DNA of 64,000 bases from Leisingera aquaemixtae (GTDB lineage Bacteria > Pseudomonadota > Alphaproteobacteria > Rhodobacterales > Rhodobacteraceae). The stretch is taken from NCBI RefSeq assembly GCF_001458395.1, contig NZ_CYSR01000040.1, positions 248,001-312,000 of the forward strand, read 5' to 3'. Positions 1 through 64,000 of this stretch are shown here, one piece after another. Position 1 is the stretch's first letter. The number at the start of each line of letters is the position of its first letter. The translations under genes were made by a program, and so were the position numbers. The notes under the pieces were generated by a model that was not told where the DNA came from, made no database searches, and worked only from the letters and a program-made list of their open reading frames with translations.

Positions 1-698
1 CCTTGTTCGCAGGCGATTTGCTGCGCATGTACCAGCGCTATGCCGAAGGGCAGGGCTGGAAATTCGACATCATCGAAGAGCAGATGACCGAACTGGGCGG
101 CATCAAGGAAGTGGTCGCGCATATCAAGGGCGAAAATGTTTTTGCCCGGCTGAAGTACGAATCCGGTGTGCACCGGGTGCAGCGGGTGCCCGCGACCGAG
201 AGCGGCGGGCGCATCCATACGTCGGCGGCGACAGTGGCGGTGCTGCCGGAGGCGGAGGATGTGGACATTCACATCGACGCCAACGACATCCGCATCGACA
301 CCATGCGGGCCTCGGGCGCAGGCGGGCAGCATGTGAACACCACCGACTCGGCGGTGCGGATCACCCACCTGCCGACGGGGCTTATCGTGACCTCGTCTGA
401 AAAGTCCCAGCACCGCAACCGCGAGATAGCCATGCAAGTGCTGAAGACCCGGCTGTATGACCTGGAACGGCAGCGGATCGACAGCGAACGCTCGGCGGAC
501 CGGGCGAGCCAGGTGGGCTCGGGCGACCGCTCGGAGCGGATCCGCACCTACAACTTTCCGCAAGGCAGGATGACCGACCACCGCATCAACCTGACGCTTT
601 ACAAGCTGGATCAGGTGATGGGCGGCGATCTGGATGAGATTATCGACGCGCTGACGGCGGACAATCAGGCCCGGCTCTTGGCCGAGATGGGGCAGTGA
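1..698 (+). CDS. prfA: Peptide chain release factor 1, C-terminal part (truncated by window edge)
   Basis: RF1 recognises UAA/UAG stop codons and triggers peptidyl-tRNA hydrolysis on the ribosome. The visible 231 residues enter mid-protein. The diagnostic GGQ loop is seen in the segment [17 protein letters not shown] (about residue 106), the glutamine being the one methylated by PrmC. The frame is open to the first base, so the TTG at position 3 is internal and the true start lies upstream of the window. The stop TGA overlaps the GTG of prmC, so the two genes are very probably translationally coupled. RF1 rather than RF2 is inferred from the neighbourhood and overall resemblance, because the PxT/SPF codon-recognition loop is not in the visible part. 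Confidence 0.95.
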
Positions 699-1552
699 GC
701 ATGGCAGAGACCGCGGCACAGGCGATGGCGGCTGCAACGGCGCGGCTGCGGGCGGCAGGGGTGCCGGATCCGGCGCGGGATGCACGGGTGCTGCTGGCCC
801 ATGCGGCCCGCATCGAGGCCAGCCGGGTGACGCTGATCGCGCCGGAGGAGCTGGCGCCGGAGGTGGCCGAGCGCTATGAGCAGCTGATTGCGCTGCGGGC
901 GGTGCGGGTGCCGGTCTCGCATCTGATCGGCGAGCGGGAGTTTTACGGCCGCCGCTTCAAGGTGTCGCGCGATGTTCTGGACCCGCGGCCCGAGACCGAG
1001 ATACTGGTCGAGGCGGCGCTGGCAGAGCCTTACAGCCGGGTTCTGGACCTTGGCGTCGGCTCCGGCTGCATTCTGGTGACGCTTCTGGCCGAGCGGCAGG
1101 AGGCGACTGGGCTGGGGGTGGATATCAGCGAGGCGGCCTGCCTGCAGGCCAGCGCCAACGCGGTGCTGCACCGGGTTCAGGCGCGGGCCGATATCCGGCA
1201 ATCCGACTGGTTTGAGGCGGTTGAAGGACAGTTCGACCTGATCGTCTCGAACCCGCCCTATATCGCGCTGGACGAGATGGAAGGCCTGTCGGCGGAGGTA
1301 CGCGGGCATGAGCCCGGTATTGCGCTGACCGATGGCGGCGACGGGCTGGGGGCCTACCGGCGGATCGCCGCGCAAGTGGCCGGGCATCTGGCGCCAGGCG
1401 GGCGGGTGCTGCTGGAAATCGGGCCGTCGCAAGGCCAGGCGGTCAGCGCGCTGCTGGAAGAGGCCGGTCTGAGCGGCATTGCCGTGCTGCAGGATCTGGA
1501 CGGGCGCGACCGGGTGGTGCGGGCGCATTCCAGCGTAAAGAGCGGCGTTTGA
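695..1552 (+). CDS. prmC: Peptide chain release factor N5-glutamine methyltransferase
   Basis: PrmC (HemK) methylates the glutamine of the GGQ motif in release factors using S-adenosylmethionine. The 285-residue protein has the PrmC N-terminal helical domain, a SAM-binding DLGVGSGCI loop and the catalytic NPPY motif in [10 protein letters not shown]. The reading frame starts with GTG at 695 overlapping the prfA stop (GTGA); an ATG two codons later (701) is an equally possible start. Being directly downstream of prfA is the usual arrangement for enzyme and substrate. Confidence 0.95.
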
Positions 1553-1766
1553 CACGGAAATTCGCGAATTCGAAAGAAAAAACACAGAAAATACCATTGT
1601 GCCCCTTGTCTGGGGCTGCGGAAAATGGTTACTCAGAAGGAGCCGCTTTAGGAGAAAGCTCTCGAAGCCTTCCCGCGGCATCAAGCCCAAAAAAGCTTAT
1701 GATCCGGCGTTGAGGCGCGCACGATATGGGTCTACGGCGCATTAACTCAAGGCTTACGTTAGGCAT

Positions 1767-2450
1767 ATGAGATCGTCCAAATCACGTTCACGTTCCAAGT
1801 CGAACCGGAACCGTCCCAATGGCGCCAATGTTGTCAACCGCGTGTTCGACAGCTCCGGTCCCGAAGGCAAGGTGCGCGGAACGCCCCAGCAGATCATCGA
1901 CAAATACAATCAACTGGCCCGCGATGCGCAGCTGAGCAATGACCGGGTTGCCGCTGAGAACTTTCAGCAGCACGCCGAGCATTACCTGCGCATGCTGAAT
2001 GAAGCACAGCGCGAGATCGAGGCGCGCCGCGAGGAGCAGGAGCGGCAGAACCGTGAACGCCAGGCCGAGCGCGACCGCGAGCGGGCCGAACGGCTGGAGC
2101 GCCAGGAGCGTGAGGCCGCATCGGCTGCTCCGTCGGCAGACCCGGCCGGCAGCCCGCAGCCCGAGGTGATCGACCCGCGCGGCGATAACGGCAACGGCGC
2201 TGACAGCGGTCTTGTCGAGACACCGGAAAGCCAGTCGGCACCTTCGGATGCTGCGGCTGAGGCCGCGCCGAAAAAGGCCCCGGCCCGCAAGCCGCGGACC
2301 CGCAAGCCGGCATCCAAAGGGGATGACACGGCAGAGGCCAGCGACGGCGGCGGCGATGCGGAGGCAAAACCCGCGCCGAAGAAAACCAGCCGCCCGCGCG
2401 CGAAGCCGAAGCCCAAGACCGAAGACGGCCCGGCTGAAGCTGCTGAATAA
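1767..2450 (+). CDS. DUF4167 domain-containing protein
   Basis: The 227-residue protein has a basic, Arg/Ser/Asn-rich start and then a conserved block (about residues 25-75: GTPQQIIDKYNQLARDA...NFQQHAEHYLRML) typical of DUF4167 in alphaproteobacteria. The rest is low-complexity: a charged Glu/Arg coiled-coil stretch (about 75-115) and an Ala/Pro/Lys-rich tail with KPRTRKP-like repeats. Such tails suggest nucleic-acid or ribosome contact, but no function is established. The position after prfA-prmC is conserved in this group. A 214-bp leader precedes it and a clear terminator follows. Confidence 0.85.
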   Translation: MRSSKSRSRSKSNRNRPNGANVVNRVFDSSGPEGKVRGTPQQIIDKYNQLARDAQLSNDRVAAENFQQHAEHYLRMLNEAQREIEARREEQERQNRERQAERDRERAERLERQEREAASAAPSADPAGSPQPEVIDPRGDNGNGADSGLVETPESQSAPSDAAAEAAPKKAPARKPRTRKPASKGDDTAEASDGGGDAEAKPAPKKTSRPRAKPKPKTEDGPAEAAE

Positions 2451-2474
2451 GCGGCGCAAAACCAGAACAGCGAA

Positions 2475-2512
2475 GGACCCCCGGTGCCGATGGCGCCAGG
2501 GGTCTTTGTTTT
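2475..2512 (+). terminator. Rho-independent terminator after the DUF4167 gene
   Basis: GACCCC (2476-2481) pairs with GGGGTC (2499-2504), and the inner GGTGCC/GGCGCC pairs further. The stem is followed by TTTGTTTT (2505-2512). It ends the prfA-prmC-DUF4167 direction and lies before the convergent acetyltransferase gene. Confidence 0.85.
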
Positions 2513-2556
2513 GGTGAGCGGCTGTTGCGGGAGAAATCCCAGTTTTGCAGCTTGGG

Positions 2557-3096
2557 CTACCAGTAGTCCGGGTTGTTAAGGGCCTCGATGCAGGATGACG
2601 GGCCGCGCAGGGGCGCAAGCTCTGCGCCGCTGAGCGGTTGCGCCAGCCATCCCTCCGGGAAGCGCAGCGGCAAGGGGGCCGCGGCCTGCGCCTCGGTTAT
2701 CTGGCGGAACCCGGTCTTGCCGTAATAGGCGGGATCGCCGTAGGTGACGGCAACGTCCACGCCGTGTTCGCGGATCCTGCTCAGCCCGTGTTTGAGCAGC
2801 GCTTGCCCGATCCCCTGCCTTTGCCGGCTGGGCGATACGGCAACCGGCGACAGGAGGAAGACCGTGCGGCTGTCCTGATCATAGCGCAGCCGCGAGAACA
2901 TGATGCAGCCGGTAAGCGTGCTGCCGTCCCAGGCCGAAAAGACAAACAGGTCCTGATCCGGCGTTTTGGCGAAGATATCGCGGACCAGGCCCGCGATCAG
3001 GCCGCCTTCGGCTTCGCCCTCCGATGCGGTAAAGGCCGCACGGAAAAGACCGATGATTTCGCGGGTGTGGCCGCGGTATTCTGATAAAAACTCCAT
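2557..3096 (-). CDS. GNAT family N-acetyltransferase
   Basis: The protein is 179 residues with a GNAT fold. The acetyl-CoA binding loop is visible as SPVAVSPSRQRQGIGQALLKHG (R/Q-x-x-G-x-G/A form), followed by the typical beta-bulge region and a YYGKTGFRQI segment. The start was set at 3096 because AGGAG lies six bases before this ATG; the frame stays open further upstream but those residues look non-coding. Substrate unknown; the layout resembles YhbS-type acetyltransferases. The 3' end faces the DUF4167 terminator. Confidence 0.85.
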   Translation of the reverse strand: MEFLSEYRGHTREIIGLFRAAFTASEGEAEGGLIAGLVRDIFAKTPDQDLFVFSAWDGSTLTGCIMFSRLRYDQDSRTVFLLSPVAVSPSRQRQGIGQALLKHGLSRIREHGVDVAVTYGDPAYYGKTGFRQITEAQAAAPLPLRFPEGWLAQPLSGAELAPLRGPSSCIEALNNPDYW

Positions 3097-3193
3097 CCGC
3101 CGCTCCTGCATTTGCTGGCTGGCTGTTGCAGGCAGCATAAGGCAGCCGGGGGGCGTGCCGTCAAGATCCGCACCGGCTTGGACCGCCGGGCGG

Positions 3194-3979
3194 TTACGCC
3201 GCCTGGCCCAGCACCCGCAGGTAGCGGCGGACCGCCTCCGGAAAGCCCAGCATGAGCGCATCTGCGGTGATTGCGTGGCCGATGGAGACTTCGGCCAGAT
3301 CCGGGATGGCCTGGCGCAGGGCGGGCAGGTTGTCCATGGTCAGGTCGTGGCCGGCATTCATCATCAGCGCAGGGCTGGCGCCCGCCGTGCCAAGCTGGCG
3401 GGCGGCGTCGGCGGTGGCCTTGATCCTGGCCAGTTCCCGGCCGGTGGCGTCCGGGCTGGTCTGATTGGCGTAAGGCCCGGTGTAGAATTCGATCCGGTCC
3501 GCGCCTGCCTGCTGCGCCAGCGCGGGGTCCGCCGGGTTGGCGTCCACGAAATAGGAGACCCGGATGCCCGCGGCCTTGAACTCCTGCGCGACGGGCAAAA
3601 GCATCCCGCCATCGGCAGCAAAGTCCCAGCCGTGGTCGGAAGTGGACTGTTCGGGCGTGTCGGGCACCAGCGTCACCTGATGCGGTTTGTTCTCCAGCAC
3701 CAGGTCGATGAAATGGCGGGTCGGGTAGCCTTCGATGTTGAACTCCGCCTGCGGGAACTCCTCTGCGATCAGGCGGGAAAGGTTCGGCAGGTCCGAAAAC
3801 CGGATATGGCGCTCATCCGGGCGCGGATGCACGGTGATGCCATGGGCGCCGGCCTGCAGGATGGCGCGGGCGATGTCGGTCAGGTTGGGCCAGGGCACCT
3901 CGCGCCGGTTGCGCAGATAGGCAACCGCGTTGACGTTCACGGACAGCAGGGTCGGGCGGGAGGAAACCGGTTGGGTCAT
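3194..3979 (-). CDS. pdxJ: Pyridoxine 5'-phosphate synthase
   Basis: PdxJ condenses 1-deoxyxylulose 5-phosphate with 3-amino-2-oxopropyl phosphate (the PdxA product) to form pyridoxine 5'-phosphate in the DXP-dependent B6 pathway. The 261-residue protein shows the N-terminal VNVNAVAYLRNRR segment, the HPRPDERHI motif and a TIM-barrel pattern ending with GHAITADALM. The ATG at 3979 is preferred over an in-frame TTG at 4000 because homologues begin close to the VNVN block. It is the last gene of the lptF-to-pdxJ operon; pdxA lies two genes upstream. Confidence 0.95.
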   Translation of the reverse strand: MTQPVSSRPTLLSVNVNAVAYLRNRREVPWPNLTDIARAILQAGAHGITVHPRPDERHIRFSDLPNLSRLIAEEFPQAEFNIEGYPTRHFIDLVLENKPHQVTLVPDTPEQSTSDHGWDFAADGGMLLPVAQEFKAAGIRVSYFVDANPADPALAQQAGADRIEFYTGPYANQTSPDATGRELARIKATADAARQLGTAGASPALMMNAGHDLTMDNLPALRQAIPDLAEVSIGHAITADALMLGFPEAVRRYLRVLGQAA

Positions 3980-4018
3980 CGGGGAATCTGGCTCCGGCAA
4001 AGACTTCGGGGATAGGGC

Positions 4019-4861
4019 TCAGGCCTTGGCCAGCTCGCGGGCCAGCGCGCAGAAGGCCTCAAGGCTGACCTGTTCCGCGCGCTCGGTCGGCGGGATGCCG
4101 GCGGCGGTCAGATGCGCCTCTATGTCGGGGGAGATCCCCTTGAGCGAGGCGCGCAGCATCTTGCGGCGCTGGTTGAAGGCGGCAGCCACCACCCGCGACA
4201 GGATCGCGGCATCGGCCGGGAAGCGCGGCTCGGGCAGGGCGTCGAGATGCACCACCGCGCTGGAGACCTTGGGCGGCGGTGTGAACGCGCCGGGCGGCAG
4301 CGACAGCACGATGCGGGCTTCGGCGCGCCATTGGGCCAGAATCGCCAGGCGGCCATAGGCCTTGGAGCCGGGCTGAGCCACGATGCGCTCGGCCACCTCG
4401 CGCTGGAACATCAGGGTGAGGCTTTCCCAGAAGGGCGGCCATTCCTTGGGCGTCAGCCAGCGCACCAGGAGTTCGGTGCCGACGTTGTAGGGCAGGTTGG
4501 CCGCGATGCGGATCGGCGGCGTCAGATATTCGAGCGGGTCGATCTCCAGCGCGTCGCCGTTGATCACTTCGAACCGGCCCGGGTAGGCGTCCGCGATTTC
4601 CTGCAGCGCCGGCAGGCAGCGGCTGTCCTTCTCCACCGCCAGCACCCGGCGGGCGCCCTCGGCCAGCAGTCCGCGGGTGAGGCCGCCGGGGCCGGGGCCG
4701 ATCTCCAGCACGTCGCAGCCGGTGAGGTCGCCGGCCTGGCGGGCGATCTTGGCGGTCAGGTTCAGATCGAGCAGGAAGTTCTGGCCCAATGACTTGCGCG
4801 CGGACAGCTGATGCGTCGCGATCACCTCGCGCAAGGGGGGAAGGCTGTCGATAGCGCTCAT
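4019..4861 (-). CDS. rsmA: 16S rRNA dimethyladenosine transferase (A1518/A1519)
   Basis: RsmA (KsgA) dimethylates two adjacent adenines in the 3' terminal hairpin of 16S rRNA during 30S maturation. Of 280 residues, the N-terminus has the SLGQNFLLD signature, then the SAM motif [10 protein letters not shown], and the catalytic NLPYN motif. The C-terminal basic helical domain contains [13 protein letters not shown]. It sits between pdxA (84 bp upstream) and pdxJ (39 bp downstream), the same surA-pdxA-rsmA order known from many Proteobacteria. Confidence 0.96.
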
Positions 4862-4945
4862 GTCATCTGGACCTTGGGACAGGGCGCGGGCGGCGCGCCG
4901 GAACTTTCATGCCTCCGGCGGGGATATTTCCCGCCAGAAGAAGAA

Positions 4946-5917
4946 TCAAGGGCTGGCGGCCATGCGCTGCGCCAGCTTTAGGGCTTCGATCAGGCTGGCC
5001 GGGCTGGCCTGGCCGGTGCCTGCGATGTCGAAGGCGGTGCCGTGGTCGGGCGAGGTGCGAATGAAGGGCAGGCCTAGGGTCACGTTGACGCCGCGGTCGA
5101 AGTCGAGCGTCTTGATCGGGATCAGCGCCTGGTCGTGGTACATGCAGACCGCCGCGTCATAGCGGGCGCGGGCGGCGGCGTGGAACAAGGTGTCGGCCGG
5201 GTGCGGGCCGGTGACCGCCAGCCCCTCGTCCTGCATCCCGCTGATCAGGCCGTTGATCCAGTCCAGCTCCTCGGTCCCCATGGCGCCGCCTTCGCCCGCG
5301 TGCGGGTTCAGTCCCGCGACGGCGATGCGGGGGGACGCGATGCCGAATTGATCGCGCAGCCCGGCGGCGGTGATTTCGATGGTTTCGCGCAGCAGGCCCG
5401 GGGTCAGCACCTTGGGCACGTCCGCAAGCGCGATGTGGATGGTGGCAGGCACCACCCGCAGCTGTTCGCTGGCCAGCATCATCACCACGCGGTCGCGGCC
5501 TGCGAGGGCGGCAAGAAATTCGGTATGTCCGGGGTAGGCAAAGCCTGCGCCGTCGATCAGCGCCTTCTTGTGGATGGGAGCGGTGCAGACCGCGGAGGCC
5601 TCACCCTGCTGGACCAGCCGGACGGCGGTTTCGATGGACTGGATCACACCGGCCGCGTTGGCCGGGTCGGCGGTGCCCTTCACGGTATTGCCGCCAAAGG
5701 CGAGGGGCAGCACCGGAAAGCGGTCTGCGCAGGCGGCTGCGGCCTCTGCCGGGGCGGTAATTTCCCGGATCGGAGTGCCGGCGGGCAGGTGGCGCGGGTC
5801 GCCGATCCAGAAGAACGGGCAGGCGGCGCGCAGGGCGTCCCAGGCCTTGACGGCGATCTCCGGGCCGATGCCTGCGGGCTCGCCGCAGCTGAGCGCAATG
5901 GGCCCGGGCCGGTTCAT
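4946..5917 (-). CDS. pdxA: 4-hydroxythreonine-4-phosphate dehydrogenase
   Basis: PdxA oxidises 4-phosphohydroxy-L-threonine with NAD+, giving the substrate that PdxJ uses. The 323-residue protein has SCGEPAGIGPEI at the N-terminus, the metal-ligand region YPGHTEFLA, GLNPHAGEGG and the MYHDQALIPIK segment, all typical of the family. Its ATG overlaps the surA stop (ATGA at 5914-5917), indicating translational coupling. Confidence 0.96.
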   Translation of the reverse strand: MNRPGPIALSCGEPAGIGPEIAVKAWDALRAACPFFWIGDPRHLPAGTPIREITAPAEAAAACADRFPVLPLAFGGNTVKGTADPANAAGVIQSIETAVRLVQQGEASAVCTAPIHKKALIDGAGFAYPGHTEFLAALAGRDRVVMMLASEQLRVVPATIHIALADVPKVLTPGLLRETIEITAAGLRDQFGIASPRIAVAGLNPHAGEGGAMGTEELDWINGLISGMQDEGLAVTGPHPADTLFHAAARARYDAAVCMYHDQALIPIKTLDFDRGVNVTLGLPFIRTSPDHGTAFDIAGTGQASPASLIEALKLAQRMAASP

Positions 5918-7173
5918 TTGATGTCGATCCGCGCATCCGCGCGCAGCTGCTCCAGGTAGCTGTCGACCAGCGAAGTCAACCGCTGCCCCGTAAGCGCATT
6001 CGCCACGGTTTCGCGGTTTGCGCCCTCGCCAAGGTCGGCGGTGCGGCCGCAGAGCATCAGTACCATCAGGGTCTGGCCGTTGTTGCGGGTCAGCGCGGTG
6101 GAGGTCTCGCCCGGGTCCAGCTTGGCCAGCTCCAGCGCGATATCGCTGGGGATCTCCGCGGGCGGCAGGCTTTCGACCGCCAGAACAGACGGATCCTGCC
6201 CTTGCGCCAGGCCATAGAAGTCCTCGCAGGTGTCGACGCTGTTCACCACCTGCTGCGCGGCGGCCAGAGCTTCGGGCGTGCGCCCGCCGGGCAGGAAATA
6301 GGTGGCATATTCAATGGCGGAGAAGCGCGGGGCCGCGCCCTCCACCTCGCGCAGGCCGCGCATCTGGAACAGCGCCACCGCGCCCTGCAGCGGCAGCGGC
6401 TCGGACACTTCGCCCGGCTGCAGCGCCAGCACAACCTCTTGCAACTGCGGCGGCAGCTTGGTCAGCGGCATCCAGGGCAGGCGGCCGCCATCGCCGCGGC
6501 TGCCTGCCGCCGAATACTGGGCGGCGGCGGCTGAGAAGCTGTCATAGCCCTTGAGCTTGGCGACCTGCTCCACCAGTTCTTCGACCTGGGCGGCGTTCTG
6601 GTCGTTGAGCGGCACGATGAATTCGCTCAGCAGAACCTGGACGCTGCCGGTGCCGGCGGTGCCCATGGCGCGGTCGATTTCCTCTGGTGTGGGCCGGGCG
6701 CGGGAGAGGAAGCGGGCGCGCGTGTATTCGCGCCAGCCAAGCCCGACCTTGGTGAAATCGCGCAGCGTCTGCGGCGCAACGCCCTGCTGCTGCAATACGG
6801 TCAGAAACTCGTTGAGCGACAGGTTGGCGCGCCCGGCCAGTTCTTCCATGCCCGCGGTGATGTCTTCTTCGCTCAGCTCAATTCCGGCCTGCTTCAGCAC
6901 CATCAGCTTGAGCCGGTCATTGATCAGCTCCTCGCGGGCGGTTTCCAGCGGATCGCCCGGAACCCGCAGCGCGGCCTGGAAGCGTGCGCGCTGGTCCAGC
7001 TCATACCGGGTGATGACCTGATCATTCACGGTGATGGCCGGAGCAAAAAGGTTCTGTGCGCCCGCGGGCAGGCCGCTCCAGGCGAGCCCTGCGGCCAGCG
7101 CCAGCGCGGCCGCAGTTCTGAGAGCACGGGAAAGGAAGGGAGCCGGGAACCGGGTATTCACGTCTTGCTGCAT
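5914..7173 (-). CDS. surA: SurA-type periplasmic peptidyl-prolyl isomerase / outer-membrane protein chaperone
   Basis: The 419-residue protein has an N-terminal signal peptide (hydrophobic stretch about residues 17-36, cleavage near AGAQ) and then the SurA N-terminal domain starting with ITVNDQVITRYELDQRARF. A parvulin-like region follows (SAAAAQYSAAGSRGDGGRLPWMP...LQEVVLALQPGEVSEPL). SurA helps outer-membrane beta-barrels, including LptD, reach the BAM complex. It overlaps the end of lptD by 16 bases and the start of pdxA by 4, so chaperone and client are in one operon. Confidence 0.93.
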   Translation of the reverse strand: MQQDVNTRFPAPFLSRALRTAAALALAAGLAWSGLPAGAQNLFAPAITVNDQVITRYELDQRARFQAALRVPGDPLETAREELINDRLKLMVLKQAGIELSEEDITAGMEELAGRANLSLNEFLTVLQQQGVAPQTLRDFTKVGLGWREYTRARFLSRARPTPEEIDRAMGTAGTGSVQVLLSEFIVPLNDQNAAQVEELVEQVAKLKGYDSFSAAAAQYSAAGSRGDGGRLPWMPLTKLPPQLQEVVLALQPGEVSEPLPLQGAVALFQMRGLREVEGAAPRFSAIEYATYFLPGGRTPEALAAAQQVVNSVDTCEDFYGLAQGQDPSVLAVESLPPAEIPSDIALELAKLDPGETSTALTRNNGQTLMVLMLCGRTADLGEGANRETVANALTGQRLTSLVDSYLEQLRADARIDIK

Positions 7174-9338
7174 GACCGCCTGTACTGTTTGCTGCCGCTT
7201 TTTACGGAAAATCCGCTCAGCGAGATGGTAAAGCCGAAATCCGTTGTCGGCTCAACACTTGTTGTTGAGGTATAGCGGCGGTTGACCGAAACGTCGACCG
7301 TCACGCATTCGTTGCTGTAGGCCACGCCAAGGCCCGCGCGGGTGGCCTGGGCGCCGGCGATGTCATAACGCAGCCGGGCACTGGCAGACCAGTTGGGGTT
7401 GATGTCGTAGCGTCCGTCCACCCACAGTTCCGAGCTTTCCTCGTCCCGGTCTTCATCCGGGTCGGTGCCCAGCCACAGGTAGGTGCCGGCAAGGCTGGAG
7501 CGGCTGGTGTGCCATTCACCGCGGAGCTCCGCCTTGGAGAAGTTGAGCGAACCGTTCAGCAGGCCGCGGGTGGAGATCGCCAGGCTGTCGCCGTATTTGA
7601 TCTGGCCCGCCAGCAGGATATCCGATGTGCTGCCGCCCAGGCCCGAGCTTTTGGTGAAGCGGTCGTCACCGTCGCTGCGCAGCACTTGGCCCGCGGTGGC
7701 GTAGGCCTGCCAGCCGGTGGGCGCATAGCGGGCCCAGTTGGCGCCGTAGACCAGGGTCAGCCCGTCTTCGCGGGCGTCGTTTGCAGGGAAGCGCGACAGT
7801 GACAGCAGGTTGCCCTGATCGAATTCGACAAAGCGGCTTTCCTCGCTGACCACGTTGCCGCCGCCCTCGTCGCGCCAGCCCAGCTGCAGGATCGGCTCCA
7901 GGTACTGGCTGGCGCCGCCGGCTTCGCGGCGGATCATCGGCAGGCGCAGGGTAAGCGCGCTGCGCGGGGTGAGGCGGGTGACTTCTTCGGTGAAGACAGC
8001 GTCGTCGTAGGCGCGGAAGGCGTCGCCGGCGGCACCGATCTCCCATTCCGCGAGGATGCCGTAGCCCAGGCGCCAGCTGCGGCGCCAGTCGAGGTCAGCG
8101 GTCAGCCGGGACAGGTCGCGGCCGTTACTGAATTCTTCATCACCTTCGATGCTGGAGCTGCGGTGGTGGCCGTGGCCCTGCAGCGTCAGCCGCAGCTCGC
8201 CGCCGGTGAGGGCCGGGAAATAGCGGGTCTGGTAAAAGGCTTCGGCGATGCCGGAGGGGATATCGCTCTGCTCCTCGCTGTCGCGCAGGGTCTTGTAATG
8301 GGTGAACGAGGTGCGGAACAGGCTGTCGCGCTTGGACCGGGTCAGTACCGCCTCGGACCGCAGGCGGTCCAGATCGGGCAGGCCGTAGTCCGCGACATAG
8401 GCGTCGTCCGAGACCGCCTTAACGTCGAAGGTGAAGCGGAAATCGCGCGGCAGGTCGAACTGGCCCTCGCCGAAGACATAACCGCGGTCCTCACCGGAGA
8501 ACAGGTCGTCGCGGGTATAGGCGGCATTGAATTCGATCCTGCCGCGGCGGAACGCCTGGCGGTAGCGTATATCCAGCGTCTGGGTGCTGGAGGAGATATA
8601 AGGGGCCAGCGTCAAATCGCGGTGGGGACCCAGCGTGAAGAAATACGGCACCTTGATCCCGGTGCCCAGGTTCGAGGTGGAGCGCACCGAGGGCACCAGG
8701 AACCCGCTGGCGCGTTCCAGCGAGGGATCCGGCAGGCGGATCGCCGGGAAGTAGAACACCGGCACATCCAGCACCCTGAGCTGGGCGCTTTCGAAATACA
8801 GCTGGCGTTCCTGCTGGTCGTGGATCACCCGCTCAGCCCGGATCTGCCAGAGCGGCGGGCGGCCGTCGTCGCAGACATGGCAGGAGGTGACGGCGGTTTT
8901 GTAGAGCTGGGTGTAGCGGCCGCTGACCCGGGTCATCTGCAGCGAAGCCAGCTGCAGCTGCTGCTGGAACACCATGCGGGCGCCGGTCAGCAGGCCGTTG
9001 CGCAGGTCGCGGTCCAGCTCGGCAGCATTGGCCAGGATGGTGATGCCGCCATTCTGGTCGATCCGGATCGGGCCTTCGATCTGCAGCGTGCCGTTGGTTT
9101 GGTCAAAGGTGATCTTGCGGGCGCGCAGCCGGATATTGCCTTGAAATGCCTCGACGTTGCCTTCGGCGACCAGGGTGCGGTCCGGGGTGATGAAGACCTG
9201 ATCTGCCACCAGCATCGCAGGCTGCGCCGGATCGGGCGGCGCCGCGGTCTGCGCCTGCAGGGCAGGGGCTGTCAGCGCCAGCCACGGCAGCACGGCGGAA
9301 AGAAGCAGCGCCCGGCGCAGGTTACCCGTCTTCGGCAT
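7158..9338 (-). CDS. lptD: LPS-assembly outer-membrane protein LptD
   Basis: LptD is the outer-membrane barrel that inserts lipopolysaccharide into the outer leaflet. At 726 residues it has a signal peptide (to about AQTAA, residue 32), an OstA-like beta-jellyroll (LVAEGNVEAFQGNIRLRARKITFDQ and repeats), then a long C-terminal barrel ending in alternating aromatic/hydrophobic strands. Cysteines occur in the jellyroll-barrel linker (SCHVCDD) and near the C-terminus, consistent with the disulfides known for LptD. Its start overlaps the end of lptG by 17 bases. Confidence 0.95.
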   Translation of the reverse strand: MPKTGNLRRALLLSAVLPWLALTAPALQAQTAAPPDPAQPAMLVADQVFITPDRTLVAEGNVEAFQGNIRLRARKITFDQTNGTLQIEGPIRIDQNGGITILANAAELDRDLRNGLLTGARMVFQQQLQLASLQMTRVSGRYTQLYKTAVTSCHVCDDGRPPLWQIRAERVIHDQQERQLYFESAQLRVLDVPVFYFPAIRLPDPSLERASGFLVPSVRSTSNLGTGIKVPYFFTLGPHRDLTLAPYISSSTQTLDIRYRQAFRRGRIEFNAAYTRDDLFSGEDRGYVFGEGQFDLPRDFRFTFDVKAVSDDAYVADYGLPDLDRLRSEAVLTRSKRDSLFRTSFTHYKTLRDSEEQSDIPSGIAEAFYQTRYFPALTGGELRLTLQGHGHHRSSSIEGDEEFSNGRDLSRLTADLDWRRSWRLGYGILAEWEIGAAGDAFRAYDDAVFTEEVTRLTPRSALTLRLPMIRREAGGASQYLEPILQLGWRDEGGGNVVSEESRFVEFDQGNLLSLSRFPANDAREDGLTLVYGANWARYAPTGWQAYATAGQVLRSDGDDRFTKSSGLGGSTSDILLAGQIKYGDSLAISTRGLLNGSLNFSKAELRGEWHTSRSSLAGTYLWLGTDPDEDRDEESSELWVDGRYDINPNWSASARLRYDIAGAQATRAGLGVAYSNECVTVDVSVNRRYTSTTSVEPTTDFGFTISLSGFSVKSGSKQYRRSCSKT

Positions 9339-10425
9339 GGAGAAGCAGTCCCAAGGTCAACAATATTGCAGCAGCGGGCGGCGCCCAGGCGGCCAGGGCC
9401 ACCGGGATTTGCCCGTTCTCGCCAAGGATTTGCGCGAAATTGCGGATGAAATAAAGCCCAAAACCCAGCAGCACCGCCATCAGCACCGCCAGGCCGGTGC
9501 CGCCAAAGCGGGCGTGCCGCATGGTGAAGGAGGCGCCGACCAGCACCATGGCGATCAGGAACAGCGGCCGGGCCAGTTCTGCCTGATAGCGCACTTCATA
9601 GCGCTTGGTGGTGAAGCCCGCGGCAGACAGCTCGCGGATGGTGGCGGGCAGGTCGTAGATCGAAATACCGCTGGCGGTGCCCAGCGTGTCGCGGATGCGG
9701 TCGGTGGTCAGCGTCGTGGGCAGCTGCAGCTCGTCATGCGAAGCGGCGCCGGCTTCCGGGTTAATGCCGGCCGTTAGCGGCCAGGATTTGGCATTGGTCA
9801 GGATCCAGTTGCTGCCGTCCAGCCGGGCGCTTTTGGCGATGATGCGGCGCACCGGTCCGCCGGCGGTGCTGTAGGCATGGATCGACACGTCATGAAGGGT
9901 GATGTCGGCGGCATCACCGCTGTAGCCCTTGGCGTGAATGACCGACTGGCCGCGGGCGCCGCCCTGGCGCAGCCACAGGCCCTCGCCGCTGAGCGACAGC
10001 GCAGAGGGGCCGCCATTGTGATAGGTTTCGGCCAGATCCTGGTAACGGTTGGCAGTGGCCGCCGCGATCGGGTTCAGCATGGTGACAGCCAGAACTCCGA
10101 TCCCTGCCGCCGCCAGCACCGGCGCCGCCAGCGCCCGGATGCCGGAGCGGCCAATGGCGCGGGTCACCACCAGTTCGCTGCTGCGGGCCAGGCCGACAAA
10201 CAGCACGATGGTGGTCAGGATCATGATCAGCGGCAGGAACTCACTGAGCGCGGCCGGGATGTTCAGCAGGCTGAGGCCAACCAGCTGCGGCAGGCCGAGG
10301 CTGGCCCCTTCGAAGCGGCGGATCTGCTCGTTCAGGTCGATCAGAATGACCAGCGTCATCAGAACCGCGCAGATCACCAGGAACCATTGCAGGAAGCGGC
10401 GCGCGTAATAGAGATCCAGCTTCAT
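9322..10425 (-). CDS. lptG: LPS export ABC transporter permease LptG
   Basis: LptG is one of two inner-membrane permeases of the LptB2FG complex, which extracts LPS from the inner membrane. The 367-residue product starts MKLDLYYARRFLQWF at 10425, preceded by an AGGAGGT ribosome site. It has the YjgP/YjgQ architecture: three N-terminal membrane helices, a periplasmic jellyroll (about 100-260) and three C-terminal helices. Upstream in-frame residues are read-through of lptF in another frame and were excluded. ATG overlaps the lptF stop (ATGA). Confidence 0.94.
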   Translation of the reverse strand: MKLDLYYARRFLQWFLVICAVLMTLVILIDLNEQIRRFEGASLGLPQLVGLSLLNIPAALSEFLPLIMILTTIVLFVGLARSSELVVTRAIGRSGIRALAAPVLAAAGIGVLAVTMLNPIAAATANRYQDLAETYHNGGPSALSLSGEGLWLRQGGARGQSVIHAKGYSGDAADITLHDVSIHAYSTAGGPVRRIIAKSARLDGSNWILTNAKSWPLTAGINPEAGAASHDELQLPTTLTTDRIRDTLGTASGISIYDLPATIRELSAAGFTTKRYEVRYQAELARPLFLIAMVLVGASFTMRHARFGGTGLAVLMAVLLGFGLYFIRNFAQILGENGQIPVALAAWAPPAAAILLTLGLLLHAEDG

Positions 10426-11540
10426 GCGGAGACCTCCTGCCGGATGCGCTTGGGCCGCGAGGCCAGGATCAGAAAGATCAGCGCCACGCCCAGACCCAGC
10501 AGGGTGGGCAGGTAGATCAGCGGCCACAGGCCGGGGTTGTCCAGCACCGGTTCCGACACCACGCCGCGCAGGCCTTCGACAAAGATCAACACGACAAAGG
10601 CAAGGAAGGCCTGCCGCCAGACGCCGAAGCGGGAGAACGTGCCCAGCATCAGCGCCGAAAATCCGATCAGGGCCACGGCCACGCACACCAGCGCGCGGGC
10701 AAAGCGCAGGTGCAGCTCCTCCGCCTGGGCACCGGCGGAATAGCCGTCAGTGCGGGTCACAGTCTCTGTGCCGGTCATCAGCTCCAGGCTGGGGATGGAG
10801 CGGATGTTGCGGGCCGGGTTCTCAGCTTTGCGCGCCAGGGCGCTGATATCGTATGAGAAATCAGAAAAGAACGTGGTCGACATCCGCTGCGTCTTGTGGT
10901 CCAGCCGCTGCGCCATGCCCTCTACCATGATCAGATGCGCGCTGCCTTCGTCGCGCACCAGAAAGGCGCGGGCGCCGGTATAGGTGACGGTTACCGCCGG
11001 GTCGCGGCGGTCCGACAGGAACACGTCGTTCAGGGTGCCGTCGGGGTCAATCTGGCGGATGTAGAAGGTGACGCCTTCGGCGGGATGCAGGAAGTCCCCC
11101 TCGCTCAGCAGCTTGGCGGTGATGTTGCGGGACACCTCGCTCTCGCGCTCTTCCAGCTGGTTGATCGAGGCGGGCAGCAGGTAATGGGTCAGCGCCGACA
11201 TCATCAGCGCTGTGATGATGCCAAAGGCCAGCGCAGGCCTGGCCATCTGCCAGGGGCTGGTGCCGGTGGCGCGCAGCACGGTCAGCTCGCTCTCGCTGTT
11301 CAGCCTGTTGGTGACCCAGACCGCGGCGCCGAAGGTGGCGATCGGCAGCACCATGCGGATCAGGTTCGGCAGGGTGAGCGCGGTGAATTCCAGGAACACC
11401 AGGGCCGACTGCCCGTTGCCGATCAGCGTGTCAAACAGCACAACCGCCCGGTTGACCCAGAACACGGCCACCAGAATCAGGGCAAAGAAGCCGAAGAAGA
11501 GCAGATACTGTGACAGCACATATCTGTCGTAGCGTGACAC
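10422..11540 (-). CDS. lptF: LPS export ABC transporter permease LptF
   Basis: The partner permease of LptG, 372 residues, with the same two-times-three helix layout around a periplasmic domain. The start is a GTG at 11540 (sequence SRYDRYVLSQYLLFFGFF) with a G-rich ribosome site; residues upstream in frame look non-coding. It is the first gene of the long minus-strand operon lptF-lptG-lptD-surA-pdxA-rsmA-pdxJ and is transcribed divergently from pepA, so the 200 bp between them should hold both promoters. Confidence 0.94.
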   Translation of the reverse strand: MSRYDRYVLSQYLLFFGFFALILVAVFWVNRAVVLFDTLIGNGQSALVFLEFTALTLPNLIRMVLPIATFGAAVWVTNRLNSESELTVLRATGTSPWQMARPALAFGIITALMMSALTHYLLPASINQLEERESEVSRNITAKLLSEGDFLHPAEGVTFYIRQIDPDGTLNDVFLSDRRDPAVTVTYTGARAFLVRDEGSAHLIMVEGMAQRLDHKTQRMSTTFFSDFSYDISALARKAENPARNIRSIPSLELMTGTETVTRTDGYSAGAQAEELHLRFARALVCVAVALIGFSALMLGTFSRFGVWRQAFLAFVVLIFVEGLRGVVSEPVLDNPGLWPLIYLPTLLGLGVALIFLILASRPKRIRQEVSA

Positions 11541-11742
11541 CCGATCCCCCCAGACCTTGCCGTTGTTATTTTCCCGGACCTTAGTGGATTTGATTGGCGG
11601 GGAAAACTGCATTCTCGCAAGGCAGCAGGATCGGCGGCGGATTGCAGATAACCGGACTGAACGGCCAGGTCTGGCCAAGCGCCGCTGCGCAGGATACCTC
11701 TTGAGCCAACAATCAGGTGATACCAGCAGGAGTTCGCAACAA

Positions 11743-13218
11743 ATGAGCAGTCTTACCCCGATCCGTTTTGCCGAATACGACCCCAAAGCGCTGGCAGAGA
11801 TGACCGGCCGCGTGGCGGTGATGGTCACGCTGGAGGGCAGCATGGATCAGGCGGCGCGCAGCGCCAACCGGCTCAGCAAAGGCGCCATTGCCCGGCTGAT
11901 CGGGTCCGAGGGGTTCAAGAAGGCGAAGTCCGGCGACGTGATCTCTGTGAGCTGGCCTGCGGGGATGCAGGCGGAGGCGCTGGACGTGCTGGTGCTGCCG
12001 CGCAAGCTGACGCCGGTGGAGGCGCGCAAGGCAGGCGCCAATCTGGCCAAAGGGGCCGCGGGCAAGCGTCTGACGGTGATGGCTGGCGGCATGAACAAGG
12101 CCGCCGATCTGACCCAGGGCATTGCGCTGCGGGACTATGAGTTCGACAATCACAAATCGCCGAAAGACGACAAGCCAAAGGGCGAGGTGGTGATCGCCTG
12201 CAAGGCGCCTTCGGAGCTGGAAGCCGCCTGCGCGCCGCTGCTGGCGGTGGCCGAGGGCGTTCATATGACCCGCGATTTGATCAATGAGCCGGCCAATGTG
12301 CTGACCACCACGGAATTCGCCCGCCGCATCGAGGAAATGAAGGGGATCGGCCTGGAGGTCGAGATCCTGGAAGAAGCGGATCTGGAGAAGCTGGGCATGC
12401 GCACGCTGTTGAGTGTCGGGCAGGGGTCCGACAGCCCCTCCAAGGTGGCGGTGATGCACTGGAAGGGCGGCGCCAAGGATGCCGCGCTGCTGGCGCTGGT
12501 CGGCAAGGGCGTTGTGTTCGACACTGGCGGCATTTCCCTGAAGCCCGCGGCCGGCATGGAAGAGATGACCATGGACATGGGCGGCGCGGGTGTCGTGACC
12601 GGGACCATGAAGGCGCTGGCGCTGCGCAAGGCCAAGGCCAATGTGGTGGGCCTCGTCGGGCTGGTGGAGAACATGCCGTCGGGCAACGCCATCCGCCCGG
12701 GCGATGTGGTGAAGTCGATGAAGGGCGACACGGTGGAGATCATCAACACCGACGCCGAAGGCCGTTTGGTGCTGTGTGATGTGCTGTGGTACGCGCAGGA
12801 GCGGTTCAAGCCAGCGGGCGTCATTGACCTGGCAACGCTGACCGGTGCCATCATCATCGGTTTGGGGCATGAGAATGCCGGCGTGTTCTCCAACGACGAC
12901 GGCCTTTGCAATGCCTTTCTCAAGGCCGCCGGCGCCGAGGATGAGGGCGCTTGGCGGATGCCCTTGGGCAAGGCCTATGACGAGCAGCTGAAATCGCGCA
13001 TCGCCGACATGAAGAACGTGGGCGGGCGGCCCGCGGGCTCAATCACCGCGGCGCAGTTCCTTCAGCGCTTCATCAAGGACGGCATGCCCTGGATTCATCT
13101 GGACATTGCGGGCGTCGCCTCGGTGAAGACGGATACCGCTTACGCGCCCAAAGGCGCCACCGGCTGGGGCGTGATGGCGCTGAACCGCTTGGTCGCGGAT
13201 AAGTTCGAGGCGGAATAA
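11743..13218 (+). CDS. pepA: Leucyl aminopeptidase (M17)
   Basis: The 491-residue protein is a cytosolic dinuclear-metal aminopeptidase. The C-terminal M17 catalytic half shows GKGVVFDTGGISLKP (metal and catalytic lysine) and the signature NTDAEGRLVL. The ATG at 11743 has AGGAG upstream, while the frame remains open further 5' into the divergent promoter region. In some bacteria PepA also binds DNA in Xer recombination; nothing in the sequence speaks to that here. holC follows after six bases. Confidence 0.95.
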   Translation: MSSLTPIRFAEYDPKALAEMTGRVAVMVTLEGSMDQAARSANRLSKGAIARLIGSEGFKKAKSGDVISVSWPAGMQAEALDVLVLPRKLTPVEARKAGANLAKGAAGKRLTVMAGGMNKAADLTQGIALRDYEFDNHKSPKDDKPKGEVVIACKAPSELEAACAPLLAVAEGVHMTRDLINEPANVLTTTEFARRIEEMKGIGLEVEILEEADLEKLGMRTLLSVGQGSDSPSKVAVMHWKGGAKDAALLALVGKGVVFDTGGISLKPAAGMEEMTMDMGGAGVVTGTMKALALRKAKANVVGLVGLVENMPSGNAIRPGDVVKSMKGDTVEIINTDAEGRLVLCDVLWYAQERFKPAGVIDLATLTGAIIIGLGHENAGVFSNDDGLCNAFLKAAGAEDEGAWRMPLGKAYDEQLKSRIADMKNVGGRPAGSITAAQFLQRFIKDGMPWIHLDIAGVASVKTDTAYAPKGATGWGVMALNRLVADKFEAE

Positions 13219-13224
13219 ACACTT

Positions 13225-13683
13225 ATGGGGGCTGCCTATTTCTATCATCTGACCCGCAGGCCGCTGGAGGAGACCTTGCCGGTCCTTCTGGACAAGGCGC
13301 GCGGGGCGGGCTGGCGCATTGCGGTGCGCGGGCGCGATCCCGAACGCATGGCCTGGCTGGATGACCGTTTGTGGCAGGGGCCGGAGGAAAGCTTCCCTGC
13401 CCACGGCCTGGCGGGCGGCCCCCATGATGCGCTGCAGCCGGTCCTGCTGACGGCAGGGCCGGAGGCCGCCAATTCACCCGATTGCGTGATGGCTGTGGAT
13501 GGCGCCGCCGTCACCGCGGAAGAGGTGCAGGCGCTGCAGCGGGTCTGCATCCTGTTTGACGGCACCGATCCGGAGGCCGTGCAGCACGCCCGCACCCAGT
13601 GGAAAAGCCTGACAGACGCCGGCTGCTCTGCCCAGTACTGGTCCGAGGAAAGCGGGCGCTGGGAAAAGAAGGCAGAAAAATAG
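13225..13683 (+). CDS. holC: DNA polymerase III subunit chi
   Basis: HolC links the clamp-loader complex to single-stranded DNA-binding protein. The 152-residue product has the family start (YFYHLTRRPLEETLPVLLDKARGAG), the conserved DDRLW motif and a HGL...PV.L segment. Its position immediately after pepA (6 bp) is the classical pepA-holC arrangement, so they are co-transcribed. Confidence 0.93.
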   Translation: MGAAYFYHLTRRPLEETLPVLLDKARGAGWRIAVRGRDPERMAWLDDRLWQGPEESFPAHGLAGGPHDALQPVLLTAGPEAANSPDCVMAVDGAAVTAEEVQALQRVCILFDGTDPEAVQHARTQWKSLTDAGCSAQYWSEESGRWEKKAEK

Positions 13684-13818
13684 GCTGCCCCGCCCCGCAG
13701 ATCGGCAGGTTTCCGCCAGTTCCCGTCAGTTTTATTTCAATTGTGCAGGAAATGCTCGCGCGACTGCGGTTCGCGCATTAATCCTCCCCGTCAAAAGATC
13801 CAGACATTGGGGGGACAG

Positions 13819-14370
13819 ATGATTTCGAAGCGTGTGTTTCTGCGGCCGCGGCTGCTGCCTGTTGTTGGGGCGGCACTGCTGGTGCTGGCAAATTGCGGCG
13901 CTCCCCAGGGCGGGTCTGTCGGCCGGGCCGAGGTCGACGCCGAGCGTCTGGACTTTGCGGTTCAGGAAGTCCGCTCCCTGCGGTCCAAGGGCAAGCGGGT
14001 GTGGTGCGTGCCGTTTGCGCGCAACGCCAGCGGCATCGAGATTTACGGCAATGCCAAGACCTGGTGGTCACAGGCCAATGGTCAGTTCAGCCGCGGGAAG
14101 CAGCCGCTGCCCGGCGCGGTGATGGCCTTTCAGGCGACCCGCTCAAACCCGCTGGGCCATGTTGCGGTGGTGTCCAAGGTCGAAGATTCCCGCCGGATCG
14201 AGGTCAATCATGCCAATTGGCACCGCAACAAGGTGTCGCTGGGCATGGCGGTGATAGATGTGTCGGCCGCCAATGACTGGTCCGTTGTGCGGCTGGAAAG
14301 CAATCCGGGCGCATTCGGGCGCGTGTACCCCATCCTTGGCTTCATCTCGCCGCAGCCCGGCGCCGGGTGA
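13819..14370 (+). CDS. CHAP-domain lipoprotein (putative cell-wall amidase/peptidase)
   Basis: The 183-residue protein has a signal sequence ending in a lipobox, VLANC, so Cys26 is the likely lipidation site. The remainder is CHAP-like: the catalytic cysteine is probably in KRVWCVPFAR, the histidine in NPLGHVAVVSK, and VNHANWHRNK closes the fold. CHAP enzymes cut peptidoglycan peptide bonds, though many short anchored forms are of unknown substrate. The ATG at 13819 is preferred over an upstream in-frame start because the lipoprotein signal begins there. Confidence 0.8.
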   Translation: MISKRVFLRPRLLPVVGAALLVLANCGAPQGGSVGRAEVDAERLDFAVQEVRSLRSKGKRVWCVPFARNASGIEIYGNAKTWWSQANGQFSRGKQPLPGAVMAFQATRSNPLGHVAVVSKVEDSRRIEVNHANWHRNKVSLGMAVIDVSAANDWSVVRLESNPGAFGRVYPILGFISPQPGAG

Positions 14371-14389
14371 GGCATGAGGCGAGCAGTTG

Positions 14390-14806
14390 TCAGCTGTTCT
14401 GAATGCCGCCGCGCTGGATCATCCGGGCGGAAATCTCCTCAAAGGCCCTGCGCCACAGCGCTTCGAGCTCGGGGGTGAACTCTTCTCCCAGCGCGTTGCG
14501 CAGGGAGTCGACCAGTGCTTCCTCCATGGGGGCAAAATGAGAGGTGTGGACGCCGAGGCTTGCGTGTCTTTTGCCGAGTTCCTGAAAGTGCGGGTCGACG
14601 GCGGATTCATCGTCAAGCTTGGCAAGAATGACGCCCAGCGTTGTCATGAACTTCATGCCCTGGCCTTCCAGATCCTCCCGGAAAAGCTGCCGCAGCTCAG
14701 GCGCGTGCCGGAACAGCGCGTCATAGAAAAACGCGGGATCCCTGACGGCCTCGTCCTTCAGCTTGCTGTAGCTTTCTGTCAGTTGTTTCAGTTCTGCATC
14801 TGTCAC
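14390..14806 (-). CDS. Single-domain globin family protein
   Basis: This 138-residue protein has a globin-like helical pattern. The FYDALFRHAPELRQLFRED region corresponds to helices B-D, LGKRHASLGV carries the probable proximal (F8) histidine, and PELEALWRRAFEEIS forms the last helix. Related single-domain bacterial haemoglobins bind O2 or NO. The gene stands alone on the minus strand; a long inverted repeat lies 53 bp upstream of its start. Function beyond haem/gas binding is inference. Confidence 0.8.
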   Translation of the reverse strand: MTDAELKQLTESYSKLKDEAVRDPAFFYDALFRHAPELRQLFREDLEGQGMKFMTTLGVILAKLDDESAVDPHFQELGKRHASLGVHTSHFAPMEEALVDSLRNALGEEFTPELEALWRRAFEEISARMIQRGGIQNS

Positions 14807-14858
14807 GGGGATATCAAGCTCCTTTCTGGTGTGTCAGTCGCCATCCAGCTTAGGAGCG

Positions 14859-14889
14859 ATTGAGCCGGAATTCCTTGATCCGGCTCAAT
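14859..14889 (-). terminator. 11-bp inverted repeat between the aspartic protease and globin genes
   Basis: Arms ATTGAGCCGGA (14859-14869) and TCCGGCTCAAT (14879-14889) are perfectly complementary around a 9-base loop. It lies just after the stop of the protease gene and before the globin gene, both on the minus strand. There is no T-run, so it may be an atypical terminator, an mRNA-end stabiliser or a globin-leader element. Confidence 0.5.
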
Positions 14890-14923
14890 AACCTGAATTG
14901 AGGAGCTGTGCCGCCAGCAGCGG

Positions 14924-15505
14924 TTACCGCGTCAGGACCAGGGCGCCATTGCGGATCTCGATGCTGGACCAGCGCTGCAAGTAGCCCATCCCAAGCAGCG
15001 ACTGGTCAAGCGCCCCCTTGTTGACCCAGACACGCACGCCGGTGTCGGTTATGCCGCCCAGCGACATTTCATCAATCCAGACAGAGGCGGTGCGCACTTC
15101 GCCATTGGCGGTTTGGGCGCGGCCGAGATAGGCGAGGTTTCCGGTATCAATCCCGGCCCGCCGGGCGTCGCTTTCGTTCAGCACGACCTGGCTGGCGCCG
15201 GTGTCCACCAGAAACTCGATCGGGGTGCCGTTCACGTCCAGTGTCAGGTAGTAGTGCCCGTCGCGCGCGCGCGGCACCTCGACCCGGCCGCCATCCACCG
15301 CCACGTTCTGCTGCGGGCGCACGGTCTGGCGGATGTCCTGCCACAGCCCGTAAGAGGCGATGACGCCGAGGAAAATGAAGCCCCAGACGGCAAACATCTG
15401 CAGCGTTTTGCCCAGGCTTTCGCGGTTTTGCACGAAGACCCAAGAGCCAACCGCCACCAGCAGGATCGCCAGATAGATGAACCGCCCGATCTCATAGTCG
15501 CCCAT
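14924..15505 (-). CDS. TIGR02281-type clan AA (retropepsin-like) membrane aspartic protease
   Basis: The 193-residue protein has two N-terminal membrane helices (about residues 8-25 and 34-52) and then a retropepsin-like domain. The catalytic DTGAS motif lies in FLVDTGASQVVL, and LLGMGYLQRW near the C-terminus matches the family end. Such proteins are widespread in alphaproteobacteria; substrates are unknown. It stands upstream of the globin gene on the same strand. Confidence 0.88.
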   Translation of the reverse strand: MGDYEIGRFIYLAILLVAVGSWVFVQNRESLGKTLQMFAVWGFIFLGVIASYGLWQDIRQTVRPQQNVAVDGGRVEVPRARDGHYYLTLDVNGTPIEFLVDTGASQVVLNESDARRAGIDTGNLAYLGRAQTANGEVRTASVWIDEMSLGGITDTGVRVWVNKGALDQSLLGMGYLQRWSSIEIRNGALVLTR

Positions 15506-15549
15506 TTACGCACCTCCTGAACAGAATGTAGGCGGGCCAGGGCGGTATG

Positions 15550-16170
15550 CTAGCCGGCAAAGCCGAAGGCACGCAGGCCGTCGAGCACAAACTGCACCGA
15601 CAGGGCCGCCAGCAGCATTCCCAGCAGACGGGTCACGACGGTGATGCCGGTCTTGCCCAGAAGCCGCTCAAACAGGCCGGAAAACAAGCACATCACCAGA
15701 AGGATTGCCAGCACCGCCAGCACCGTGGCCATGACCATGGCAAAGCCGGTAAAGCCGGGCTGCTGGCCGGTCAGCAGGATCACCGTGGCAATCGAGCCGG
15801 GCCCGGCCATCAGCGGGATTGCCAGCGGAAAGACCGACGGGTCGTCAAACTCATCCTCTTCGCTGCGGTCCTCGCGCCGTTTATTGCGGCGTTCGAACAG
15901 CATGTCCAGCGCCGTCAGGAACAACAGCACGCCGCCCGCGATGCGGAAGGCGGGCATGGAGATGCCGATGAAGCCCAGCACCGCCTCCCCCAGCGCGGCA
16001 AACAGCGCCAGCAGGATTGCCGCGACGATCGTAGCGCGGATCGCGATGGTACGCCGCTGCGCGGTGGACATGCCTTGGGTCAGGGCCAGGAACACAGGCG
16101 TCAGGCCGATCGGGTCGACAATGACAAACAGGGTCACAAAGGCGGTAATCAGGAATGCGGTGTCGATCAT
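15550..16170 (-). CDS. MarC family integral membrane protein
   Basis: The 206-residue protein is predicted to span the membrane six times and has the MarC/UPF0056 start (FVTLFVIVDPIGLTPVFLALT) and the internal AIPLMAGPGSIATVILL motif. Role unproven (an early link to antibiotic resistance was not upheld). The ATG at 16170 overlaps the stop of the upstream ABC-F gene (ATGA), so expression is coupled. Confidence 0.9.
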   Translation of the reverse strand: MIDTAFLITAFVTLFVIVDPIGLTPVFLALTQGMSTAQRRTIAIRATIVAAILLALFAALGEAVLGFIGISMPAFRIAGGVLLFLTALDMLFERRNKRREDRSEEDEFDDPSVFPLAIPLMAGPGSIATVILLTGQQPGFTGFAMVMATVLAVLAILLVMCLFSGLFERLLGKTGITVVTRLLGMLLAALSVQFVLDGLRAFGFAG

Positions 16171-18023
16171 TGCGCTTCGGCTTGCTCCAGTTTCTCCAGC
16201 GCGTCCATCCACAGGCCTTCGGCCCGCTCCAGCGCCTCGATGCATTCAGCGTGTTTTTTCTGCCAGACCGCCATATCCGCAGCCTTGCCCGGTTCGTACA
16301 GGGTTGGGTCGGCGAGCCTTTCATCAAGCTTTTCGCGCATTTCGCTGAGCTTTTCCACCCGCGCCTCGGACTTGCGCACGTCCGCCCGCAGCGCAATCAG
16401 CACATCGCGGGAGGTGCGCTTGGGCTTGGCGGGCTTTGGCGCACCGGTTTTGGCAGCGGGCTTTTCCCGCGCCAGCAGCAGCGCGCGGTAGCTTTCCAGG
16501 TCGCCGTTATAGGGGTTCACCGTGCCGTCCGACACCAGCCACAGACGGTCCGCGACCAGGCTGAGCAGATGCATGTCGTGGCTGACCAGGATCACGGCAC
16601 CGGAATAAGCGGTGAGCGCCTCGACCAGCGCCTCGCGGCTTTCGATGTCGAGGTGGTTGGTCGGCTCGTCGAGGATCAGCATATGCGGCGCGTCGATGGT
16701 TGCGATCAGCAGGCTGAGCCGCGCTTTCTGGCCGCCGGACAGCCGCCCGACCTCCGTCTCTGCCTGGGCCGCGGCGAGGCCGAACCCCGCCAGCCGGGCG
16801 CGCCATTTCGCAGGCGCCTCATCCGGGCGCAGGCGGCGCAGGTGGTCCAACGGGGTCTCATCGACATAAAGCTCATCCACCTGGTGCTGGGCGAAATAGC
16901 CGATCCGCAGCTTGGAGGAGCGGGTCATCTTGCCGGCCATCAACGGCAGCCGGTCCGCCAGCAGTTTTGACAGTGTCGACTTGCCTTGGCCATTTTTGCC
17001 CAACAGCGCGATGCGGTCGTCTTGGTCGATGCGCAGGTTCAGCCGCTTCAGCACTTCCGTGCCGCCATAACCGGTGACGCCGCCCTCGATCTGGATGATC
17101 GGCGGGGACATTTCCTCGGGCTCGGGGAAGGTGAAGGCGCGCAGGGCTGCCTCTTGCGGGGAGGTGATCGGCTTCATCTTGGCGATCATCTTGAGCCGCG
17201 ACTGCGCTTGCACCGCCTTCGATGCTTTATAGCGGAAGCGGTCGACGAAGCTTTGCAGATGGGCGCGGCGGGCTTCCTGTTTCTTGGCCTCGGCTTCGGC
17301 GACCGCCAGACGGGCCGCGCGGGTCTCTGCAAAGGTGTCGTAGTTGCCCTGATACAGGGTGAGCTTCTTGTCCTCCAGATGCAGGATGGCGCCCACCGCC
17401 CGGTTCAGCAGTCCGCGGTCGTGGCTGACGATCAGAACGGTGTGGGGGTATTTCGCCAGGTAGCTTTCCAGCCACAGCGCACCTTCGAGGTCGAGATAGT
17501 TGGTCGGCTCGTCCAAGAGCAGCAGATCGGGCTGGGCAAACAGCACCGCCGCCAGCGCCACGCGCATCCGCCATCCGCCGGAGAAGTCGGAGCAGGGGCG
17601 TTTCTGGTCCGCGTCGTCAAAACCCAGACCCTTGAGGATCGAGGCCGCGCGCGCCTCTGCCGACCAGGCGTCGATGTCGGTCAGGCGCGTCTGGATTTCG
17701 GCAATCCGCGCAGGGTCGCTGGCGCTGTCAGCCTCTGCCAGCAGAGCGGCGCGTTCGGTGTCGGCGGCCAGCACCGTGTCGGTCAGCGACACGTTGGACG
17801 AGGGCACCTCCTGCGCGACACCGCCGATACGGGCCTTGGAGGGCAGGGAGATACTGCCGCCCTCCAGCGCCAGTTCGCCCCGGATCAGCCGGAAAAGGGT
17901 GGTCTTGCCGGTGCCGTTGCGCCCGACCAGGCCGACCTTATGCCCGGTGGGAATGGTGGCGGATGCGCTGTCAATCAGCGGGCGGCCTTCGACCGAATAG
18001 GTGATGTCCTGAATACGTAACAT
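16167..18023 (-). CDS. ABC-F family ATPase (Uup/YheS-like)
   Basis: The 618-residue protein has two ABC ATPase domains and no membrane segments, so it is ABC-F, a ribosome-acting group. Domain 1 has Walker A GRNGTGKTT, signature FSGGWRMR and Walker B LLLLDEPTNYLD. A charged linker (about 235-290) follows. Domain 2 has GKNGQGKST, LSGGQKARLS and LILDEPTNHLD. A C-terminal charged coiled coil (about 530-618) is as in Uup/YheS. The ATG at 18023 starts MLRIQDITYSVEG; upstream in-frame sequence was excluded. Confidence 0.93.
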   Translation of the reverse strand: MLRIQDITYSVEGRPLIDSASATIPTGHKVGLVGRNGTGKTTLFRLIRGELALEGGSISLPSKARIGGVAQEVPSSNVSLTDTVLAADTERAALLAEADSASDPARIAEIQTRLTDIDAWSAEARAASILKGLGFDDADQKRPCSDFSGGWRMRVALAAVLFAQPDLLLLDEPTNYLDLEGALWLESYLAKYPHTVLIVSHDRGLLNRAVGAILHLEDKKLTLYQGNYDTFAETRAARLAVAEAEAKKQEARRAHLQSFVDRFRYKASKAVQAQSRLKMIAKMKPITSPQEAALRAFTFPEPEEMSPPIIQIEGGVTGYGGTEVLKRLNLRIDQDDRIALLGKNGQGKSTLSKLLADRLPLMAGKMTRSSKLRIGYFAQHQVDELYVDETPLDHLRRLRPDEAPAKWRARLAGFGLAAAQAETEVGRLSGGQKARLSLLIATIDAPHMLILDEPTNHLDIESREALVEALTAYSGAVILVSHDMHLLSLVADRLWLVSDGTVNPYNGDLESYRALLLAREKPAAKTGAPKPAKPKRTSRDVLIALRADVRKSEARVEKLSEMREKLDERLADPTLYEPGKAADMAVWQKKHAECIEALERAEGLWMDALEKLEQAEAQ

Positions 18024-18223
18024 GATCAGCGGTGTGGCGCAGGTGCCGGGGGCTGTCAATCGGCCTGCCGCGATCCTCTGGCTGAAATTATCGCTGCGGG
18101 GGGCGCACGCGCCTGCGCGCGGTCTGAAAACGTCTTTCCAAGCGCCTCCAGCCATGTTACGCGGCGCGCGGAGTTTCCGGCCCGGGGATACGCCCTGCGG
18201 CCCATCAATCAGGAGAATGCCAA

Positions 18224-18646
18224 ATGGCTCTGGAACGCACTTTCTCGATCATCAAGCCCGATGCAACCCGCCGCAACCTGACCGGCAAGATTAACGCCAA
18301 GTTTGAAGAAGCCGGCCTGCGCATCGTGGCGCAGAAGCGCATCCACATGACCAAGGAACAGGCAGGCAAATTCTACGAAGTGCACGCCGAGCGTCCGTTC
18401 TACGACGAACTGTGCGAGTTCATGTCCTCCGCTCCGGTGGTTGTGCAGGTCCTGGAAGGCGAAAACGCCATTGCCAAGAACCGCGAAGTGATGGGCGCCA
18501 CCAACCCGGCAGACGCAGCCGCCGGCACCATCCGCGCCGAGTTCGCTGAATCGGTTGGCGAGAACTCCGTGCACGGCTCCGATGCTCCGGAAACCGCAGC
18601 TGTGGAAATCGCCTACTTCTTCTCCGGCATCGAGCTGGTCGGCTGA
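18224..18646 (+). CDS. ndk: Nucleoside diphosphate kinase
   Basis: Ndk transfers the gamma phosphate of ATP to NDPs through a phosphohistidine. The 140-residue protein matches the normal length. It has the [10 protein letters not shown] start and the active-site His117 in [10 protein letters not shown]. An AGGAG ribosome site precedes the ATG. The gene is monocistronic, with its own terminator immediately downstream. Confidence 0.97.
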
Positions 18647-18676
18647 TCATCCGGTTCACCGGATTGAAATCTGAAG

Positions 18677-18709
18677 GGGCTGCAGCTTAAAGGCTTGCAG
18701 CCCTTTTTT
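18677..18709 (+). terminator. Rho-independent terminator of ndk
   Basis: GGGCTGCA (18677-18684) pairs with TGCAGCCC (18696-18703), followed directly by six T (18704-18709). It overlaps the stop of the convergent DUF4112 gene. Confidence 0.92.
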
Positions 18710-19230
18710 CATGGGTCAAGGAACCGGTTCAGCGGATGCTGCCGTATGCCGGGCTGTTTCTGCTGCGGGCCGGGTCTGTTCCTGGCGTAAGACAGCGAGC
18801 GGCCGAACTCGCGCGGCGCGGTCAGTTTCGAGAACGCCCGGCACCCCAGCCGCTTGGGCAGGGGCTCACCCCGTGAGGCGGTATCCTCCAGGTGGCGGCG
18901 CAGCAGCTCTGTGTTGCGGGTGTTGGATTTCCAGGCAATGTCGAACAGGTCGCCCACCAGCGGCACGGAGCCGATGAGGGCGTCGATGCCCGTGTTTGCC
19001 GCCATCCGGGCCAGCGTGCCGGCGGAGGCGCCCAGCTGGTAGCCCGAGTACAGTATGTAACCGGCGGGCGCCAGCGACAGGGCGTCGCCGATACCGGGCA
19101 CAAGGCCCGCGATGCTGTCCCAGCCGACCCTCAGGCCGATGCCCGGAATGCGGAAGGCCCGGTCCATGCGCTGCGCCAGACGCTCCAGCGATTGCAGCTT
19201 TTGCTCATGGTGTTGCGGCAGATCAGGCAT
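18709..19230 (-). CDS. DUF4112 domain-containing protein
   Basis: The 173-residue protein contains the DUF4112 core: RIPGIGLRVGWDSIAGLVPGIGD, then a hydrophobic stretch, then IGSVPLVGDLFDIAWKSN. Two weakly hydrophobic segments suggest membrane association; no function is known. It overlaps the preceding Pmp3-like gene by eight bases (ATG at 19230, upstream stop at 19223), so the two are probably translated together. Confidence 0.85.
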   Translation of the reverse strand: MPDLPQHHEQKLQSLERLAQRMDRAFRIPGIGLRVGWDSIAGLVPGIGDALSLAPAGYILYSGYQLGASAGTLARMAANTGIDALIGSVPLVGDLFDIAWKSNTRNTELLRRHLEDTASRGEPLPKRLGCRAFSKLTAPREFGRSLSYARNRPGPQQKQPGIRQHPLNRFLDP

Positions 19231-19393
19231 GGCTCGGCGTCCTTGCGATGACCCACACCGCGTGCACGATGCCGGGGATGTAGCCCAGCAGGGTCAGCAG
19301 AATGTTCAGCCAGAAGTGCTTGCCAAGACCGACCTGGAGAAAAACGCCAAGCGGGGGCAGCAGTACTGCGAAAATGATGCGGATCAGGTCCAT
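19223..19393 (-). CDS. YqaE/Pmp3 family small membrane protein
   Basis: A 56-residue protein starting MDLIRIIFAVLLPPLGVFLQ. It has two hydrophobic helices separated by GLGKHFWLNI and the GYIPGIVHAVWVI end that marks the Pmp3/YqaE (UPF0057) family, stress-linked proteolipids of the inner membrane. GGAG lies seven bases before the ATG. It overlaps the start of the DUF4112 gene by eight bases, and both are likely envelope-stress proteins in one operon. Confidence 0.88.
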   Translation of the reverse strand: MDLIRIIFAVLLPPLGVFLQVGLGKHFWLNILLTLLGYIPGIVHAVWVIARTPSHA

Positions 19394-19522
19394 GCCGGTA
19401 CTCCTTCTGTTGCACTCGTTTCTGCATGGTTAACGGCTGAACCCGGGAAAAAGTTGCATGAGGGGCCAGAACGGCGGACCGGTGGCGCCGCTTTGACCGC
19501 TGGTGCGGACGGGCGGCGGTGC

Positions 19523-19870
19523 TTACAGGGGCTTCAGATCCGCGGGCGCAGCGCGCACGCCGATCGCGTCCAGTTCTGCCAGCAGTTTCGTGCTGTGCTG
19601 CGGCCGGGCGTCGGCCTTGATCGCGTCAAAGCGCTGGCGCAGCTCCTCCTTTTCCTTGCCCTTGCAATCATTCCAGGGGCGCCCCTGCAGTGCCATCACC
19701 AGAACGTAATAGCCGATGAAATGCGGCCGGGTGCCGGTCTGCAGCAGCCGGGCATAGGCCGCGTCGGCACCGATGGCGCGCAAGTCTTCGGCTGAGGTGA
19801 TACCGGCCCGGCGGCAGGCTTCCTCATAAGCGGGACCAAGGTTGCGGATGGAAGAAATGGCTGTGTTCAT
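19523..19870 (-). CDS. TfoX/Sxy C-terminal domain protein
   Basis: The 115-residue protein consists mainly of the TfoX C-terminal domain: SIRNLGPAYEEACRRAGITSAEDLRAIGADAAYARLL, a helix-hairpin-helix-like fold. The N-terminal TfoX domain is absent. In gamma-proteobacteria TfoX controls competence; stand-alone C-domain proteins are of unknown function. It lies alone between the Pmp3-DUF4112 pair and the P450 gene. Confidence 0.8.
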   Translation of the reverse strand: MNTAISSIRNLGPAYEEACRRAGITSAEDLRAIGADAAYARLLQTGTRPHFIGYYVLVMALQGRPWNDCKGKEKEELRQRFDAIKADARPQHSTKLLAELDAIGVRAAPADLKPL

Positions 19871-20040
19871 GATTTGTTTCTATCCCCTAAGGGCGCCGGT
19901 GTCACGCTGGAAACGGCGTGTTCGTTAACCGCCCAAGCGCGGCCTGACGCTGGGTCTTTTGCCGCACTGCCGGATTGACAGTCGCATATCCGGCGGAAAG
20001 CCTTGCGGGCAGGGCAATCGGAACCGGCGGGAGAGCGGCG

Positions 20041-21270
20041 ATGAAGGAACGGCAGCAAATATCTGTGAATGCGGAGGGTTTTGATCTGGCGAACCCGCCG
20101 GACGGATTTACGGACGATCCGTTTCCCTTTTACGATGCCTTGCTGCGCGACGCTCCGGTTCTGCCGCAGCCGGACGGCTCGCTGCTGATCTGCCGGCATG
20201 CCGACCTTGACCGGATTTACCGCGACACCACGTTGTTCTCCTCGGACAAGACAAAGGTGTTTGCCCCGAAGTACGGCGCAGGCTCGCCGCTGTTTGAGCA
20301 TCACACAACCTCACTGGTGTTCTCCGACCCGCCACTGCACACGCGGGTGCGCAAGATCATGACCTCGGCGCTGACGCCGCGGGCGATTTCGCAGATGGAG
20401 CCGGGGCTGATCGCAACGGTGGATCACCTGCTGCACACGATGGCGGACCTGGATGAGGCGGACCTGATCGAGGATTTCGCCGCGTCGATCCCGATCCAGA
20501 TCATCGGCAACCTGCTGGATGTGCCGATGGCGGAGCGCGGCCCGCTTCGCGACTGGTCGCTGGCCATTCTGGGCGCGCTGGAGCCTGTGCTGAGTGCCGA
20601 ACAGTTGGCCGCAGGGCACCGGGCGGTGGAGGAGTTTAAGGCGTACCTCAGCGGCCTGATTGCCCGGCGCCGGGCCAGCCCCGGCGATATCGAAACGGAT
20701 GTGCTGACGCGGCTGATCCGCGGCGAGGGGGCCGAGGGCAGCTTGAGTGAGGTCGAGCTGATCCAGAACTGCATCTTCATCCTGAACGCAGGCCATGAAA
20801 CCACCACCAACCTGATCGGCAACGGGCTGGCGCTGCTGCATGATTATCCTGAGCAGAAGCGGCGGCTGCTGGAGGCGCCGGAGCTGATCAAACCCGCGAT
20901 TGAGGAAATGCTGCGGTTCCGCTCTCCCAATCAGCTGGGCAACCGCGAGACCACAGCGGAGGTGGAGATCGGCGGCTGCCGGGTGCCTGCGGGCACCAAT
21001 CTGCATCTGGTGATCGGCGCTGCCAACCGGGACCCTGAGGTGTTTGAGAACCCTGAAGTGTTCGATATTTCCAGAAGTCCCAACCGGCATCTTGCCTTTG
21101 CCGGCGGGCCGCATGTCTGCGTCGGGCTGACGCTGGCGCGGCTGGAGGGGAGGATCGCAATCGAACGGTTCCTGCGCCGCTTCCCGGACTACCGCTTGCT
21201 GCCCGGTCGGGTGCCCGGCGGGCGGATCCGGTTCCGGGGCTATGCGGCGCTGCCTGCCAGATTGCGCTGA
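20041..21270 (+). CDS. Cytochrome P450
   Basis: A 409-residue soluble bacterial P450 monooxygenase. The I-helix oxygen-binding motif is NAGHETT (residues 249-255), the ExxR pair is in EEMLRFRSP, and the haem ligand is Cys360 in FAGGPHVCVGLTLARLE. Substrate cannot be read from the sequence, and no ferredoxin or reductase gene is adjacent. The ATG at 20041 has GGAGA upstream. The reading frame extends further 5' without supporting features. Confidence 0.93.
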   Translation: MKERQQISVNAEGFDLANPPDGFTDDPFPFYDALLRDAPVLPQPDGSLLICRHADLDRIYRDTTLFSSDKTKVFAPKYGAGSPLFEHHTTSLVFSDPPLHTRVRKIMTSALTPRAISQMEPGLIATVDHLLHTMADLDEADLIEDFAASIPIQIIGNLLDVPMAERGPLRDWSLAILGALEPVLSAEQLAAGHRAVEEFKAYLSGLIARRRASPGDIETDVLTRLIRGEGAEGSLSEVELIQNCIFILNAGHETTTNLIGNGLALLHDYPEQKRRLLEAPELIKPAIEEMLRFRSPNQLGNRETTAEVEIGGCRVPAGTNLHLVIGAANRDPEVFENPEVFDISRSPNRHLAFAGGPHVCVGLTLARLEGRIAIERFLRRFPDYRLLPGRVPGGRIRFRGYAALPARLR

Positions 21271-21298
21271 CGAACCGGCCCGGGGCCGGGGGCTTCGC

Positions 21299-21913
21299 TC
21301 AGAACAGTCCGGCCTCCTTGGCGCAGAGCGCTGCCTGGGTGCGGTTCTTGGCGTCCAGCTTGCGGCACAGGGTGCGCACATGCAGCTTGATGGTGACCTC
21401 CTGCAGGTCCAGATCGCGGGCGATTTCCTTGTTCGACAACCCTTTAGACAGGCCGTTCAGCACTTCCAGCTCCCGCGGGCTGAGCTTTTTGGCGAGGGGG
21501 TGGGTGCTGGCCGCGGCCTCCTCGCGCATCAGGTCGACCGGCACGTAGATTTCGCCGGCGCTCATGAAACGCACCGCGTTCAGCAGCGATTGCGCGCCCA
21601 TCGTCTTGGGGATGAAGCCGATGGCGCCGGCATCCAGCGCCTCCTGCGCAGTGCGGGCGGGCGCGCTGCCGGACAGAATGGCCACGCCCTTGCCGCCGTT
21701 GGCCGCCAGCGCCTTGGCCAGCCCGTCTAGTCCCATCATTCCCGGCATGTTGTAGTCGAGCAGCACCAGATCAAACGGCCCCTCGCCGGAAATCTGCTCA
21801 ATCGCGCCGGGCAGATCGGTGGCCAACGCCACCTCGGCACCGCCCTCGGATCTGAGGTAGGCGGAGATCGTTTCCCGCACCATGTCGTGATCGTCTGCCA
21901 GCAAAATACGCAT
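21299..21913 (-). CDS. LuxR/NarL-family response regulator
   Basis: The 204-residue protein has a receiver domain (acidic pair D7/D8, phospho-acceptor Asp53 in LVLLDYNMPG, Lys in FIPKTMG) and a C-terminal LuxR-type HTH (LSPRELEVLNGLSKGLSNKEIARDLDLQEVTIKLHV). The ATG at 21913 fits the normal receiver start. An alternative in-frame ATG at 22014 has a good AGGAG and would add a 33-residue N-terminal extension. The kinase partner could be the hybrid kinase at 22750, but this is only proximity. Confidence 0.9.
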   Translation of the reverse strand: MRILLADDHDMVRETISAYLRSEGGAEVALATDLPGAIEQISGEGPFDLVLLDYNMPGMMGLDGLAKALAANGGKGVAILSGSAPARTAQEALDAGAIGFIPKTMGAQSLLNAVRFMSAGEIYVPVDLMREEAAASTHPLAKKLSPRELEVLNGLSKGLSNKEIARDLDLQEVTIKLHVRTLCRKLDAKNRTQAALCAKEAGLF

Positions 21914-22226
21914 GATGCCCCTGGACCTGTTCTGCAACTCACGGTCCCAATCTACAGCCACAAGTGTTTCGAAATTGTCAACCTGGGATTGCGTGCCTGC
22001 GTGGTAATAGGACATCTGCTGCCGCTCCTGTGCGATTGCCGGAATATTATTGATAGTAACCCGGCCCGGCGGCGGCTGGTAAGGCAACATTAGGGTGCTC
22101 GCGCTATGCTTGCGTCTGGGCACCCTATACGGAAGGTCAGGACCCTATCCTCTGGTGCCGGTTTCCGGGCCGCGCCGGTGTGGCATGTTTCCGGGCAGTA
22201 TGTTGCTGAACTGAGGAGAGCTGGAA

Positions 22227-22724
22227 ATGAGAGGGATGATGTCACGGGCCGCGGCGCTGGCTGCGATGGTGGTCATAACCTGTGCCGCCGCCGTTTTTGC
22301 GGGCGAAGAGCCGAAGGTGCTGCTGTCGGTGCGCATGGATGGCGCGGCTGAGCCTTCGGCGCAGTACACGATCGCGGATCTGCGCGCGCTTGATCCCGTC
22401 ACCTTTGAGACGGAGACCATCTGGACCACCGGTCCGCAGCAGTTCACCGGCGTGCCGCTGGCTGTTCTGATGGAGCGGATGGGGGTCAGCGGCGGCCAGC
22501 TGGTGGCGCATGCGGTGAACAACTACTCGGTGGAAATCCCGGTGTCCGACGCGATTGAGGGCGGCCCGATTGTCGCCTTTGAACGCAATGGCGCGGAAAT
22601 GTCGCTGCGCAACAAGGGGCCGCTTTGGGTGGTTTACCCCTACGACAGTAATCCCGACTACCGGACGGAGGAGGTCTATTCGCGCAGCATCTGGCAGCTG
22701 GACCGCATCGTGATCCGGCCGTGA
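22227..22724 (+). CDS. Exported molybdopterin-oxidoreductase-fold protein
   Basis: The 165-residue protein has a signal peptide (about residues 1-25) and a compact sulfite-oxidase-like fold: TGPQQFTGVPLAVLMERMGV, VNNYSVEIPVSD, RNKGPLWVVYPYD. The cysteine that ligates molybdenum in true sulfite oxidases is not evident, so it is probably a non-catalytic sensor or binding protein. It is 25 bp upstream of the hybrid kinase. This pairing of a small periplasmic molybdopterin-fold protein and a kinase suggests a periplasmic signal-input partner (inference). Confidence 0.78.
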   Translation: MRGMMSRAAALAAMVVITCAAAVFAGEEPKVLLSVRMDGAAEPSAQYTIADLRALDPVTFETETIWTTGPQQFTGVPLAVLMERMGVSGGQLVAHAVNNYSVEIPVSDAIEGGPIVAFERNGAEMSLRNKGPLWVVYPYDSNPDYRTEEVYSRSIWQLDRIVIRP

Positions 22725-22749
22725 CCGGCGGGCAGGGGGCCTGCAGCTG

Positions 22750-25233
22750 ATGCTTCACGGGTTTCCCTCCGTGCCGCGCTGGGTCCTGGCCTTGGTGCTG
22801 GCCGTCGCTGCTGTGCTGGCGGCGCAGTCGGTGCGGCTGGGCCATCAGGTTCTGCAGGAGCTGAACAAGCTGTCGACCGCGGCCACCGACAACATGCAAT
22901 GGAACCTGTCCCAAGCCGAGGTGGAGCATCTGAAGCTGCAGACCGCGGTGCTGACGGCGCGCAAGGCTGAGGATCTGCCCCGGCTGCGGCGCCAGTTTGA
23001 CATCTACTACAGCCGGATCGCGACCTTCCGCGAAAGCCCGCTGTTCGAGGACCTGCGCAGCAGCCAGGGCGGGGCGGGCCTGTTGCAGCAGATGCAGGAC
23101 CGTCTGGACCGGATGGCGGCCGTAGTGGACAGCGGCGATCAGGCGCTCTTGAACGGTTTGCTGGAACTGGCGGCGGAGTTGAACGCAAACAGCAAGGACG
23201 TGCGCGAGCTGGCGTTGTTCGGGGTTGTCCTGCAGGTGGACGATACCAAGGACAAGCGGTTGCAGCTTTTCACCATCCTGTACCGGCTGGGCTGGGTGGT
23301 CCTGGCTTTGGTGCTGGCGCTGGCGCTGGCGGCGCTGCTGCTTGGGCGGCTGTACCGCAAGGGGCGTGAGATGGCGATCGAACGCAGCCGGGCTGCGGCG
23401 CAGATGGAGGCGATGATTGCTTCCTCGCTGGACGCGATCCTGGTGGTCGGCGCCGACGGGCGGATCCAGGCCTTTAACGGTGCGGCGGAATCGGTCTTTG
23501 GCTACAGCCGCGAGGAGGCGGTCGGCCAGCCGATGGTTAACCTGATCGTGCCGGACCATTTGCAGGAGGCGCATAAGGCCGGCATGAAGCGCTTTTTGCG
23601 AACTGGTGAGACGCGGGTTGCAGGCAAGGGGCGGCTGCAGCTGGAGGCGCGGCGCAAATCCGGCGAGCTGTTCCCGGTGGAGCTGTCCGTTTCGGTCAGC
23701 CAGTCCGGTTCCGAAATGGTGTTTGTCAGCTTCCTGCGCGACATATCGGAGCGGATCGAGGTGGAAGAAGAACTGCGGCGGGCGCGGGATGACGCCTTGG
23801 CGGGCGAGCGGGCCAAGCACAACCTTTTGACAGTCATGAGCCATGAAATGCGCACGCCGCTGACCGGGGTTCTGGGGGCCATCGACCTGATTGAGGGCAC
23901 CGGGCTGACACAGGAGCAGCGCCGCTACCTGCGGGCCATGCGGGTTTCGGGCGAATTGCTGCTGCATCATGTCAATGACGTGCTGGAGCTGTCGCGGCTG
24001 GAGTCCGGTGCCGATTCTGAAAAACTGCGGATATTCGATCTGGATGAGCTGGTGAGCGGCCTGGTCGAGAGCCAGCAGGCCAGCGCCAAGGGCCAGGGAA
24101 TCGACCTGTCGCTGCATTGCAGCCTGGGTGGAAAACCGGTGGTCGCCGGCCGTCCCCGCGCCGTTCAGCAGGTGCTGTTGAACCTGATCGGCAACGCCCT
24201 GAAATTCACCAGAGAGGGTGCTGTCAGTGTTGACGTGATGCGTCTGCCCGACGGTGAAACGGTGGAATTCAGCGTCGCAGACACTGGCCAGGGTATCGCG
24301 CCGGAGGATCTGGACCGGATCTTTGAGGACTTTATCACTCTGGACGCCAGCTATGGCCGCGGCAGTGAGGGCACCGGACTGGGGCTGGCGATCACCAAGC
24401 GCCTGGTGGAGGCGATGGGCGGCACCATAACCTGCGAGAGCGAGCCGGGCGAGGGCAGCCTGTTCACCATTTCGCTGGCGCTGCCCCCCGCCAAGGCGCC
24501 GCCGCGGCAGGCCGAACAGGACAAGCCGCGGAACAAGGGCGCCTGCCGTCTGCTGATCGCGGAGGACAATGACATCAACCGCGAGCTGCTGGCGACGCTG
24601 CTGAGCCAGGAGGGCCATCAAGTCACTGCGGTGCCGGGCGGTGCCGAGGCGGTGGAGGCGGCCGAAGCGGGGCGCTTCGATCTAATTCTGATGGATATCA
24701 GCATGCCGGAGGTGGACGGGATTGAGGCCCTGCGCCGGATCCGCGCCGGGCAGTTTGCCGAAGGGACCGATATCGTCGCGCTGACGGCCCATGCTGCGGC
24801 CGAGGATCACGCCCGCATTCTGGAGGCTGGCTTTGCCGAAGTGCTGACTAAGCCGGTCAACAAGGCGGAGCTTGCCGATGTGATTGCGCGCCGGGCTGGA
24901 GGCGGGGTCAAGGCGTTGCCCAGAATCGAGTCCGACATCCACCAGTTCTTCGAGGCCCTGGGGGCGGAGCGGGCGCGCAGTTTCCTGGTGTTGTTCTGCG
25001 ATGAGGTGACCCAGCTGCAGGACACGCTGCAGACCTCCACGGCGCTGGAGGACCCGCAGCGCAAGGAGGCGCACAGGCTGGCAGGTTCGGCTGCGGTGCT
25101 GGGGCTGTCGGATCTGCGCCGCGCAATGCTGGCCATCGAAAAGGCAGAGCTGGGAGAGGATCCGCCGCTGGCACTCTTCCAGCAGGCCTGGGCCAGTGCC
25201 GAAATGATCCTGGCACCGCACCTGCCCTCGTGA
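22750..25233 (+). CDS. Hybrid sensor histidine kinase with PAS, receiver and Hpt domains
   Basis: An 827-residue membrane kinase. Two helices (about 9-27 and 180-200) flank a periplasmic helical sensor. A PAS domain (about 215-330), HisKA with His365 (VMSHEMRTPLTG) and an HATPase domain (LIGNALKF, DTGQGIAPEDL, GTGLGLAITKR) follow. Then come a receiver with Asp649 (LILMDISMPEVDG) and an Hpt domain with His775 (EAHRLAGSAAVLG). This is a full His-Asp-His chain awaiting a separate response regulator; the LuxR-type regulator at 21299 is the nearest. Confidence 0.93.
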   Translation: MLHGFPSVPRWVLALVLAVAAVLAAQSVRLGHQVLQELNKLSTAATDNMQWNLSQAEVEHLKLQTAVLTARKAEDLPRLRRQFDIYYSRIATFRESPLFEDLRSSQGGAGLLQQMQDRLDRMAAVVDSGDQALLNGLLELAAELNANSKDVRELALFGVVLQVDDTKDKRLQLFTILYRLGWVVLALVLALALAALLLGRLYRKGREMAIERSRAAAQMEAMIASSLDAILVVGADGRIQAFNGAAESVFGYSREEAVGQPMVNLIVPDHLQEAHKAGMKRFLRTGETRVAGKGRLQLEARRKSGELFPVELSVSVSQSGSEMVFVSFLRDISERIEVEEELRRARDDALAGERAKHNLLTVMSHEMRTPLTGVLGAIDLIEGTGLTQEQRRYLRAMRVSGELLLHHVNDVLELSRLESGADSEKLRIFDLDELVSGLVESQQASAKGQGIDLSLHCSLGGKPVVAGRPRAVQQVLLNLIGNALKFTREGAVSVDVMRLPDGETVEFSVADTGQGIAPEDLDRIFEDFITLDASYGRGSEGTGLGLAITKRLVEAMGGTITCESEPGEGSLFTISLALPPAKAPPRQAEQDKPRNKGACRLLIAEDNDINRELLATLLSQEGHQVTAVPGGAEAVEAAEAGRFDLILMDISMPEVDGIEALRRIRAGQFAEGTDIVALTAHAAAEDHARILEAGFAEVLTKPVNKAELADVIARRAGGGVKALPRIESDIHQFFEALGAERARSFLVLFCDEVTQLQDTLQTSTALEDPQRKEAHRLAGSAAVLGLSDLRRAMLAIEKAELGEDPPLALFQQAWASAEMILAPHLPS

Positions 25234-25305
25234 CAGGGGGGGGCGGCAAACCCTGGCGGGGCACTGGGAAAGGGCAAGGGCAGAAAAGCCGAAGCGGCCG
25301 CGCTA

Positions 25306-25342
25306 AACCAAAAGGGGTCAAAGCATCGCTGCTTTGACCCCT
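25306..25342 (-). terminator. Strong hairpin downstream of tRNA-Asn copy 1
   Basis: AGGGGTCAAAGCA (25313-25325) and TGCTTTGACCCCT (25330-25342) form a perfect 13-bp stem with a four-base loop. On the minus strand it lies just after the tRNA 3' end and is followed by TTTTGGTTT, so it is a terminator for the tRNA. Confidence 0.85.
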
Positions 25343-25349
25343 GGAAATC

Positions 25350-25424
25350 TGGCTCCGGCGGTAGGGATCGAACCTACGACCAATTGATTAACAGTCAACT
25401 GCTCTACCGCTGAGCTACGCCGGA
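25350..25424 (-). tRNA. tRNA-Asn (anticodon GTT), copy 1
   Basis: Read on the minus strand it gives TCCGGCGTAGCTCAGCGGTA at the 5' end, an anticodon loop CTGTTAATC with anticodon GTT, a TPsi-C arm GTAGGTTCGATCCCTAC, and an acceptor stem closing with CGCCGGA-G-CCA. CCA is encoded. It is identical to the copy at 25703-25777. Confidence 0.96.
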
Positions 25425-25436
25425 ATGTGAGGCGTC

Positions 25437-25465
25437 GTATAAGAGTTCCAACCTGGGGCGTCCAG
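25437..25465 (-). promoter_or_regulatory. Promoter of tRNA-Asn copy 1
   Basis: On the minus strand a -35 CTGGAC (25460-25465) and -10 TTATAC (25437-25442) are separated by 17 bases. The -10 sits 12 bp before the tRNA 5' end. The same arrangement recurs before copy 2. Confidence 0.7.
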
Positions 25466-25702
25466 AGGAAAATTTGCTTTTGGGGCGATTTTTTTGTGCC
25501 CGCTTTCCGGCTGGGTATGCAGGCCTTCGCGAGGCGGAAATCCGGACGCTTCGGGACGGCAGAAGGGGCAGGGGCGGCGGCAGAGCTGGCGATTGGACTC
25601 TGCGGCAAGCCGGCCGTGGCGGGCCGGAATACACTGGCAGAAAGCACAGGCAAGAACCAGCGCTGCACAGCCTAAAGGCCTGTTTTCAGGTGTTTTTGAA
25701 AA

Positions 25703-25777
25703 TGGCTCCGGCGGTAGGGATCGAACCTACGACCAATTGATTAACAGTCAACTGCTCTACCGCTGAGCTACGCCGGA
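25703..25777 (-). tRNA. tRNA-Asn (anticodon GTT), copy 2
   Basis: Same 75-base sequence as the copy at 25350-25424, including the encoded CCA, on the same strand. The two genes are separated by 278 bp and have separate promoters, so each is an independent transcription unit. Confidence 0.96.
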
Positions 25778-25789
25778 ACGGTTCGTGCC

Positions 25790-25818
25790 GTATAGCGGTC
25801 CGCGGATTGGGCGTCCAG
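25790..25818 (-). promoter_or_regulatory. Promoter of tRNA-Asn copy 2
   Basis: -35 CTGGAC (25813-25818) and -10 CTATAC (25790-25795) with 17-base spacing on the minus strand. The shared GGCGTCCAGAGG block shows that the promoter was duplicated together with the tRNA gene. Confidence 0.7.
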
Positions 25819-25845
25819 AGGGCGGAGGGATTTTTTTGAAAAAAA

Positions 25846-26763
25846 TCAGCCGCCGCGCCGCGCAAAGACGGCTGCGGCGGACAGGGTTTCCTGCGGTGCT
25901 GCCAAGCCGCGGCCGCTGAGGTCCACGAGATGGGCAAAGACGTTGCGCTCCGCCGCCTTCAGCAGGGCAGGCGGGGTTTCGGTGTAGATCTGCTCCGCCA
26001 GGGCGCGCGCGGTGGCGGGGGCTTGCCCCAGCGCCTGCAGAATCGCAGCCTCGCGCGATTGGCGGTGGGCAATCAGCCAGTCGAGCCGCCCGGCGGGGTC
26101 TGTAACCGGCGCGCCGTGGCCGGGGTGGAACACCCGCCAGCTGCGCAGGCGCAGGCGGCGGCAGGAGGCCATGAAGTCGGTAAGGTCGCCATCCGGCGGC
26201 GACACCAGCGAACTGGCCCAGCCCATCACGTGATCCGCAGTGAAGCAGGCATCATTCCAGGCCAGCGCAATATGGTTGCCAAGGTGGCCGGGCGTGTGAA
26301 TCACCTCCAGTTCCCAGCCATCGCCGCCGATCACGTCGCTGTCGCGGACGGTGATGTCCGGGGCAAACTCTGTGTCGATGCCTTCGCCGCCTTCGGCCAG
26401 CCCGCTGGCGGCCAGCCTGGACATAACGGCGCTGCGGCCCGCGCCCGCGCCGCCAAAGGCATAGACCGGCGCGCCTGTGGCCTGGCTCAGCCCGCGCGCC
26501 AGCGGGGAGTGGTCCAGATGGCTGTGGGTCACGATAATATGGGTGATCCGCTGACCGGGCTGGACGGCGGCGAGAATCGCCTCCAGATGCGGTGCGCACT
26601 CCGGCCCTGGGTCGATCACGGCCAGGCTGCCGGTGCCGATCAGATAGGTATTGGTGCCGCGAAAGGTCATCGGAGAAGGATTCGGCGCAAGGATGCGGCG
26701 CAGGCCGGGCTCCAGCTCCACGGCGCGGCCGGGCTGCGGATTAAAGTCGTCTGCTGAATTCAT
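25846..26763 (-). CDS. MBL-fold metallo-hydrolase
   Basis: The 305-residue protein has the metallo-beta-lactamase metal motif THSHLDHS (His80, His82, Asp84, His85), a preceding IDPGPE strand and a later HTPGHLGNH motif. A C-terminal winged-helix-like segment (ILQALGQAPATARALAEQIYTETPPALLKAAERNVFAHL) is typical of the LACTB2-like/YflN subgroup. Hydrolase substrate unknown. It is divergent from the EnvZ-like kinase gene 84 bp away. Confidence 0.9.
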   Translation of the reverse strand: MNSADDFNPQPGRAVELEPGLRRILAPNPSPMTFRGTNTYLIGTGSLAVIDPGPECAPHLEAILAAVQPGQRITHIIVTHSHLDHSPLARGLSQATGAPVYAFGGAGAGRSAVMSRLAASGLAEGGEGIDTEFAPDITVRDSDVIGGDGWELEVIHTPGHLGNHIALAWNDACFTADHVMGWASSLVSPPDGDLTDFMASCRRLRLRSWRVFHPGHGAPVTDPAGRLDWLIAHRQSREAAILQALGQAPATARALAEQIYTETPPALLKAAERNVFAHLVDLSGRGLAAPQETLSAAAVFARRGG

Positions 26764-26847
26764 GGTCTTGCACCGCTGTTGTTTTCCTGCACTGATGCGC
26801 CGCTGGACCGTCTTTTCTCTTTTCCTGGCGCCCTATAGGCTTAGCCC

Positions 26848-28167
26848 ATGTCCTTCAATTGGCTCAAACGTTATATGCCGCGCAGCCTTTACGCCCGGGC
26901 GGCCCTGATCCTGGTGGTGCCGATCGTGGCGCTGCAGATCGTGGTCTCGGTTGTATTTATCAAGCGGGATCTGGAGGATGTGACCGTTCAGATGACCGCC
27001 ACCATCCAGCGCGAGCTGGAACTGCTGCGGCAGGTGGCGGAAGCGGCGCCGGATCAGGAGACGGCACTGGCACAGATGGCGCCGCTGCTGCAGCCGCTGA
27101 ACATGCAGGCGCGGTATCTGGCGCCCGGGGCGCCGCTGCCAAAGGACCAGTTCAGCCTGATCGAGTTTTCCGGCCGGGTGGTGCGCGACGAGCTGGAGAA
27201 AACCTTCCCGGGGTTCCTGGCAGCACGGTTTCCGGCGGACCGCAGGGCGCTGGTCTATTTCGGCACCGCGCACGGGCTGGTCGAGCTGAGCTTTGACCGC
27301 CGCCGCCTGACCGCCGCGGCACCGCATCAGCTGATTGTCACCATGTTGCTGTTCGGCTTCCTGATGATGCTGATCTCCTTTCTGTACATGCGCAACCAGC
27401 TGCGCCCGATCAAGCGGCTGGCCGATGCCGCAGAGGCTTTTGGCCGCGGGCGGGTGGTGCCGTACTCGCCCAGCGGCGCCACTGAGGTGCGCGCGGCCGG
27501 CAGCGCGTTTCTGGATATGCGGGCCCGGATCGAGCGGCAGATCGAACAGCGCACGCTGATGCTGTCCGGCGTGAGCCATGACCTGCGCACGCCGCTGACG
27601 CGGATGAAGCTGGAACTGGCGATGCTGGACGAGGAAGACGCCGCGCCGATGCTGCGCGATGTCGACGAGATGCAGGCGCTGCTGGATGCGTTCCTGGATT
27701 TCTCCCGCGGTTCCGCGGTGAGCGAGCCGGAGCCGGTGGACCCCCACGACCTGGTCCGCACCATCATTGCCGACTGGCAGCGTCAGGAAAACCAGGTGGC
27801 ATTGGGCGAGATGAGCGGAGCAGGCGAAGTGCTGCTGCGGCGCCAGCCGGTGCGCCGGGCGGTGGAAAACCTGATTTCCAATGCCGTGCGCTATGGCACC
27901 AGGGCGCGGGTGTCGGTGGCGCTGACAGAGCGGTCCCTGCGCATCCGGGTCGAAGATGACGGTCCCGGCATCCCGCCAGAGCAGCGCGGCGATGCGATCC
28001 GGCCCTTTACCCGGCTGGATCCGGCCCGCAATCAGAACCGCGGCTCGGGTGTCGGCCTTGGGCTGGCGATTGTGGCGGACACTGCCCGCGCCCATGGCGG
28101 CACGCTGCGGCTGGGGGAAAGCGCCGACTTGGGCGGCTTGCAGGCCGATATCGTCATCGCCCGCTGA
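26848..28167 (+). CDS. EnvZ-like sensor histidine kinase
   Basis: A 439-residue kinase with two transmembrane helices (about 18-38 and 157-178), a HAMP linker (MRNQLRPIKRLADAAEAFGRG), HisKA with His244 (LSGVSHDLRTPLTRMK) and an HATPase domain (RAVENLISNAVRYG, DDGPGIPPEQ, GSGVGLGLAIV). The HxDLRTPLTR form and short periplasmic loop are as in EnvZ. No response regulator gene adjoins it; the downstream side is the junction with foreign DNA. Confidence 0.92.
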   Translation: MSFNWLKRYMPRSLYARAALILVVPIVALQIVVSVVFIKRDLEDVTVQMTATIQRELELLRQVAEAAPDQETALAQMAPLLQPLNMQARYLAPGAPLPKDQFSLIEFSGRVVRDELEKTFPGFLAARFPADRRALVYFGTAHGLVELSFDRRRLTAAAPHQLIVTMLLFGFLMMLISFLYMRNQLRPIKRLADAAEAFGRGRVVPYSPSGATEVRAAGSAFLDMRARIERQIEQRTLMLSGVSHDLRTPLTRMKLELAMLDEEDAAPMLRDVDEMQALLDAFLDFSRGSAVSEPEPVDPHDLVRTIIADWQRQENQVALGEMSGAGEVLLRRQPVRRAVENLISNAVRYGTRARVSVALTERSLRIRVEDDGPGIPPEQRGDAIRPFTRLDPARNQNRGSGVGLGLAIVADTARAHGGTLRLGESADLGGLQADIVIAR

Positions 28168-28636
28168 TCCGGCGGCCAGGGTGCCGCCCTGTTGCAGGTA
28201 TCTCTGGTGCCCCTGGGTTGCCAGTCCTGACGCAAAACGGTGTTGAAAGACCTGCCATGCCTCAGACCGAACCGTTCACCAGCTACCGCCCCGGTCTGGA
28301 ACGCCCGGCTGCGCATCGCACAGCTATCACGCCGCACGCGGGGTGCATCTGCGGGTGCGGAAGCGGGGGGCTTGGGTCCGGCGCGCGGAGATTGCAGGCC
28401 GCGTCCGGTGCAGTGGCGGATGATCTGGTAGGCCCGGCAGGATTCAAGTTAGTAGTATGGCCGGGGTTACTAGAGATATTTCAGTCACGTTGCTCGTTAG
28501 CATGAAAATTATAAGTTTTATAATGGCTTAGTTGGGGCGTGGGTCGATTTAGTTCTTGCTTTAACTTGATCAAAACTGTTGATGAAAAGTGGTGTTTGGT
28601 AGTACAGGTTACTTATTACTAGTAACGAGTAGCTAT
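28168..28636. other. Gene-poor junction between backbone and the recombinase island
   Basis: The first part (to about 28430) is GC-rich like the backbone and holds an open frame starting near 28258 (MPQTEPFTSYRPGLE) that resembles nothing I recognise; it may be a gene start cut by the insertion. From about 28440 the composition turns abruptly AT-rich (for example TTAGTAGTATGG, TTATAAGTTTTATAATGG) and stays so through the recombinase genes. I take about 28440 as the left edge of the element. No direct repeat or clear attachment site was found by eye. Confidence 0.55.
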
Positions 28637-30154
28637 ATGCGGCGCACCACCGGGCATCACTACACTATCGTTCAGATCGGTTTCGACGCACGGCAGCCTG
28701 GTGTGCCGGTTATTGTCACGGACGAAGACGGTGGGCGCATTCTGTTTGAAGCGTTCTATTTCATCACTAGAGTTCCACATCGAGATAAATCTAGAACCTG
28801 GCAAGGGGAAGCTGTCCGTGCAATAGCTAGGTTTTATGATTTCTATCGGGTGGTTGTTCCTGATTGTGTCATTGCATCCGAACAAATGGCGGGAACTTTA
28901 ATTGCGAAGTTTATCGAAAGCCAAAAGTATGGGTCAAGTTGGGTGCCAGAGCTGGACAATTCTAGTCTGTATTGGAAGGCACTCTCTCCGGCCGATTTGG
29001 GAAAGACAAAGCAGTACCTAAGTAAATTCTTGGAGACTATTGCTGAGGTTAAAGACAACGCACTCTCGAACGCGGGATTTAAGAGCTTCGCTTTGTCAAC
29101 ATACAGGGCTGTGAGCGCCCGAAGGAGGGAGGGCGACAATAGATCTCTTTTGTATCACATTTCTGAAACTGCCCAAAAAGATCGAAAGGGGCGGTACCCG
29201 TTTCCTGATAGGGCGGCTTACAAATCTGCCACGGTAAGAGCAAGACACTTTCCGTTTGACGCAGTTGGAGAATTGATAGTCGAAGGTTGTCGTCGTAAAC
29301 GCAGGAGGTCTGAATATACTGGGCTGGCAAGTGAATACAACCTCAATCTGTTAATGGCGGTTCTCTTGTGTGCTGGTGCAGGGCTCCGTTCCAGCGAAAT
29401 ATTCCATATGTTTGTGCGTGATGTGACTCGAAAACACGTCCGTCTGTTGCACCCAGAGCATGGGAGGGTGAAACACCAAGGTTCATTTGTTTCACGACAA
29501 CAATTTCTACGTGAGGTCTATTACCGATTACCACGGACTCGGTTATCTGGAGCTCAGTTTGCTGGGTTCAAATCGATGGCGATGACGGAAAAAGACAGTG
29601 ATCAAGAAGGGCCATACTCTGTCGCACATTTCTTGCCGGAATCCATACATGGAATTCCGTTTCGAGAGTGGTTCTACTCTGCACACCGGGAATACATACT
29701 GAATATCTTACCTGAAGGGGCCGATCACCCATACTTGTTTGTTAATTCCTCCAACTCCGATGGTTTTGGTGATCCATGGACCAAAACCGCAATGCGTGAC
29801 GCTTTCAACGTCGCGGTCAGAAAAATTGGGCTTAACCCCGACAGATCTAAAGGCGTGCATCCGCACGGTCTCAGGCACTTCTACGGCCAATCGCTGAAAT
29901 CCCTGAATGTCAGCCCTTTGGTTATTCAGACATGCATGCACCACAAAACCTTGGAGGCCCAGTTAGCTTACACCTCGGCGACCGAGGTTGAAGTCAACCG
30001 AGAGTTAACGGCATTGGAAGCTACGTTAAAGCGTGGAGAAACTTACATGCCTCAAGGGGAACCAATCGATCTTCTCGTTTTCAAATACAAGAGCGACCCC
30101 GCAGGATTATTCACTACAGCAAAAATTGGGGCAAGCAGTGACAGGCTCAGATGA
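28637..30154 (+). CDS. gmtY: Tyrosine recombinase, GmtY-like
   Basis: A 505-residue site-specific recombinase. Catalytic residues are visible: Arg251 in GLRSSEIF, His410/Arg413/His414 in PHGLRHFYG, His435-436 in CMHHKTLE and the nucleophile Tyr445 in LAYTSAT. A long N-terminal part (about 1-230) precedes the catalytic domain. The ATG at 28637 is preferred; a GTG at 28589 is also in frame. It overlaps the next, larger recombinase gene. Size, order and AT-rich composition match GmtY of gamma-mobile-trio elements. The name is assigned from recollection of that gene set, not from a search. Confidence 0.75.
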   Translation: MRRTTGHHYTIVQIGFDARQPGVPVIVTDEDGGRILFEAFYFITRVPHRDKSRTWQGEAVRAIARFYDFYRVVVPDCVIASEQMAGTLIAKFIESQKYGSSWVPELDNSSLYWKALSPADLGKTKQYLSKFLETIAEVKDNALSNAGFKSFALSTYRAVSARRREGDNRSLLYHISETAQKDRKGRYPFPDRAAYKSATVRARHFPFDAVGELIVEGCRRKRRRSEYTGLASEYNLNLLMAVLLCAGAGLRSSEIFHMFVRDVTRKHVRLLHPEHGRVKHQGSFVSRQQFLREVYYRLPRTRLSGAQFAGFKSMAMTEKDSDQEGPYSVAHFLPESIHGIPFREWFYSAHREYILNILPEGADHPYLFVNSSNSDGFGDPWTKTAMRDAFNVAVRKIGLNPDRSKGVHPHGLRHFYGQSLKSLNVSPLVIQTCMHHKTLEAQLAYTSATEVEVNRELTALEATLKRGETYMPQGEPIDLLVFKYKSDPAGLFTTAKIGASSDRLR

Positions 30155-33100
30155 TCCGATCCGTACCGACTATGTGACTACTTCCGCTAATAGATACCCT
30201 AACGGCCTTTTTATCAACCTGGACCCAATTCGCCTTGCTTTGATTGAGCACTCGGTGGGCAAATGGAAGAGTATCGCCTTACCGATTGATGAAGAGGTTC
30301 AGTCCTGGATTCGGCATTCTCCAAAAAACAGGCGTTTCCACATCACTGTAAAACGCCTGAATGAAGGCTTGAACGGGGCTCAAACACTTGATGACGTAGT
30401 GCGGGCATTCGATGAGTACTTGAAAACATTCATCCCGGGGAAGTGGCATAGGCAGCACTTAGATGGGCAGAATGTTGTTCTGAATATTTTGACGGAGCAG
30501 CGAGCCGCGTTAATTCCCTGGGTGGCAGAACACAAATCTCACTGGTTGAACGAAAAAACGAAGGCGAAAAAGGCTGGGTCAGATTTCTCGAGCAGAGTTG
30601 CATTGGAGATGCACCCGAATGCCAAGGGTGAAAGGCAATTGGTTTCCGTAGCTGAAGGGCGATATAATTTTACTCACGCTAGACTTCTTCGCTCAACGAA
30701 TTGTCGGCACTATTCCGAAGTGTCACTCAAGTTCTGTCGCGATTTTGTAGAATTAGCAAATAAAAACGCTTCAGGTAATACCGAGAAGACTAGAGAGAAT
30801 TTTAGAACAGCCACTTCGAAAATGTTGAGGGGCCTCGCTGGTCCTCCAAGTGATCTTTCAAAAGACTGGCGAGCACACATTACACCCGGACAACGACGAG
30901 ATTCATGCAGCGAAGCAAATTCGTGGTGGGTTCTAGATCCTGAGATTGGTCACCCTTCGTTTGAAAGATGGCAGCATATCTTTTCGGCGTATCTGGAGAA
31001 TCAAGAACAGACAAATACCACGCGAGTTCACAAGGCCAAATACCTAAGAGAAGGGCTGCTGAAATGGCTGCGTACTTATGGAGATATTTTGTCAAGCCCA
31101 GAAGATTTGACTGCAGCTGACTTTGTTCAAACGGGAGGAAGCAACAATTTGAACGGCGGCCTGACCTTCGAGGAGTTCATTCTCAATCAAAATGAGGAGT
31201 TGATGAGAAAGGGGGAAGGTGGACCGGAAGCGTTGGCAAGAATCGCTGCGACTCCTGGGCAGATGTTCGACTATATCATAAAAAACCGACCCCATCTGTA
31301 TGGGCATTCGAGAAATCACGTTCCAAGTAGGCTCGGGCAATACCCGACCGGTGTGACGTCCATTGGTGAAAGGCCATCGAAGACGCAGAAGTCGATCTTG
31401 CCGGTAACTATCGTGGAAATGGCGTTGAAAATCTTGTCAGAGGATGACGCCGCTTGGCCCAAGCAACAACGAATGTGCCGCGCGGAAGTTTATGATCCAG
31501 AAGAACAATGTTGGATGGAAAAGTACTTCCCTGGTCCAGCGGTTCTTCTCGAGACTCTTTTCTCTCTTCCTTTGCGCGGTCTTCAAGCTCGCTACTTAGA
31601 TAGCGGTGAATTTGATGAATTCTTGGTAGATGCGTCGGGAAATCAGACTTTCAACACCAATGCCAAAGCTATGAAAGGCCGCCAAAGAGGGTTTTGTCAG
31701 ATCATGTCAACCGCGCTCGGCGAACAAGCATTCCCAGGTTTTAGGGTTAATACCAACAAATCTAGCGTGAAGAAGGCTCCAGGCGTTGAAGAACCTTATG
31801 ATATCCCGTGGCACAAGAAAGATCTTCTTGGAAAATTGTGCGATCTTCGAGATTGGCAAACCAAGTTTAATCCTGCGGATAAATTGTTGAAGCGCTGCCA
31901 ACTGCCTTGCGACAACACACCTGACAGCGAACTGGCTACAGAGTTTGTTTTCCTTTTTCGCGATGCCGGAAGGCAGAGGACAATAAATAAATTCGCCGAT
32001 ATCAGGACTTTAGCGCCGTTGGGATCAGGTAAAATTGTGAGCCTATTTCTTTTACTTCTTCGGGAAATACAAGACAGAATTTTGTCGGAGGAGCAGCGTG
32101 AAATACAGTTGGTGGAGGTAGACGAGAAAGGTAAAATATCATCCAACTTCACCATTCACGCACTTAGAGCTTCGCTAATTACACACTTTATTGAAGCGGG
32201 TCTGCCAGTTCACATCGTGTCGGAGTTCGTCGCAGGGCACGCGAACCTTATTATGACGTTGTATTACAATAAAACAAACCCAGCGACTATCAGTGACCTT
32301 TTAAATGATGCAGCAGCAAAATTGGAAGGGTTGGAAACGGACGAATATCTAACGCTTCTGTATGAGCAGTCTGATGACAGCTTCAGGGATGCCTTTGTGT
32401 TTCCATCTGACCACAATAATGCGTTCCGAGAATTGGAGCCAGGTCTGTGGCATACGCGGATTGACGGCATTTGCCCTGTCGCGTGTACTCGTTGCCACGA
32501 AGGAATGGTGGTTCAGCAAGAGGACAAGAAATGGAGGAAAAGAGCAGAATACACTTCAATCACTAGAAACGAATTCTCCTGCGGAAGATGTAGGTTCAAC
32601 TTGACCGGGCCGATGTTCCTTTCCGGACAGGTAATCGTCCATACGAATTTGGTCTACACGTTGCGGGAAAAGGCTCGGGCTCGTTCCGAATTGATTAAAC
32701 GGCACGCCAATTTGTTGGAATCTGGTAGCAAGTTTAAAACGACGCAAAGCCAGAAAAATATCAATAAGTTAAGTGATGAGATCGACGAGCTCATGGTTGA
32801 TCTCAGCTTCCGCACTCAACGGATTAACCAATCCATCGTACTATTGCAAAAAGCGAAGGGTAGAGGAAAGGGCAATGCGTTGATCACTGGGTTGGAGGAA
32901 GCCGACCTAGATGCAGTTCTGGTAGAGACGTCCGAGGAGGCGTTGACAGCTATGGTATCCGAAGCACAGTTTCTTCACCCCGAAGTCGGCCAAGGTTCCG
33001 CCCCGTCGCGCCATCGCTTACTTATCCAAAAACTACTTTCAGAAAATGGTTTCGACGATCTCCTGATCCGACTGCCGGAAGATATACAGCATGAGGCATC

Positions 33101-33317
33101 GGTAAAACTCACACAATTCCTGCGCCGAAACGTTGGTGAGAAAGGTTTGAATGATCTCTTCTCCGGAATAACAAGCTTGGCCGAGTTCGGCTTGATCAAT
33201 GACTTTGAGAAGGAAGTTCAAAATTTTAGGGAGATTAAAGTTGGCGATGGTATCCTAGCAATGATCGACGGGTCAACTATCAGTGATGGTGTCTTGGAGG
33301 GTTTGGAAAATGAATAG
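30138..33317 (+). CDS. gmtZ: Large tyrosine recombinase with zinc-ribbon tail, GmtZ-like
   Basis: A roughly 1059-residue protein. A tyrosine-recombinase core lies at about residues 430-720: a box I arginine in LPLRGLQ, His674/Arg677 in IHALRASLITHF, GH in AGHANLIM and tyrosines 709/710 in TLYYNK. After it comes a Cys-rich zinc-ribbon (CPVACTRCHEG and SCGRCRF), then a long charged coiled coil. The start is uncertain: a GTG at 30138 overlaps the upstream gene by 17 bases and has a G-rich site; an in-frame GTG at 30033 would overlap by over 120. Pairing with the 505-residue recombinase matches the GmtY-GmtZ order. Confidence 0.75.
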   Translation: MTGSDDPIRTDYVTTSANRYPNGLFINLDPIRLALIEHSVGKWKSIALPIDEEVQSWIRHSPKNRRFHITVKRLNEGLNGAQTLDDVVRAFDEYLKTFIPGKWHRQHLDGQNVVLNILTEQRAALIPWVAEHKSHWLNEKTKAKKAGSDFSSRVALEMHPNAKGERQLVSVAEGRYNFTHARLLRSTNCRHYSEVSLKFCRDFVELANKNASGNTEKTRENFRTATSKMLRGLAGPPSDLSKDWRAHITPGQRRDSCSEANSWWVLDPEIGHPSFERWQHIFSAYLENQEQTNTTRVHKAKYLREGLLKWLRTYGDILSSPEDLTAADFVQTGGSNNLNGGLTFEEFILNQNEELMRKGEGGPEALARIAATPGQMFDYIIKNRPHLYGHSRNHVPSRLGQYPTGVTSIGERPSKTQKSILPVTIVEMALKILSEDDAAWPKQQRMCRAEVYDPEEQCWMEKYFPGPAVLLETLFSLPLRGLQARYLDSGEFDEFLVDASGNQTFNTNAKAMKGRQRGFCQIMSTALGEQAFPGFRVNTNKSSVKKAPGVEEPYDIPWHKKDLLGKLCDLRDWQTKFNPADKLLKRCQLPCDNTPDSELATEFVFLFRDAGRQRTINKFADIRTLAPLGSGKIVSLFLLLLREIQDRILSEEQREIQLVEVDEKGKISSNFTIHALRASLITHFIEAGLPVHIVSEFVAGHANLIMTLYYNKTNPATISDLLNDAAAKLEGLETDEYLTLLYEQSDDSFRDAFVFPSDHNNAFRELEPGLWHTRIDGICPVACTRCHEGMVVQQEDKKWRKRAEYTSITRNEFSCGRCRFNLTGPMFLSGQVIVHTNLVYTLREKARARSELIKRHANLLESGSKFKTTQSQKNINKLSDEIDELMVDLSFRTQRINQSIVLLQKAKGRGKGNALITGLEEADLDAVLVETSEEALTAMVSEAQFLHPEVGQGSAPSRHRLLIQKLLSENGFDDLLIRLPEDIQHEASVKLTQFLRRNVGEKGLNDLFSGITSLAEFGLINDFEKEVQNFREIKVGDGILAMIDGSTISDGVLEGLENE

Positions 33318-33610
33318 GAGTATCGCGAAAATTAAGTTAAAGAGTGTTGATCGTTTCAAGAATTGGATCGCCGAGCAGAAAGCGTGAGATGATCGGTCTG
33401 ACTACATTCGCCGAGGTCGGCTTAACAGAAGTGAAATATCCACTGAATATGGCTTTGCTAGATCGGCATTCTCAACCAATAAACTTCTTATAGAATGTTT
33501 GAGAGGCTGAGGAAGAGTTTACTGCAGGCGGCATTCTTTTCCCGCTTTCAGATTTGACCGAGCTTAGAGATCATCAAGATAAACAAATCCCCATCGCCAA
33601 CAACCACTGA
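33310..33610 (+). pseudogene. Decayed small HTH-like gene of the recombinase element (VPA1267-like)
   Basis: Begins at an ATG overlapping the end of the large recombinase (MNRSIAKIKLKSVDRF...). After 25 codons there is a TGA (33385-33387), but the same frame continues with YIRRGRLNRSEISTEYGFARSAF, a helix-turn-helix-like segment. It then shifts frame near 33505 into AEEEFTAGGILFPLSD before a stop at 33608. One nonsense and one frameshift change mark it as a pseudogene. The NRSEI..EYGFARS pattern recalls the small DNA-binding proteins (VPA1267 family) found with gamma-mobile-trio genes; this is from memory. Confidence 0.6.
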
Positions 33611-33653
33611 GATAAGGAGGTCAGGCTATTTCGCGAAACCAAACCGCCCAGCC

Positions 33654-34086
33654 ATGTTAGGTAGACCTGATATCAGAGTCGGAGACCCGTTGGTCTATTT
33701 AGCAACAGACTTAAGAAGAGGACTAAAAATGGTATTTTGGGACGTATCCTAGAAGCTTAGTTGGCCAAGTTTGGGGGAGAAAAGTCAAACTGACAAGAGC
33801 GGACTCGAGCAATATTGACCTCGACTATTGCTTGACCGTCCATAAGTCTCAGGGGTCTCAATGGGGTCTTATCATCATGCCCATATTCAATACGACGAAG
33901 AGTGACTTCATCGATAGGTCAATGATTTATACGGTATTTATGTGTGGTTCCGAACAAGTAGTTTTGGTCGGCGACTTTGAGGCTCTGAAAACTGCTGTGG
34001 GAGGTCAAACAGCAGCAAACCGTGGAGAAACAGCAATGGACTACCACATCGGGAGATGTTTGGAGGAGCGCAATGCCCTTGGTTAA
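33654..34086 (+). pseudogene. C-terminal remnant of a RecD/UvrD-like helicase
   Basis: Three frames hold pieces of one helicase C-terminus. IRVGDPLVYLATDLRRGLK lies in one frame (from 33654), NGILGRILE in a second, and DLDYCLTVHKSQGSQWGLIIMPIF followed by FIDRSMIYTVF...EQVVLVGDFEALK in a third, ending at 34086. The VHKSQGSQW motif is the conserved UvrD_C_2/RecD motif. Walker A and most of the protein are missing. The stop overlaps the start of the next gene, showing the original operon layout. It is an internally frameshifted remnant of a larger cargo or core gene. Confidence 0.75.
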
Positions 34087-34774
34087 TTTAGCGGAAGTAG
34101 AAATTTTCTATCAAGCACTTAGGGCTAATGCAAAGAGCCCTAAGAAATTGAGGAGCTTGGAACGCCTGTGGGCGGCGCTTAACGAAATGGTAGACCGCGG
34201 AGTATCCCTGAATGTAATTCCGGACGTCGGTCAGTACCTGAAAGAACACTATCACGGTTCACCGGCTTTAAGCACGATCACAAATGACACAGATGGAATG
34301 AACGAGCTTGTCAAGTTGGCGATCCAAGCTTGCAGGGATGCAGGCCATGGAACCGGGAAGCAGGCTCGAAAGAAATTAACTGAGCGGGAGAAACTCCATG
34401 AGACGCTCATGGAGAAAATGATCTCTGAAAAGAGCCGCGCACTGCTCGAAGAGGTGTTTCGTGAGAACGATCAGTTACGGAAAGAAAACAAGATTCTCCG
34501 GGGAGCCTATGCCAATCTAACTCAGCGTGACATCAAAAATGCGACACTAAAATTGGGGGAAAATCACAGTCTAGAAAAGCGAGAATTGGTGAAGCCCTTG
34601 GTGACAGGTTTGGATTTGATGGAGCGCAGAAGGCTCCAAAGTCTATTCGACGTTCTAAGCCGAGATTTCGATATTACACTTGATCCAAATGCAGGAGACT
34701 TGATGCATCCTGCTCTAGGTTATTTGGGTGCGGAGGATGCGGTGTCAGTTCTGATGAAGATGTTAGGAGATTGA
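34073..34774 (+). CDS. gmtX: Coiled-coil protein, GmtX-like
   Basis: A 233-residue protein beginning MPLVNLAEVEIFYQALR, with GGAGGAG five bases before the ATG at 34073. The first 90 residues look like a helical DNA-binding module (KSPKKLRSLERLWAALNEMVDRG...YLKEHYHG). The middle (about 105-175) is a charged coiled coil (KKLTEREKLHETLMEKMISEK...RENDQLRKENKIL). No catalytic motif. It is the third, intact member of the recombinase trio, separated from the other two by decayed genes. I assign GmtX by position and architecture; sequence search would settle it. Confidence 0.6.
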   Translation: MPLVNLAEVEIFYQALRANAKSPKKLRSLERLWAALNEMVDRGVSLNVIPDVGQYLKEHYHGSPALSTITNDTDGMNELVKLAIQACRDAGHGTGKQARKKLTEREKLHETLMEKMISEKSRALLEEVFRENDQLRKENKILRGAYANLTQRDIKNATLKLGENHSLEKRELVKPLVTGLDLMERRRLQSLFDVLSRDFDITLDPNAGDLMHPALGYLGAEDAVSVLMKMLGD

Positions 34775-35257
34775 CCGGGACCGTCTGCTCACCCTTTGAC
34801 CTGCCCCCACTGGTCCCTCGTTCATAACGTGAGTATTCGGGTTTGGTGATGTGCTACCCAACGTGCCCTCGGCCGTTGTTAGAATTTCCGCGGTTCTGCT
34901 CTGAGCCCCAACCTTGGACCGCCAGAAGCTGGATTTTTTCGGCTCTGTCACGATGACGGGCTGGTGACGCCATCGGGATAATGCATGGCAATCGGGACGT
35001 TGTATGCGCTCGCAACAAGGCGATTTTGCCGGTAACTTCAGGGGCAATTTGCTGGGAGGGGACTTCGGCGTTCATAGTCTATTCCTTTTCTACCGCACAC
35101 TCAGGTTTGACCCTCAGTTGGTTTTGACGCCAACGATTGATCTCGCGCTCCCCGCGGATGAGGTCCGGATTTTGGACCAACCGGGCCTGCACCGCGGAAG
35201 TTTGCACATAAGAATTGTGCAAACCTCGCGGCGGAGCGGCTTGGTTGGCGGGCGCAT
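34775..35257. other. Gene-free stretch at the right side of the recombinase element
   Basis: About 480 bp between the GmtX-like stop and the convergent AAA protease. Base composition is intermediate. Short open frames on the minus strand (for example from 35075, MNAEVPSQQIAPEVTGKIALLRAH) have coding-like use for some 70 codons but I do not recognise them; they could be a degraded mobile-element gene. No terminal repeats were seen by eye. The right border of the element probably lies in or just beyond this stretch. Confidence 0.4.
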
Positions 35258-37489
35258 CTACTGGTCCTGGACCGGCTCCGGACCATTGTTGCGCGGCACG
35301 TCACGCAGCCAGGACCGGACCGCTTTGGCATCGAACTCTCGTTTCTGCACCAAGTCTGCAGCCATGTCCTGCAGCAACTGCTGATGGGGGTACAGCAGCG
35401 CGCGCGCTTGGTCCTCGGCGTAGTCGAGCCGCTCCTGCAGGCGCTGGCGTTCGCTGTCCGTCAAGCGGGAGGGATCCTGCGGTCCAAACCAGCCGTTGCC
35501 GTGGATGCCGATTCCCAGCTCGTGGTCCATTGCCAACGCAATCCGTGCAGCCTGTGCCAAATCGGACGTCGTGCCCCCGCCGGCTCCGGCAGAAACAACC
35601 CCGAAGATGAGCCGCTCCGCCGCCCGCCCTGCGAGGTGGATATACAGCTGGCATTCAAAGTCTGCCGGCAGACCCGCGTTCGCGGGAACATCCCGCTCAA
35701 TTGTGCCGCCAGATGGAGACAGGCTGATCCGCGTGATCGTCTCGCCGTAGCTCCACGAGGTGATGGCGTGACCGACTTCATGAATGGCGATGCGGTAAAG
35801 CAGGTCGTGGTTCTCCTCCTGTGCCATGACTTGCAAATGGCGGCGCAGAAGCTGCAGATCGAGCGCGCAGCCGCTGTGCCGGGCCTCACTGCGGGCAGAG
35901 CGCACCGCGGCGTCAACGTCGGCGGCGGTCTTTCCAATGCAGTCCCGCGCCAGCTCCAACATCGCATCCTCGGGGACTGCGTCCTGCAGCCGCTCAGCAA
36001 GGAGGTGCTGCAGCATTGCCTTGCTTGGCAGCGGCATCTCGATCTTGATGTCAAACCGCCCGGCTCTAAGAACTGCGGGGTCGATGTGCTGCGGGTGGTT
36101 GCAGGCACCAACCACCATGATCCCTGCATCCCGGCTGATGCGGTCCATCTGCTCCAAAAAGCCAGCAACCACTTGCCTTCTATAGCTAGCACTGTTGTCG
36201 CCGGCACTGTCGCGGGAACCGATCGCGTCGATCTCATCGATGAAGAGGATACAGGGAGCATTCTTCCGGGCTTCATCGAAGCTTTTGCGCATGGCGTGCA
36301 GGAGGTTGCCCAGATGCCCCTTGGCCTGCCATTCGGCGCAGCTTGTCTCGACGCAATTGACCCCGGCGCTCCGGCCCATCGCGCGGGCGAGGTGGCTCTT
36401 GCCGGTGCCCGGCAGGCCAAAAAGCAGCAAGGAGTGCGGGATCTCATTCCAGGCCACGCCGCCTTCGTCCCAGAGTCGCAGGTCTGCAACCAGTTGCCGG
36501 GCGGTGTCATAGGACCGGCCAATGCCTGTGATCTTCTCCCTTGGCGCGTGGGCTTCGGGCGGTGAAGCGGCAGCGGCGGTTAGCGCCTGGGACAGGCGCT
36601 GAGCCATCTTCTTCGCTGTGGGCGCACGCAGGGCGAATGAGAGTGCGGCGGTGGAGAGCTCTTGCAACTGGCCGTTCGGGGGCAGCGCGGCGCAGGTGGC
36701 GGCTTCATCGATGCGGCCCGTGCGGCTGTGCGTCTGGCGCAGCAGGGCGATCAGAAAATCCGCGTCCACTTGCGGCAATGCCAGCTGATGACAGTGCTCC
36801 GCCACCAGCGGCGACGGCAGTGCCATCTCATCCGGCAGGCAGATCCACAAAGGCTGGCTGTGCGCTAGACCCTTGATGATCAGATCGTGCAGCTCATCAA
36901 TGTGTTGCTGTTCAATCGCACCATCGCGGGCACTGGGGACAGCGAGGGTCACGCGCTGGTTCAGTTGCACTTGGCGCCGGCCGTCATAGGCCTGCCAGCC
37001 CGGCGGCAGCAGGGCGTGGTTGAGGAGATTTTCCACGCTTGAAAACCCGGAGGCAGGAATGTTGTGCAGGATCAGCACGGCGCCACGGGCAAGCTGCGTG
37101 TCCACCGCAGCCGGGGAGCCGAAGGCCGCGGCGATCCGAAGCAGAAGAAGCAGCTTGTCTGCCGGCAGGTCTGTGTGCGGCAGCCAGCGACCTGTCTCAT
37201 CGCAGGCAAATGGGTCGGCGCCTTCCTGCTCCAGGTGTTCCCAGAGTTCTGGCGGCAGATGCCGCGCGTTCGGGTGCTCGCTCAGATGCTGCAGCAAAGA
37301 ATGGGGCTGTTCCGGGGGCGTGGACACAAGCGGCTCCTCGGTGTCGGCACCGTCGGCTGGCGCGTCTTCTTTGAGTGTCTTGCGCCGCGTCTGCTGCAGC
37401 TCTTCGTAGTAGAGATGATAGCGGCGGGCGCAGTCTTCAGCGAACTTCCACCAATCGGGGCGCGCGGGGGAGTGGTTGGATTGGTTCAT
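35258..37489 (-). CDS. Soluble AAA+ protease with FtsH-like M41 peptidase domain
   Basis: A 743-residue protein with no membrane segment. Residues 1-300 form an unrecognised N-terminal part. The AAA domain (about 310-540) has Walker A GLPGTGKSH (Lys364), Walker B CILFIDEIDAIGSRDS and the second-region motif DPAVLRAGRFDIKIEMPLP. The C-terminal M41 domain has the zinc motif HEVGH (His570, Glu571, His574) and the later TSDLAQAARIAL segment. FtsH is normally membrane-anchored and essential, so this shortened soluble form is accessory. The ATG at 37489 has GGAGG upstream. It is next to the GIY-YIG gene, same strand, 89 bp apart. Confidence 0.88.
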   Translation of the reverse strand: MNQSNHSPARPDWWKFAEDCARRYHLYYEELQQTRRKTLKEDAPADGADTEEPLVSTPPEQPHSLLQHLSEHPNARHLPPELWEHLEQEGADPFACDETGRWLPHTDLPADKLLLLLRIAAAFGSPAAVDTQLARGAVLILHNIPASGFSSVENLLNHALLPPGWQAYDGRRQVQLNQRVTLAVPSARDGAIEQQHIDELHDLIIKGLAHSQPLWICLPDEMALPSPLVAEHCHQLALPQVDADFLIALLRQTHSRTGRIDEAATCAALPPNGQLQELSTAALSFALRAPTAKKMAQRLSQALTAAAASPPEAHAPREKITGIGRSYDTARQLVADLRLWDEGGVAWNEIPHSLLLFGLPGTGKSHLARAMGRSAGVNCVETSCAEWQAKGHLGNLLHAMRKSFDEARKNAPCILFIDEIDAIGSRDSAGDNSASYRRQVVAGFLEQMDRISRDAGIMVVGACNHPQHIDPAVLRAGRFDIKIEMPLPSKAMLQHLLAERLQDAVPEDAMLELARDCIGKTAADVDAAVRSARSEARHSGCALDLQLLRRHLQVMAQEENHDLLYRIAIHEVGHAITSWSYGETITRISLSPSGGTIERDVPANAGLPADFECQLYIHLAGRAAERLIFGVVSAGAGGGTTSDLAQAARIALAMDHELGIGIHGNGWFGPQDPSRLTDSERQRLQERLDYAEDQARALLYPHQQLLQDMAADLVQKREFDAKAVRSWLRDVPRNNGPEPVQDQ

Positions 37490-37578
37490 GGCAAGCCTCC
37501 TGTGAACAGGCAAAAGGGATCGGGCGCCCAGCGGGGCCGGGCGGAAAACAGGTCGGAAATTGAAGGGGAGGGAGGCGC

Positions 37579-38493
37579 TTAGCTGTCTTCTTCCGCCTTG
37601 ATGGCGTCGAGCATCGCGAAGATCACCTGGGCCGCACCGGCAAAGTAGACCTCGCTGCGGACCCGCAGGGCGTCACTGTAGAGCTCTGGCGGCGCGATCT
37701 GATCGGGAAACCCCGCCTGCAGCTTCGCATGCAGCCGCTTCTCGGCCTGCAAGGCCAGCTGCCCGGTTGCCATCGGAACGGTCTTCAGGATCTTCGCGTC
37801 CAGGTCACGGTGCTTCAGCAATTGGTGGCGCAGGCGGGAATCCGGGTTCCGTGAAAAACCAAGTTTGACCAAGCAGGTTCCGTTTGGAAGCTTGAACTGC
37901 ATGGCGTAGAGATGGCTCGGTGCTGCGGGCCAGTCTTCTCCGCATAAGCCGCACCCGAACCGGCCGGTTTGCATGTTGGCACGGGCCACCCTTTGTTCAT
38001 GGCCGCATTCTGGATGCCGGTACAGACGGTAGTTCTGGTTGCCGTCCGGGTCCGTTCCGATCAGCTCCCAGCCCTGGGCTTCGGCTTCTTCTTGCTCCTT
38101 CTGTTGCTGGCAGAGTTCGCAGCGTACGTCGCAGATCCCGGCGGCAGCTCTTTTGATCAGCTCAAACTGGCGGCGCAAACGGTGGCCGCAGTTCGCGATG
38201 TAGAAGCTGTGATGGCGGCTTTGCGGGTCGCGGCCTGCCCACTGCAGCCCGGCGGCCTCGGCATCGGCCTGCCACCGGTCTTGAATGCAGTGCGGGCACT
38301 GCGGCTGGCTGTTCATAAGAACAAAGATCTTGCTGGCGTGTGTCCGTCGGCAGGTGTGGCAGGACAGGAGCAGGTGATAGCGGTCCTTGACCCGCTGCAG
38401 GATGCCGAAGCCCTTGGCTTCGGCGGCGGCGCGCCAGTGGGGGTGAATGGTGAGCGGGAAGGCGGCAGGCGTGGCGGTTGATGAATTGTTCAT
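37579..38493 (-). CDS. Multi-zinc-finger protein with C-terminal GIY-YIG-like (T5orf172/MUG113) nuclease domain
   Basis: A 304-residue protein. Cys/His clusters repeat through the N-terminal two thirds: CHTCRRTH, CPHCIQD, CGHRLRR, CDVRCELC, HPECGHEQ and FGCGLCG, each set resembling a zinc ribbon linked to an EAxGWxxxG-type repeat. The C-terminal 110 residues (HLYAMQFKLPNGTCLVKLGFSRNPDSRLRHQL...AEKRLHAKL) have the layout of phage T5orf172-like GIY-YIG domains. Likely DNA-binding or nicking. The start ATG at 38493 has GGAG six bases upstream. It precedes the AAA-M41 protease in the same direction. Confidence 0.8.
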   Translation of the reverse strand: MNNSSTATPAAFPLTIHPHWRAAAEAKGFGILQRVKDRYHLLLSCHTCRRTHASKIFVLMNSQPQCPHCIQDRWQADAEAAGLQWAGRDPQSRHHSFYIANCGHRLRRQFELIKRAAAGICDVRCELCQQQKEQEEAEAQGWELIGTDPDGNQNYRLYRHPECGHEQRVARANMQTGRFGCGLCGEDWPAAPSHLYAMQFKLPNGTCLVKLGFSRNPDSRLRHQLLKHRDLDAKILKTVPMATGQLALQAEKRLHAKLQAGFPDQIAPPELYSDALRVRSEVYFAGAAQVIFAMLDAIKAEEDS

Positions 38494-38646
38494 TGAGAGC
38501 TCCATTTGCGCAAGGCGGGAGAGAGGGCAGGCACCGCATATGGGGCACCTGCCGGGAAAATCTGGAATTGGGCATGAAGCGGCCGGGCGCAGGCGGGGAG
38601 AACCGCCGCGGGCCGGGTCTGGTTATGTCACGGGGGATTGGGCGGA

Positions 38647-38892
38647 TCAGACCGGCGCGAATTCCGGGGCTGTCCCTGCCATCTCCACCACGGCGCCGAC
38701 TTGCCGCGCCACGCAGTTCAGTGCTTCGCGGACACCGGGATCATCGGTAGTGAAAAAGTCCCGGTGCTCATGCATCAGCTGCTGGAACCGAAGTGCCTCG
38801 TCCAGGCTCTCAGATTCGATCAGAAAGTGCAGCAGCATGCCCATGAGCTGCATTGGCAAATCATCGGCGCTGACGGAAATCGGTTGCTCCAT
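38647..38892 (-). CDS. Small acidic hypothetical protein
   Basis: An 81-residue protein (MEQPISVSADDLPMQLMGMLL...) that is predicted all-helical and acidic, with no recognised domain. It lies 154 bp upstream of the GIY-YIG gene on the same strand and may be the first gene of the three-gene unit 38892 to 35258. The ribosome site is weak. Coding status rests on amphipathic composition and position; possible roles include an antitoxin-like or adaptor protein, unproven. Confidence 0.55.
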   Translation of the reverse strand: MEQPISVSADDLPMQLMGMLLHFLIESESLDEALRFQQLMHEHRDFFTTDDPGVREALNCVARQVGAVVEMAGTAPEFAPV

Positions 38893-39088
38893 TGCACTTC
38901 AGTTCACAGATCGGACGCAAAAACGGGTCGGACAACTAGCGCCAGGCGCGAACGTTGATCGAATTCCTGAGCTTGTCGTTTCAAAGCGATTCCTCTCGTG
39001 CGGTGCTGAGATGCAGTTTGCTTTTCAACAAAAATTTCGGTTCAAAACCAGTAGGGTAGTCGATCACGCTCGCTCCAATGCCGTGAAA

Positions 39089-39105
39089 TATCTAAATTTT
39101 AGATA
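39089..39105. promoter_or_regulatory. Palindromic operator upstream of the XRE regulator
   Basis: TATCTAAA-T-TTTAGATA: perfect 8-bp arms around one base, in an AT-rich patch 46 bp before the XRE gene start. A further half-like TTTATAGAT lies just downstream (39112-39120). It sits between the XRE gene and the divergent small protein/GIY-YIG/protease unit, so it could serve both. Confidence 0.65.
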
Positions 39106-39150
39106 ATCCGGTTTATAGATCATTGTGCCGCTGAGCAAGGCGAAGCGGCA

Positions 39151-39408
39151 ATGAGCAACACTATTCACAGCAAAGGTCAGGAAGTGCTCTGCCAAGTCTT
39201 GGTCGAAGCAAGAAAGGCGGCTGGCCTGTCGCAGGCGGACCTTGCGAAAAAGCTAAACTGTCACCAGTCTATGGTCGCTAGGGTCGAAAGCGGTCAGCGT
39301 CGCATTGACGTTGTAGAGCTTATTGTCATCGCGCGCGCCATCGGTGTTGAAACTCGGGAAATCTTGGCCGTCGTTGAGCCGAATGTGTTGTTGGACCAGC
39401 GCTTGTGA
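39151..39408 (+). CDS. XRE-family HTH transcriptional regulator
   Basis: An 85-residue Cro/C1-type regulator: LVEARKAAGLSQADLAKKLNCHQSMVARVESGQRRIDVVELIVIARAIG covers the five-helix HTH. It has no effector domain. A perfect 17-bp near-palindrome lies upstream, suggesting autoregulation, and the divergent neighbours are the small protein, GIY-YIG protein and AAA protease. This is the common layout of a repressor controlling an accessory module (inference). Confidence 0.88.
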   Translation: MSNTIHSKGQEVLCQVLVEARKAAGLSQADLAKKLNCHQSMVARVESGQRRIDVVELIVIARAIGVETREILAVVEPNVLLDQRL

Positions 39409-39571
39409 AGGCCTATTCGCTGTGGAGATGTGCTGGATAGTGGGACACTCCAACTGACCGGTTGCAAGGTTTACAACACGCTGTGCTAGTTTGCGAAAAT
39501 CCATAGTTAGTGTTTTCCTGGCGACCAGAAATAACGTCCCAAACTGCAGAGCCTTCCAACCTTCCGTGTAT

Positions 39572-40294
39572 CTATTGTGCCGGGTTGTCATGTTGTTGTG
39601 GAAGGGGGTTACTGTTCCAGACATAGCCTATCCCGCGAACTGAGCGGATCAGAACCGGGGCTTCTCCAGGTTCCTCGATCTTTCGCCGAAGCCGTGCGAC
39701 ATGGCCGTCGATGGTGCGGTCCAATGGTGCCCAGTTGCGGCCGTGCAAAGCCATTGAGATGTCATCGCGGCTCAGTACCCGGCCAGGATAGCGTAGAAAA
39801 AGTTCCAGCAATTGCTGTTCCATGTTTGTCAGATCAATGGTCTGTCCATTCGGACGGAGGATTATTCCACGCTTTATATCCAGCACATTGCGGCCCAGTG
39901 TGATCCTGCTACCGGCTACTGATGGCGTCCGATACCGTTCAAGGATGGCTGCAATCCTCAGGATAACCTCCCGGACGAGGAAAGGTTTGACCACGTAATC
40001 GTCGGCGCCGTTTTCCAGGCCCTGAACCCGATCAAATGGTTCGGTCCTGCCGGAAATTATCAGGATTGGAAGGTTGCGTTGCTGGCGAAGTTCCCGGGCC
40101 AATTCCAGCCCGTCCTCCTGGCCCAGTTTCAGGTCCAGGGTGACAATGTCTATATGGTGGTCCCTGATGGCCGTGAACAGGGATTCCCGGTCCCAAGCCT
40201 CAACCACAGTCCAACCCTGTCCCTCCAACCCAATGCGCAGCGTTTCCCTCACATCGGGTTCGTCTTCAACGGCAAGGACAGAAATCTGAGCCAT
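39572..40294 (-). CDS. OmpR/PhoB-family response regulator
   Basis: The 240-residue protein has a receiver domain (Glu10/Asp11, phospho-acceptor Asp54 in IVTLDLKLGQEDG, Lys in VVKPFLVRE) and a winged-helix C-terminus (LTNMEQQLLELFLRYPGRVLSRDDI, then RTIDGHVARLRRKIE...IRSVRGIGYVW). The start is uncertain: ATG at 40294 gives the standard receiver N-terminus but has no clear ribosome site; ATG at 40330 adds 12 residues and lies 90 bp from an FNR-like box. No kinase is adjacent; the hybrid kinase at 44096 is a possible partner. Confidence 0.9.
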   Translation of the reverse strand: MAQISVLAVEDEPDVRETLRIGLEGQGWTVVEAWDRESLFTAIRDHHIDIVTLDLKLGQEDGLELARELRQQRNLPILIISGRTEPFDRVQGLENGADDYVVKPFLVREVILRIAAILERYRTPSVAGSRITLGRNVLDIKRGIILRPNGQTIDLTNMEQQLLELFLRYPGRVLSRDDISMALHGRNWAPLDRTIDGHVARLRRKIEEPGEAPVLIRSVRGIGYVWNSNPLPQQHDNPAQ

Positions 40295-40412
40295 GAGAGC
40301 AAATGTCCAGTTCTGGCCCATTGTAGCCATTTCCCACTTGCGAGGGAAGCCACGCGGGGCGGTTCAGCTTCTAGCTGCCAGAACCCTCTGCGACCCGCAG
40401 GTGCGCTCCTCA

Positions 40413-40426
40413 TTGACGGCTGTCAT
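40413..40426. promoter_or_regulatory. FNR-type box TTGACGGCTGTCAT
   Basis: One mismatch (last base) from the TTGAC-N4-GTCAA repeat recurring in this island. The centre is 90-126 bp from the possible starts of the minus-strand response regulator and 173 bp from the YgiT-type gene on the other side. Confidence 0.55.
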
Positions 40427-40592
40427 TGCAGGTTTTGCAGCACGGCGCACCATTCAGATCCCCGCTGCCGTCCCTGCCGATTCCATGGCCCTAGGGCCAG
40501 GGATTTCACATGGGGCAGCGGCTCAATGAAGTTTATGCATCTGGCCAGGGTCAAACCGGTCGTCGGTGCGCCACAATGGGACAGTACGAGTC

Positions 40593-40913
40593 ATGAAAAC
40601 GAACATCGCCAATATTGATGAGCTTCGGCACCGCCAGGAAGGAACCGGGCAGTTGCCGCTCTGCGGCCGCTGCGTTCAAAGCCAACTGGAGCGGCAGCAC
40701 GTCAAGACCGCGGTCTGGCGCGAAGCCAAACTGATGGTCGTGGAGAATATTCCGGCTTTGGTCTGCCCGGCCTGCGGTGAGGAGTTTATCGGCCCGGAAA
40801 CAGCGGCCGGCTTGCAGCAGATGTGTCAGAACGGAGAGAGTATAGTCGGCTTGGTCTCGCGCCTGATCGTGCCGGTGTTCGATTTCGCCGTGCTGAATCC
40901 GGAACGCTTATGA
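40593..40913 (+). CDS. YgiT-type zinc finger domain protein
   Basis: A 106-residue protein with two Cys pairs: PLCGRCVQ near the N-terminus and LVCPACGEEF in the middle, joined by a short beta region (WREAKLMVVENIPAL). This is the YgiT/MqsA-like zinc-binding fold. The C-terminal HTH of full MqsA antitoxins is absent and no toxin gene is adjacent, so it is not a standard toxin-antitoxin pair. Its stop overlaps the ATG of a 20-codon hydrophobic ORF. Confidence 0.75.
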   Translation: MKTNIANIDELRHRQEGTGQLPLCGRCVQSQLERQHVKTAVWREAKLMVVENIPALVCPACGEEFIGPETAAGLQQMCQNGESIVGLVSRLIVPVFDFAVLNPERL

Positions 40914-40972
40914 CATCGGTAAAACCGGTACTCCTTGGACTGGTCATCTTACTGGTCCTGGCGCTTTCCTAG
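40910..40972 (+). CDS. Possible 20-residue single-helix membrane peptide
   Basis: ATG overlaps the YgiT-type stop (ATGA) and encodes MTSVKPVLLGLVILLVLALS: a basic residue followed by one hydrophobic helix, the typical form of bacterial small membrane proteins. The tight overlap supports translation; there is no homology evidence. It could equally be chance. Confidence 0.35.
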   Translation: MTSVKPVLLGLVILLVLALS

Positions 40973-41119
40973 GGCCGGCTTTTTGATTGGCGTGGTGAAA
41001 TGGGGGATCTGCTGCCAATCGGGGTAACCAGTCTTCTGGTGTCAGACGCGAAACGGCCCTGCTGGCGGGTGGTAACCGCCCAGCAGGGCCGCCCTGTTGC
41101 GATGGCTTCAGCCGCAGAT

Positions 41120-41359
41120 TCAGTCCAGCGCAGCCAAAGTTCCCGCTTCAGTCGCGGCGTCCATTTCCTCCTGATCGAGGCTGCCGTCCTCATTGGCGTC
41201 CATTGCGGTGAACTGGTCTTCAGTGACATCGGGGTAGACCGCTGTCAGTTCCTCGTAGCTCGCCATGCCGTCTTCGTCGGCATCGACGTCCGACATCGCT
41301 GCCAGGGCAGCACTTGCCGCCATGGCCATAGCAGCAGCAGTAAGTGTGTAAACTTTCAT
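41120..41359 (-). CDS. Small exported EF-hand protein 1
   Basis: A 79-residue protein with a signal peptide (about 1-21, cleavage after ALA) and two canonical EF-hand loops: residues 26-37 (DADEDGMASYEE) and 54-65 (DANEDGSLDQEE). It probably binds calcium in the periplasm. GGAG precedes the ATG at 41359. An FNR-type box is centred 84.5 bp upstream. It is one of three related EF-hand genes in this island. Confidence 0.85.
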   Translation of the reverse strand: MKVYTLTAAAMAMAASAALAAMSDVDADEDGMASYEELTAVYPDVTEDQFTAMDANEDGSLDQEEMDAATEAGTLAALD

Positions 41360-41436
41360 GGTAATCTCCACTGCAAAACGGTGCGTACTTTTTACGGACC
41401 GGCAACAGCAGGATAGTCACGGTCAAACGGGTTTCA

Positions 41437-41450
41437 TTGACGGGCGTCAA
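41437..41450. promoter_or_regulatory. FNR-type box TTGACGGGCGTCAA
   Basis: Perfect TTGAC-N4-GTCAA inverted repeat, centred 84.5 bp upstream of the EF-hand 1 start (minus strand). Confidence 0.75.
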
Positions 41451-41482
41451 CGCTGTTTGCGGGCCAACCCGGACCGGCGGGT

Positions 41483-41866
41483 TTACGCCTCACGGCTGTC
41501 TTCCGTCCATAAGCTGGGCCCGCTCTTAATAGTGCTCACTTGACCGGCGTGGCGGTCCAGAGCGCACCGCGCCGGAGCCAGGCAATGCTGCAGCACCGAC
41601 GCCGCCAGCCTGCGTGTCTCCAGGCAGCCCGCTGTGGCGGCGGCGTCATATTCCGCCCCGTCCAGGAAACCGTCCCGGCTGCAGTCCAATGAGGCAAAAA
41701 GGGTTCTGCTGACATCCGGGTAGGCTTGGGTCAGCTCCTGATAGCTGAGTTTTCTGTCGTTGTTGGAATCGACCTTGCCGAGCGGTTCAACCGGCACTGC
41801 GAGCAGGGCAAAGGCGGCTGCAACGGCAGCGGCCAAACCTGGGACTGCATATGTGAATACTCTCAT
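41483..41866 (-). CDS. Small exported EF-hand protein 2
   Basis: A 127-residue paralogue of EF-hand 1. A signal-anchor (about 5-28) is followed by two EF-hand loops, DSNNDRKLSYQE (glycine at loop position 6 replaced by Arg, so weaker) and DCSRDGFLDGAE. A Cys-containing C-terminal extension of about 50 residues is absent from its relatives. GGAGGTGAGA directly precedes the ATG at 41866. The FNR-type box is 85.5 bp upstream, almost the same spacing as for EF-hand 1. Confidence 0.8.
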   Translation of the reverse strand: MRVFTYAVPGLAAAVAAAFALLAVPVEPLGKVDSNNDRKLSYQELTQAYPDVSRTLFASLDCSRDGFLDGAEYDAAATAGCLETRRLAASVLQHCLAPARCALDRHAGQVSTIKSGPSLWTEDSREA

Positions 41867-41944
41867 TCTCACCTCCAAAACCAAAAGGCGCCTTACAGAT
41901 ACGCGCCCGCTGGTTCAGGTTAGAAAGCGCCCCGCGACCGGCCA

Positions 41945-41958
41945 TTGATAGCCGTCAA
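41945..41958. promoter_or_regulatory. FNR-type box TTGATAGCCGTCAA
   Basis: Inverted repeat TTGAT-N4-GTCAA, centred 85.5 bp before the start of EF-hand 2 (minus strand). Confidence 0.75.
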
Positions 41959-42025
41959 CGGCGGCGCGGCTGAGCCGAGGCTATAAGCGGAAAGGGGGAT
42001 ATTTCTAGGCGGGAAGCTGCCGCCG

Positions 42026-42039
42026 TTGACGCCCGTCAA
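42026..42039. promoter_or_regulatory. FNR-type box TTGACGCCCGTCAA
   Basis: Perfect repeat on the plus-strand side of the same intergenic region, centred 68.5 bp before the ATG at 42101. It rules out the longer reading frame whose start codon lies inside the box. Confidence 0.75.
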
Positions 42040-42100
42040 TGTTGTGCGGTCATGCGTCCTGTATCTGCTACGGGAGTTGTCTGTGAAGAGTGCCGGTCCA

Positions 42101-42433
42101 ATGCCCCACCCAGATAAACTGCCGCTGCAGGCGGCTGATGATGACCATGAGATCGCGCCAGAGAGCACTCCCTGGACTTTCGAGACAATCGGAACTGGAG
42201 GGACCGCCGGGGGACTGCTTTGTGATTGCGAAAAGCTTGGGTCAGAGCCGGAGAAATCCGTCGGGGCGCTGGCTGACTTGGGTCTGAGCTGTGCCGAAAT
42301 AGCAAGCTATTACTCGGTGGAGCAGAGGTGTGTTCAGCATTTGCTGGGGCGGCGGCAGCTGGCACAGGGAAAGACCAAGCTGCGCGCGTTTGCGCGGTTG
42401 ATGCGAGCTAAGCTGTTTCCCCGTTTTCGGTGA
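42101..42433 (+). CDS. Hypothetical protein with HTH-like C-terminal half
   Basis: A 110-residue protein. The acidic N-terminal half is of low complexity; the C-terminal half contains LGLSCAEIASYYSVEQRCVQHLLG followed by a basic tail (KTKLRAFARLMRAKLFPRFR), which could be a small helix-turn-helix. The start is ambiguous: GTG at 42083 has a better GGGAG site, but a transcript starting about 42 bp after the FNR box centre would favour the ATG at 42101. No family recognised. Confidence 0.6.
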   Translation: MPHPDKLPLQAADDDHEIAPESTPWTFETIGTGGTAGGLLCDCEKLGSEPEKSVGALADLGLSCAEIASYYSVEQRCVQHLLGRRQLAQGKTKLRAFARLMRAKLFPRFR

Positions 42434-42467
42434 GAGCGAACCGCAGGGCGGTGGCGGGTGCAGGGTG

Positions 42468-42920
42468 CTATCCGTACCGCGCGTCGAATGTACCGCAGTT
42501 GAGGCCAATCAGATCAAGGCCTGCCGCCAAGTGGTCGCATAACATGGGAGTGCCACAGAGGTATCCGGCGGTACTGCCATTCTGATGATCTTCTGCCATG
42601 GCACGCAATTCCGGCCAGTCGTCAATGCTGGTGCCGTCACGCCCCAGCCACATCAGTGCAACTAGGTCCATCTGCGCATCCAGGCTGAGGTCGGATATGA
42701 TAGAGATCAGTTCCTCCTCCACAGGATCGGAGGGGCGGTCCTCAAGAATGCCAAGCGCCATGTCGTCCTCGTCCATGCCGCTGGCAGAGGGGTCGGTGCA
42801 GTCCGATTTGCCGTCATAGTCTCTGGCGAGGGCGATGATGTAACACACTGTGTCCAGTGGCACCTCTAAGTCCAGAGGTGCGACTTCAGGTTGCACGGTA
42901 CTGTGGTCTAAACTTGCCAT
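42468..42920 (-). CDS. DUF3775 domain-containing protein
   Basis: The 150-residue protein contains the DUF3775 core: LISIISDLSLDAQMDLVALMWLGRDGTSIDDWPELRAMAED, preceded by a strongly acidic linker (DPSASGMDEDD). Function unknown. It begins 27 bp after the universal stress protein stop on the same strand, so it belongs to the SPW-USP-DUF3775 unit under the box at 43999. Start ATG 42920 is chosen because the longer frame overlaps the USP gene. Confidence 0.8.
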   Translation of the reverse strand: MASLDHSTVQPEVAPLDLEVPLDTVCYIIALARDYDGKSDCTDPSASGMDEDDMALGILEDRPSDPVEEELISIISDLSLDAQMDLVALMWLGRDGTSIDDWPELRAMAEDHQNGSTAGYLCGTPMLCDHLAAGLDLIGLNCGTFDARYG

Positions 42921-42946
42921 GGCAGATCTTTCTGCGTTGTCTAGCT

Positions 42947-43468
42947 TTAGCGGGCTAGGATTACTGTGCATTGCGCACGGCGCAGCACCTTATTTGAGAC
43001 GCTGTCGTGCAGATATCGCCGCGCCGGCCCCAGCCCTTTCTGCCCGACCACGACTATGTCGCACCCTTCCAGTTCGGCGACGTTCAGGATTTCTTCGGCG
43101 CAATCACCGGGCAGGGTCAGGGTGCGAATGTTGCTGGCCCCTGCGGCGCGGGCGGATTTCTCGGCCCATCGCTGGATAAGCCGTCCGATTGCGGTCACGG
43201 CCTGCGCAATGGTGCCGGCACGGCTGGTTTCACTAATCAGCTGACTGATGTTTTCAGGCACATTGGTGAGCGCCAATTCTCCTGCTACGTGGTCCAAGAT
43301 GTGCTCGGCCTCTGCCAGATTTATAAGTTCTTCTGAGCGTCGGCTGTGCAGCAGGACATGCAGGATGATCAGCTCTGCCTCCAGACCCGCGGCCAGGCCT
43401 GCAGCGAACTGAACCGCCCGCTTCGCAGCTTTGGAGCCGTCTGTTGCCACAAGAATTTTCTGAGCCAT
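42947..43468 (-). CDS. Universal stress protein family (UspA-like)
   Basis: The 173-residue protein has the UspA fold: KILVATDGSKAAKRAVQFAAGLA at the N-terminus and the nucleotide-binding signature VVGQKGLGPARRYLHDSVSNKVLRRAQCTVI near the end (G-2x-G-9x-G-[ST] form). Such proteins support survival under oxygen or energy limitation. It lies 79 bp downstream of the SPW protein, same strand. Confidence 0.92.
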   Translation of the reverse strand: MAQKILVATDGSKAAKRAVQFAAGLAAGLEAELIILHVLLHSRRSEELINLAEAEHILDHVAGELALTNVPENISQLISETSRAGTIAQAVTAIGRLIQRWAEKSARAAGASNIRTLTLPGDCAEEILNVAELEGCDIVVVGQKGLGPARRYLHDSVSNKVLRRAQCTVILAR

Positions 43469-43547
43469 GGCGGGACCCTTCAGTATCGGCAGGAACGCAG
43501 GCGCCAGCCCGTCGACATTTTGTCCGGCAGGCTGGCGCCGGGATGTG

Positions 43548-43925
43548 TCAAGCGTGGCCGCCGCGATAAACCTCGATGGCGGTCCAGCCGCTGAGAGCGG
43601 CGACTATCAGACCGCTGACCACAGCATTCGCCGTTGCGGGGAAGGATACTTGGAACCCGAGCACCCATGGTGAGATCACCAGCCAAGCGCCGAGCGCTGC
43701 GCCAATCCATTCTTCCCATTCGCGGAAGGCGAACAGCTCAAAGGCTGCAAGGACCGCGACGACGGCGCCAATGATCATGAAATTCCAGGTGGCGGCTGAA
43801 ACACCAGCAGCTGGTTCTGCACCACCATCTGGCAAGCCGAGCAGCCGGGGGGACAGTATCAGCCAGATCCCAACAATCAGCGTGATCCAGTCTTGCCAGT
43901 GCTGTTTACTCAATTGCCGTTTCAT
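43548..43925 (-). CDS. SPW-repeat membrane protein 1
   Basis: A 125-residue protein with four predicted membrane helices in two repeats, each with a W..W...I.G.W motif and an SP-rich turn (LILSPRLLGL and LVISPWVLGF), the SPW-repeat signature. Function unknown. The N-terminus KRQLSKQHWQDWI resembles the two other SPW proteins of this island. GAGG lies before the ATG at 43925; the FNR-type box is 80.5 bp upstream. Confidence 0.85.
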   Translation of the reverse strand: MKRQLSKQHWQDWITLIVGIWLILSPRLLGLPDGGAEPAAGVSAATWNFMIIGAVVAVLAAFELFAFREWEEWIGAALGAWLVISPWVLGFQVSFPATANAVVSGLIVAALSGWTAIEVYRGGHA

Positions 43926-43998
43926 TGGTTCATCCTCATGTCTTGAACCGCGGCTTTCTGCCGCCTTAGCAATATTGCCATGTTGGTGCGGATCTGCA

Positions 43999-44012
43999 TT
44001 GACTGCCATCAA
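43999..44012. promoter_or_regulatory. FNR-type box TTGACTGCCATCAA between divergent units
   Basis: TTGAC-N4-ATCAA, centred 80.5 bp before SPW 1 (minus) and 90.5 bp before the hybrid kinase (plus). It can control both the SPW-USP-DUF3775 unit and the kinase. Confidence 0.75.
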
Positions 44013-44095
44013 TCCGCCCCCCCCTTGTGCCTGTGCCGCTCCCTTGGCGTGGTCTGCTGTGGTATCATCCAGAGGCACAGGGCGGAGCGCAGCTG

Positions 44096-45658
44096 ATGGC
44101 CAAGCCGGAACAGCCATTTTCCGAACAGGAAGCCGCATCCCTCGGCGGCGCGCTGGTGCGGTTCATTACAGCTGCACCGGCGGCACTGGCGTTTCTTGAC
44201 GCGGATCTTCGCTATTCCGCGTGGTCGAAGGCCTGGGCAGGGTTGCACGGGTTTGGGGCCCGCGATCTCGCTGGGGTGCGGCATCAGCAACTGCGTCCAG
44301 ATAGCCCCGCGGCCTGGTGCGCGGCTCTGCACCGGGCGCTGGAGACGGGCAGTGGCAGTGCAGGAATGGACAGTTTTGCGACGGGCGGTCACCGGACAGT
44401 ATTGCTGCGGTGGCGGGTAGAGCCGGTGAAAGACCTGGACGGAGCCGTAGCGGGGCTCAGCCTGTATTGCGAGGCGGCGGAGGCGGACGGTGACTATGAG
44501 ACGGAGCAATCCAAGCGGCAGCGGCTGGAAACCATCGGGCGGCTGGCTGGTGTTATCGCTCATGACTTCAACAACCTGCTGACGGTGATCCTCGCCAATC
44601 TGGAGCTGGCGGCGTTCCGTATCCGGAATGAGGACGCGCGCGGATTGCTGCGGCGGGCGAGCGAGGCAGCCGAGATGGGAGCCAGCTTCAATAAGCGGCT
44701 TCTGGCACTGGCGGGGGGGCGGAGGTCCGAACCGGCTGTGATTAAAGTGAACCGGCATATCACCGACACTTGGCAGGTCGTGGAAAGAATTCTGAGTGAG
44801 GATACCCGGCTGCAGTTCCATCCCGGCGCGGATGTCTGGCCGGTAAAAGCCGACCCAAGCGAGTTGGACGGTGCTCTCTTAAACTTAGTGGCGAATGCGC
44901 GTGATGCGATTGACGGCAGCGGTGAGGTCACGATTGCCACGAAGAATGTTCAACTAACGACTGCGGAGGCTGCCCGAATAGCCGGAGCGATGCCTGGTGA
45001 TTTTGTGCGTATCTCCGTCGCTGACACTGGAAGCGGAATGCCGTCCGAAGTTGCAGAGCAGGCGATGGAGCCGTTTTTCACCACCAAACCAACCGGTGCG
45101 GGCAGCGGGCTGGGGCTGACGAGCGTCGGGATGACAGTGGCCCGGGCGGGTGGCTTCCTGCTGCTGGACAGCCTGCCAGGGGAAGGGACCACGGTCAGCC
45201 TATACCTGCCGCGCACTCTTGAGGCTGCGCAGGATCCGGACGACGGGGAGGATGCGGATCTCCCCTTTGGCGACGGTCAGTTGATCCTGGTCGTAGAAGA
45301 CGACCCACTGGTGCGGGAAGCGGTCCTGCAGCGGCTGGAAGTGTTAGGCTATGCCGTTCTGGAGGCCGCCGACGGCGAGGCAGCACTAGCGCTGCTGAAA
45401 CAGGGGGAACCGGTAGACTTGGTGTTTTCCGATGTTGTGATGCCGGGCAGGCTTTCGGGCTATGACCTGGCACTGCTACTGCGCCGCAGGTTTCCGGGGG
45501 TCGGGGTTCTGCTGACCTCGGGCTATGCTTCGCGCATGGTGCCACGGCGGCGGCGGATTATGGTTCGCTCCGAGCTGATCGCTAAGCCTTATTCGTTGCA
45601 GGTGCTGGCGCGGGCGGTCCGCCGGGCCCTATTGGCAGCAGGAAAGGCGGAGGGGTAA
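44096..45658 (+). CDS. PAS-containing hybrid histidine kinase with receiver domain
   Basis: The 520-residue cytosolic protein has a PAS domain (about 20-130; ALAFLDADLRYSAWSKAW), HisKA with His156 (GVIAHDFNNLLTVI), HATPase (LLNLVANARDAI, DTGSGMPSEV, GSGLGLTSVGM) and a C-terminal receiver with Asp446 (LVFSDVVMPGRLSGYD). No membrane helix, so it senses a cytoplasmic signal. GGAG precedes the ATG at 44096. The FNR-type box upstream ties it to the stress regulon. Confidence 0.92.
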   Translation: MAKPEQPFSEQEAASLGGALVRFITAAPAALAFLDADLRYSAWSKAWAGLHGFGARDLAGVRHQQLRPDSPAAWCAALHRALETGSGSAGMDSFATGGHRTVLLRWRVEPVKDLDGAVAGLSLYCEAAEADGDYETEQSKRQRLETIGRLAGVIAHDFNNLLTVILANLELAAFRIRNEDARGLLRRASEAAEMGASFNKRLLALAGGRRSEPAVIKVNRHITDTWQVVERILSEDTRLQFHPGADVWPVKADPSELDGALLNLVANARDAIDGSGEVTIATKNVQLTTAEAARIAGAMPGDFVRISVADTGSGMPSEVAEQAMEPFFTTKPTGAGSGLGLTSVGMTVARAGGFLLLDSLPGEGTTVSLYLPRTLEAAQDPDDGEDADLPFGDGQLILVVEDDPLVREAVLQRLEVLGYAVLEAADGEAALALLKQGEPVDLVFSDVVMPGRLSGYDLALLLRRRFPGVGVLLTSGYASRMVPRRRRIMVRSELIAKPYSLQVLARAVRRALLAAGKAEG

Positions 45659-45807
45659 GACGCAGGCCGGAACGCCGGGGCGGATCCGGCCTGCCGGAAT
45701 GCCCGCGGCCTCGCTAGGAACAGGGTTGCAAGGGCATTCGCTCTGCCGCGCAGCCCGTGCAGCGGGCGGCGGCGGCAGCAGTCTGGCAGTTTGCACCGCA
45801 AAGTGCA

Positions 45808-45821
45808 TTGACAGCCGTCAA
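45808..45821. promoter_or_regulatory. Orphan FNR-type box TTGACAGCCGTCAA
   Basis: Perfect repeat in the 188-bp space between two convergent genes (hybrid kinase end and host-attachment protein end). No recognisable gene starts at the usual 60-90 bp distance on either side; an unannotated small transcript is possible. Confidence 0.65.
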
Positions 45822-45846
45822 CGGCCATGAAGAGAGGTGCAGTGTT

Positions 45847-46296
45847 TCAGGAGGAGAGTGCTTCGCGAATTGCATCAGCCAGCGAATGGTAGGGCAGGCG
45901 CACCAGGTTCTTTGCAAATTCCCGTGTCACTTTTGCCTGCAGACTGTCCGGTACCTCTTCGCGCCAGACTCCCAGAATGCTGGGCGAAGCAAACAGCACA
46001 AGCCTGTCGAAGTTCTGATCACGTAGCGCCGAGTTCAGGAAATCGGACACATCGCGCAAGAATTCGCACTGGTCGGCCCGCTGCGGCGACTGGTGCGATT
46101 GCCTGGCCGGACGGCGTCCGTTGCCGGTGGGGGCAAAGGCGCGCCCGGGTTTGCCGGCGATGATGCCGCGGACGTGCCGTTCTGGAGCCTGCAGCACAAT
46201 CTCCAGCCCTGCGGGGCTATGGGGTTTAGGCAGCCCCTGCAGGATCCGCGCACGGTGCGAATTGATGATGACATACCAGTTGCGGTCCGAGTTCAT
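45847..46296 (-). CDS. Host attachment protein family (pfam10116-like)
   Basis: A 149-residue protein starting MNSDRNWYVIINSHRARIL, the characteristic beta-strand opening of the host-attachment family (named from an Agrobacterium/rhizobial adherence gene). FLRDVSDFLNSALRDQNFDRLVLFASPSILGVWRE and LVRLPYHSLADAIRE are also typical. It is likely a cytosolic RNase/eRF1-like fold; the attachment role is indirect. GGAG is upstream of the ATG at 46296. An in-frame ATG at 46470 with its own GAGG site would add 58 low-complexity residues. Confidence 0.8.
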   Translation of the reverse strand: MNSDRNWYVIINSHRARILQGLPKPHSPAGLEIVLQAPERHVRGIIAGKPGRAFAPTGNGRRPARQSHQSPQRADQCEFLRDVSDFLNSALRDQNFDRLVLFASPSILGVWREEVPDSLQAKVTREFAKNLVRLPYHSLADAIREALSS

Positions 46297-46527
46297 GAGG
46301 TTCTCCGGAACCTGCGCATTCAGCGGTGCTGGGGCTGTCGTGCCATGCTGCAAACTCACTGATCCGATGCGGGCAGGCGGCAAAGAAAGCGTGGAACAGG
46401 ATGCGGTAGGCTTCTGAAGGGGGCCCTGGGGTTGGCAAGCTGCTTTACGTATCGTGTCCGGTGCGGGCATGGCATCCTCGCTGTTCGCCTCTCCAGAACT
46501 ATTTTGAACGGTTTTGCGAAGCGCGCA

Positions 46528-46541
46528 TTGACTGCTGACAA
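46528..46541. promoter_or_regulatory. Degenerate FNR-type box TTGACTGCTGACAA
   Basis: One mismatch in the right half-site. It is centred 64.5 bp before the alternative ATG (46470) of the host-attachment gene and 238 bp before the preferred one, so its relevance depends on which start is used. Confidence 0.4.
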
Positions 46542-46592
46542 GACTGATGGGGCTATTGTCTCCCATGGCCCGCTGCCCGATGGCGAAAAGGG

Positions 46593-46949
46593 TCAGGGCA
46601 TGTCGTCCCAAGAAGGTTGCAGCAGTGATAAGCCTCCCATCAGCGCCAGCACAGAGCCGCAGACCAGTGATTGGGCCAGTGCGGCGGGAACCAGATAGAA
46701 ACCGAGCATCCAAGGCGCCCAGATTACCCAAAGCCCAAGCAGCGTGATGGCCAGTTCCAGCCATCTGAGAAAGACAAACATTTCCAGCATGGCCAGTGCC
46801 GCTGCCGCTAGACCGGATGCCAGGGAGTTCATGGCGATATGCGTAAGGTCAAGGCCGACAGGCCAGTCGATGCGGAAGGCAAGCGGTGCCAGTAAAAGCC
46901 AGAGGCCAGCAGTGAAACTCACGCAGTCCTGCCAATGGGCGCGGTTCAT
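46593..46949 (-). CDS. SPW-repeat membrane protein 2
   Basis: A 118-residue protein with four predicted membrane helices and two repeats around WLLLAPLAFRI and WVIWAPWMLGF (SP replaced by AP). The N-terminus is NRAHWQDCVSF, like SPW 1. It begins 28 bp after the BON protein stop on the same strand and shares that promoter. Function unknown. Confidence 0.8.
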   Translation of the reverse strand: MNRAHWQDCVSFTAGLWLLLAPLAFRIDWPVGLDLTHIAMNSLASGLAAAALAMLEMFVFLRWLELAITLLGLWVIWAPWMLGFYLVPAALAQSLVCGSVLALMGGLSLLQPSWDDMP

Positions 46950-46977
46950 CGTGCGAACCTTCTCTGAGTTGGGCAGA

Positions 46978-47628
46978 TCACGGTTCCACGCTGAGACCGT
47001 CGACTACGCTGCTGACGCCAGGCACCGCCCAGGCAGCTCGTCGGGCGGCATCCCGTTCGGCCTCGGTGCGCACTCGCCCGGTCAATGTGACCGCGCGGTC
47101 GTCGATATTGATCTGAATGCCCTTGGCCTCCCTGGCGGCGTCGCGCCGCAGGGCGGTTTCAATGCTCATCCGAACGTTTGTGTGGCTGACTGCGGAGGTG
47201 ATCCCGATTTGGTTGATGATTTGCTTTACACCTGAAACCTTCTGCACAGCCCGTTCAGCCGCGGCTTTCTCAAAGCTCCAGCCGGCCTGTCCGGTGAGGG
47301 TCAGAACGCCGTGCTCGACCTCGACCTTGACCGTGTCCTTGGGGACCGAGTCGCCCCAACGAAGCGCCTCAACCGCACGCCGGGCGATTTCATCGTCGGC
47401 GTCCAGATGCTCACCGATGGGCCGCACTTCAATTTCCATCACGACAGCGCGCACGCCGCTGACGCGTTTGACGGTCTTGCCGATTGCCTGTTTCTGCGCG
47501 CCGGTTGGAACATGGCCGGTGAGGGTCGCGATCCCATCCTCCACCGAGACGCCGATTGAGGCCGCGTCGATGCTGGGGACGAGGTCCAGTTCCTCGATGA
47601 TTTCCCGTCTGAGTGTGGTGTCTTTCAT
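46978..47628 (-). CDS. BON-domain protein with three BON repeats
   Basis: The 216-residue protein contains three BON domains: about 1-70 (ISVEDGIATLTGHVPTGAQKQAI), 75-145 (VEVEHGVLTLTGQAGWSFEKAAA) and 148-216 (INIDDRAVTLTGRVRTEAERDAA). BON modules bind membranes or peptidoglycan-linked structures and occur in osmotic-shock proteins (OsmY). No signal peptide is evident, so location is uncertain. It is first gene of the BON-SPW unit, with an FNR-like box 81.5 bp upstream. Confidence 0.88.
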   Translation of the reverse strand: MKDTTLRREIIEELDLVPSIDAASIGVSVEDGIATLTGHVPTGAQKQAIGKTVKRVSGVRAVVMEIEVRPIGEHLDADDEIARRAVEALRWGDSVPKDTVKVEVEHGVLTLTGQAGWSFEKAAAERAVQKVSGVKQIINQIGITSAVSHTNVRMSIETALRRDAAREAKGIQINIDDRAVTLTGRVRTEAERDAARRAAWAVPGVSSVVDGLSVEP

Positions 47629-47702
47629 GGCTGGCTTCCCGAACGCGCCGCAGCGCCTTTCGCCGCGGTGACACCAGTATGAACCATTTGCCGGAAGTTT
47701 CA

Positions 47703-47716
47703 TTGATGGCGGGCAA
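47703..47716. promoter_or_regulatory. FNR-type box TTGATGGCGGGCAA between BON and LysR genes
   Basis: One mismatch in the right half-site, but it sits at the island's usual distance from both divergent starts: 81.5 bp to the BON gene and 78.5 bp to the LysR gene. Confidence 0.6.
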
Positions 47717-47787
47717 GAGTTGTGTCTCTGCGCTTCGGGACACGGGCGGCTTCTGCTAGACTGTATCGCCCGCATTGGAGTTGAGCC

Positions 47788-48672
47788 ATGGATATCGAAC
47801 TGGCACGGACCTTTCTGGCTGTGGCCGAAACCGGCAGCTTTCTGGAGGCCGCCAAGCGGGTGCATGTGGCTCAGTCGACCGTCAGCCTGCGCATCCGGGC
47901 GCTGGAACAGCAGCTGGGGCGGAGCCTGTTTGACCGCAGCAAGACTGGGGCAGCGCTGACAGAGGCCGGGCGGCATTTTCAGCGCCATGCGCAGACATTG
48001 GCGCGGACCTGGATGCAGGCCAAACTGGATGCGGCGCTGCCTGCTGGGATGGAGACGGTGCTGGCGGTCGGGGCGCCCTCCAGTCTGTGGGACGGGTTCC
48101 TGACTGGGGCCTTGCCGGGTCTACGGCGGGCGCTCCCGGAAGTGGCAGTGCGGGCATCAGCCATGGCGTCTGACGCTCTGGTTCAACTGTTCGGCCAAGG
48201 CGGACTGGACCTGATGGTCGCCTACCGACCTAAAGCGGCGGCGGGGCTGGCGGTGGAGCAGCTGTTCGAGGATGAATTTGTGCTGGTCAGCAGCGACCCG
48301 GACACCAGCACGGATCCGTTCGGCACCGAGTATGTGCTGGTCGACTGGGGACCGGAATTTCGCGCCGATCACCTGCTGGTCTTGCCGGACATTCGCACGC
48401 CGGGGTTTCAGCTGGACATCGGAACGCTGGCCTTGCAGCACCTGAGGAACGTGCCGGCCTCCGCCTACTTTCCTAAACGGCTGGTTGCGGCGGATCTGAG
48501 GGCGGGCTGGCTGCGCCGGATCGAAGGGGCGCCGCGGTTTGGCTATTCGGCCTATGCCGTGATCAGTGAAGGTCAACGCGGTGAGTATGCGGGGCAGGCG
48601 GTGCAGTTTTTGCGGCAGTATGCCCTCGGTGGCGGAACCGTGGAGCGGGATGAGGCGGTAGGTGGCGTGTAG
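47788..48672 (+). CDS. LysR-family transcriptional regulator
   Basis: The 294-residue protein has an N-terminal winged HTH (LARTFLAVAETGSFLEAAKRVHVAQSTVSLRIRALEQQLGRSLFDR) and a periplasmic-binding-protein-like effector domain. It is divergent from the BON gene, yet the next gene on the same strand is groEL, with a 12-bp palindrome between them. The effector is unknown. GAG lies upstream of the ATG at 47788. Confidence 0.92.
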   Translation: MDIELARTFLAVAETGSFLEAAKRVHVAQSTVSLRIRALEQQLGRSLFDRSKTGAALTEAGRHFQRHAQTLARTWMQAKLDAALPAGMETVLAVGAPSSLWDGFLTGALPGLRRALPEVAVRASAMASDALVQLFGQGGLDLMVAYRPKAAAGLAVEQLFEDEFVLVSSDPDTSTDPFGTEYVLVDWGPEFRADHLLVLPDIRTPGFQLDIGTLALQHLRNVPASAYFPKRLVAADLRAGWLRRIEGAPRFGYSAYAVISEGQRGEYAGQAVQFLRQYALGGGTVERDEAVGGV

Positions 48673-48690
48673 AGCACTGAAAAATATGAT

Positions 48691-48702
48691 GTATTCGAAT
48701 AC
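48691..48702. promoter_or_regulatory. 12-bp perfect palindrome GTATTCGAATAC upstream of groEL
   Basis: Lies in an AT-rich patch between the lysR stop and the groEL start, about 108 bp before the groEL ATG. The partly symmetric flanks (ATGAT...TCGAT) widen it. It is not a CIRCE element and not an FNR box; it could be the operator of the adjacent LysR protein or a stress regulator. Confidence 0.5.
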
Positions 48703-48804
48703 TCGATAACATCGGTGAGAAAAAATCATCACTGAAGCGCTTTCACAGATCAGGCGCATGGCACATTTTCGCGGGACGAGACAACTTTTGGCTGGATCAG
48801 TCCC

Positions 48805-50436
48805 ATGAGTGCGAAAGACATCATTTTTTCCGAGAACGCCCGGCACCGTATGCTGGGCGGTGTAAATGTTCTTGCCGATGCGGTGAACGCGACGCTGGGT
48901 CCTCGCGGCCGTAACGTGCTGATCGAAAAAAGCTTTGGAGCGCCGCGCTCGACCAAAGACGGCGTGTCCGTTGCCAAGTCCATTGAGTTGCCGGACCCGG
49001 TGGAAAACACTGGTATCCGGCTGATCCGCGAAGTGGCGGAGCGCACTGCCAAGCTGGCAGGCGACGGCACGTCCACTGCCACTGTTCTGGCCCGCTCCAT
49101 CCTGCGCGAAGGCTGCAAGGCGGTTGCAGCAGGGATGAACCCGATGGACGTGAAGCGCGGAATTGACCGCGGCGCCGAAGCCTTGGTGGAAGCGTTGACG
49201 GGTCTGTCGCGCCCGGTAAACACCAGCGCGCAAATCACACAGGTTGCAACCATTGCTTCCAATGGCGACACCGAGGCCGGGCAAATTCTGACCGAAGCGA
49301 TGGAGCGGGTAGGGAGAACCGGGGTGATCACCATCGAGGAGGCCAAGTCGCGCGAAACCCGGTTGGAAACGGTGGAGGGAATGCAATTTGATCGCGGTTA
49401 CCTTTCCCCTTATTTCATCACCGAGGCGGACAGCCTCAGCGTGGAGCTGGAAGCGCCGTTCATCCTTCTGTTTGACAAGAAAATCTCAAATCTGGCGCCG
49501 TTTATTCCGGTGCTGGAGGCGGTGATCAAACACGGTAAGCCGGTACTGGTGATTGCCGAGGATGTGGATGGGGAGGCGCTGGCGGCTCTGGTTGTCAACA
49601 AGCTGCGCGGCAGCCTGCAATGCGCTGCGGTGAAGGCGCCCGGTTTTGGCGACCGCCGCAAGGAGATGCTGCAGGACATTGCAGTGCTGACCGGAGCCAC
49701 AGTCATTTCCGCCGATTTGGGTATGAAGCTAGAGAATGTCACGCTGGACATGCTGGGGCAGGCGGCGCGGGTTATGGTCAGCAAGGATGACACCACACTA
49801 ATCGGCGGCGGCGGTGCCAAACCGGAAATAGAGGCGCGCTGCAAAGCGATCCGGCAGCAGATCGAAGAAACAAAGTCTGACTATGACCGAGAAAAGCTGG
49901 AGGAGCGGCTGGCGAAGCTGAGCGGCGGTGTCGCGATTGTCCAGGTCGGCGGTGCCAGCGAAGCGGAGGTTAAGGAGCGCAAGGACCGGATCGAGGATGC
50001 GCTGCATGCCACCCGCGCGGCGACCGAGGAAGGGATTGTGCCGGGCGGCGGCGCAGCGCTGCTCTATGCGGCGCGGGCGCTGGATGGGCTGGAAGCCGCA
50101 AACGGCGATATGCGGGCCGGCATTGCCATCGTCCGCAAAGCGGCGGCAGAGCCGGTGCGCCGGATTATCCGTAATGCGGGCAAGGACGAAGCGCTGATCG
50201 CAGGCAAGCTGCTGGAGAAGAACGACACCGCCTGGGGCTACGATGCGCAGAATGACTGTTTGGCCGACATGTTCGAGGCGGGGATCGTGGATCCTGCCAA
50301 GGTGGTGCGGATCGCCTTGCAAAACGCAGTGTCGGTTGCCGGTCTAATGATGACCACCGAAGCGGTGGTGGTGGACCATCCCAAGGCGGCAGCGCACTCC
50401 GGTTATCCGGGTGGCTTGGACGGCATGGATTTCTAA
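48805..50436 (+). CDS. groEL: Chaperonin GroEL, accessory copy without adjacent GroES
   Basis: The 543-residue protein is a full-length Hsp60 with the ATP-site motifs [24 protein letters not shown] and [12 protein letters not shown], and the [12 protein letters not shown] signature near the C-terminus. The tail ends [11 protein letters not shown], with only a short Gly/Met segment. Divergence from the usual AAKDVKF start ([17 protein letters not shown]) and the lack of groES nearby indicate a second, stress-island copy; the housekeeping groESL is expected elsewhere. The palindrome in its leader suggests dedicated control. Confidence 0.93.
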
Positions 50437-50551
50437 CGCGGCCTTGCGGCTTCCGGTGCAGCAGACTGAAGCCTCGTGGTGAAGTTGCAGCCGGGCGGCA
50501 CTGCCTTTCGATGGTTTGTTTCCGCTGCCGCACAGACAGAATGAGAAAAAC

Positions 50552-51925
50552 ATGGCCGATGCCAGGACAGACCCCGGTAACGTGAACGAGGCCGAAGATC
50601 GGCTCAACCGGGCACTGGCGGAGCGGGACGGTGCGGCGCTGGCAGAGGTGCTGGAGCCGCTTGCAGTTAGTGATGCGCTGCGAGAGCTGACCAACCTTCC
50701 GCCAGAGGACCGGAGCCTTGCGCTGTCGCTGCTTCCTGCTGCGCGGGCTGCGGAAATCGTCGAGGAAGCCCCGAACGAGCTGGCTGCCAGCCTCGTGGTG
50801 GGGTTGGAATCCGGGACCGCCGCCGGGATCATTGATGAGCTGGGTTCGAACATCAGGGCCGATGTGATCGGCGGTCTTGATGATACGGAGGCGGAGGCTA
50901 TTCTGGCTCGTTTGACGCCGGCTGATGCAGCTGACGTCAGGCGTCTTTCAAGTTACGAAGGCCACGTCGCCGGCGGTCTTATGGCAGCAGAGGCCTTCAC
51001 GTTTCAGGAATCTGACAAGGTCGGCGATGTCTTGCGGCGTTTCGTTTCGGATTCCGAGGATTTCGAACGGTATCGTGGTCAGCACCCCTATGTGGTCAAT
51101 TCCAGCGGCGTTCCTGTAGGAGTGGTTTCGCTGCGACGGCTGCTGACTACCCGCCGGGGGGCCAGCCTGACGGAGATCATGACAGCGCCGCTGACTGTTC
51201 CGGCCAACACGCCGCTGGAGGAGCTTCAGGATATTTTCAGTGAACATCCGTTTCTGGGGCTTCCGGTTGTGGAGGAGGGCGGTGTGCTGGCTGGTGTGGT
51301 CTCGCGCTCTGCCGTGGATGAGGCGCTGCTTTCGCGGGCTGAGACGGAGAACCTGCGGCGGCAAGGGGTGTTTGGAGACGAACTGCGGACGATGCCGTTG
51401 AAACTGCGCGCCCGCCGGCGACTGCAATGGCTGTCGGCAAATATCGTTCTCAACGTCATCGCTGCGAGCGTTATTGCAGCCTACGAGGAGACCCTGGCGG
51501 CGGTGATTGCTATTGCTGTCTTTCTGCCAATGGTTTCGGACATGAGCGGCTGCTCCGGCAATCAGGCTGTTGCAGTCAGCATGCGCGAGCTTTCTCTGGG
51601 TTTGGCACGTCCCGCTGATGTCTGGCGTATTTGGAAGAAAGAAGCGGCAGTTGGTGTGATCAACGGGATTGTTCTTGGTATCCTGATCGGGCTTGTGGCC
51701 TGGGGCTGGAAGGGCAATCCGTTTTTGGGGCTTGTGATCGGCGGGGCGCTGGCTCTGAACACTTTTGTGGCTGTGTCAATCGGCGGTATCGTTCCCTTGG
51801 TGCTGAAACGTGCCGGCCAGGACCCTGCTGCCGCCAGCGGGCCGTTGCTGACCACGATCACCGACATGGCCGGGTTTTTCCTGGTCCTCAGCTTTGCCAG
51901 CGCGATGATGCCGTTCCTGGTATGA
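50552..51925 (+). CDS. mgtE: MgtE-family magnesium transporter
   Basis: A 457-residue protein with an N-terminal MgtE-N helical domain (about 10-125), a CBS pair (about 130-255; GVPVGVVSLRRLL, GLPVVEEGGVLAGVVSRS) and a C-terminal domain with five membrane helices containing FLPMVSDMSGCSGNQAVAVSMREL, the Mg-channel signature. CBS domains gate the channel by cytosolic Mg. The ribosome site is weak. It lies 115 bp after groEL; no FNR-type box was seen in the gap, so it may be co-transcribed. Confidence 0.92.
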   Translation: MADARTDPGNVNEAEDRLNRALAERDGAALAEVLEPLAVSDALRELTNLPPEDRSLALSLLPAARAAEIVEEAPNELAASLVVGLESGTAAGIIDELGSNIRADVIGGLDDTEAEAILARLTPADAADVRRLSSYEGHVAGGLMAAEAFTFQESDKVGDVLRRFVSDSEDFERYRGQHPYVVNSSGVPVGVVSLRRLLTTRRGASLTEIMTAPLTVPANTPLEELQDIFSEHPFLGLPVVEEGGVLAGVVSRSAVDEALLSRAETENLRRQGVFGDELRTMPLKLRARRRLQWLSANIVLNVIAASVIAAYEETLAAVIAIAVFLPMVSDMSGCSGNQAVAVSMRELSLGLARPADVWRIWKKEAAVGVINGIVLGILIGLVAWGWKGNPFLGLVIGGALALNTFVAVSIGGIVPLVLKRAGQDPAAASGPLLTTITDMAGFFLVLSFASAMMPFLV

Positions 51926-51945
51926 CACCTGTGTCTCCCGGCAAA

Positions 51946-52344
51946 TCATGCCGCGGATTCACTCCCTTGGCCCTGCGCCGCCCGTTGTGGCTCGCCTCCT
52001 AGGCGGAGCATTCCGCAAAGCCGCCCCTTTCCGTCCAGCACCGGCATTTGCCGGAACCGCCCGATCTCCATCAGAAATACCGCATCATCCAAAGGTTCAT
52101 CGGCACTGCAATAGACCGGGTTGCGGGTCATAACTTCACCGGCGGTCACCGTGGCGGGGTCGCCGCCGGCTGCCAGCACCCGGATCACTATATCCCGGTC
52201 AGTGAGAATGCCTAGCAGGCAGTCCCTGCTGCCGATGACAACCGCACCCGTGTTCTGCTGCTGCATGATACGCGCGATACTGCGGATGGGAGTATTCGTC
52301 CCAGCGGTCGCAGTTGCACGTGACATGGCCTGCCTGACTATCAT
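51946..52344 (-). CDS. CBS-domain pair protein 1
   Basis: The 132-residue protein is essentially one Bateman module: MIVRQAMSRATATAGTNTPIRSIARIMQQQNTGAVVIGS...GILTDRDIVIRVLAAG, then AGEVMTRNPVYCSADEPLDDAVFLMEIGRFRQMPVLD. Such stand-alone pairs bind adenosine nucleotides and sense energy state. AGGA lies upstream of the ATG at 52344, and the FNR-type box is 61.5 bp before it. Convergent with mgtE. Confidence 0.9.
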   Translation of the reverse strand: MIVRQAMSRATATAGTNTPIRSIARIMQQQNTGAVVIGSRDCLLGILTDRDIVIRVLAAGGDPATVTAGEVMTRNPVYCSADEPLDDAVFLMEIGRFRQMPVLDGKGRLCGMLRLGGEPQRAAQGQGSESAA

Positions 52345-52398
52345 AGCTGCATTCCTGTGCTGAACGTTGGGAGGATAACCTTCCGGGCCGAAACGGCA

Positions 52399-52412
52399 TT
52401 GACCGCCGTCAA
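52399..52412. promoter_or_regulatory. FNR-type box TTGACCGCCGTCAA
   Basis: Perfect repeat in the 86-bp gap between the CbpM stop and the CBS protein start, centred 61.5 bp before the CBS gene, giving that gene its own promoter. Confidence 0.75.
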
Positions 52413-52430
52413 CAGCCCGCGAACCGCCAG

Positions 52431-52730
52431 TCAGAGGTTTTCGTACCGGCCGAGCCGCCGCAGGAGATATTCCCGCTGCTCCAGAAGGTCCAGCACCAGT
52501 GCCACGCCGACGGCATTGATACCCAGATCGCAGCTGAGCCGCCGCGCCTTCTTGGCGCGGGTTATGGATAGGCCGTGGAAGCGCCAGTTCGCCGCTCCGG
52601 TGCCTTCGGGTTCCAGGACGCCTTGCTGCACCAGTTCCACGACCCAGCTCTCTTCGGCGCGGCAGAAACGGCATAATTCCTGCAGCGTAAGACTGTCGAG
52701 AATCTGGCTATCCGGTGCGGTGGTTTTCAT
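52431..52730 (-). CDS. cbpM: Chaperone modulator CbpM
   Basis: The 99-residue protein resembles CbpM/MerR-like modulators that bind the J-domain of CbpA: LTLQELCRFCRAEESWVVELVQQGVLEPEG (winged HTH-like) and RRLSCDLGINAVGVALVLDLLEQREYLLRRL. It is encoded 4 bp downstream of the cbpA stop, as in E. coli. Function as CbpA inhibitor follows from the family. Confidence 0.85.
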   Translation of the reverse strand: MKTTAPDSQILDSLTLQELCRFCRAEESWVVELVQQGVLEPEGTGAANWRFHGLSITRAKKARRLSCDLGINAVGVALVLDLLEQREYLLRRLGRYENL

Positions 52731-52734
52731 GCGC

Positions 52735-53667
52735 TTATCCCCCTATACTGGCGCGCGGGTTGAACGGGATTTCCCGGGCCATTTGCTCAAACAGTCTGCG
52801 AGCGGTATCGGTCGTGACCTTCGGGTTTACTATCTTGAAAGTTGCGTAGATGTCGCCGGAGGGCGATCCTGGCAGCCCCTTGCCCCTAAGGCGAAGGATC
52901 TGGCCATTGCGGGCGTTGGGCGGCACTTTCACCGCGAGGCTGCCAACTGGCGCGGGCATCCGGATTTTGCCACCGAGAACCGCCTCCCAAGGCGCTAGCG
53001 GCAGATCGAGGTACAGATCCTTTCCGTCGGCCCGGTAAACCGGGTGGGGTGCAAAAAACACTTCCAGCAGAAGGTCGCCGGGCGGACCGCCGCCGGGAGA
53101 CTGCGGACCTTGGCCGGGCAGACGGATGTGCTGGCCTTCCACAATCCCCTTGGGGATATAGACCGGGATATCGCGGGACTTCAGCTGTACGGTCCCATCT
53201 TCGGCTGCTACAGGGGTCTGCAGCGTCAGCACCCGGCTGCCGCCAGTGTAGGCGTCCGGGATATCGATCCGGATGCGGGCATGCTGGCTGGTGCTGCGTT
53301 CGTGCCTTGCCTTGGCAAAGGGCGAGGGCCGACGGAACAGGGTTTCGAAGAAGTCGCTGAAAACTTCGCCCCGATCAGTGCCGCCGCTGGTAAAGCTGAA
53401 CCCCTGCTGCCAGCCTGGCGGCGGTGTGAAGGCCCCGCCGGAGGATTGTTGCTGCTGGTTCCAGAGCCGGTCATAGGCGGCGCGCCGCTCTGGATCCTTC
53501 AGCACCTCGTAGGCTTCGGTAATCTCCCGGAACCGCGTCTCGGCCTCGGGAGAGGCGTTGATGTCGGGATGAAACTGACGTGCCAGCCCGCGGTAGGCTC
53601 GCTTGATCTCTTCGCTGCCGGCGTCCTTCTGCAACTCCAACGCCTGGTAATAATCCTTGAACTCCAT
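52735..53667 (-). CDS. cbpA: DnaJ-type co-chaperone CbpA
   Basis: A 310-residue class II J-protein. The J domain (about 1-70) starts MEFKDYYQALEL and has HPD in ARQFHPDINAS; a G/F-poor linker follows. The C-terminal substrate domains (RIRIDIPDAYTGGSRVLTLQTP, VYIPKGIVEGQHIRLPGQG, DLYLDLPLAPWEAVLGGKI) have no zinc finger, so it is CbpA and not DnaJ. GGAGGC precedes the ATG at 53667, and the FNR-type box is 67.5 bp upstream. Operon with cbpM. Confidence 0.93.
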   Translation of the reverse strand: MEFKDYYQALELQKDAGSEEIKRAYRGLARQFHPDINASPEAETRFREITEAYEVLKDPERRAAYDRLWNQQQQSSGGAFTPPPGWQQGFSFTSGGTDRGEVFSDFFETLFRRPSPFAKARHERSTSQHARIRIDIPDAYTGGSRVLTLQTPVAAEDGTVQLKSRDIPVYIPKGIVEGQHIRLPGQGPQSPGGGPPGDLLLEVFFAPHPVYRADGKDLYLDLPLAPWEAVLGGKIRMPAPVGSLAVKVPPNARNGQILRLRGKGLPGSPSGDIYATFKIVNPKVTTDTARRLFEQMAREIPFNPRASIGG

Positions 53668-53727
53668 GCCAGCGCCTCCGCTGCTCCAGTCCTTCCGCAA
53701 CTGTGCCACACCGGGGCCGGGGCGCGG

Positions 53728-53741
53728 TTGACGGCCATCAA
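53728..53741. promoter_or_regulatory. FNR-type box TTGACGGCCATCAA
   Basis: TTGAC-N4-ATCAA centred 67.5 bp before cbpA (minus). It is the only box in the 700-bp space that separates cbpA from the divergent Fnr-like regulator. Confidence 0.75.
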
Positions 53742-54372
53742 TGCCGTACAGTCGGGAATCTGCGACATTTGTGCGGTACGCAGCTTGTCCCCATGACGGC
53801 TAGATGCTGCCGGAGCTTTCCGGCTGCCGCGGAACCTCCTTCAGCCGGGAAATCCGGCCAGGACAACCGGCTGAAGGATCAATCGGACAGAGGAGCTTTG
53901 GGTGTCTTCAAGAGTACGCGGCTTTCAGCTTGCAGGACGGGTGCCGCTGGGCGGGGACAATAAGGTATTTGTTGTCTGGGGCATGAGGCTGGCCGGGTAG
54001 CTGAGGACCTGGAGGCTTTTGCCCGGCGAAAGAAGTTTTTTTTGTGACGCATTTCAAGCCGGAAACGGCACAGGCTGAGGAACGGATAATCGGGGTCTGT
54101 GCCGGCTGAAAATGCCTTTGCACAGCAGTGGTCCGCGGCAGGCCGAGAAGAGAGCAGACTGTTCGGGGGAAGGTCTGCTGCCAGCCGCGGATCACGAAAC
54201 AATTTTGCACTGAAAGTTTCACAGCTTTGGGAGCGCTTTGCGCACAATTCTTTACAAAACAGTCTCTTCCTCAAAACAGCGTGCAGGTGCAGACTGGCAC
54301 TCCGCTGGCAGCGCTGCGCCGGTGAGTCGCGCCGTGCCTGCCTGGTTCATCCTGTCTGGGGGGAGAGCCGGA
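53742..54372. other. Long gene-free leader before the Fnr-like regulator
   Basis: About 630 bp without a convincing gene; the open frames on both strands are low-complexity and unsupported. It contains a strong hairpin (53838-53877), a run of eight T at about 54036 and an AT-rich patch near 54230-54270 (TTTGCGCACAATTCTTTACAAAA) that could hold the regulator's promoter. No FNR-type box lies close to the regulator itself. A small RNA is possible. Confidence 0.5.
53838..53877. repeat. 11-bp inverted repeat (stable hairpin)
   Basis: CCTTCAGCCGG (53838-53848) and CCGGCTGAAGG (53867-53877) are perfectly complementary around an 18-base loop that itself holds CCGGCC. There is no T-run after it, so it is not a standard terminator. 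Confidence 0.7.
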
Positions 54373-55209
54373 ATGCATTATGGGAAAGTCACAGCCACTG
54401 CTTCAGCAGGGCGTTGCCGGGAGTGCCCGGTCAGCCACTTGAGTATTTGCGCAGCAGCGGGAGAGCAAGCCTTTGCTTCATTTTCAAGCCGGGCCCGTCT
54501 GGCAGGGTTCCGGGCGGGGGAAACGATTGTGCCGCAGGGCGAAGAGGCCGGGCACGGCGGCATCATCGTGGAAGGCGCGGTGAAAATCGTTTGCATTACG
54601 GAAGCCGGTGCAGCGTATGTGCTGCAGGTGCTGCAACCAGGTGAATGGGTCGGTCCGGTGTTTCCGGAACGGCCGGGAGTTGCCTGGGAGGCCGCGAGCG
54701 ATGTCATGCTATGTTGGATCGCGCTGCCCGCGCTGGAGACGCTAATGCAGATGGAACCCAAGCTAAGCCGGGCGTTGCTCGCCTCAGTCACCCGACAGTT
54801 GAAAGCACAGTGGGACTGGGCAGTGCTGCTGCGCAGCGGCGGCACATTGGGTAGGATTGCCAGCTGGCTGCTGCGCGAGGTTGAGGGGGCAGGTGCTGGT
54901 CAGGGCAACTGTAGCGAAGGTGCCGTTGTGGTTATCGACCTGCGGCGCCGGGATTTGGCCTCGTTGCTGGATATGACGGTGGAGACCCTGTGCCGGGGAT
55001 TGAGCCAGCTGGAGCAGCGCCAAGCCATTGTCATGCTGACGCCTAAACAGGCGGCGGTAAGCAATATGGGTGTGTTGCAGCAGATCGCTAACGGCGAGCG
55101 TGGCGCAGGGGAGGGAAAGGCAGCAAAGAGAGTACTGCGGTCGAATAATTCTCACATTGTGACGCAGTCGCCGTCTGCCATCGGCGAAGCTTTCTTTCGC
55201 GGCGCTTGA
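54373..55209 (+). CDS. Crp/Fnr-family regulator, FnrL-like with Fe-S cluster cysteines
   Basis: The 278-residue protein has an N-terminal CRECPVSHLSIC motif (Cys15, Cys18, Cys26; CxxCx7C as in FnrL) and a fourth cysteine, Cys114 in VMLCWIALPALETL, aligning with FNR Cys122: the full set for an O2-labile 4Fe-4S cluster. The cyclic-nucleotide-fold sensor is followed by an HTH (RRDLASLLDMTVETLCRGLSQLEQ). The recognition helix has E-x-x-C-R where FNR has E-x-x-S-R. About 50 extra residues lie at the C-terminus. GGAG precedes the ATG at 54373. It is the likely local controller of the TTGAC-N4-GTCAA boxes. Confidence 0.88.
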   Translation: MHYGKVTATASAGRCRECPVSHLSICAAAGEQAFASFSSRARLAGFRAGETIVPQGEEAGHGGIIVEGAVKIVCITEAGAAYVLQVLQPGEWVGPVFPERPGVAWEAASDVMLCWIALPALETLMQMEPKLSRALLASVTRQLKAQWDWAVLLRSGGTLGRIASWLLREVEGAGAGQGNCSEGAVVVIDLRRRDLASLLDMTVETLCRGLSQLEQRQAIVMLTPKQAAVSNMGVLQQIANGERGAGEGKAAKRVLRSNNSHIVTQSPSAIGEAFFRGA

Positions 55210-55261
55210 TCAGCCAAAACCTGCCGGGACCCGAGCGGGCAGGGCAGGAACCAGCCGGCCT

Positions 55262-55275
55262 ATGACCGCTGTCAA
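55262..55275. promoter_or_regulatory. FNR-type box ATGACCGCTGTCAA
   Basis: First base deviates; the other positions match. Centred 79.5 bp before the gene at 55348. Confidence 0.6.
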
Positions 55276-55347
55276 TGCCCCTCCGGCAGGGGTGTGGTTT
55301 GGGTGGCCTTGTTCATACTATTGCGGAGCAAAATCCCGGAGGGTGTC

Positions 55348-55734
55348 ATGAAAGTGTCCAGTCAGCAAATTCAGAATGAGCGACCAGCCATGGCTGCGGA
55401 TCGAACGGTCCCTTTGCCGGTAGCGCAGGCAATGCAGGTCTGTGCCGAAGTCTGGGGGGAGGCCTGCAGTTTCACCATGGCCCGTCTCGACGAAAACTTC
55501 AAAACGCAGCACTGCATACTGGGCTGCATCAGTCTTGACGAGATCCAGATGGTGCAGTGGCGCCATGTTCAGAAGATGATGGATGATTACCACGAAGAAG
55601 CCGGGCGAATGGCCCGGTACTGGCAGGGATTGCCGGAAACTCCGCGGTTTCAGCCTGCGCCGTGGGGGCAACAGCCGGCAGGGCGCCGCGATGGAAAGGC
55701 TCCGGAGCACCCGGCTGGCAGTCAGGCAGCGTAG
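55348..55734 (+). CDS. Hypothetical protein, weakly phasin-like
   Basis: A 128-residue protein: a variable start, then an amphipathic helical middle (VAQAMQVCAEVWGEACSFTMARLDENFKTQ...QVQWRHVQKMMDDYHEEAGRMARYWQGL-like) resembling phasin-type helices, and a Pro/Gly-rich tail. No family assignment is secure. GGAGGG precedes the ATG at 55348 and an FNR-type box lies 79.5 bp upstream. Confidence 0.65.
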   Translation: MKVSSQQIQNERPAMAADRTVPLPVAQAMQVCAEVWGEACSFTMARLDENFKTQHCILGCISLDEIQMVQWRHVQKMMDDYHEEAGRMARYWQGLPETPRFQPAPWGQQPAGRRDGKAPEHPAGSQAA

Positions 55735-55752
55735 GGTCTGCGGTCCGGCGGG

Positions 55753-55766
55753 TTGACTGCTGTCAA
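55753..55766. promoter_or_regulatory. FNR-type box TTGACTGCTGTCAA
   Basis: Perfect repeat centred 77.5 bp before SPW 3; the following Hsp20 and Lon genes show no box of their own and probably share this promoter. Confidence 0.75.
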
Positions 55767-55836
55767 TGAAATCCTGTGCCGATGCGGCAGACTGGAGGTA
55801 AGGCAGTTTTCTGCCGTTTGGGGAAAGGACGTGCCG

Positions 55837-56193
55837 ATGATACGCAAGCATTGGCAGAATTGGATCATCACCGCCCTGGGTTGCTGGCTCGCCGTCACGC
55901 CGTGGCTTCATAATTCAGGGCTAGCCGACGGCGGTTTGGCCATCCCGGTCAGCTGGAGCTTCATCGCAGCCGGATCGGCAGCCGCAGTCCTGGCGGCCGC
56001 AGCCCAGTACACAGGAAACAGCTGGGAGGAATGGGGCTGCGTGGCAATTGGTCTTTGGCTGGTCCTCTCGCCTTGGACACTTGGATTTACTGACAATGGG
56101 CCGGTTGCATGGACGGCGGTTCTAAGCGGTGGGGCTATCATGGTGCTGGCCGGTTGGTGCATCGCGCAGGACCCCTGGCGGAGGAAAACCTGA
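55837..56193 (+). CDS. SPW-repeat membrane protein 3
   Basis: A 118-residue protein with four predicted membrane helices and two repeats, CWLAVTPWLHNSG and LWLVLSPWTLGF. The N-terminus IRKHWQNWIITALG parallels the other two SPW proteins. AAGGA is upstream of the ATG at 55837. It precedes hsp20 by 81 bp in the same direction. The three copies in one island suggest family expansion. Confidence 0.85.
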   Translation: MIRKHWQNWIITALGCWLAVTPWLHNSGLADGGLAIPVSWSFIAAGSAAAVLAAAAQYTGNSWEEWGCVAIGLWLVLSPWTLGFTDNGPVAWTAVLSGGAIMVLAGWCIAQDPWRRKT

Positions 56194-56274
56194 CCCAGCG
56201 CTTGGCAGGCGGATGCTCTGAGGCCTGCGGCAGAAACTCCGGGTAAGGGATACTAGGATAAACTTTGGTGAAGC

Positions 56275-56694
56275 ATGGACCGTCAGCCTCCTGAGAACAT
56301 GTTGCTTTCCGAAGCGATGGCGCAGCTTGCGGCGACAGAGAAGTTCTGCCGTCAGCTGTTTCTGCTCACATCCTTGCAGGACGGGCAGCCCTGCTGGGAA
56401 CCGCCGGTGGATCTCTTGGAAACCGACGACGAGCTGCTTGTCTATGTGGTGTTGCCAGGCGCCAAGGCCGATGACGTTGAGGTGCGCATCAGAAACAACG
56501 AACTGATCATCCGGGGGCGGCGGGAGCCGCCGCCGGAGCTGTGCCATGCCACAGTGATCCGGCTAGAGCTGCCCTTTGGCCGGTTCGAACGGCGCATTCC
56601 GATCCCGCCGGGCACCTATGCCGTCAAGCGGCAGACGGTGCGGGGGCATTTGCTGATCCGGCTGTGCAAGAGCGGAGAGGGAGAGACGGCATGA
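56275..56694 (+). CDS. Hsp20/alpha-crystallin small heat-shock protein
   Basis: The 139-residue protein has an alpha-crystallin domain (about 48-135): PPVDLLETDDELLVYVVLPGAKADDVEVRIRNNELIIRGRRE, then ELPFGRFERRIPIPPGTY. The C-terminal IxI motif is degenerate (LLIRL). It holds unfolded proteins for refolding or degradation. Its stop overlaps the lon ATG (ATGA), so holdase and protease are made together. Confidence 0.9.
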   Translation: MDRQPPENMLLSEAMAQLAATEKFCRQLFLLTSLQDGQPCWEPPVDLLETDDELLVYVVLPGAKADDVEVRIRNNELIIRGRREPPPELCHATVIRLELPFGRFERRIPIPPGTYAVKRQTVRGHLLIRLCKSGEGETA

Positions 56695-59084
56695 ACCAAG
56701 CCAGCGCTTCAGATATGGCCCAGCTGCAGGACATGCAGAACGTTCCGTTGCCGGAAGACGGGTTGATTCTGCTGCCGGTGCGCGACGTGGTCGCCTTTCC
56801 CGGCACAGTCTTCCCTGTCTCTACCGGGCGAGCCAAATCCATTGCGGCAATCCAGCAGGCGATCCGCCAGTCGCGGCCTGTAGGGCTGCTGCTGCAGCGC
56901 AACCCGGCGGTCAGCGATCCCAGGGCGGAGGATCTATTTCGCATTGGCTGCGCTGCGAATATCCTTCGGCTGATGACTTCGCCCGACGGCGCGCATCACA
57001 TAATCTGCCAGGGAGTGGCCCGGTTTAGGCTGGTCGAGATGCTGAAGGGGCCGCCGTTTCCGGTGGGCCGGGTGCTGAACCTGCCAGATGTGACCAGCCA
57101 TCTGCCGCAGGTCGAGGCCCGGTTTTTGCATCTCAGAAGCCAAGCGGCAGAGCTGCTGTCGCTGTTGCCGCAGAGCCCCGCTGGGTTGGAGGAGGCGGCC
57201 CAAGCAGCCACCGAGCCGGGGGCGTTGGCGGATCTGGCAGCGGCCTATTCCGACATCCCAATTGAGGATCGGCAAGAGATCCTTGAAACCGTCGATATTG
57301 CTGCCCGGTTGGACAAGGTGTCGAAGATCCTGGCGCGGCGGCTGGAAGTGCTGCGCATCACCCGAGAGATCAGCGAACAGACGCGCGCTGCTTTTGACGA
57401 ACGCCACCGCGAGGCAATCCTGCGCGAGCAGTTGGCGGCAATCCAGCATGAGCTGGGCGAGGACGGCGGCAATGCGGAGGAGATTGCTCAACTGGGCGAG
57501 GCAATCACTCGGGCCGGCATGCCACCGGAAGCCGAGGCAATGGCACGCAAGGAACTGGCCCGCTATGCGCGCCTGTCTGACGCTGCGGGGGAAGGGGCGG
57601 TTCTGCGAAACTGGCTCGACTGGATGGTGGAATTGCCCTGGCAGGCGCCAAGCGGCCGACCGGTTAGCCTGATCCAAGCGCGGGGCATTCTGAACGCCGA
57701 CCACTATGGGCTGGAAAAAGTCAAAGCGCGGATCATCGAGTTCCTGGCTGTGCGCAAGTTATCACCTGAAAGCCGGGCGCCGATCCTGTGCTTTTCCGGG
57801 CCGCCAGGGGTTGGAAAAACCTCCCTGGGCCAGTCGATTGCGCGCGCCCTGGGGCGGACCTTTGGCCGGGTCAGCCTGGGCGGGGTGCATGACGAGGCCG
57901 AGATCCGGGGCCACCGGCGCACCTATATCGGGGCGCTGCCCGGCAGTATTATTCAGGCGGTGCGGCGGGCCGGCAGCCGAGATTGCGTGCTGATGCTGGA
58001 TGAAATCGACAAGCTGGGCCACGGTGTCCAGGGCGATCCCTCCGCAGCGCTTCTGGAAGTGCTGGACCCGGAACAGAACAGCACATTCCGCGACAATTAC
58101 CTTGGGGTGGATTTCGACCTGTCTCGAGTGGTGTTCCTGACCACGGCCAACATGCTGGAAGGCATTCCGCGGCCGCTCCTGGACAGGATGGAGGTAATCA
58201 GCCTGCCGGGGTACACCGAAGAAGAAAAGCTGGAGATCGCCAAGCGCTATCTGGTGCCGCGGCAACTGAGGGCCAACGGTTTGATGTACGAGCGCCTCCG
58301 GTTCACACCGCCGGCGCTGCGGCTGATAATCCGCAGCTATACCAGGGAAGCCGGGGTGCGCCAGCTGGAACGTCAGATCGGCGCCGTCCTGCGGGCTGCA
58401 GCTGTGCGCTATGCTGAAGGCAAGCCAGCGAAAAACAAGCTTGGGGTGGATCAGGTGGAGGCCGCGCTGGGTGCGCCGCTGTTTGAAAATGAGACCGCGC
58501 TGCGCATCAGTACGCCGGGAGTTGCCACCGGGCTGGCCTGGACGCCTGCCGGAGGCGACATCCTGTTTATCGAGGCCAGCCGAGCGCCGGGCAAGGGGCG
58601 GCTGATCCTCACTGGCCAATTGGGTGAGGTGATGCGGGAAAGCGCCCAGACCGCGTTGTCGCTTTTGAAGGCCCAGGCCGGGAGTCTGGGTCTGGAGGCC
58701 AAGAGCTTTGACAGCGTTGACATTCACGTCCACGTGCCCGCCGGCGCCACGCCAAAGGACGGTCCCAGCGCCGGGGTAGCGATATACACCGCACTGGCTT
58801 CCCTGTTTCTGGATCGTACTGTGCGCAACGATACTGCGATGACTGGAGAGATATCGCTGCGCGGGGTGGTGTTGCCAGTGGGCGGAATCAAGGAAAAAGT
58901 GCTGGCCGCCGCTGCAGCGGGGATTAACCGGGTGATGCTGCCCGCGCGCAACCGGCGCGATCTGGAGGACATTCCCGAGAGCACCCGTAAGCAGCTGGAT
59001 TTCATCTGGCTCGACACTGCCAGCGAGGCGCTGCGCAAAGCGCTGCAGCGCGCTGCGGGCAGAAAGGGCGCATCGGCTGGGTAG
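56691..59084 (+). CDS. lon: ATP-dependent protease Lon (LonA type), accessory copy
   Basis: A 797-residue protein with a LON substrate-binding domain (LILLPVRDVVAFPGTVFPV at about 25-45) and a helical linker (REAILREQLAAIQHELGEDG). The AAA domain has Walker A GPPGVGKTS (Lys376) and Walker B VLMLDEIDKLG. The protease domain has catalytic Ser693 (KDGPSAGVAI) and Lys734 (GGIKEKVLAA). It overlaps hsp20 by four bases with a GGAG-rich ribosome site. Since Rhodobacterales usually carry lon elsewhere, this is likely a second, stress-regulated copy (inference). Confidence 0.94.
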   Translation: MNQASASDMAQLQDMQNVPLPEDGLILLPVRDVVAFPGTVFPVSTGRAKSIAAIQQAIRQSRPVGLLLQRNPAVSDPRAEDLFRIGCAANILRLMTSPDGAHHIICQGVARFRLVEMLKGPPFPVGRVLNLPDVTSHLPQVEARFLHLRSQAAELLSLLPQSPAGLEEAAQAATEPGALADLAAAYSDIPIEDRQEILETVDIAARLDKVSKILARRLEVLRITREISEQTRAAFDERHREAILREQLAAIQHELGEDGGNAEEIAQLGEAITRAGMPPEAEAMARKELARYARLSDAAGEGAVLRNWLDWMVELPWQAPSGRPVSLIQARGILNADHYGLEKVKARIIEFLAVRKLSPESRAPILCFSGPPGVGKTSLGQSIARALGRTFGRVSLGGVHDEAEIRGHRRTYIGALPGSIIQAVRRAGSRDCVLMLDEIDKLGHGVQGDPSAALLEVLDPEQNSTFRDNYLGVDFDLSRVVFLTTANMLEGIPRPLLDRMEVISLPGYTEEEKLEIAKRYLVPRQLRANGLMYERLRFTPPALRLIIRSYTREAGVRQLERQIGAVLRAAAVRYAEGKPAKNKLGVDQVEAALGAPLFENETALRISTPGVATGLAWTPAGGDILFIEASRAPGKGRLILTGQLGEVMRESAQTALSLLKAQAGSLGLEAKSFDSVDIHVHVPAGATPKDGPSAGVAIYTALASLFLDRTVRNDTAMTGEISLRGVVLPVGGIKEKVLAAAAAGINRVMLPARNRRDLEDIPESTRKQLDFIWLDTASEALRKALQRAAGRKGASAG

Positions 59085-59293
59085 GGGGCAATTACACTCC
59101 GGGCAGATGAATGCCCTTGAGGCGTCCAGCGGTGCCAATCTGCGATTGCAAATTCTTCATTTTCTATCATCACATGATCTTCGGTTGGGAAAGTCGGCAC
59201 AATGCCGTCGGCCAGTGTCAGCAAGCAGTCTTCATCACATGCCTCTAAAGGCGGGGCACAAGGATCCGGCATATTGCATCAAACTCGGTGCTC

Positions 59294-59413
59294 ATGATGT
59301 TGATACTTCTGCGTGGGCAGTGTCTGGGCCGCCTTGCTGGGCTGAGCCTGCTCGCAGGGTTTTCGATTTTTCTGGAGGGCGCAGGCATGAGGGGAGCTGA
59401 GCGGTGTTCATAG
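59294..59413 (+). CDS. Possible 39-residue membrane peptide
   Basis: ATGATG start and one hydrophobic segment (LAGLSLLAGFSIFL). It overlaps the start of the SLC13 gene by ten bases in another frame. No homology; reported because of the overlap and single-helix form. Could be chance. Confidence 0.3.
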   Translation: MMLILLRGQCLGRLAGLSLLAGFSIFLEGAGMRGAERCS

Positions 59414-61191
59414 ATCCGGGCAACTTTGCTCCGGCGCTGGCGCTGGCATTGACGGTAATGGTCTTTGCTGCCTTTGCCAGCGAGCGGTGGCCTGCGGATC
59501 TGGTGGCCTTCACCGGTGCCTGCGCCGCGCTGGCGCTGGGACTGGTAAGCACGGAGGATGTGCTAGCGGCACTGGCAAATCCGGCACCGGCAACAATTGG
59601 CGTCATGTTCATTCTGAGTGCCGCGCTGGTGCGGACCGGGGTGCTGGAAGGGCTGACCAGCTTCATGGCGCGGATGGCAAAACGCCATGCTGTCCTAGCG
59701 GTGGCAGCTTTCTTTGCCACGGCGGCTGCGGCTTCGGCGGTACTGAACAACACGCCGGTGGTAATGGTGCTGATCCCGGTTGCTATCGGCCTCGCCCGGC
59801 AGGCCGGTACGGTCCCGTCCAAGCTGCTGATCCCCTTGTCTTATTCTGTGATTCTGGGCGGCACGGTCACTATGATCGGCACCTCCACCAACCTCTTGGT
59901 GGACGGGGTCGCCCGTGGCCTGGGGATGGTTCCGTTCGGGCTGTTCGAGATTGCGCCGCTGGGGCTTGCGGTTGCATTGGCGGGGGGCGGGTTCCTGACT
60001 CTGGCCGGGCGGCATCTGCTTCCGGAGAGGGTAACGGTTACTGCCCAGACGGCTGAGCGGGAGGCGAAGAGCTGGCTGGTGGATGTCTTCATCCCAGCGG
60101 GCTCGCCGCTGATTGGCGCGCCACCGCTTACGGCGTTGGAGCTGACACGGGGCGGTACGCGAGTGATAGACGTGGTGCGCGGCGATGCGTCACTGCGCCG
60201 CGATCTGGCGGCGGTACGGCTGGAGGCCGGAGATATTGTGGTGCTGAAAGCCCGTGACAGCGCACTGATGGCCTTCAGCGAAGGAACCGCGCGGGGAGCC
60301 GGGATTCCGGACTTAGAGAGCGGCCGCACCCGATTGTCACAAACTGCTGAACTGCTGGTGGGGCCGGGGTCAAAGGCCGTGGGTCGCACCTTGGGGCGGC
60401 TGCGCTGGCGGCGGCGGTTTGGGGTCTATCCCTTGGCGCTGCACCGAAAAGGCGCCTCTGCCGGGAGGCGTCTGGAAAATACCGTGTTGCGGGTAGGGGA
60501 CACGTTGCTGGTGGAGGGAACGCTTGCTGACATTCAGCGGCTAGCTCTGGAGCAAAGCCTAGTGAGGCTGGTGCAGCGGCAGGCCCGCGCCTTCCGGCAC
60601 CGCAAGGCGCCGCTGGCAGTGGCGATCCTGCTGGGAGTTGTGGTGCTGGCTGGGTTTAATGCGGCGCCGATCCTAGCGTTGGCGCTGATTGGAGCGGCAC
60701 TGGTGATGCTGACACGCTGCATCGAGCCGGACGAGGCGTTTTCGGCGGTGGACGGTCGTCTGCTGATCCTTATTGTTTCAATGCTTGTTATCGGCCGCGC
60801 ATTGGACAGCAGCGGCGCCGTCGAGCTGATTGTTGGAGCGCTGAAACCGTTGATGGCCTTGGCAGGGCCATGGGTGGCGCTGGCCATTGTCTATGCCGTA
60901 ACTTCGGTGCTGACCGAAGTTCTGACCAACAGCGCGATTGCGGTGATCATGACGCCGCTGGCAGCGGGGCTTGCGGCAGCCCTGGGAGTGGATCCGCGTC
61001 CATTTGTCGTGGCGGTGATGTTTGCGGCATCCGCCAGTTTCGCCACCCCGATCGGTTATCAGACAAACACTCTGGTCTATGGAGCAGGCGGCTACAAGTT
61101 CGCGGATTTCCTGCGTATCGGCGTGCCAATGAACATAGTCACAGGCGCGGTTACCGTGCTCTTGATCCCGCTGTTGTGGCCGCTGGCTTGA
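59404..61191 (+). CDS. SLC13-family permease with two TrkA-C (RCK_C) domains
   Basis: A 595-residue transporter with about ten to twelve membrane helices split by a central cytoplasmic pair of TrkA-C domains (about 220-390; VDVFIPAGSPLIGAPPLTALELTRGGTRVIDVVR and GVYPLALHRKGASAGRRLENTVLRVGDTLLVEG). The SLC13/CitT-like signatures NNTPVVMVLIPVAIG and FATPIGYQTNTLVYGAGGYKF are visible. The substrate is likely an anion (dicarboxylate or sulfate) but is not determined. The start is GTG at 59404 with GGGGAG upstream. Confidence 0.9.
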   Translation: MFIDPGNFAPALALALTVMVFAAFASERWPADLVAFTGACAALALGLVSTEDVLAALANPAPATIGVMFILSAALVRTGVLEGLTSFMARMAKRHAVLAVAAFFATAAAASAVLNNTPVVMVLIPVAIGLARQAGTVPSKLLIPLSYSVILGGTVTMIGTSTNLLVDGVARGLGMVPFGLFEIAPLGLAVALAGGGFLTLAGRHLLPERVTVTAQTAEREAKSWLVDVFIPAGSPLIGAPPLTALELTRGGTRVIDVVRGDASLRRDLAAVRLEAGDIVVLKARDSALMAFSEGTARGAGIPDLESGRTRLSQTAELLVGPGSKAVGRTLGRLRWRRRFGVYPLALHRKGASAGRRLENTVLRVGDTLLVEGTLADIQRLALEQSLVRLVQRQARAFRHRKAPLAVAILLGVVVLAGFNAAPILALALIGAALVMLTRCIEPDEAFSAVDGRLLILIVSMLVIGRALDSSGAVELIVGALKPLMALAGPWVALAIVYAVTSVLTEVLTNSAIAVIMTPLAAGLAAALGVDPRPFVVAVMFAASASFATPIGYQTNTLVYGAGGYKFADFLRIGVPMNIVTGAVTVLLIPLLWPLA

Positions 61192-61364
61192 GTCTGGTGG
61201 ACAGCTAGGGGATGTGGAAAGGGGCGGGTTTGCGCGGGGTTGGGTAAGTAACTGAATTTGCTTTTTTAAAAGTTTACTTTGTTCCCTTGCCTTCAACGAT
61301 TGCCGGTCCCATTTCAACGATAGGCAGCTCATGACGGGTTGCCGGGTTTCTGATGGAGAAACAC

Positions 61365-61613
61365 ATGAGCAGAGTAGCTTTCGGCGCTCTTCTCGCGGCC
61401 CTGGCGGCAGTTTCGGCCAATGCAATGAGTGCCGGAATTGATACAGACGGCGACGGCAAGGCGTCCTTGGAGGAACTGCAGGCTGTCTATTCCGGCGTGA
61501 CCAGCGAACTGTTTGCGGAAATTGATGCAGATGCGGACGGTTTCGTGGATGACGAGGAAATGGCGGATGCGGTCGCCGCCGGAGTTCTGGAAGACCCAGT
61601 GACAGAGTTGTAG
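61365..61613 (+). CDS. Small exported EF-hand protein 3
   Basis: The 82-residue third paralogue has a signal peptide (about 1-20, cleavage after ANA) and two canonical EF-hand loops, DTDGDGKASLEE and DADADGFVDDEE. It is close to EF-hand 1 in length and spacing. GGAG lies before the ATG at 61365. Unlike the other two, no FNR-type box was recognised upstream. Confidence 0.85.
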   Translation: MSRVAFGALLAALAAVSANAMSAGIDTDGDGKASLEELQAVYSGVTSELFAEIDADADGFVDDEEMADAVAAGVLEDPVTEL

Positions 61614-61680
61614 CAGCTGGAGCGGCGGCGTTCCTGCAGCTTCTTCCGGCTGAACCCTTGTTTCGGAAAGGGGTATCACC

Positions 61681-62148
61681 ATGACAATTCGCAGACTGCT
61701 TGATGAACTGGAAGCAGACATCCAGTGGATTGCTCCAGTCTCACCCATGGATGTGGCCATCGCTCTGCTTGCGCAGGAGGATACATCAGCGCTGCTGGTG
61801 TCCTCGGACAAGCGGTCGATGGCCGGCATTCTGACCAGCAGTGATATCGTACGTTATCTTGAGGCCCACCAGAAGCTGCCCGGTCATTTGCGGGTGCGGA
61901 GCGTGATGACGCACCCCGTCATTTCCTGCGATGCCCGCCAGTCCGTGCAGCGGCTGGAATGGCTGATGTCAAAGCACCATGTGCGCCATATTCCAGTTAC
62001 TGAGGATGGGGAACCTGTTGCGGTGATCAGCATTCTGGACGTCACCCGCTACCGGCTGCTGACCGCGGAACAGGAGGCAGCTGAACTTCGGGACTATGTT
62101 GCTGGGGCATCCTGGCGGGTCAGACCGCGCCCGCACCGGCAGAACTAA
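61681..62148 (+). CDS. CBS-domain pair protein 2
   Basis: A 155-residue single Bateman module: IAPVSPMDVAIALLAQEDTSALLVSSDKRSMAGILTSSDIVRYL, then VRSVMTHPVISCDARQSVQRLEWLMSKHHVRHIPVTEDGEPVAVISILDVTRYRL. It is similar in scale to CBS protein 1 but with a different N-terminus. Probable nucleotide-responsive regulator. It lies 67 bp after EF-hand 3 and may share its transcript. Confidence 0.88.
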   Translation: MTIRRLLDELEADIQWIAPVSPMDVAIALLAQEDTSALLVSSDKRSMAGILTSSDIVRYLEAHQKLPGHLRVRSVMTHPVISCDARQSVQRLEWLMSKHHVRHIPVTEDGEPVAVISILDVTRYRLLTAEQEAAELRDYVAGASWRVRPRPHRQN

Positions 62149-62198
62149 AGCGGATCGAAACCGCGCCCGCCTGGCTGGCGCATCTGAGGACTACGCTT

Positions 62199-62486
62199 AT
62201 GGTTTTGGCAGGCCATACCACATTGGCAGCCGCCAGACAGGCGGCACATGCTCTGGCGGGGAAGCTTCTGCGCCTGATTCCGCGAACCCGTTCGCGTACT
62301 GAGTTGCGCCAAGGGGATACGCCACCGCCGCGTCCGGAAACCCTGATGGAGGATGGCTGGGAACCGGCGGAAACGCTCCAGCAGGAAGCGGCAGAGCGGC
62401 GGTGCCTGCCGCCGGATTGCGATGCCAACGAAGTGGAAAACGGCGATACGCCTGGACGCTATGGCGGCGGCCGGTACCGCGGCTGA
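62199..62486 (+). CDS. Hypothetical protein
   Basis: A 95-residue reading frame with a basic amphipathic start (AARQAAHALAGKLLRLIPRTRSR) and an acidic, Gly-rich tail. GAGG lies nine bases upstream of the ATG. No family is recognised and no counterpart frame has better support. It is 50 bp after CBS protein 2 and ends just before the convergent amidohydrolase. Confidence 0.4.
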   Translation: MVLAGHTTLAAARQAAHALAGKLLRLIPRTRSRTELRQGDTPPPRPETLMEDGWEPAETLQQEAAERRCLPPDCDANEVENGDTPGRYGGGRYRG

Positions 62487-62519
62487 ACTGCTGGAAAAGG
62501 CTCCTCGCGCAGCGTCCTG

Positions 62520-64000
62520 TCAGCGGTCCAGGGTTTTCTCGTAAACCGATTTGCCGTCGCCGTCGCGGTAGAAATCTGGAAACTCGGCGCAAATAACGTA
62601 ACCCATCCGTTCATAGAACCGGCGCGTCGCCGCATAGGGCGGGCTGCTTGAGGTGTCGATATAGACCTTGCGGCCCTGAGCCTGGCGGATTGCGGCCTCG
62701 GACCGTTGCATCAGCAGCCGCCCCAGGCCCGTGCCCTGATGGGACGGGTCTACTGCGATCCAGTAGAGATCCCAGCTGTGATCGCTGCCCGGCACCGGGC
62801 CGAAGCAAGCGTAACCCTGCAGCCTGGTGCCGGATTCGGCCAGCAGGAAGTGGTAGCCGGAGGCAGCTCCGGCGCTGAGCCGCTCCTGAGCCAGCTCGCC
62901 AGCGATTTCGATCTCCTCCGTGGAGAACTTACCGGTTTCCGCAACCAGCTGCGTGATTCGGGCGGCGTCTCCGGCCCGCAGGGTCTTGCGCCAGCGGCGT
63001 TTCGGGGACGGGGCGGGGCGGGGCGATGCCGCCGGTTTCGGGCGCTGCGCAATTCCCTCGGCCAGTCCGCTAAAAAAGGCAGCAGCATTGTCGCCCAAGG
63101 TGCGCACCAGGTAGCCGCCTTCCTGAACCACAAGAATGGGAAACGGCTGCCGCCCGATGCAGGCACCAGTCTGGCGGAAGTCTTGCGGTCTCAGCTTCCA
63201 GGTGCCGGTCGGGTCGCCGCGGCCAGTGTCAAATCCAAGGCAAAGGACCAGAAAACCCGGATCATGTTCCGCAATCCGCGCCAGAGCCTTTTGCAACGCG
63301 GTGTGGAAGTCTCCAGGCGTTGCCTGTTCGGCCAGAGGCAGGTTGAGGTTGTACCCGGCGCCGCTGCCTTGCCCTGTTTCATCGCGAAAGCCGGTGAAAT
63401 AGGGGTAGGCAAAGCTGGGGTCGCCGTGGATGGAGACCGTCAGCACGTCGGCGCGGGTGTAGAAGATATCCTGCTGGCCGTTGCCGTGGTGGTAGTCAAT
63501 GTCGAGCATCGCGACCCGCCCGTGCCGGGACAGGAAGTTGGCGGCAATAGCGGCGTTGGAGAGGTAACAGAACCCGCCGAAGGTCTTGTATTCGGCGTGG
63601 TGGCCGGGCGGGCGGACCAGTGCATAGGCGGCAGGGGCGCCGTTTAGCACCTCCTCTGCAGCGGTGAGCGTGCAATCGACAGCGCGGCGGGCGGCAGGCC
63701 AGGCATTTCGGTTGATCGGGGTGAAGGTGTCGATGCACCAGTAGCCAGCCAGCACGGTGCGTTCGCGCGGGCGGCGGGCCGAATTGCGGACCGGAAAGAC
63801 ATAGGGGTAGACCGCGCCTTTTTCCGGCGCTTCGGCGCAGGCGCTGCGAAGGTACTCCACCAGTTTCGGGTCATGCGCCGCCTTGATCCAGCGGTCCGGG
63901 AAATGCCGCGGCGGCAGGCGGGCGAACAGACCGGTGGCGTCCAGCGCTGCGGTAACGGCGGCAATTCGCACCGGGCTTTCGACATAGCCGCGGGTATGGA
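62520..64000 (-). CDS. Histone-deacetylase-like amidohydrolase fused to GNAT acetyltransferase (5' end outside window)
   Basis: The frame stays open to the right edge (HTRGYVESPVRIAAV... before the first internal start), so the N-terminus lies outside. The visible part has a class II HDAC/acetylpolyamine-amidohydrolase domain: VRPPGHHAEYKTFGGFCYLSN, metal-site DIDYHHGNGQQDIFY, CLGFDTGRGDPTGTW and VQEGGYLVRTLG. A Pro-rich linker (PKPAASPRPAPSPKRRWRK) and a C-terminal GNAT domain (WIAVDPSHQGTGLGRLLMQ, RRFYERMGYV) follow. Deacetylase and acetyltransferase in one chain suggests reversible acetylation of a shared substrate. Confidence 0.9.
   Translation of the reverse strand, partial: HTRGYVESPVRIAAVTAALDATGLFARLPPRHFPDRWIKAAHDPKLVEYLRSACAEAPEKGAVYPYVFPVRNSARRPRERTVLAGYWCIDTFTPINRNAWPAARRAVDCTLTAAEEVLNGAPAAYALVRPPGHHAEYKTFGGFCYLSNAAIAANFLSRHGRVAMLDIDYHHGNGQQDIFYTRADVLTVSIHGDPSFAYPYFTGFRDETGQGSGAGYNLNLPLAEQATPGDFHTALQKALARIAEHDPGFLVLCLGFDTGRGDPTGTWKLRPQDFRQTGACIGRQPFPILVVQEGGYLVRTLGDNAAAFFSGLAEGIAQRPKPAASPRPAPSPKRRWRKTLRAGDAARITQLVAETGKFSTEEIEIAGELAQERLSAGAASGYHFLLAESGTRLQGYACFGPVPGSDHSWDLYWIAVDPSHQGTGLGRLLMQRSEAAIRQAQGRKVYIDTSSSPPYAATRRFYERMGYVICAEFPDFYRDGDGKSVYEKTLDR

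Follow-up and report, generated by a model that had tools for sequence, protein, structure and literature searches.

A compact cluster of FNR-type boxes, together with a gene for its own FNR-like regulator, was found in the 64-kb window, i.e., the whole stretch of Leisingera DNA that we analyzed, and it marks what appears from its sequence to be the core of a portable stress regulon of about 19.5 kb (approximately 39.57–59.09 kb). We consider that this island probably functions as a portable and largely self-contained regulon for low-oxygen or redox stress. The box cluster, the sub-type of its boxes, their conservation, their spacing to promoters and their linkage to the regulator gene are directly observable in the DNA. 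A clustered, portable FNR-type regulon with its own regulator, as proposed in the original prediction, is therefore supported at this level, with a spacing that resembles class II.

A search of the window for TTGAY-N4-RTCAA revealed eight exact matches, starting at positions 41437, 41945, 42026, 43999, 45808, 52399, 53728 and 55753, and four near-match boxes at 40413, 46528, 47703 and 55262 with one mismatch apiece; all 12 were located where they had been predicted. By chance, a mean of only 0.11 exact boxes per window would be expected, with a maximum of one in 100 shuffles. When up to one mismatch was allowed, 17 sites were obtained in the window against 3.84 expected, and 12 of these 17 fall within 40413–55766. 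The whole genome (4,614,060 bases) contains 28 exact boxes, eight of which lie within 14.3 kb of island DNA, and all six genomic sites of the GC-centered form TTGAYNGCNRTCAA are inside the window. Box density is thus not equal elsewhere in the genome, and the proposed regulon survived this check. A search for TTGACNGCNGTCAA with up to one mismatch yielded 18 genomic sites, 11 in the window and seven elsewhere, while the reversed control pattern gave seven sites across the entire genome; for TTGAYNNNNRTCAATG, eight of the nine genomic sites are at the island. Chance clustering of the boxes is ruled out by the shuffle expectation and the genome-wide counts.

The island boxes constitute a distinct sub-type of TTGAY-N4-RTCAA, as judged by the sequence of the spacer center and an adjoining TG. 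After removal of sites with identical context, a purine-pyrimidine center was present in 43 of 54 regulator-linked sites, compared to 1 of 20 sites elsewhere in the genome and none of 16 FnrL sites of Rhodobacter sphaeroides. Conversely, a pyrimidine-purine center occurred in 2 of 54 linked sites versus 14 of 20 elsewhere in the genome (p = 8e-9) and 14 of 16 published FnrL sites (p = 7e-11), p values that are optimistic because the sites are related by descent. In the distant sites, counted with the near copies L068 and L069 left out, a TG follows one half-site in 34 of 38. The −10-like hexamer NANNNT was observed 21–22 nt beyond the box on 23 of 39 TG sides versus 2 of the remaining 35 (p = 1e-6); both TG and hexamer were identified in the very sites that define them. 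The 38 sites provided 74 sides since duplicate sides were dropped. For Leisingera alone (the window plus a second genome, G020) the trend was weaker, with NANNNT at this distance on 11 of 14 TG sides and 5 of 14 others (p = 0.054). Among the non-island boxes of the genome, TG was found on none of 30 sides of 15 sites and in 1 of 20 sites overall. The TG is not exclusive to the island type, as evidenced by TTGACCTGCATCAATG, which has a pyrimidine-purine center and is present in 21 of 21 genomes of the genus. No title or opening of an abstract in the literature covered, which excludes most subscription journals, named this island or a spacer rule.

The left end of the core is occupied by a gene for an OmpR-type response regulator (39572–40330, minus strand; Pfam Response_reg and Trans_reg_C), for which an inner ATG is a possible start instead of 40330. 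The near-match box TTGACGGCTGTCAT (40413–40426, minus), identical in G020, precedes it with its center 89.5 bp from the ATG at 40330. Two EF-hand genes follow: the first (41120–41359, minus) was recognized by sequence reading as encoding an EF-hand-like protein and is preceded by an exact box (41437–41450, minus) with its TG toward the gene and TATCCT 21 nt downstream, and the second (41483–41866, minus), showing weak Pfam EF-hand matches under the curated cut-offs, is preceded by an exact box (41945–41958, minus) with TAACCT 22 nt downstream. The next exact box (42026–42039, plus) stands before orf42101 (42101–42433, plus), which encodes a 110-aa protein with no NCBIfam match and has homologous stretches in locus L080 and in G020. 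Genes for a DUF3775 protein (42468–42971, minus; PF12616), a universal stress protein (USP; 42947–43468, minus; Pfam Usp) and an SPW-repeat membrane protein, SPW1 (43548–43925, minus; Pfam SPW), are likely to form one operon judging from gene spacing. The exact box at 43999–44012 (minus) has its TG side toward SPW1, and the start of a hybrid histidine kinase gene (44096–45658, plus; PAS-HisKA-HATPase-REC by Pfam, HisKA under its cut-off) is on the opposite side; the predicted control of the kinase by this box is doubtful because the TG side faces the SPW gene. No gene is assigned to the exact box at 45808–45821 (minus): it is flanked by convergent genes, its TG side points leftward with no gene ahead of it, and both L069 and G020 contain a counterpart.

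The gene for a host-attachment/baeRF family 12 protein (45847–46470, minus; PF10116 and PF18856) is preceded by the near-match box TTGACTGCTGACAA (46528–46541, minus), with CAAAAT about 21 nt downstream. Another near-match box (47703–47716, minus) is situated about 80 bp from either start between the gene for a three-BON-domain protein (46978–47628, minus; Pfam BON in three stretches), toward which its TG points, and that for a LysR-type regulator (47788–48672, plus; Pfam). Genes for a GroEL-family chaperonin (48805–50436, plus; Pfam Cpn60_TCP1) and an MgtE-type divalent cation transporter with CBS (50549–51925, plus; Pfam) come next, followed by a gene for a two-CBS-domain protein (51946–52344, minus; Pfam CBS) and its exact box (52399–52412, minus), which has TATCCT 21 nt downstream. 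Genes for a CbpM-like MerR_2 protein (52431–52730, minus; Pfam MerR_2) and a CbpA-like DnaJ protein (52735–53667, minus; Pfam DnaJ and DnaJ_C) are followed by an exact box (53728–53741, plus) located 67.5 bp from the CbpA start, with its TG side rightward to the regulator gene (54373–55209, plus). Beyond the latter, the near-match box ATGACCGCTGTCAA (55262–55275, plus) precedes orf55348 (55348–55734, plus), encoding a small protein with no Pfam or NCBIfam match, and an exact box (55753–55766, plus) precedes the gene for a second SPW-repeat membrane protein, SPW2 (55837–56193, plus; Pfam SPW). SPW2 likely forms one operon with the genes for an Hsp20-family small heat-shock protein (56275–56694, plus; Pfam HSP20) and Lon protease (56691–59084, plus; TIGR00763 of NCBIfam, 853.7 bits), the latter forming the right end of the core. 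No known RNA families were detected at gathering scores in 38500–64000.

The distance from box center to assigned start ranged from 61.5 to 90.5 bp for 13 box-gene pairs involving 11 boxes, in agreement with the predicted 60–90 bp; the starts entered for the baeRF, BON and SPW2 genes deviated by 1, 3 and 1 bases, leaving this range unaffected. In keeping with the class II arrangement, in which about 22 nt separate an FNR box from the −10 hexamer downstream of it, NANNNT peaked at 21–22 nt on the TG sides of the distant sites, and less strongly in Leisingera. Boxes precede part of the listed genes: CbpA, SPW, BON, CBS and EF-hand starts in the core have one, and none is located directly upstream of Hsp20, Lon, USP or GroEL. 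Hsp20, Lon and USP could be reached as operon members; GroEL, MgtE and Hsp20-Lon are without a box of their own, and CbpA has one at a suitable distance but on the TG-less side. In the distant loci, 16 of 42 TG-sided boxes had no ORF satisfying the start criteria used.

The regulator encoded within the island possesses a CxxCx7C motif, a further cysteine in a CW pair and the recognition helix TVETLCR. Both PF13545 (HTH) and PF00027 (cNMP-binding fold) matched over their cut-offs. It scored 89.7 bits against the FnrL profile NF045989 of NCBIfam, below the cut-off of 300, while the genome's own FnrL (L016) scored 458.1 bits. The FnrL copies of the genus are only about 26–28% identical to it, and a tree calculated without L068, L072 and some FnrL copies (two among these with an in-frame stop) separated it from FnrL with support of 100/100, the bootstrap not having settled. 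Inspected by eye, the window copy and 16 of 16 named relatives all have the CxxCx7C motif and the CW cysteine. Cys114 aligned with the core-domain cysteine of solved FNR, and the N-terminal cysteine spacing is x7 in both the island regulator and the genome's FnrL compared to x5 in solved FNR. In the available portion of their report, Dufour et al. (2010, PMC2908626) assigned proteins with all four cluster cysteines to the FNR group and those with one or more missing to FixK. By sequence, the island regulator has the three N-terminal cysteines and the one in the core that characterize the former, and none of the four is missing as in the latter. Its sequence thus identifies an FNR-like protein with four candidate cluster cysteines that is not FnrL; of the "FnrL-like" designation in the original prediction, the FNR-like character stands, and identity with FnrL is not supported, given the profile score, the separate tree group and the other box sub-type.

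A recognition helix of the form E-x-x-S-R is typical of the FNR group. In the island regulator E and R are kept, and the Ser is changed to Cys in the window copy and 16 of 16 named relatives; a separate HTH alignment covered 7 of 24 HTH matches. Elsewhere in the family, the extended motif was found in 49 stretches, 37 without a related regulator and 12 with a regulator match; of these 12, L143 belonged to a different type and was not counted, which left 11 paired loci. The Ser-to-Cys change was considered as the cause of the box sub-type and is weakened as an explanation, since 20 of the 22 regulators of these loci keep Ser. CxxCx7C is present in 8 of the 11 pairs and absent in three, so direct sensing is not universal in this wider set.

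The block from 39.62 to 59.08 kb is collinear in G020, minus about 670 bp in MgtE, and the right flank was found without the block in a 20-kb stretch of G004, a site lacking the island. A conserved block, differing flanks and an empty site, by which a mobile island is recognized, were thus all found; integrase genes at 28589–33317 are 6 kb from the left border. The extent of 39572–62148 originally proposed holds only in part, the core spanning about 39.57–59.09 kb. The DASS, third EF-hand and second CBS genes (59404–62148), with no exact or one-mismatch box, fall outside it because the block shared with a related species stops at about 59.09 kb. Carriage on a plasmid was considered and rejected: two PLSDB records were 29–30% identical, and both were typed non-mobilizable.

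Among 21 genomes of the genus, the regulator was present at ≥79% identity in four, including this one, and at 37% in a fifth. GC-centered boxes are clustered near the regulator in those five genomes; the other 16 contain 0–3, scattered. A second small box cluster was observed in G011 (C97). All 12 boxes have aligned counterparts in G020, whose regulator shows 82% identity, and half-site positions were identical in 113 of 120 cases versus 1233 of 1440 flanking positions, a tally in which some flanks overlap one another or coding sequence. Regulator relatives at 33–40% identity are mostly found among similar boxes: 14 of 16 named regulator loci have at least one exact box (L076 and L081 have none), and sites with up to one mismatch exceed shuffles in all 16. 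From the comparison of 26 target proteins, two near copies (L073) were omitted.

Several known systems resemble the island in part. FixK2 of Bradyrhizobium diazoefficiens is an FNR-family regulator with TTGA/C-N6-T/GCAA boxes, and at 0.5% O2 a fixK2 deletion lowered GroEL, Hsp20, USP, host-attachment and DnaJ targets at adjoining loci between bll4634 and blr4654; the CBS gene blr4646 is induced by microoxia (PMC9104804, PMC6515984). Unlike the island, FixK2 has targets dispersed across the genome, and among its exact TTGAY-N4-RTCAA boxes listed in the available part of the report, none of seven has a purine-pyrimidine center (PMC9104804). FixK2 is described as being under FixLJ control without direct oxygen sensing (PMC2908626). 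FnrL of Rhodobacter and Dinoroseobacter, an Fe-S oxygen sensor, shares with the island the TTGAY-N4-RTCAA boxes, the −41.5 geometry and usp targets (PMC2908626, PMC5398030); it differs from the island regulator in its genome-wide regulon and mostly pyrimidine-purine sites. CrpK, a second CRP/FNR-type regulator of R. sphaeroides, has DNA determinants in common with FnrL, and its authors suggested that subtle motif differences might permit discrimination between the two; as far as the available text describes it, CrpK, unlike the island regulator, lacks the four cysteines and has an overlapping, dispersed regulon, and a spacer rule is absent from that text (PMC4263372). HcpR of delta-proteobacteria is likewise of the FNR family, with a predicted wyTTGACnnnnGTCAArw box and local targets, but in the accessible part of the report the predicted targets are hcp and frdX, not stress genes (PMC1274295). 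The likeness to the DosR dormancy regulon is one of analogy, not kinship. In this mycobacterial system Hsp20, USP and CBS proteins are induced by low oxygen, and both the regulator family and the box differ from the FNR type.

We infer DNA binding, cluster assembly, the signal, expression and the direction of regulation as follows. The regulator probably carries a cluster on Cys15, Cys18, Cys26 and Cys114. Upon a drop in oxygen, or in another cluster-attacking agent such as NO, the dimer would bind TTGAC-NGCN-RTCAA-TG operators and, bound around −41.5, would switch transcription on in class II fashion. Its control would extend to SPW-Hsp20-Lon, SPW-USP-DUF3775, the CBS, BON, baeRF-type and EF-hand genes and probably to CbpA. 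The regulator gene is probably autoregulated from box 53728, the TG side of which faces right. The island and FnrL regulons should overlap little, since their operators differ in the central spacer step and the TG.

A different owner of the boxes, namely FnrL with the island regulator as a bystander or partner, is suggested by the FnrL gene of this genome, by the shared TTGAY-N4-RTCAA form and by the usp genes in published FnrL regulons (PMC2908626, PMC5398030, as available). Some FnrL binding at island boxes is possible. We regard FnrL ownership as improbable, however, because the spacer class differs, TG is rare on the remaining boxes of the genome, and GC-centered boxes cluster only in genomes with the island regulator family. 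Harder to set aside is an island of the same architecture responding to a signal other than oxygen. The stimulus might be NO or a different oxidant, or it might come through the linked kinase and response regulator, in which case the FNR-like protein would act as an amplifier. FNR clusters react with NO, homologs of the hybrid kinase occur with the regulator in 9 of 14 distant loci and those of the OmpR-type response regulator in 11 (counts made without query 40594), and three of the paired loci described above lack CxxCx7C entirely. Such a signal nevertheless seems rather unlikely to us, given that the four cysteines are retained throughout the named relatives, as direct sensing predicts, and that the nearest characterized regulon, that of FixK2, is microoxia-induced (PMC9104804, PMC6515984, in the portions available). 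An origin of the boxes as dispersed repeat copies or as a side effect of promoter duplication, with no regulatory meaning, is scarcely credible: boxes 41945 and 42026 are close neighbors and G011 has a second small cluster, but the box flanks appear unrelated on visual inspection, half-sites are better conserved than flanks, and the −10-like hexamer is at a single fixed distance on the TG side.

Returning to the reading of a self-contained stress regulon, we tentatively propose that a branch of FNR proteins in the Rhodobacteraceae may use a directional 16-bp operator, with a purine-pyrimidine center and a promoter-side TG, that insulates its stress regulon from FnrL despite the same half-sites. 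The target sequences of FNR, FixK and DNR have been called virtually identical, and how paralogs are discriminated was left open in the portion of the report available (Dufour et al., 2010, PMC2908626). A spacer code, if true, would be one answer to how FNR-type paralogs are distinguished. This genome encodes two four-cysteine FNR-type proteins, and spacer center and TG set the boxes close to one of these apart from the remaining boxes, which makes the question of paralog discrimination testable. Should the proposal be correct, its own operator would keep the regulon apart from FnrL, so that an entire low-oxygen survival program could pass from one genome to another complete with its wiring, and the stress regulon would travel together with its sensor, operator type and effectors.

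Genome-wide scanning (40 contigs, 4,614,060 bases, the window being positions 248001–312000 of contig 40) identified 28 exact boxes of the form TTGAY-N4-RTCAA. Eight of these lie inside the window at the positions originally predicted, where shuffled sequence gave an expected mean of 0.11, and the four near-match boxes each carry one mismatch, as had been proposed. The predicted clustering stood up at the genome level, in that density elsewhere was not equal: 8/28 exact boxes and all six exact boxes with a GC centre fall within the window. Sites within one mismatch of TTGACNGCNGTCAA number 18 in the genome, 11 in the window and seven elsewhere; since a reversed control of this pattern also gave seven matches in the genome, the sub-type has no visible excess outside the island, the stress-gene block at approximately 39.57–59.09 kb. 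TTGAYNNNNRTCAATG occurs nine times in the genome and eight copies are inside the island; the ninth, TTGACCTGCATCAATG, has a pyrimidine-purine centre and is present in 21/21 genus genomes.

The block encodes an OmpR-type response regulator, a PAS hybrid kinase, a LysR regulator and an FNR-like regulator (54373–55209, + strand), together with GroEL, CbpM, CbpA, Hsp20 and the protease Lon. The remaining genes specify DUF3775, USP, baeRF/host-attachment, three-BON and CBS proteins, an MgtE transporter, two SPW-repeat membrane proteins (SPW1, 43548–43925, − strand; SPW2, 55837–56193, + strand) and EF-hand proteins, EF-hand 1 being recognised by reading of the sequence. A small protein with two CxxC pairs (40593–40913), which we presume to resemble YgiT-type zinc fingers, is encoded between the response regulator and EF-hand genes. 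Assigned starts lie 61.5–90.5 bp from the box centres. Neither Hsp20-Lon nor USP-DUF3775 has its own box in the window; because they follow close behind the two SPW genes, they probably belong to the operons of the latter.

The TG side, i.e., the half followed directly by TG, faces the assigned gene in six of the eight exact window boxes; it is directed towards SPW1 and not the hybrid kinase in box 43999, at the regulator gene in box 53728, and leftwards, towards no gene, in box 45808. Box 45808 is situated in the gap where the kinase and baeRF genes converge (45658–45847), has counterparts in G020 (a Leisingera genome with a related island) and in the near-copy locus L069, and could possibly drive a small RNA or antisense transcript; Rfam returned no match at 45658–45847. 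The 630-bp gap upstream of the regulator (53741–54372) has a right-facing box at its start, is approximately 300 bp longer in the Leisingera genomes G011 and G014, and may represent a long leader or a small RNA gene, with autoregulation.

Each of the 12 boxes could be aligned with a counterpart in G020, with identity at 113/120 half-site positions versus 1233/1440 flanking positions, some of the flanks overlapping one another or coding sequence. The half-sites show seven changes: five leave the match to the consensus as good or better, and the other two create the GACAA variant seen in box 46528. After removal of duplicates, the window and the regulator loci yield 54 exact sites, of which 43 have a purine-pyrimidine central step and two a pyrimidine-purine step; the corresponding numbers are one and 14 for the 20 other exact sites of the genome, taken by assumption as those of FnrL, the main oxygen regulator, and zero and 14 for 16 exact Rhodobacter sphaeroides FnrL sites from part of a published table (PMC2908626). 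Fisher tests on the pyrimidine-purine count gave p values of 8e-9 against the other genomic sites and 7e-11 against this partial R. sphaeroides set (3e-7 and 4e-9 for the 38 distant-relative sites only), all of which are optimistic because the sites are related by descent. At the 14 distant regulator loci, TG directly follows at least one half in 34/38 sites, and NANNNT is found 21–22 nt beyond 23/39 TG sides versus 2/35 other sides (p = 1.1e-6); in the window and G020 the counts were 11/14 versus 5/14 (p = 0.054). Judged from sequence, this spacing is that of a site centred near −41.5.

The island regulator had been described as FnrL-like. Its score of 89.7 bits, below the cut-off of 300 and compared with 458.1 for the genome's own FnrL, rules out its being FnrL. 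It possesses an N-terminal CxxCx7C and a fourth cysteine at position 114, which matched the core cysteine in alignments to solved FNR structures (e.g., 5cvr); by-eye inspection of the alignment located the four-cysteine pattern in 16/16 named relatives. Seven of the 24 HTH matches in this genome were aligned; of these, E-x-x-[SC]-R in the recognition helix is confined to FnrL and the island regulator. A 30-row tree placed the island and FnrL groups on opposite sides of one branch with 100/100 support, the bootstrap not being settled. In L068 (Leisingera sp. ANG59, 3102–3854), the regulator frame has 27 fewer codons than that in the window and stops after the DNA-binding domain. Overall, the original prediction was mostly right in kind; the corrections concern what the regulator is, how far the island extends and which genes are controlled.

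Named relatives of the regulator identify the genus as Leisingera, and the family also occurs in Roseovarius, Sagittula, Thioclava, Salipiger, Alloyangia, Poseidonocella, Maritimibacter and one further member of the Rhodobacterales (16 loci). Among 21 genus genomes, the regulator is present at 79% identity or higher in four, this one counted, and at 37% in one; GC-centre boxes cluster near it in these five, with zero to three scattered boxes in the other 16. At a threshold of E 1e-28, three of 394 family genomes, again counting this one, had a match, which sets a minimum for the wider family. In G020, 39.62–59.08 kb is collinear at 87–90% DNA identity (minus approximately 670 bp of MgtE) between different flanks, and a 20-kb stretch of the Leisingera genome G004 carries the right flank (59.14–64.0 kb) without the block. 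To the left, two integrase-type genes (28589–33317) lie in a low-GC stretch (46–52%), near two tRNA-Asn genes (25350 and 25703), perhaps as a separate mobile element. To the right, 62520–63971 encodes one protein with histone-deacetylase-type and GNAT acetyltransferase domains, matched in 4/21 genus genomes. Contig 97 of G011 carries another small group of extended boxes (40804–40902), which equals the EF-hand-region boxes of contig 82 in sequence and spacing and is apparently a partial copy of them. The 14 distant loci (L070–L083) contain homologues of the response regulator (11), hybrid kinase (9), Hsp20 (10) and Lon (6), and 26 of their 42 TG-sided boxes precede an ORF of 60 aa or more whose ribosome-site-like start lies 45–260 nt from the box centre. 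Domain scanning of 24 of these 26 proteins yielded eight Hsp20, three SPW, two each of CBS, DUF2267, Phasin_2 and glycine zipper, and one cytochrome c.

A search of the 394 family genomes with TTGACNGCNRTCAATG gave 66 places in 46 genomes, versus two for a reversed control that differs in dinucleotide make-up. All places outside the loci already analysed (49 stretches) were examined: 12 matched the island-regulator profile at 1e-6, one of which looks like another type and was set aside. The other 37 had no regulator match to this profile at that threshold; hence, the motif alone is insufficient evidence. Each of the 11 retained stretches (L126, L129–L134, L165, L167, L171 and L172) contains a pair of FNR-family genes, with CxxCx7C in one protein of the pair in eight, and a baeRF/host-attachment homologue is present in 9/11 versus 0/37 (p = 3e-8). 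Excluding the search-selected sites, the 11 stretches (185 kb) contain 16 exact boxes and the 37 (616 kb) contain six; the 16 include seven purine-pyrimidine and two pyrimidine-purine centres, and 11 have TG. The serine-to-cysteine change that marks the recognition helix of the island family does not account for the box sub-type, since 20/22 paired helices have serine at this position.

The gene set and logic resemble those of the FixK2 regulon of Bradyrhizobium diazoefficiens and are therefore already known: published reports describe adjoining GroEL, Hsp20, USP, host-attachment and DnaJ genes as FixK2-dependent at 0.5% oxygen (PMC9104804), and host-attachment and CBS proteins as microoxia-induced (PMC6515984). 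Our literature search found no prior account of a dedicated four-cysteine regulator within such an island, its own operator type, or its portability. We propose that at low oxygen the cluster would remain intact and the island regulator active, which would then bind the island operators and activate class II promoters of the chaperone, protease, USP, CBS, BON, SPW and baeRF genes, and that the outcome would be entry of the cells into a protected state.
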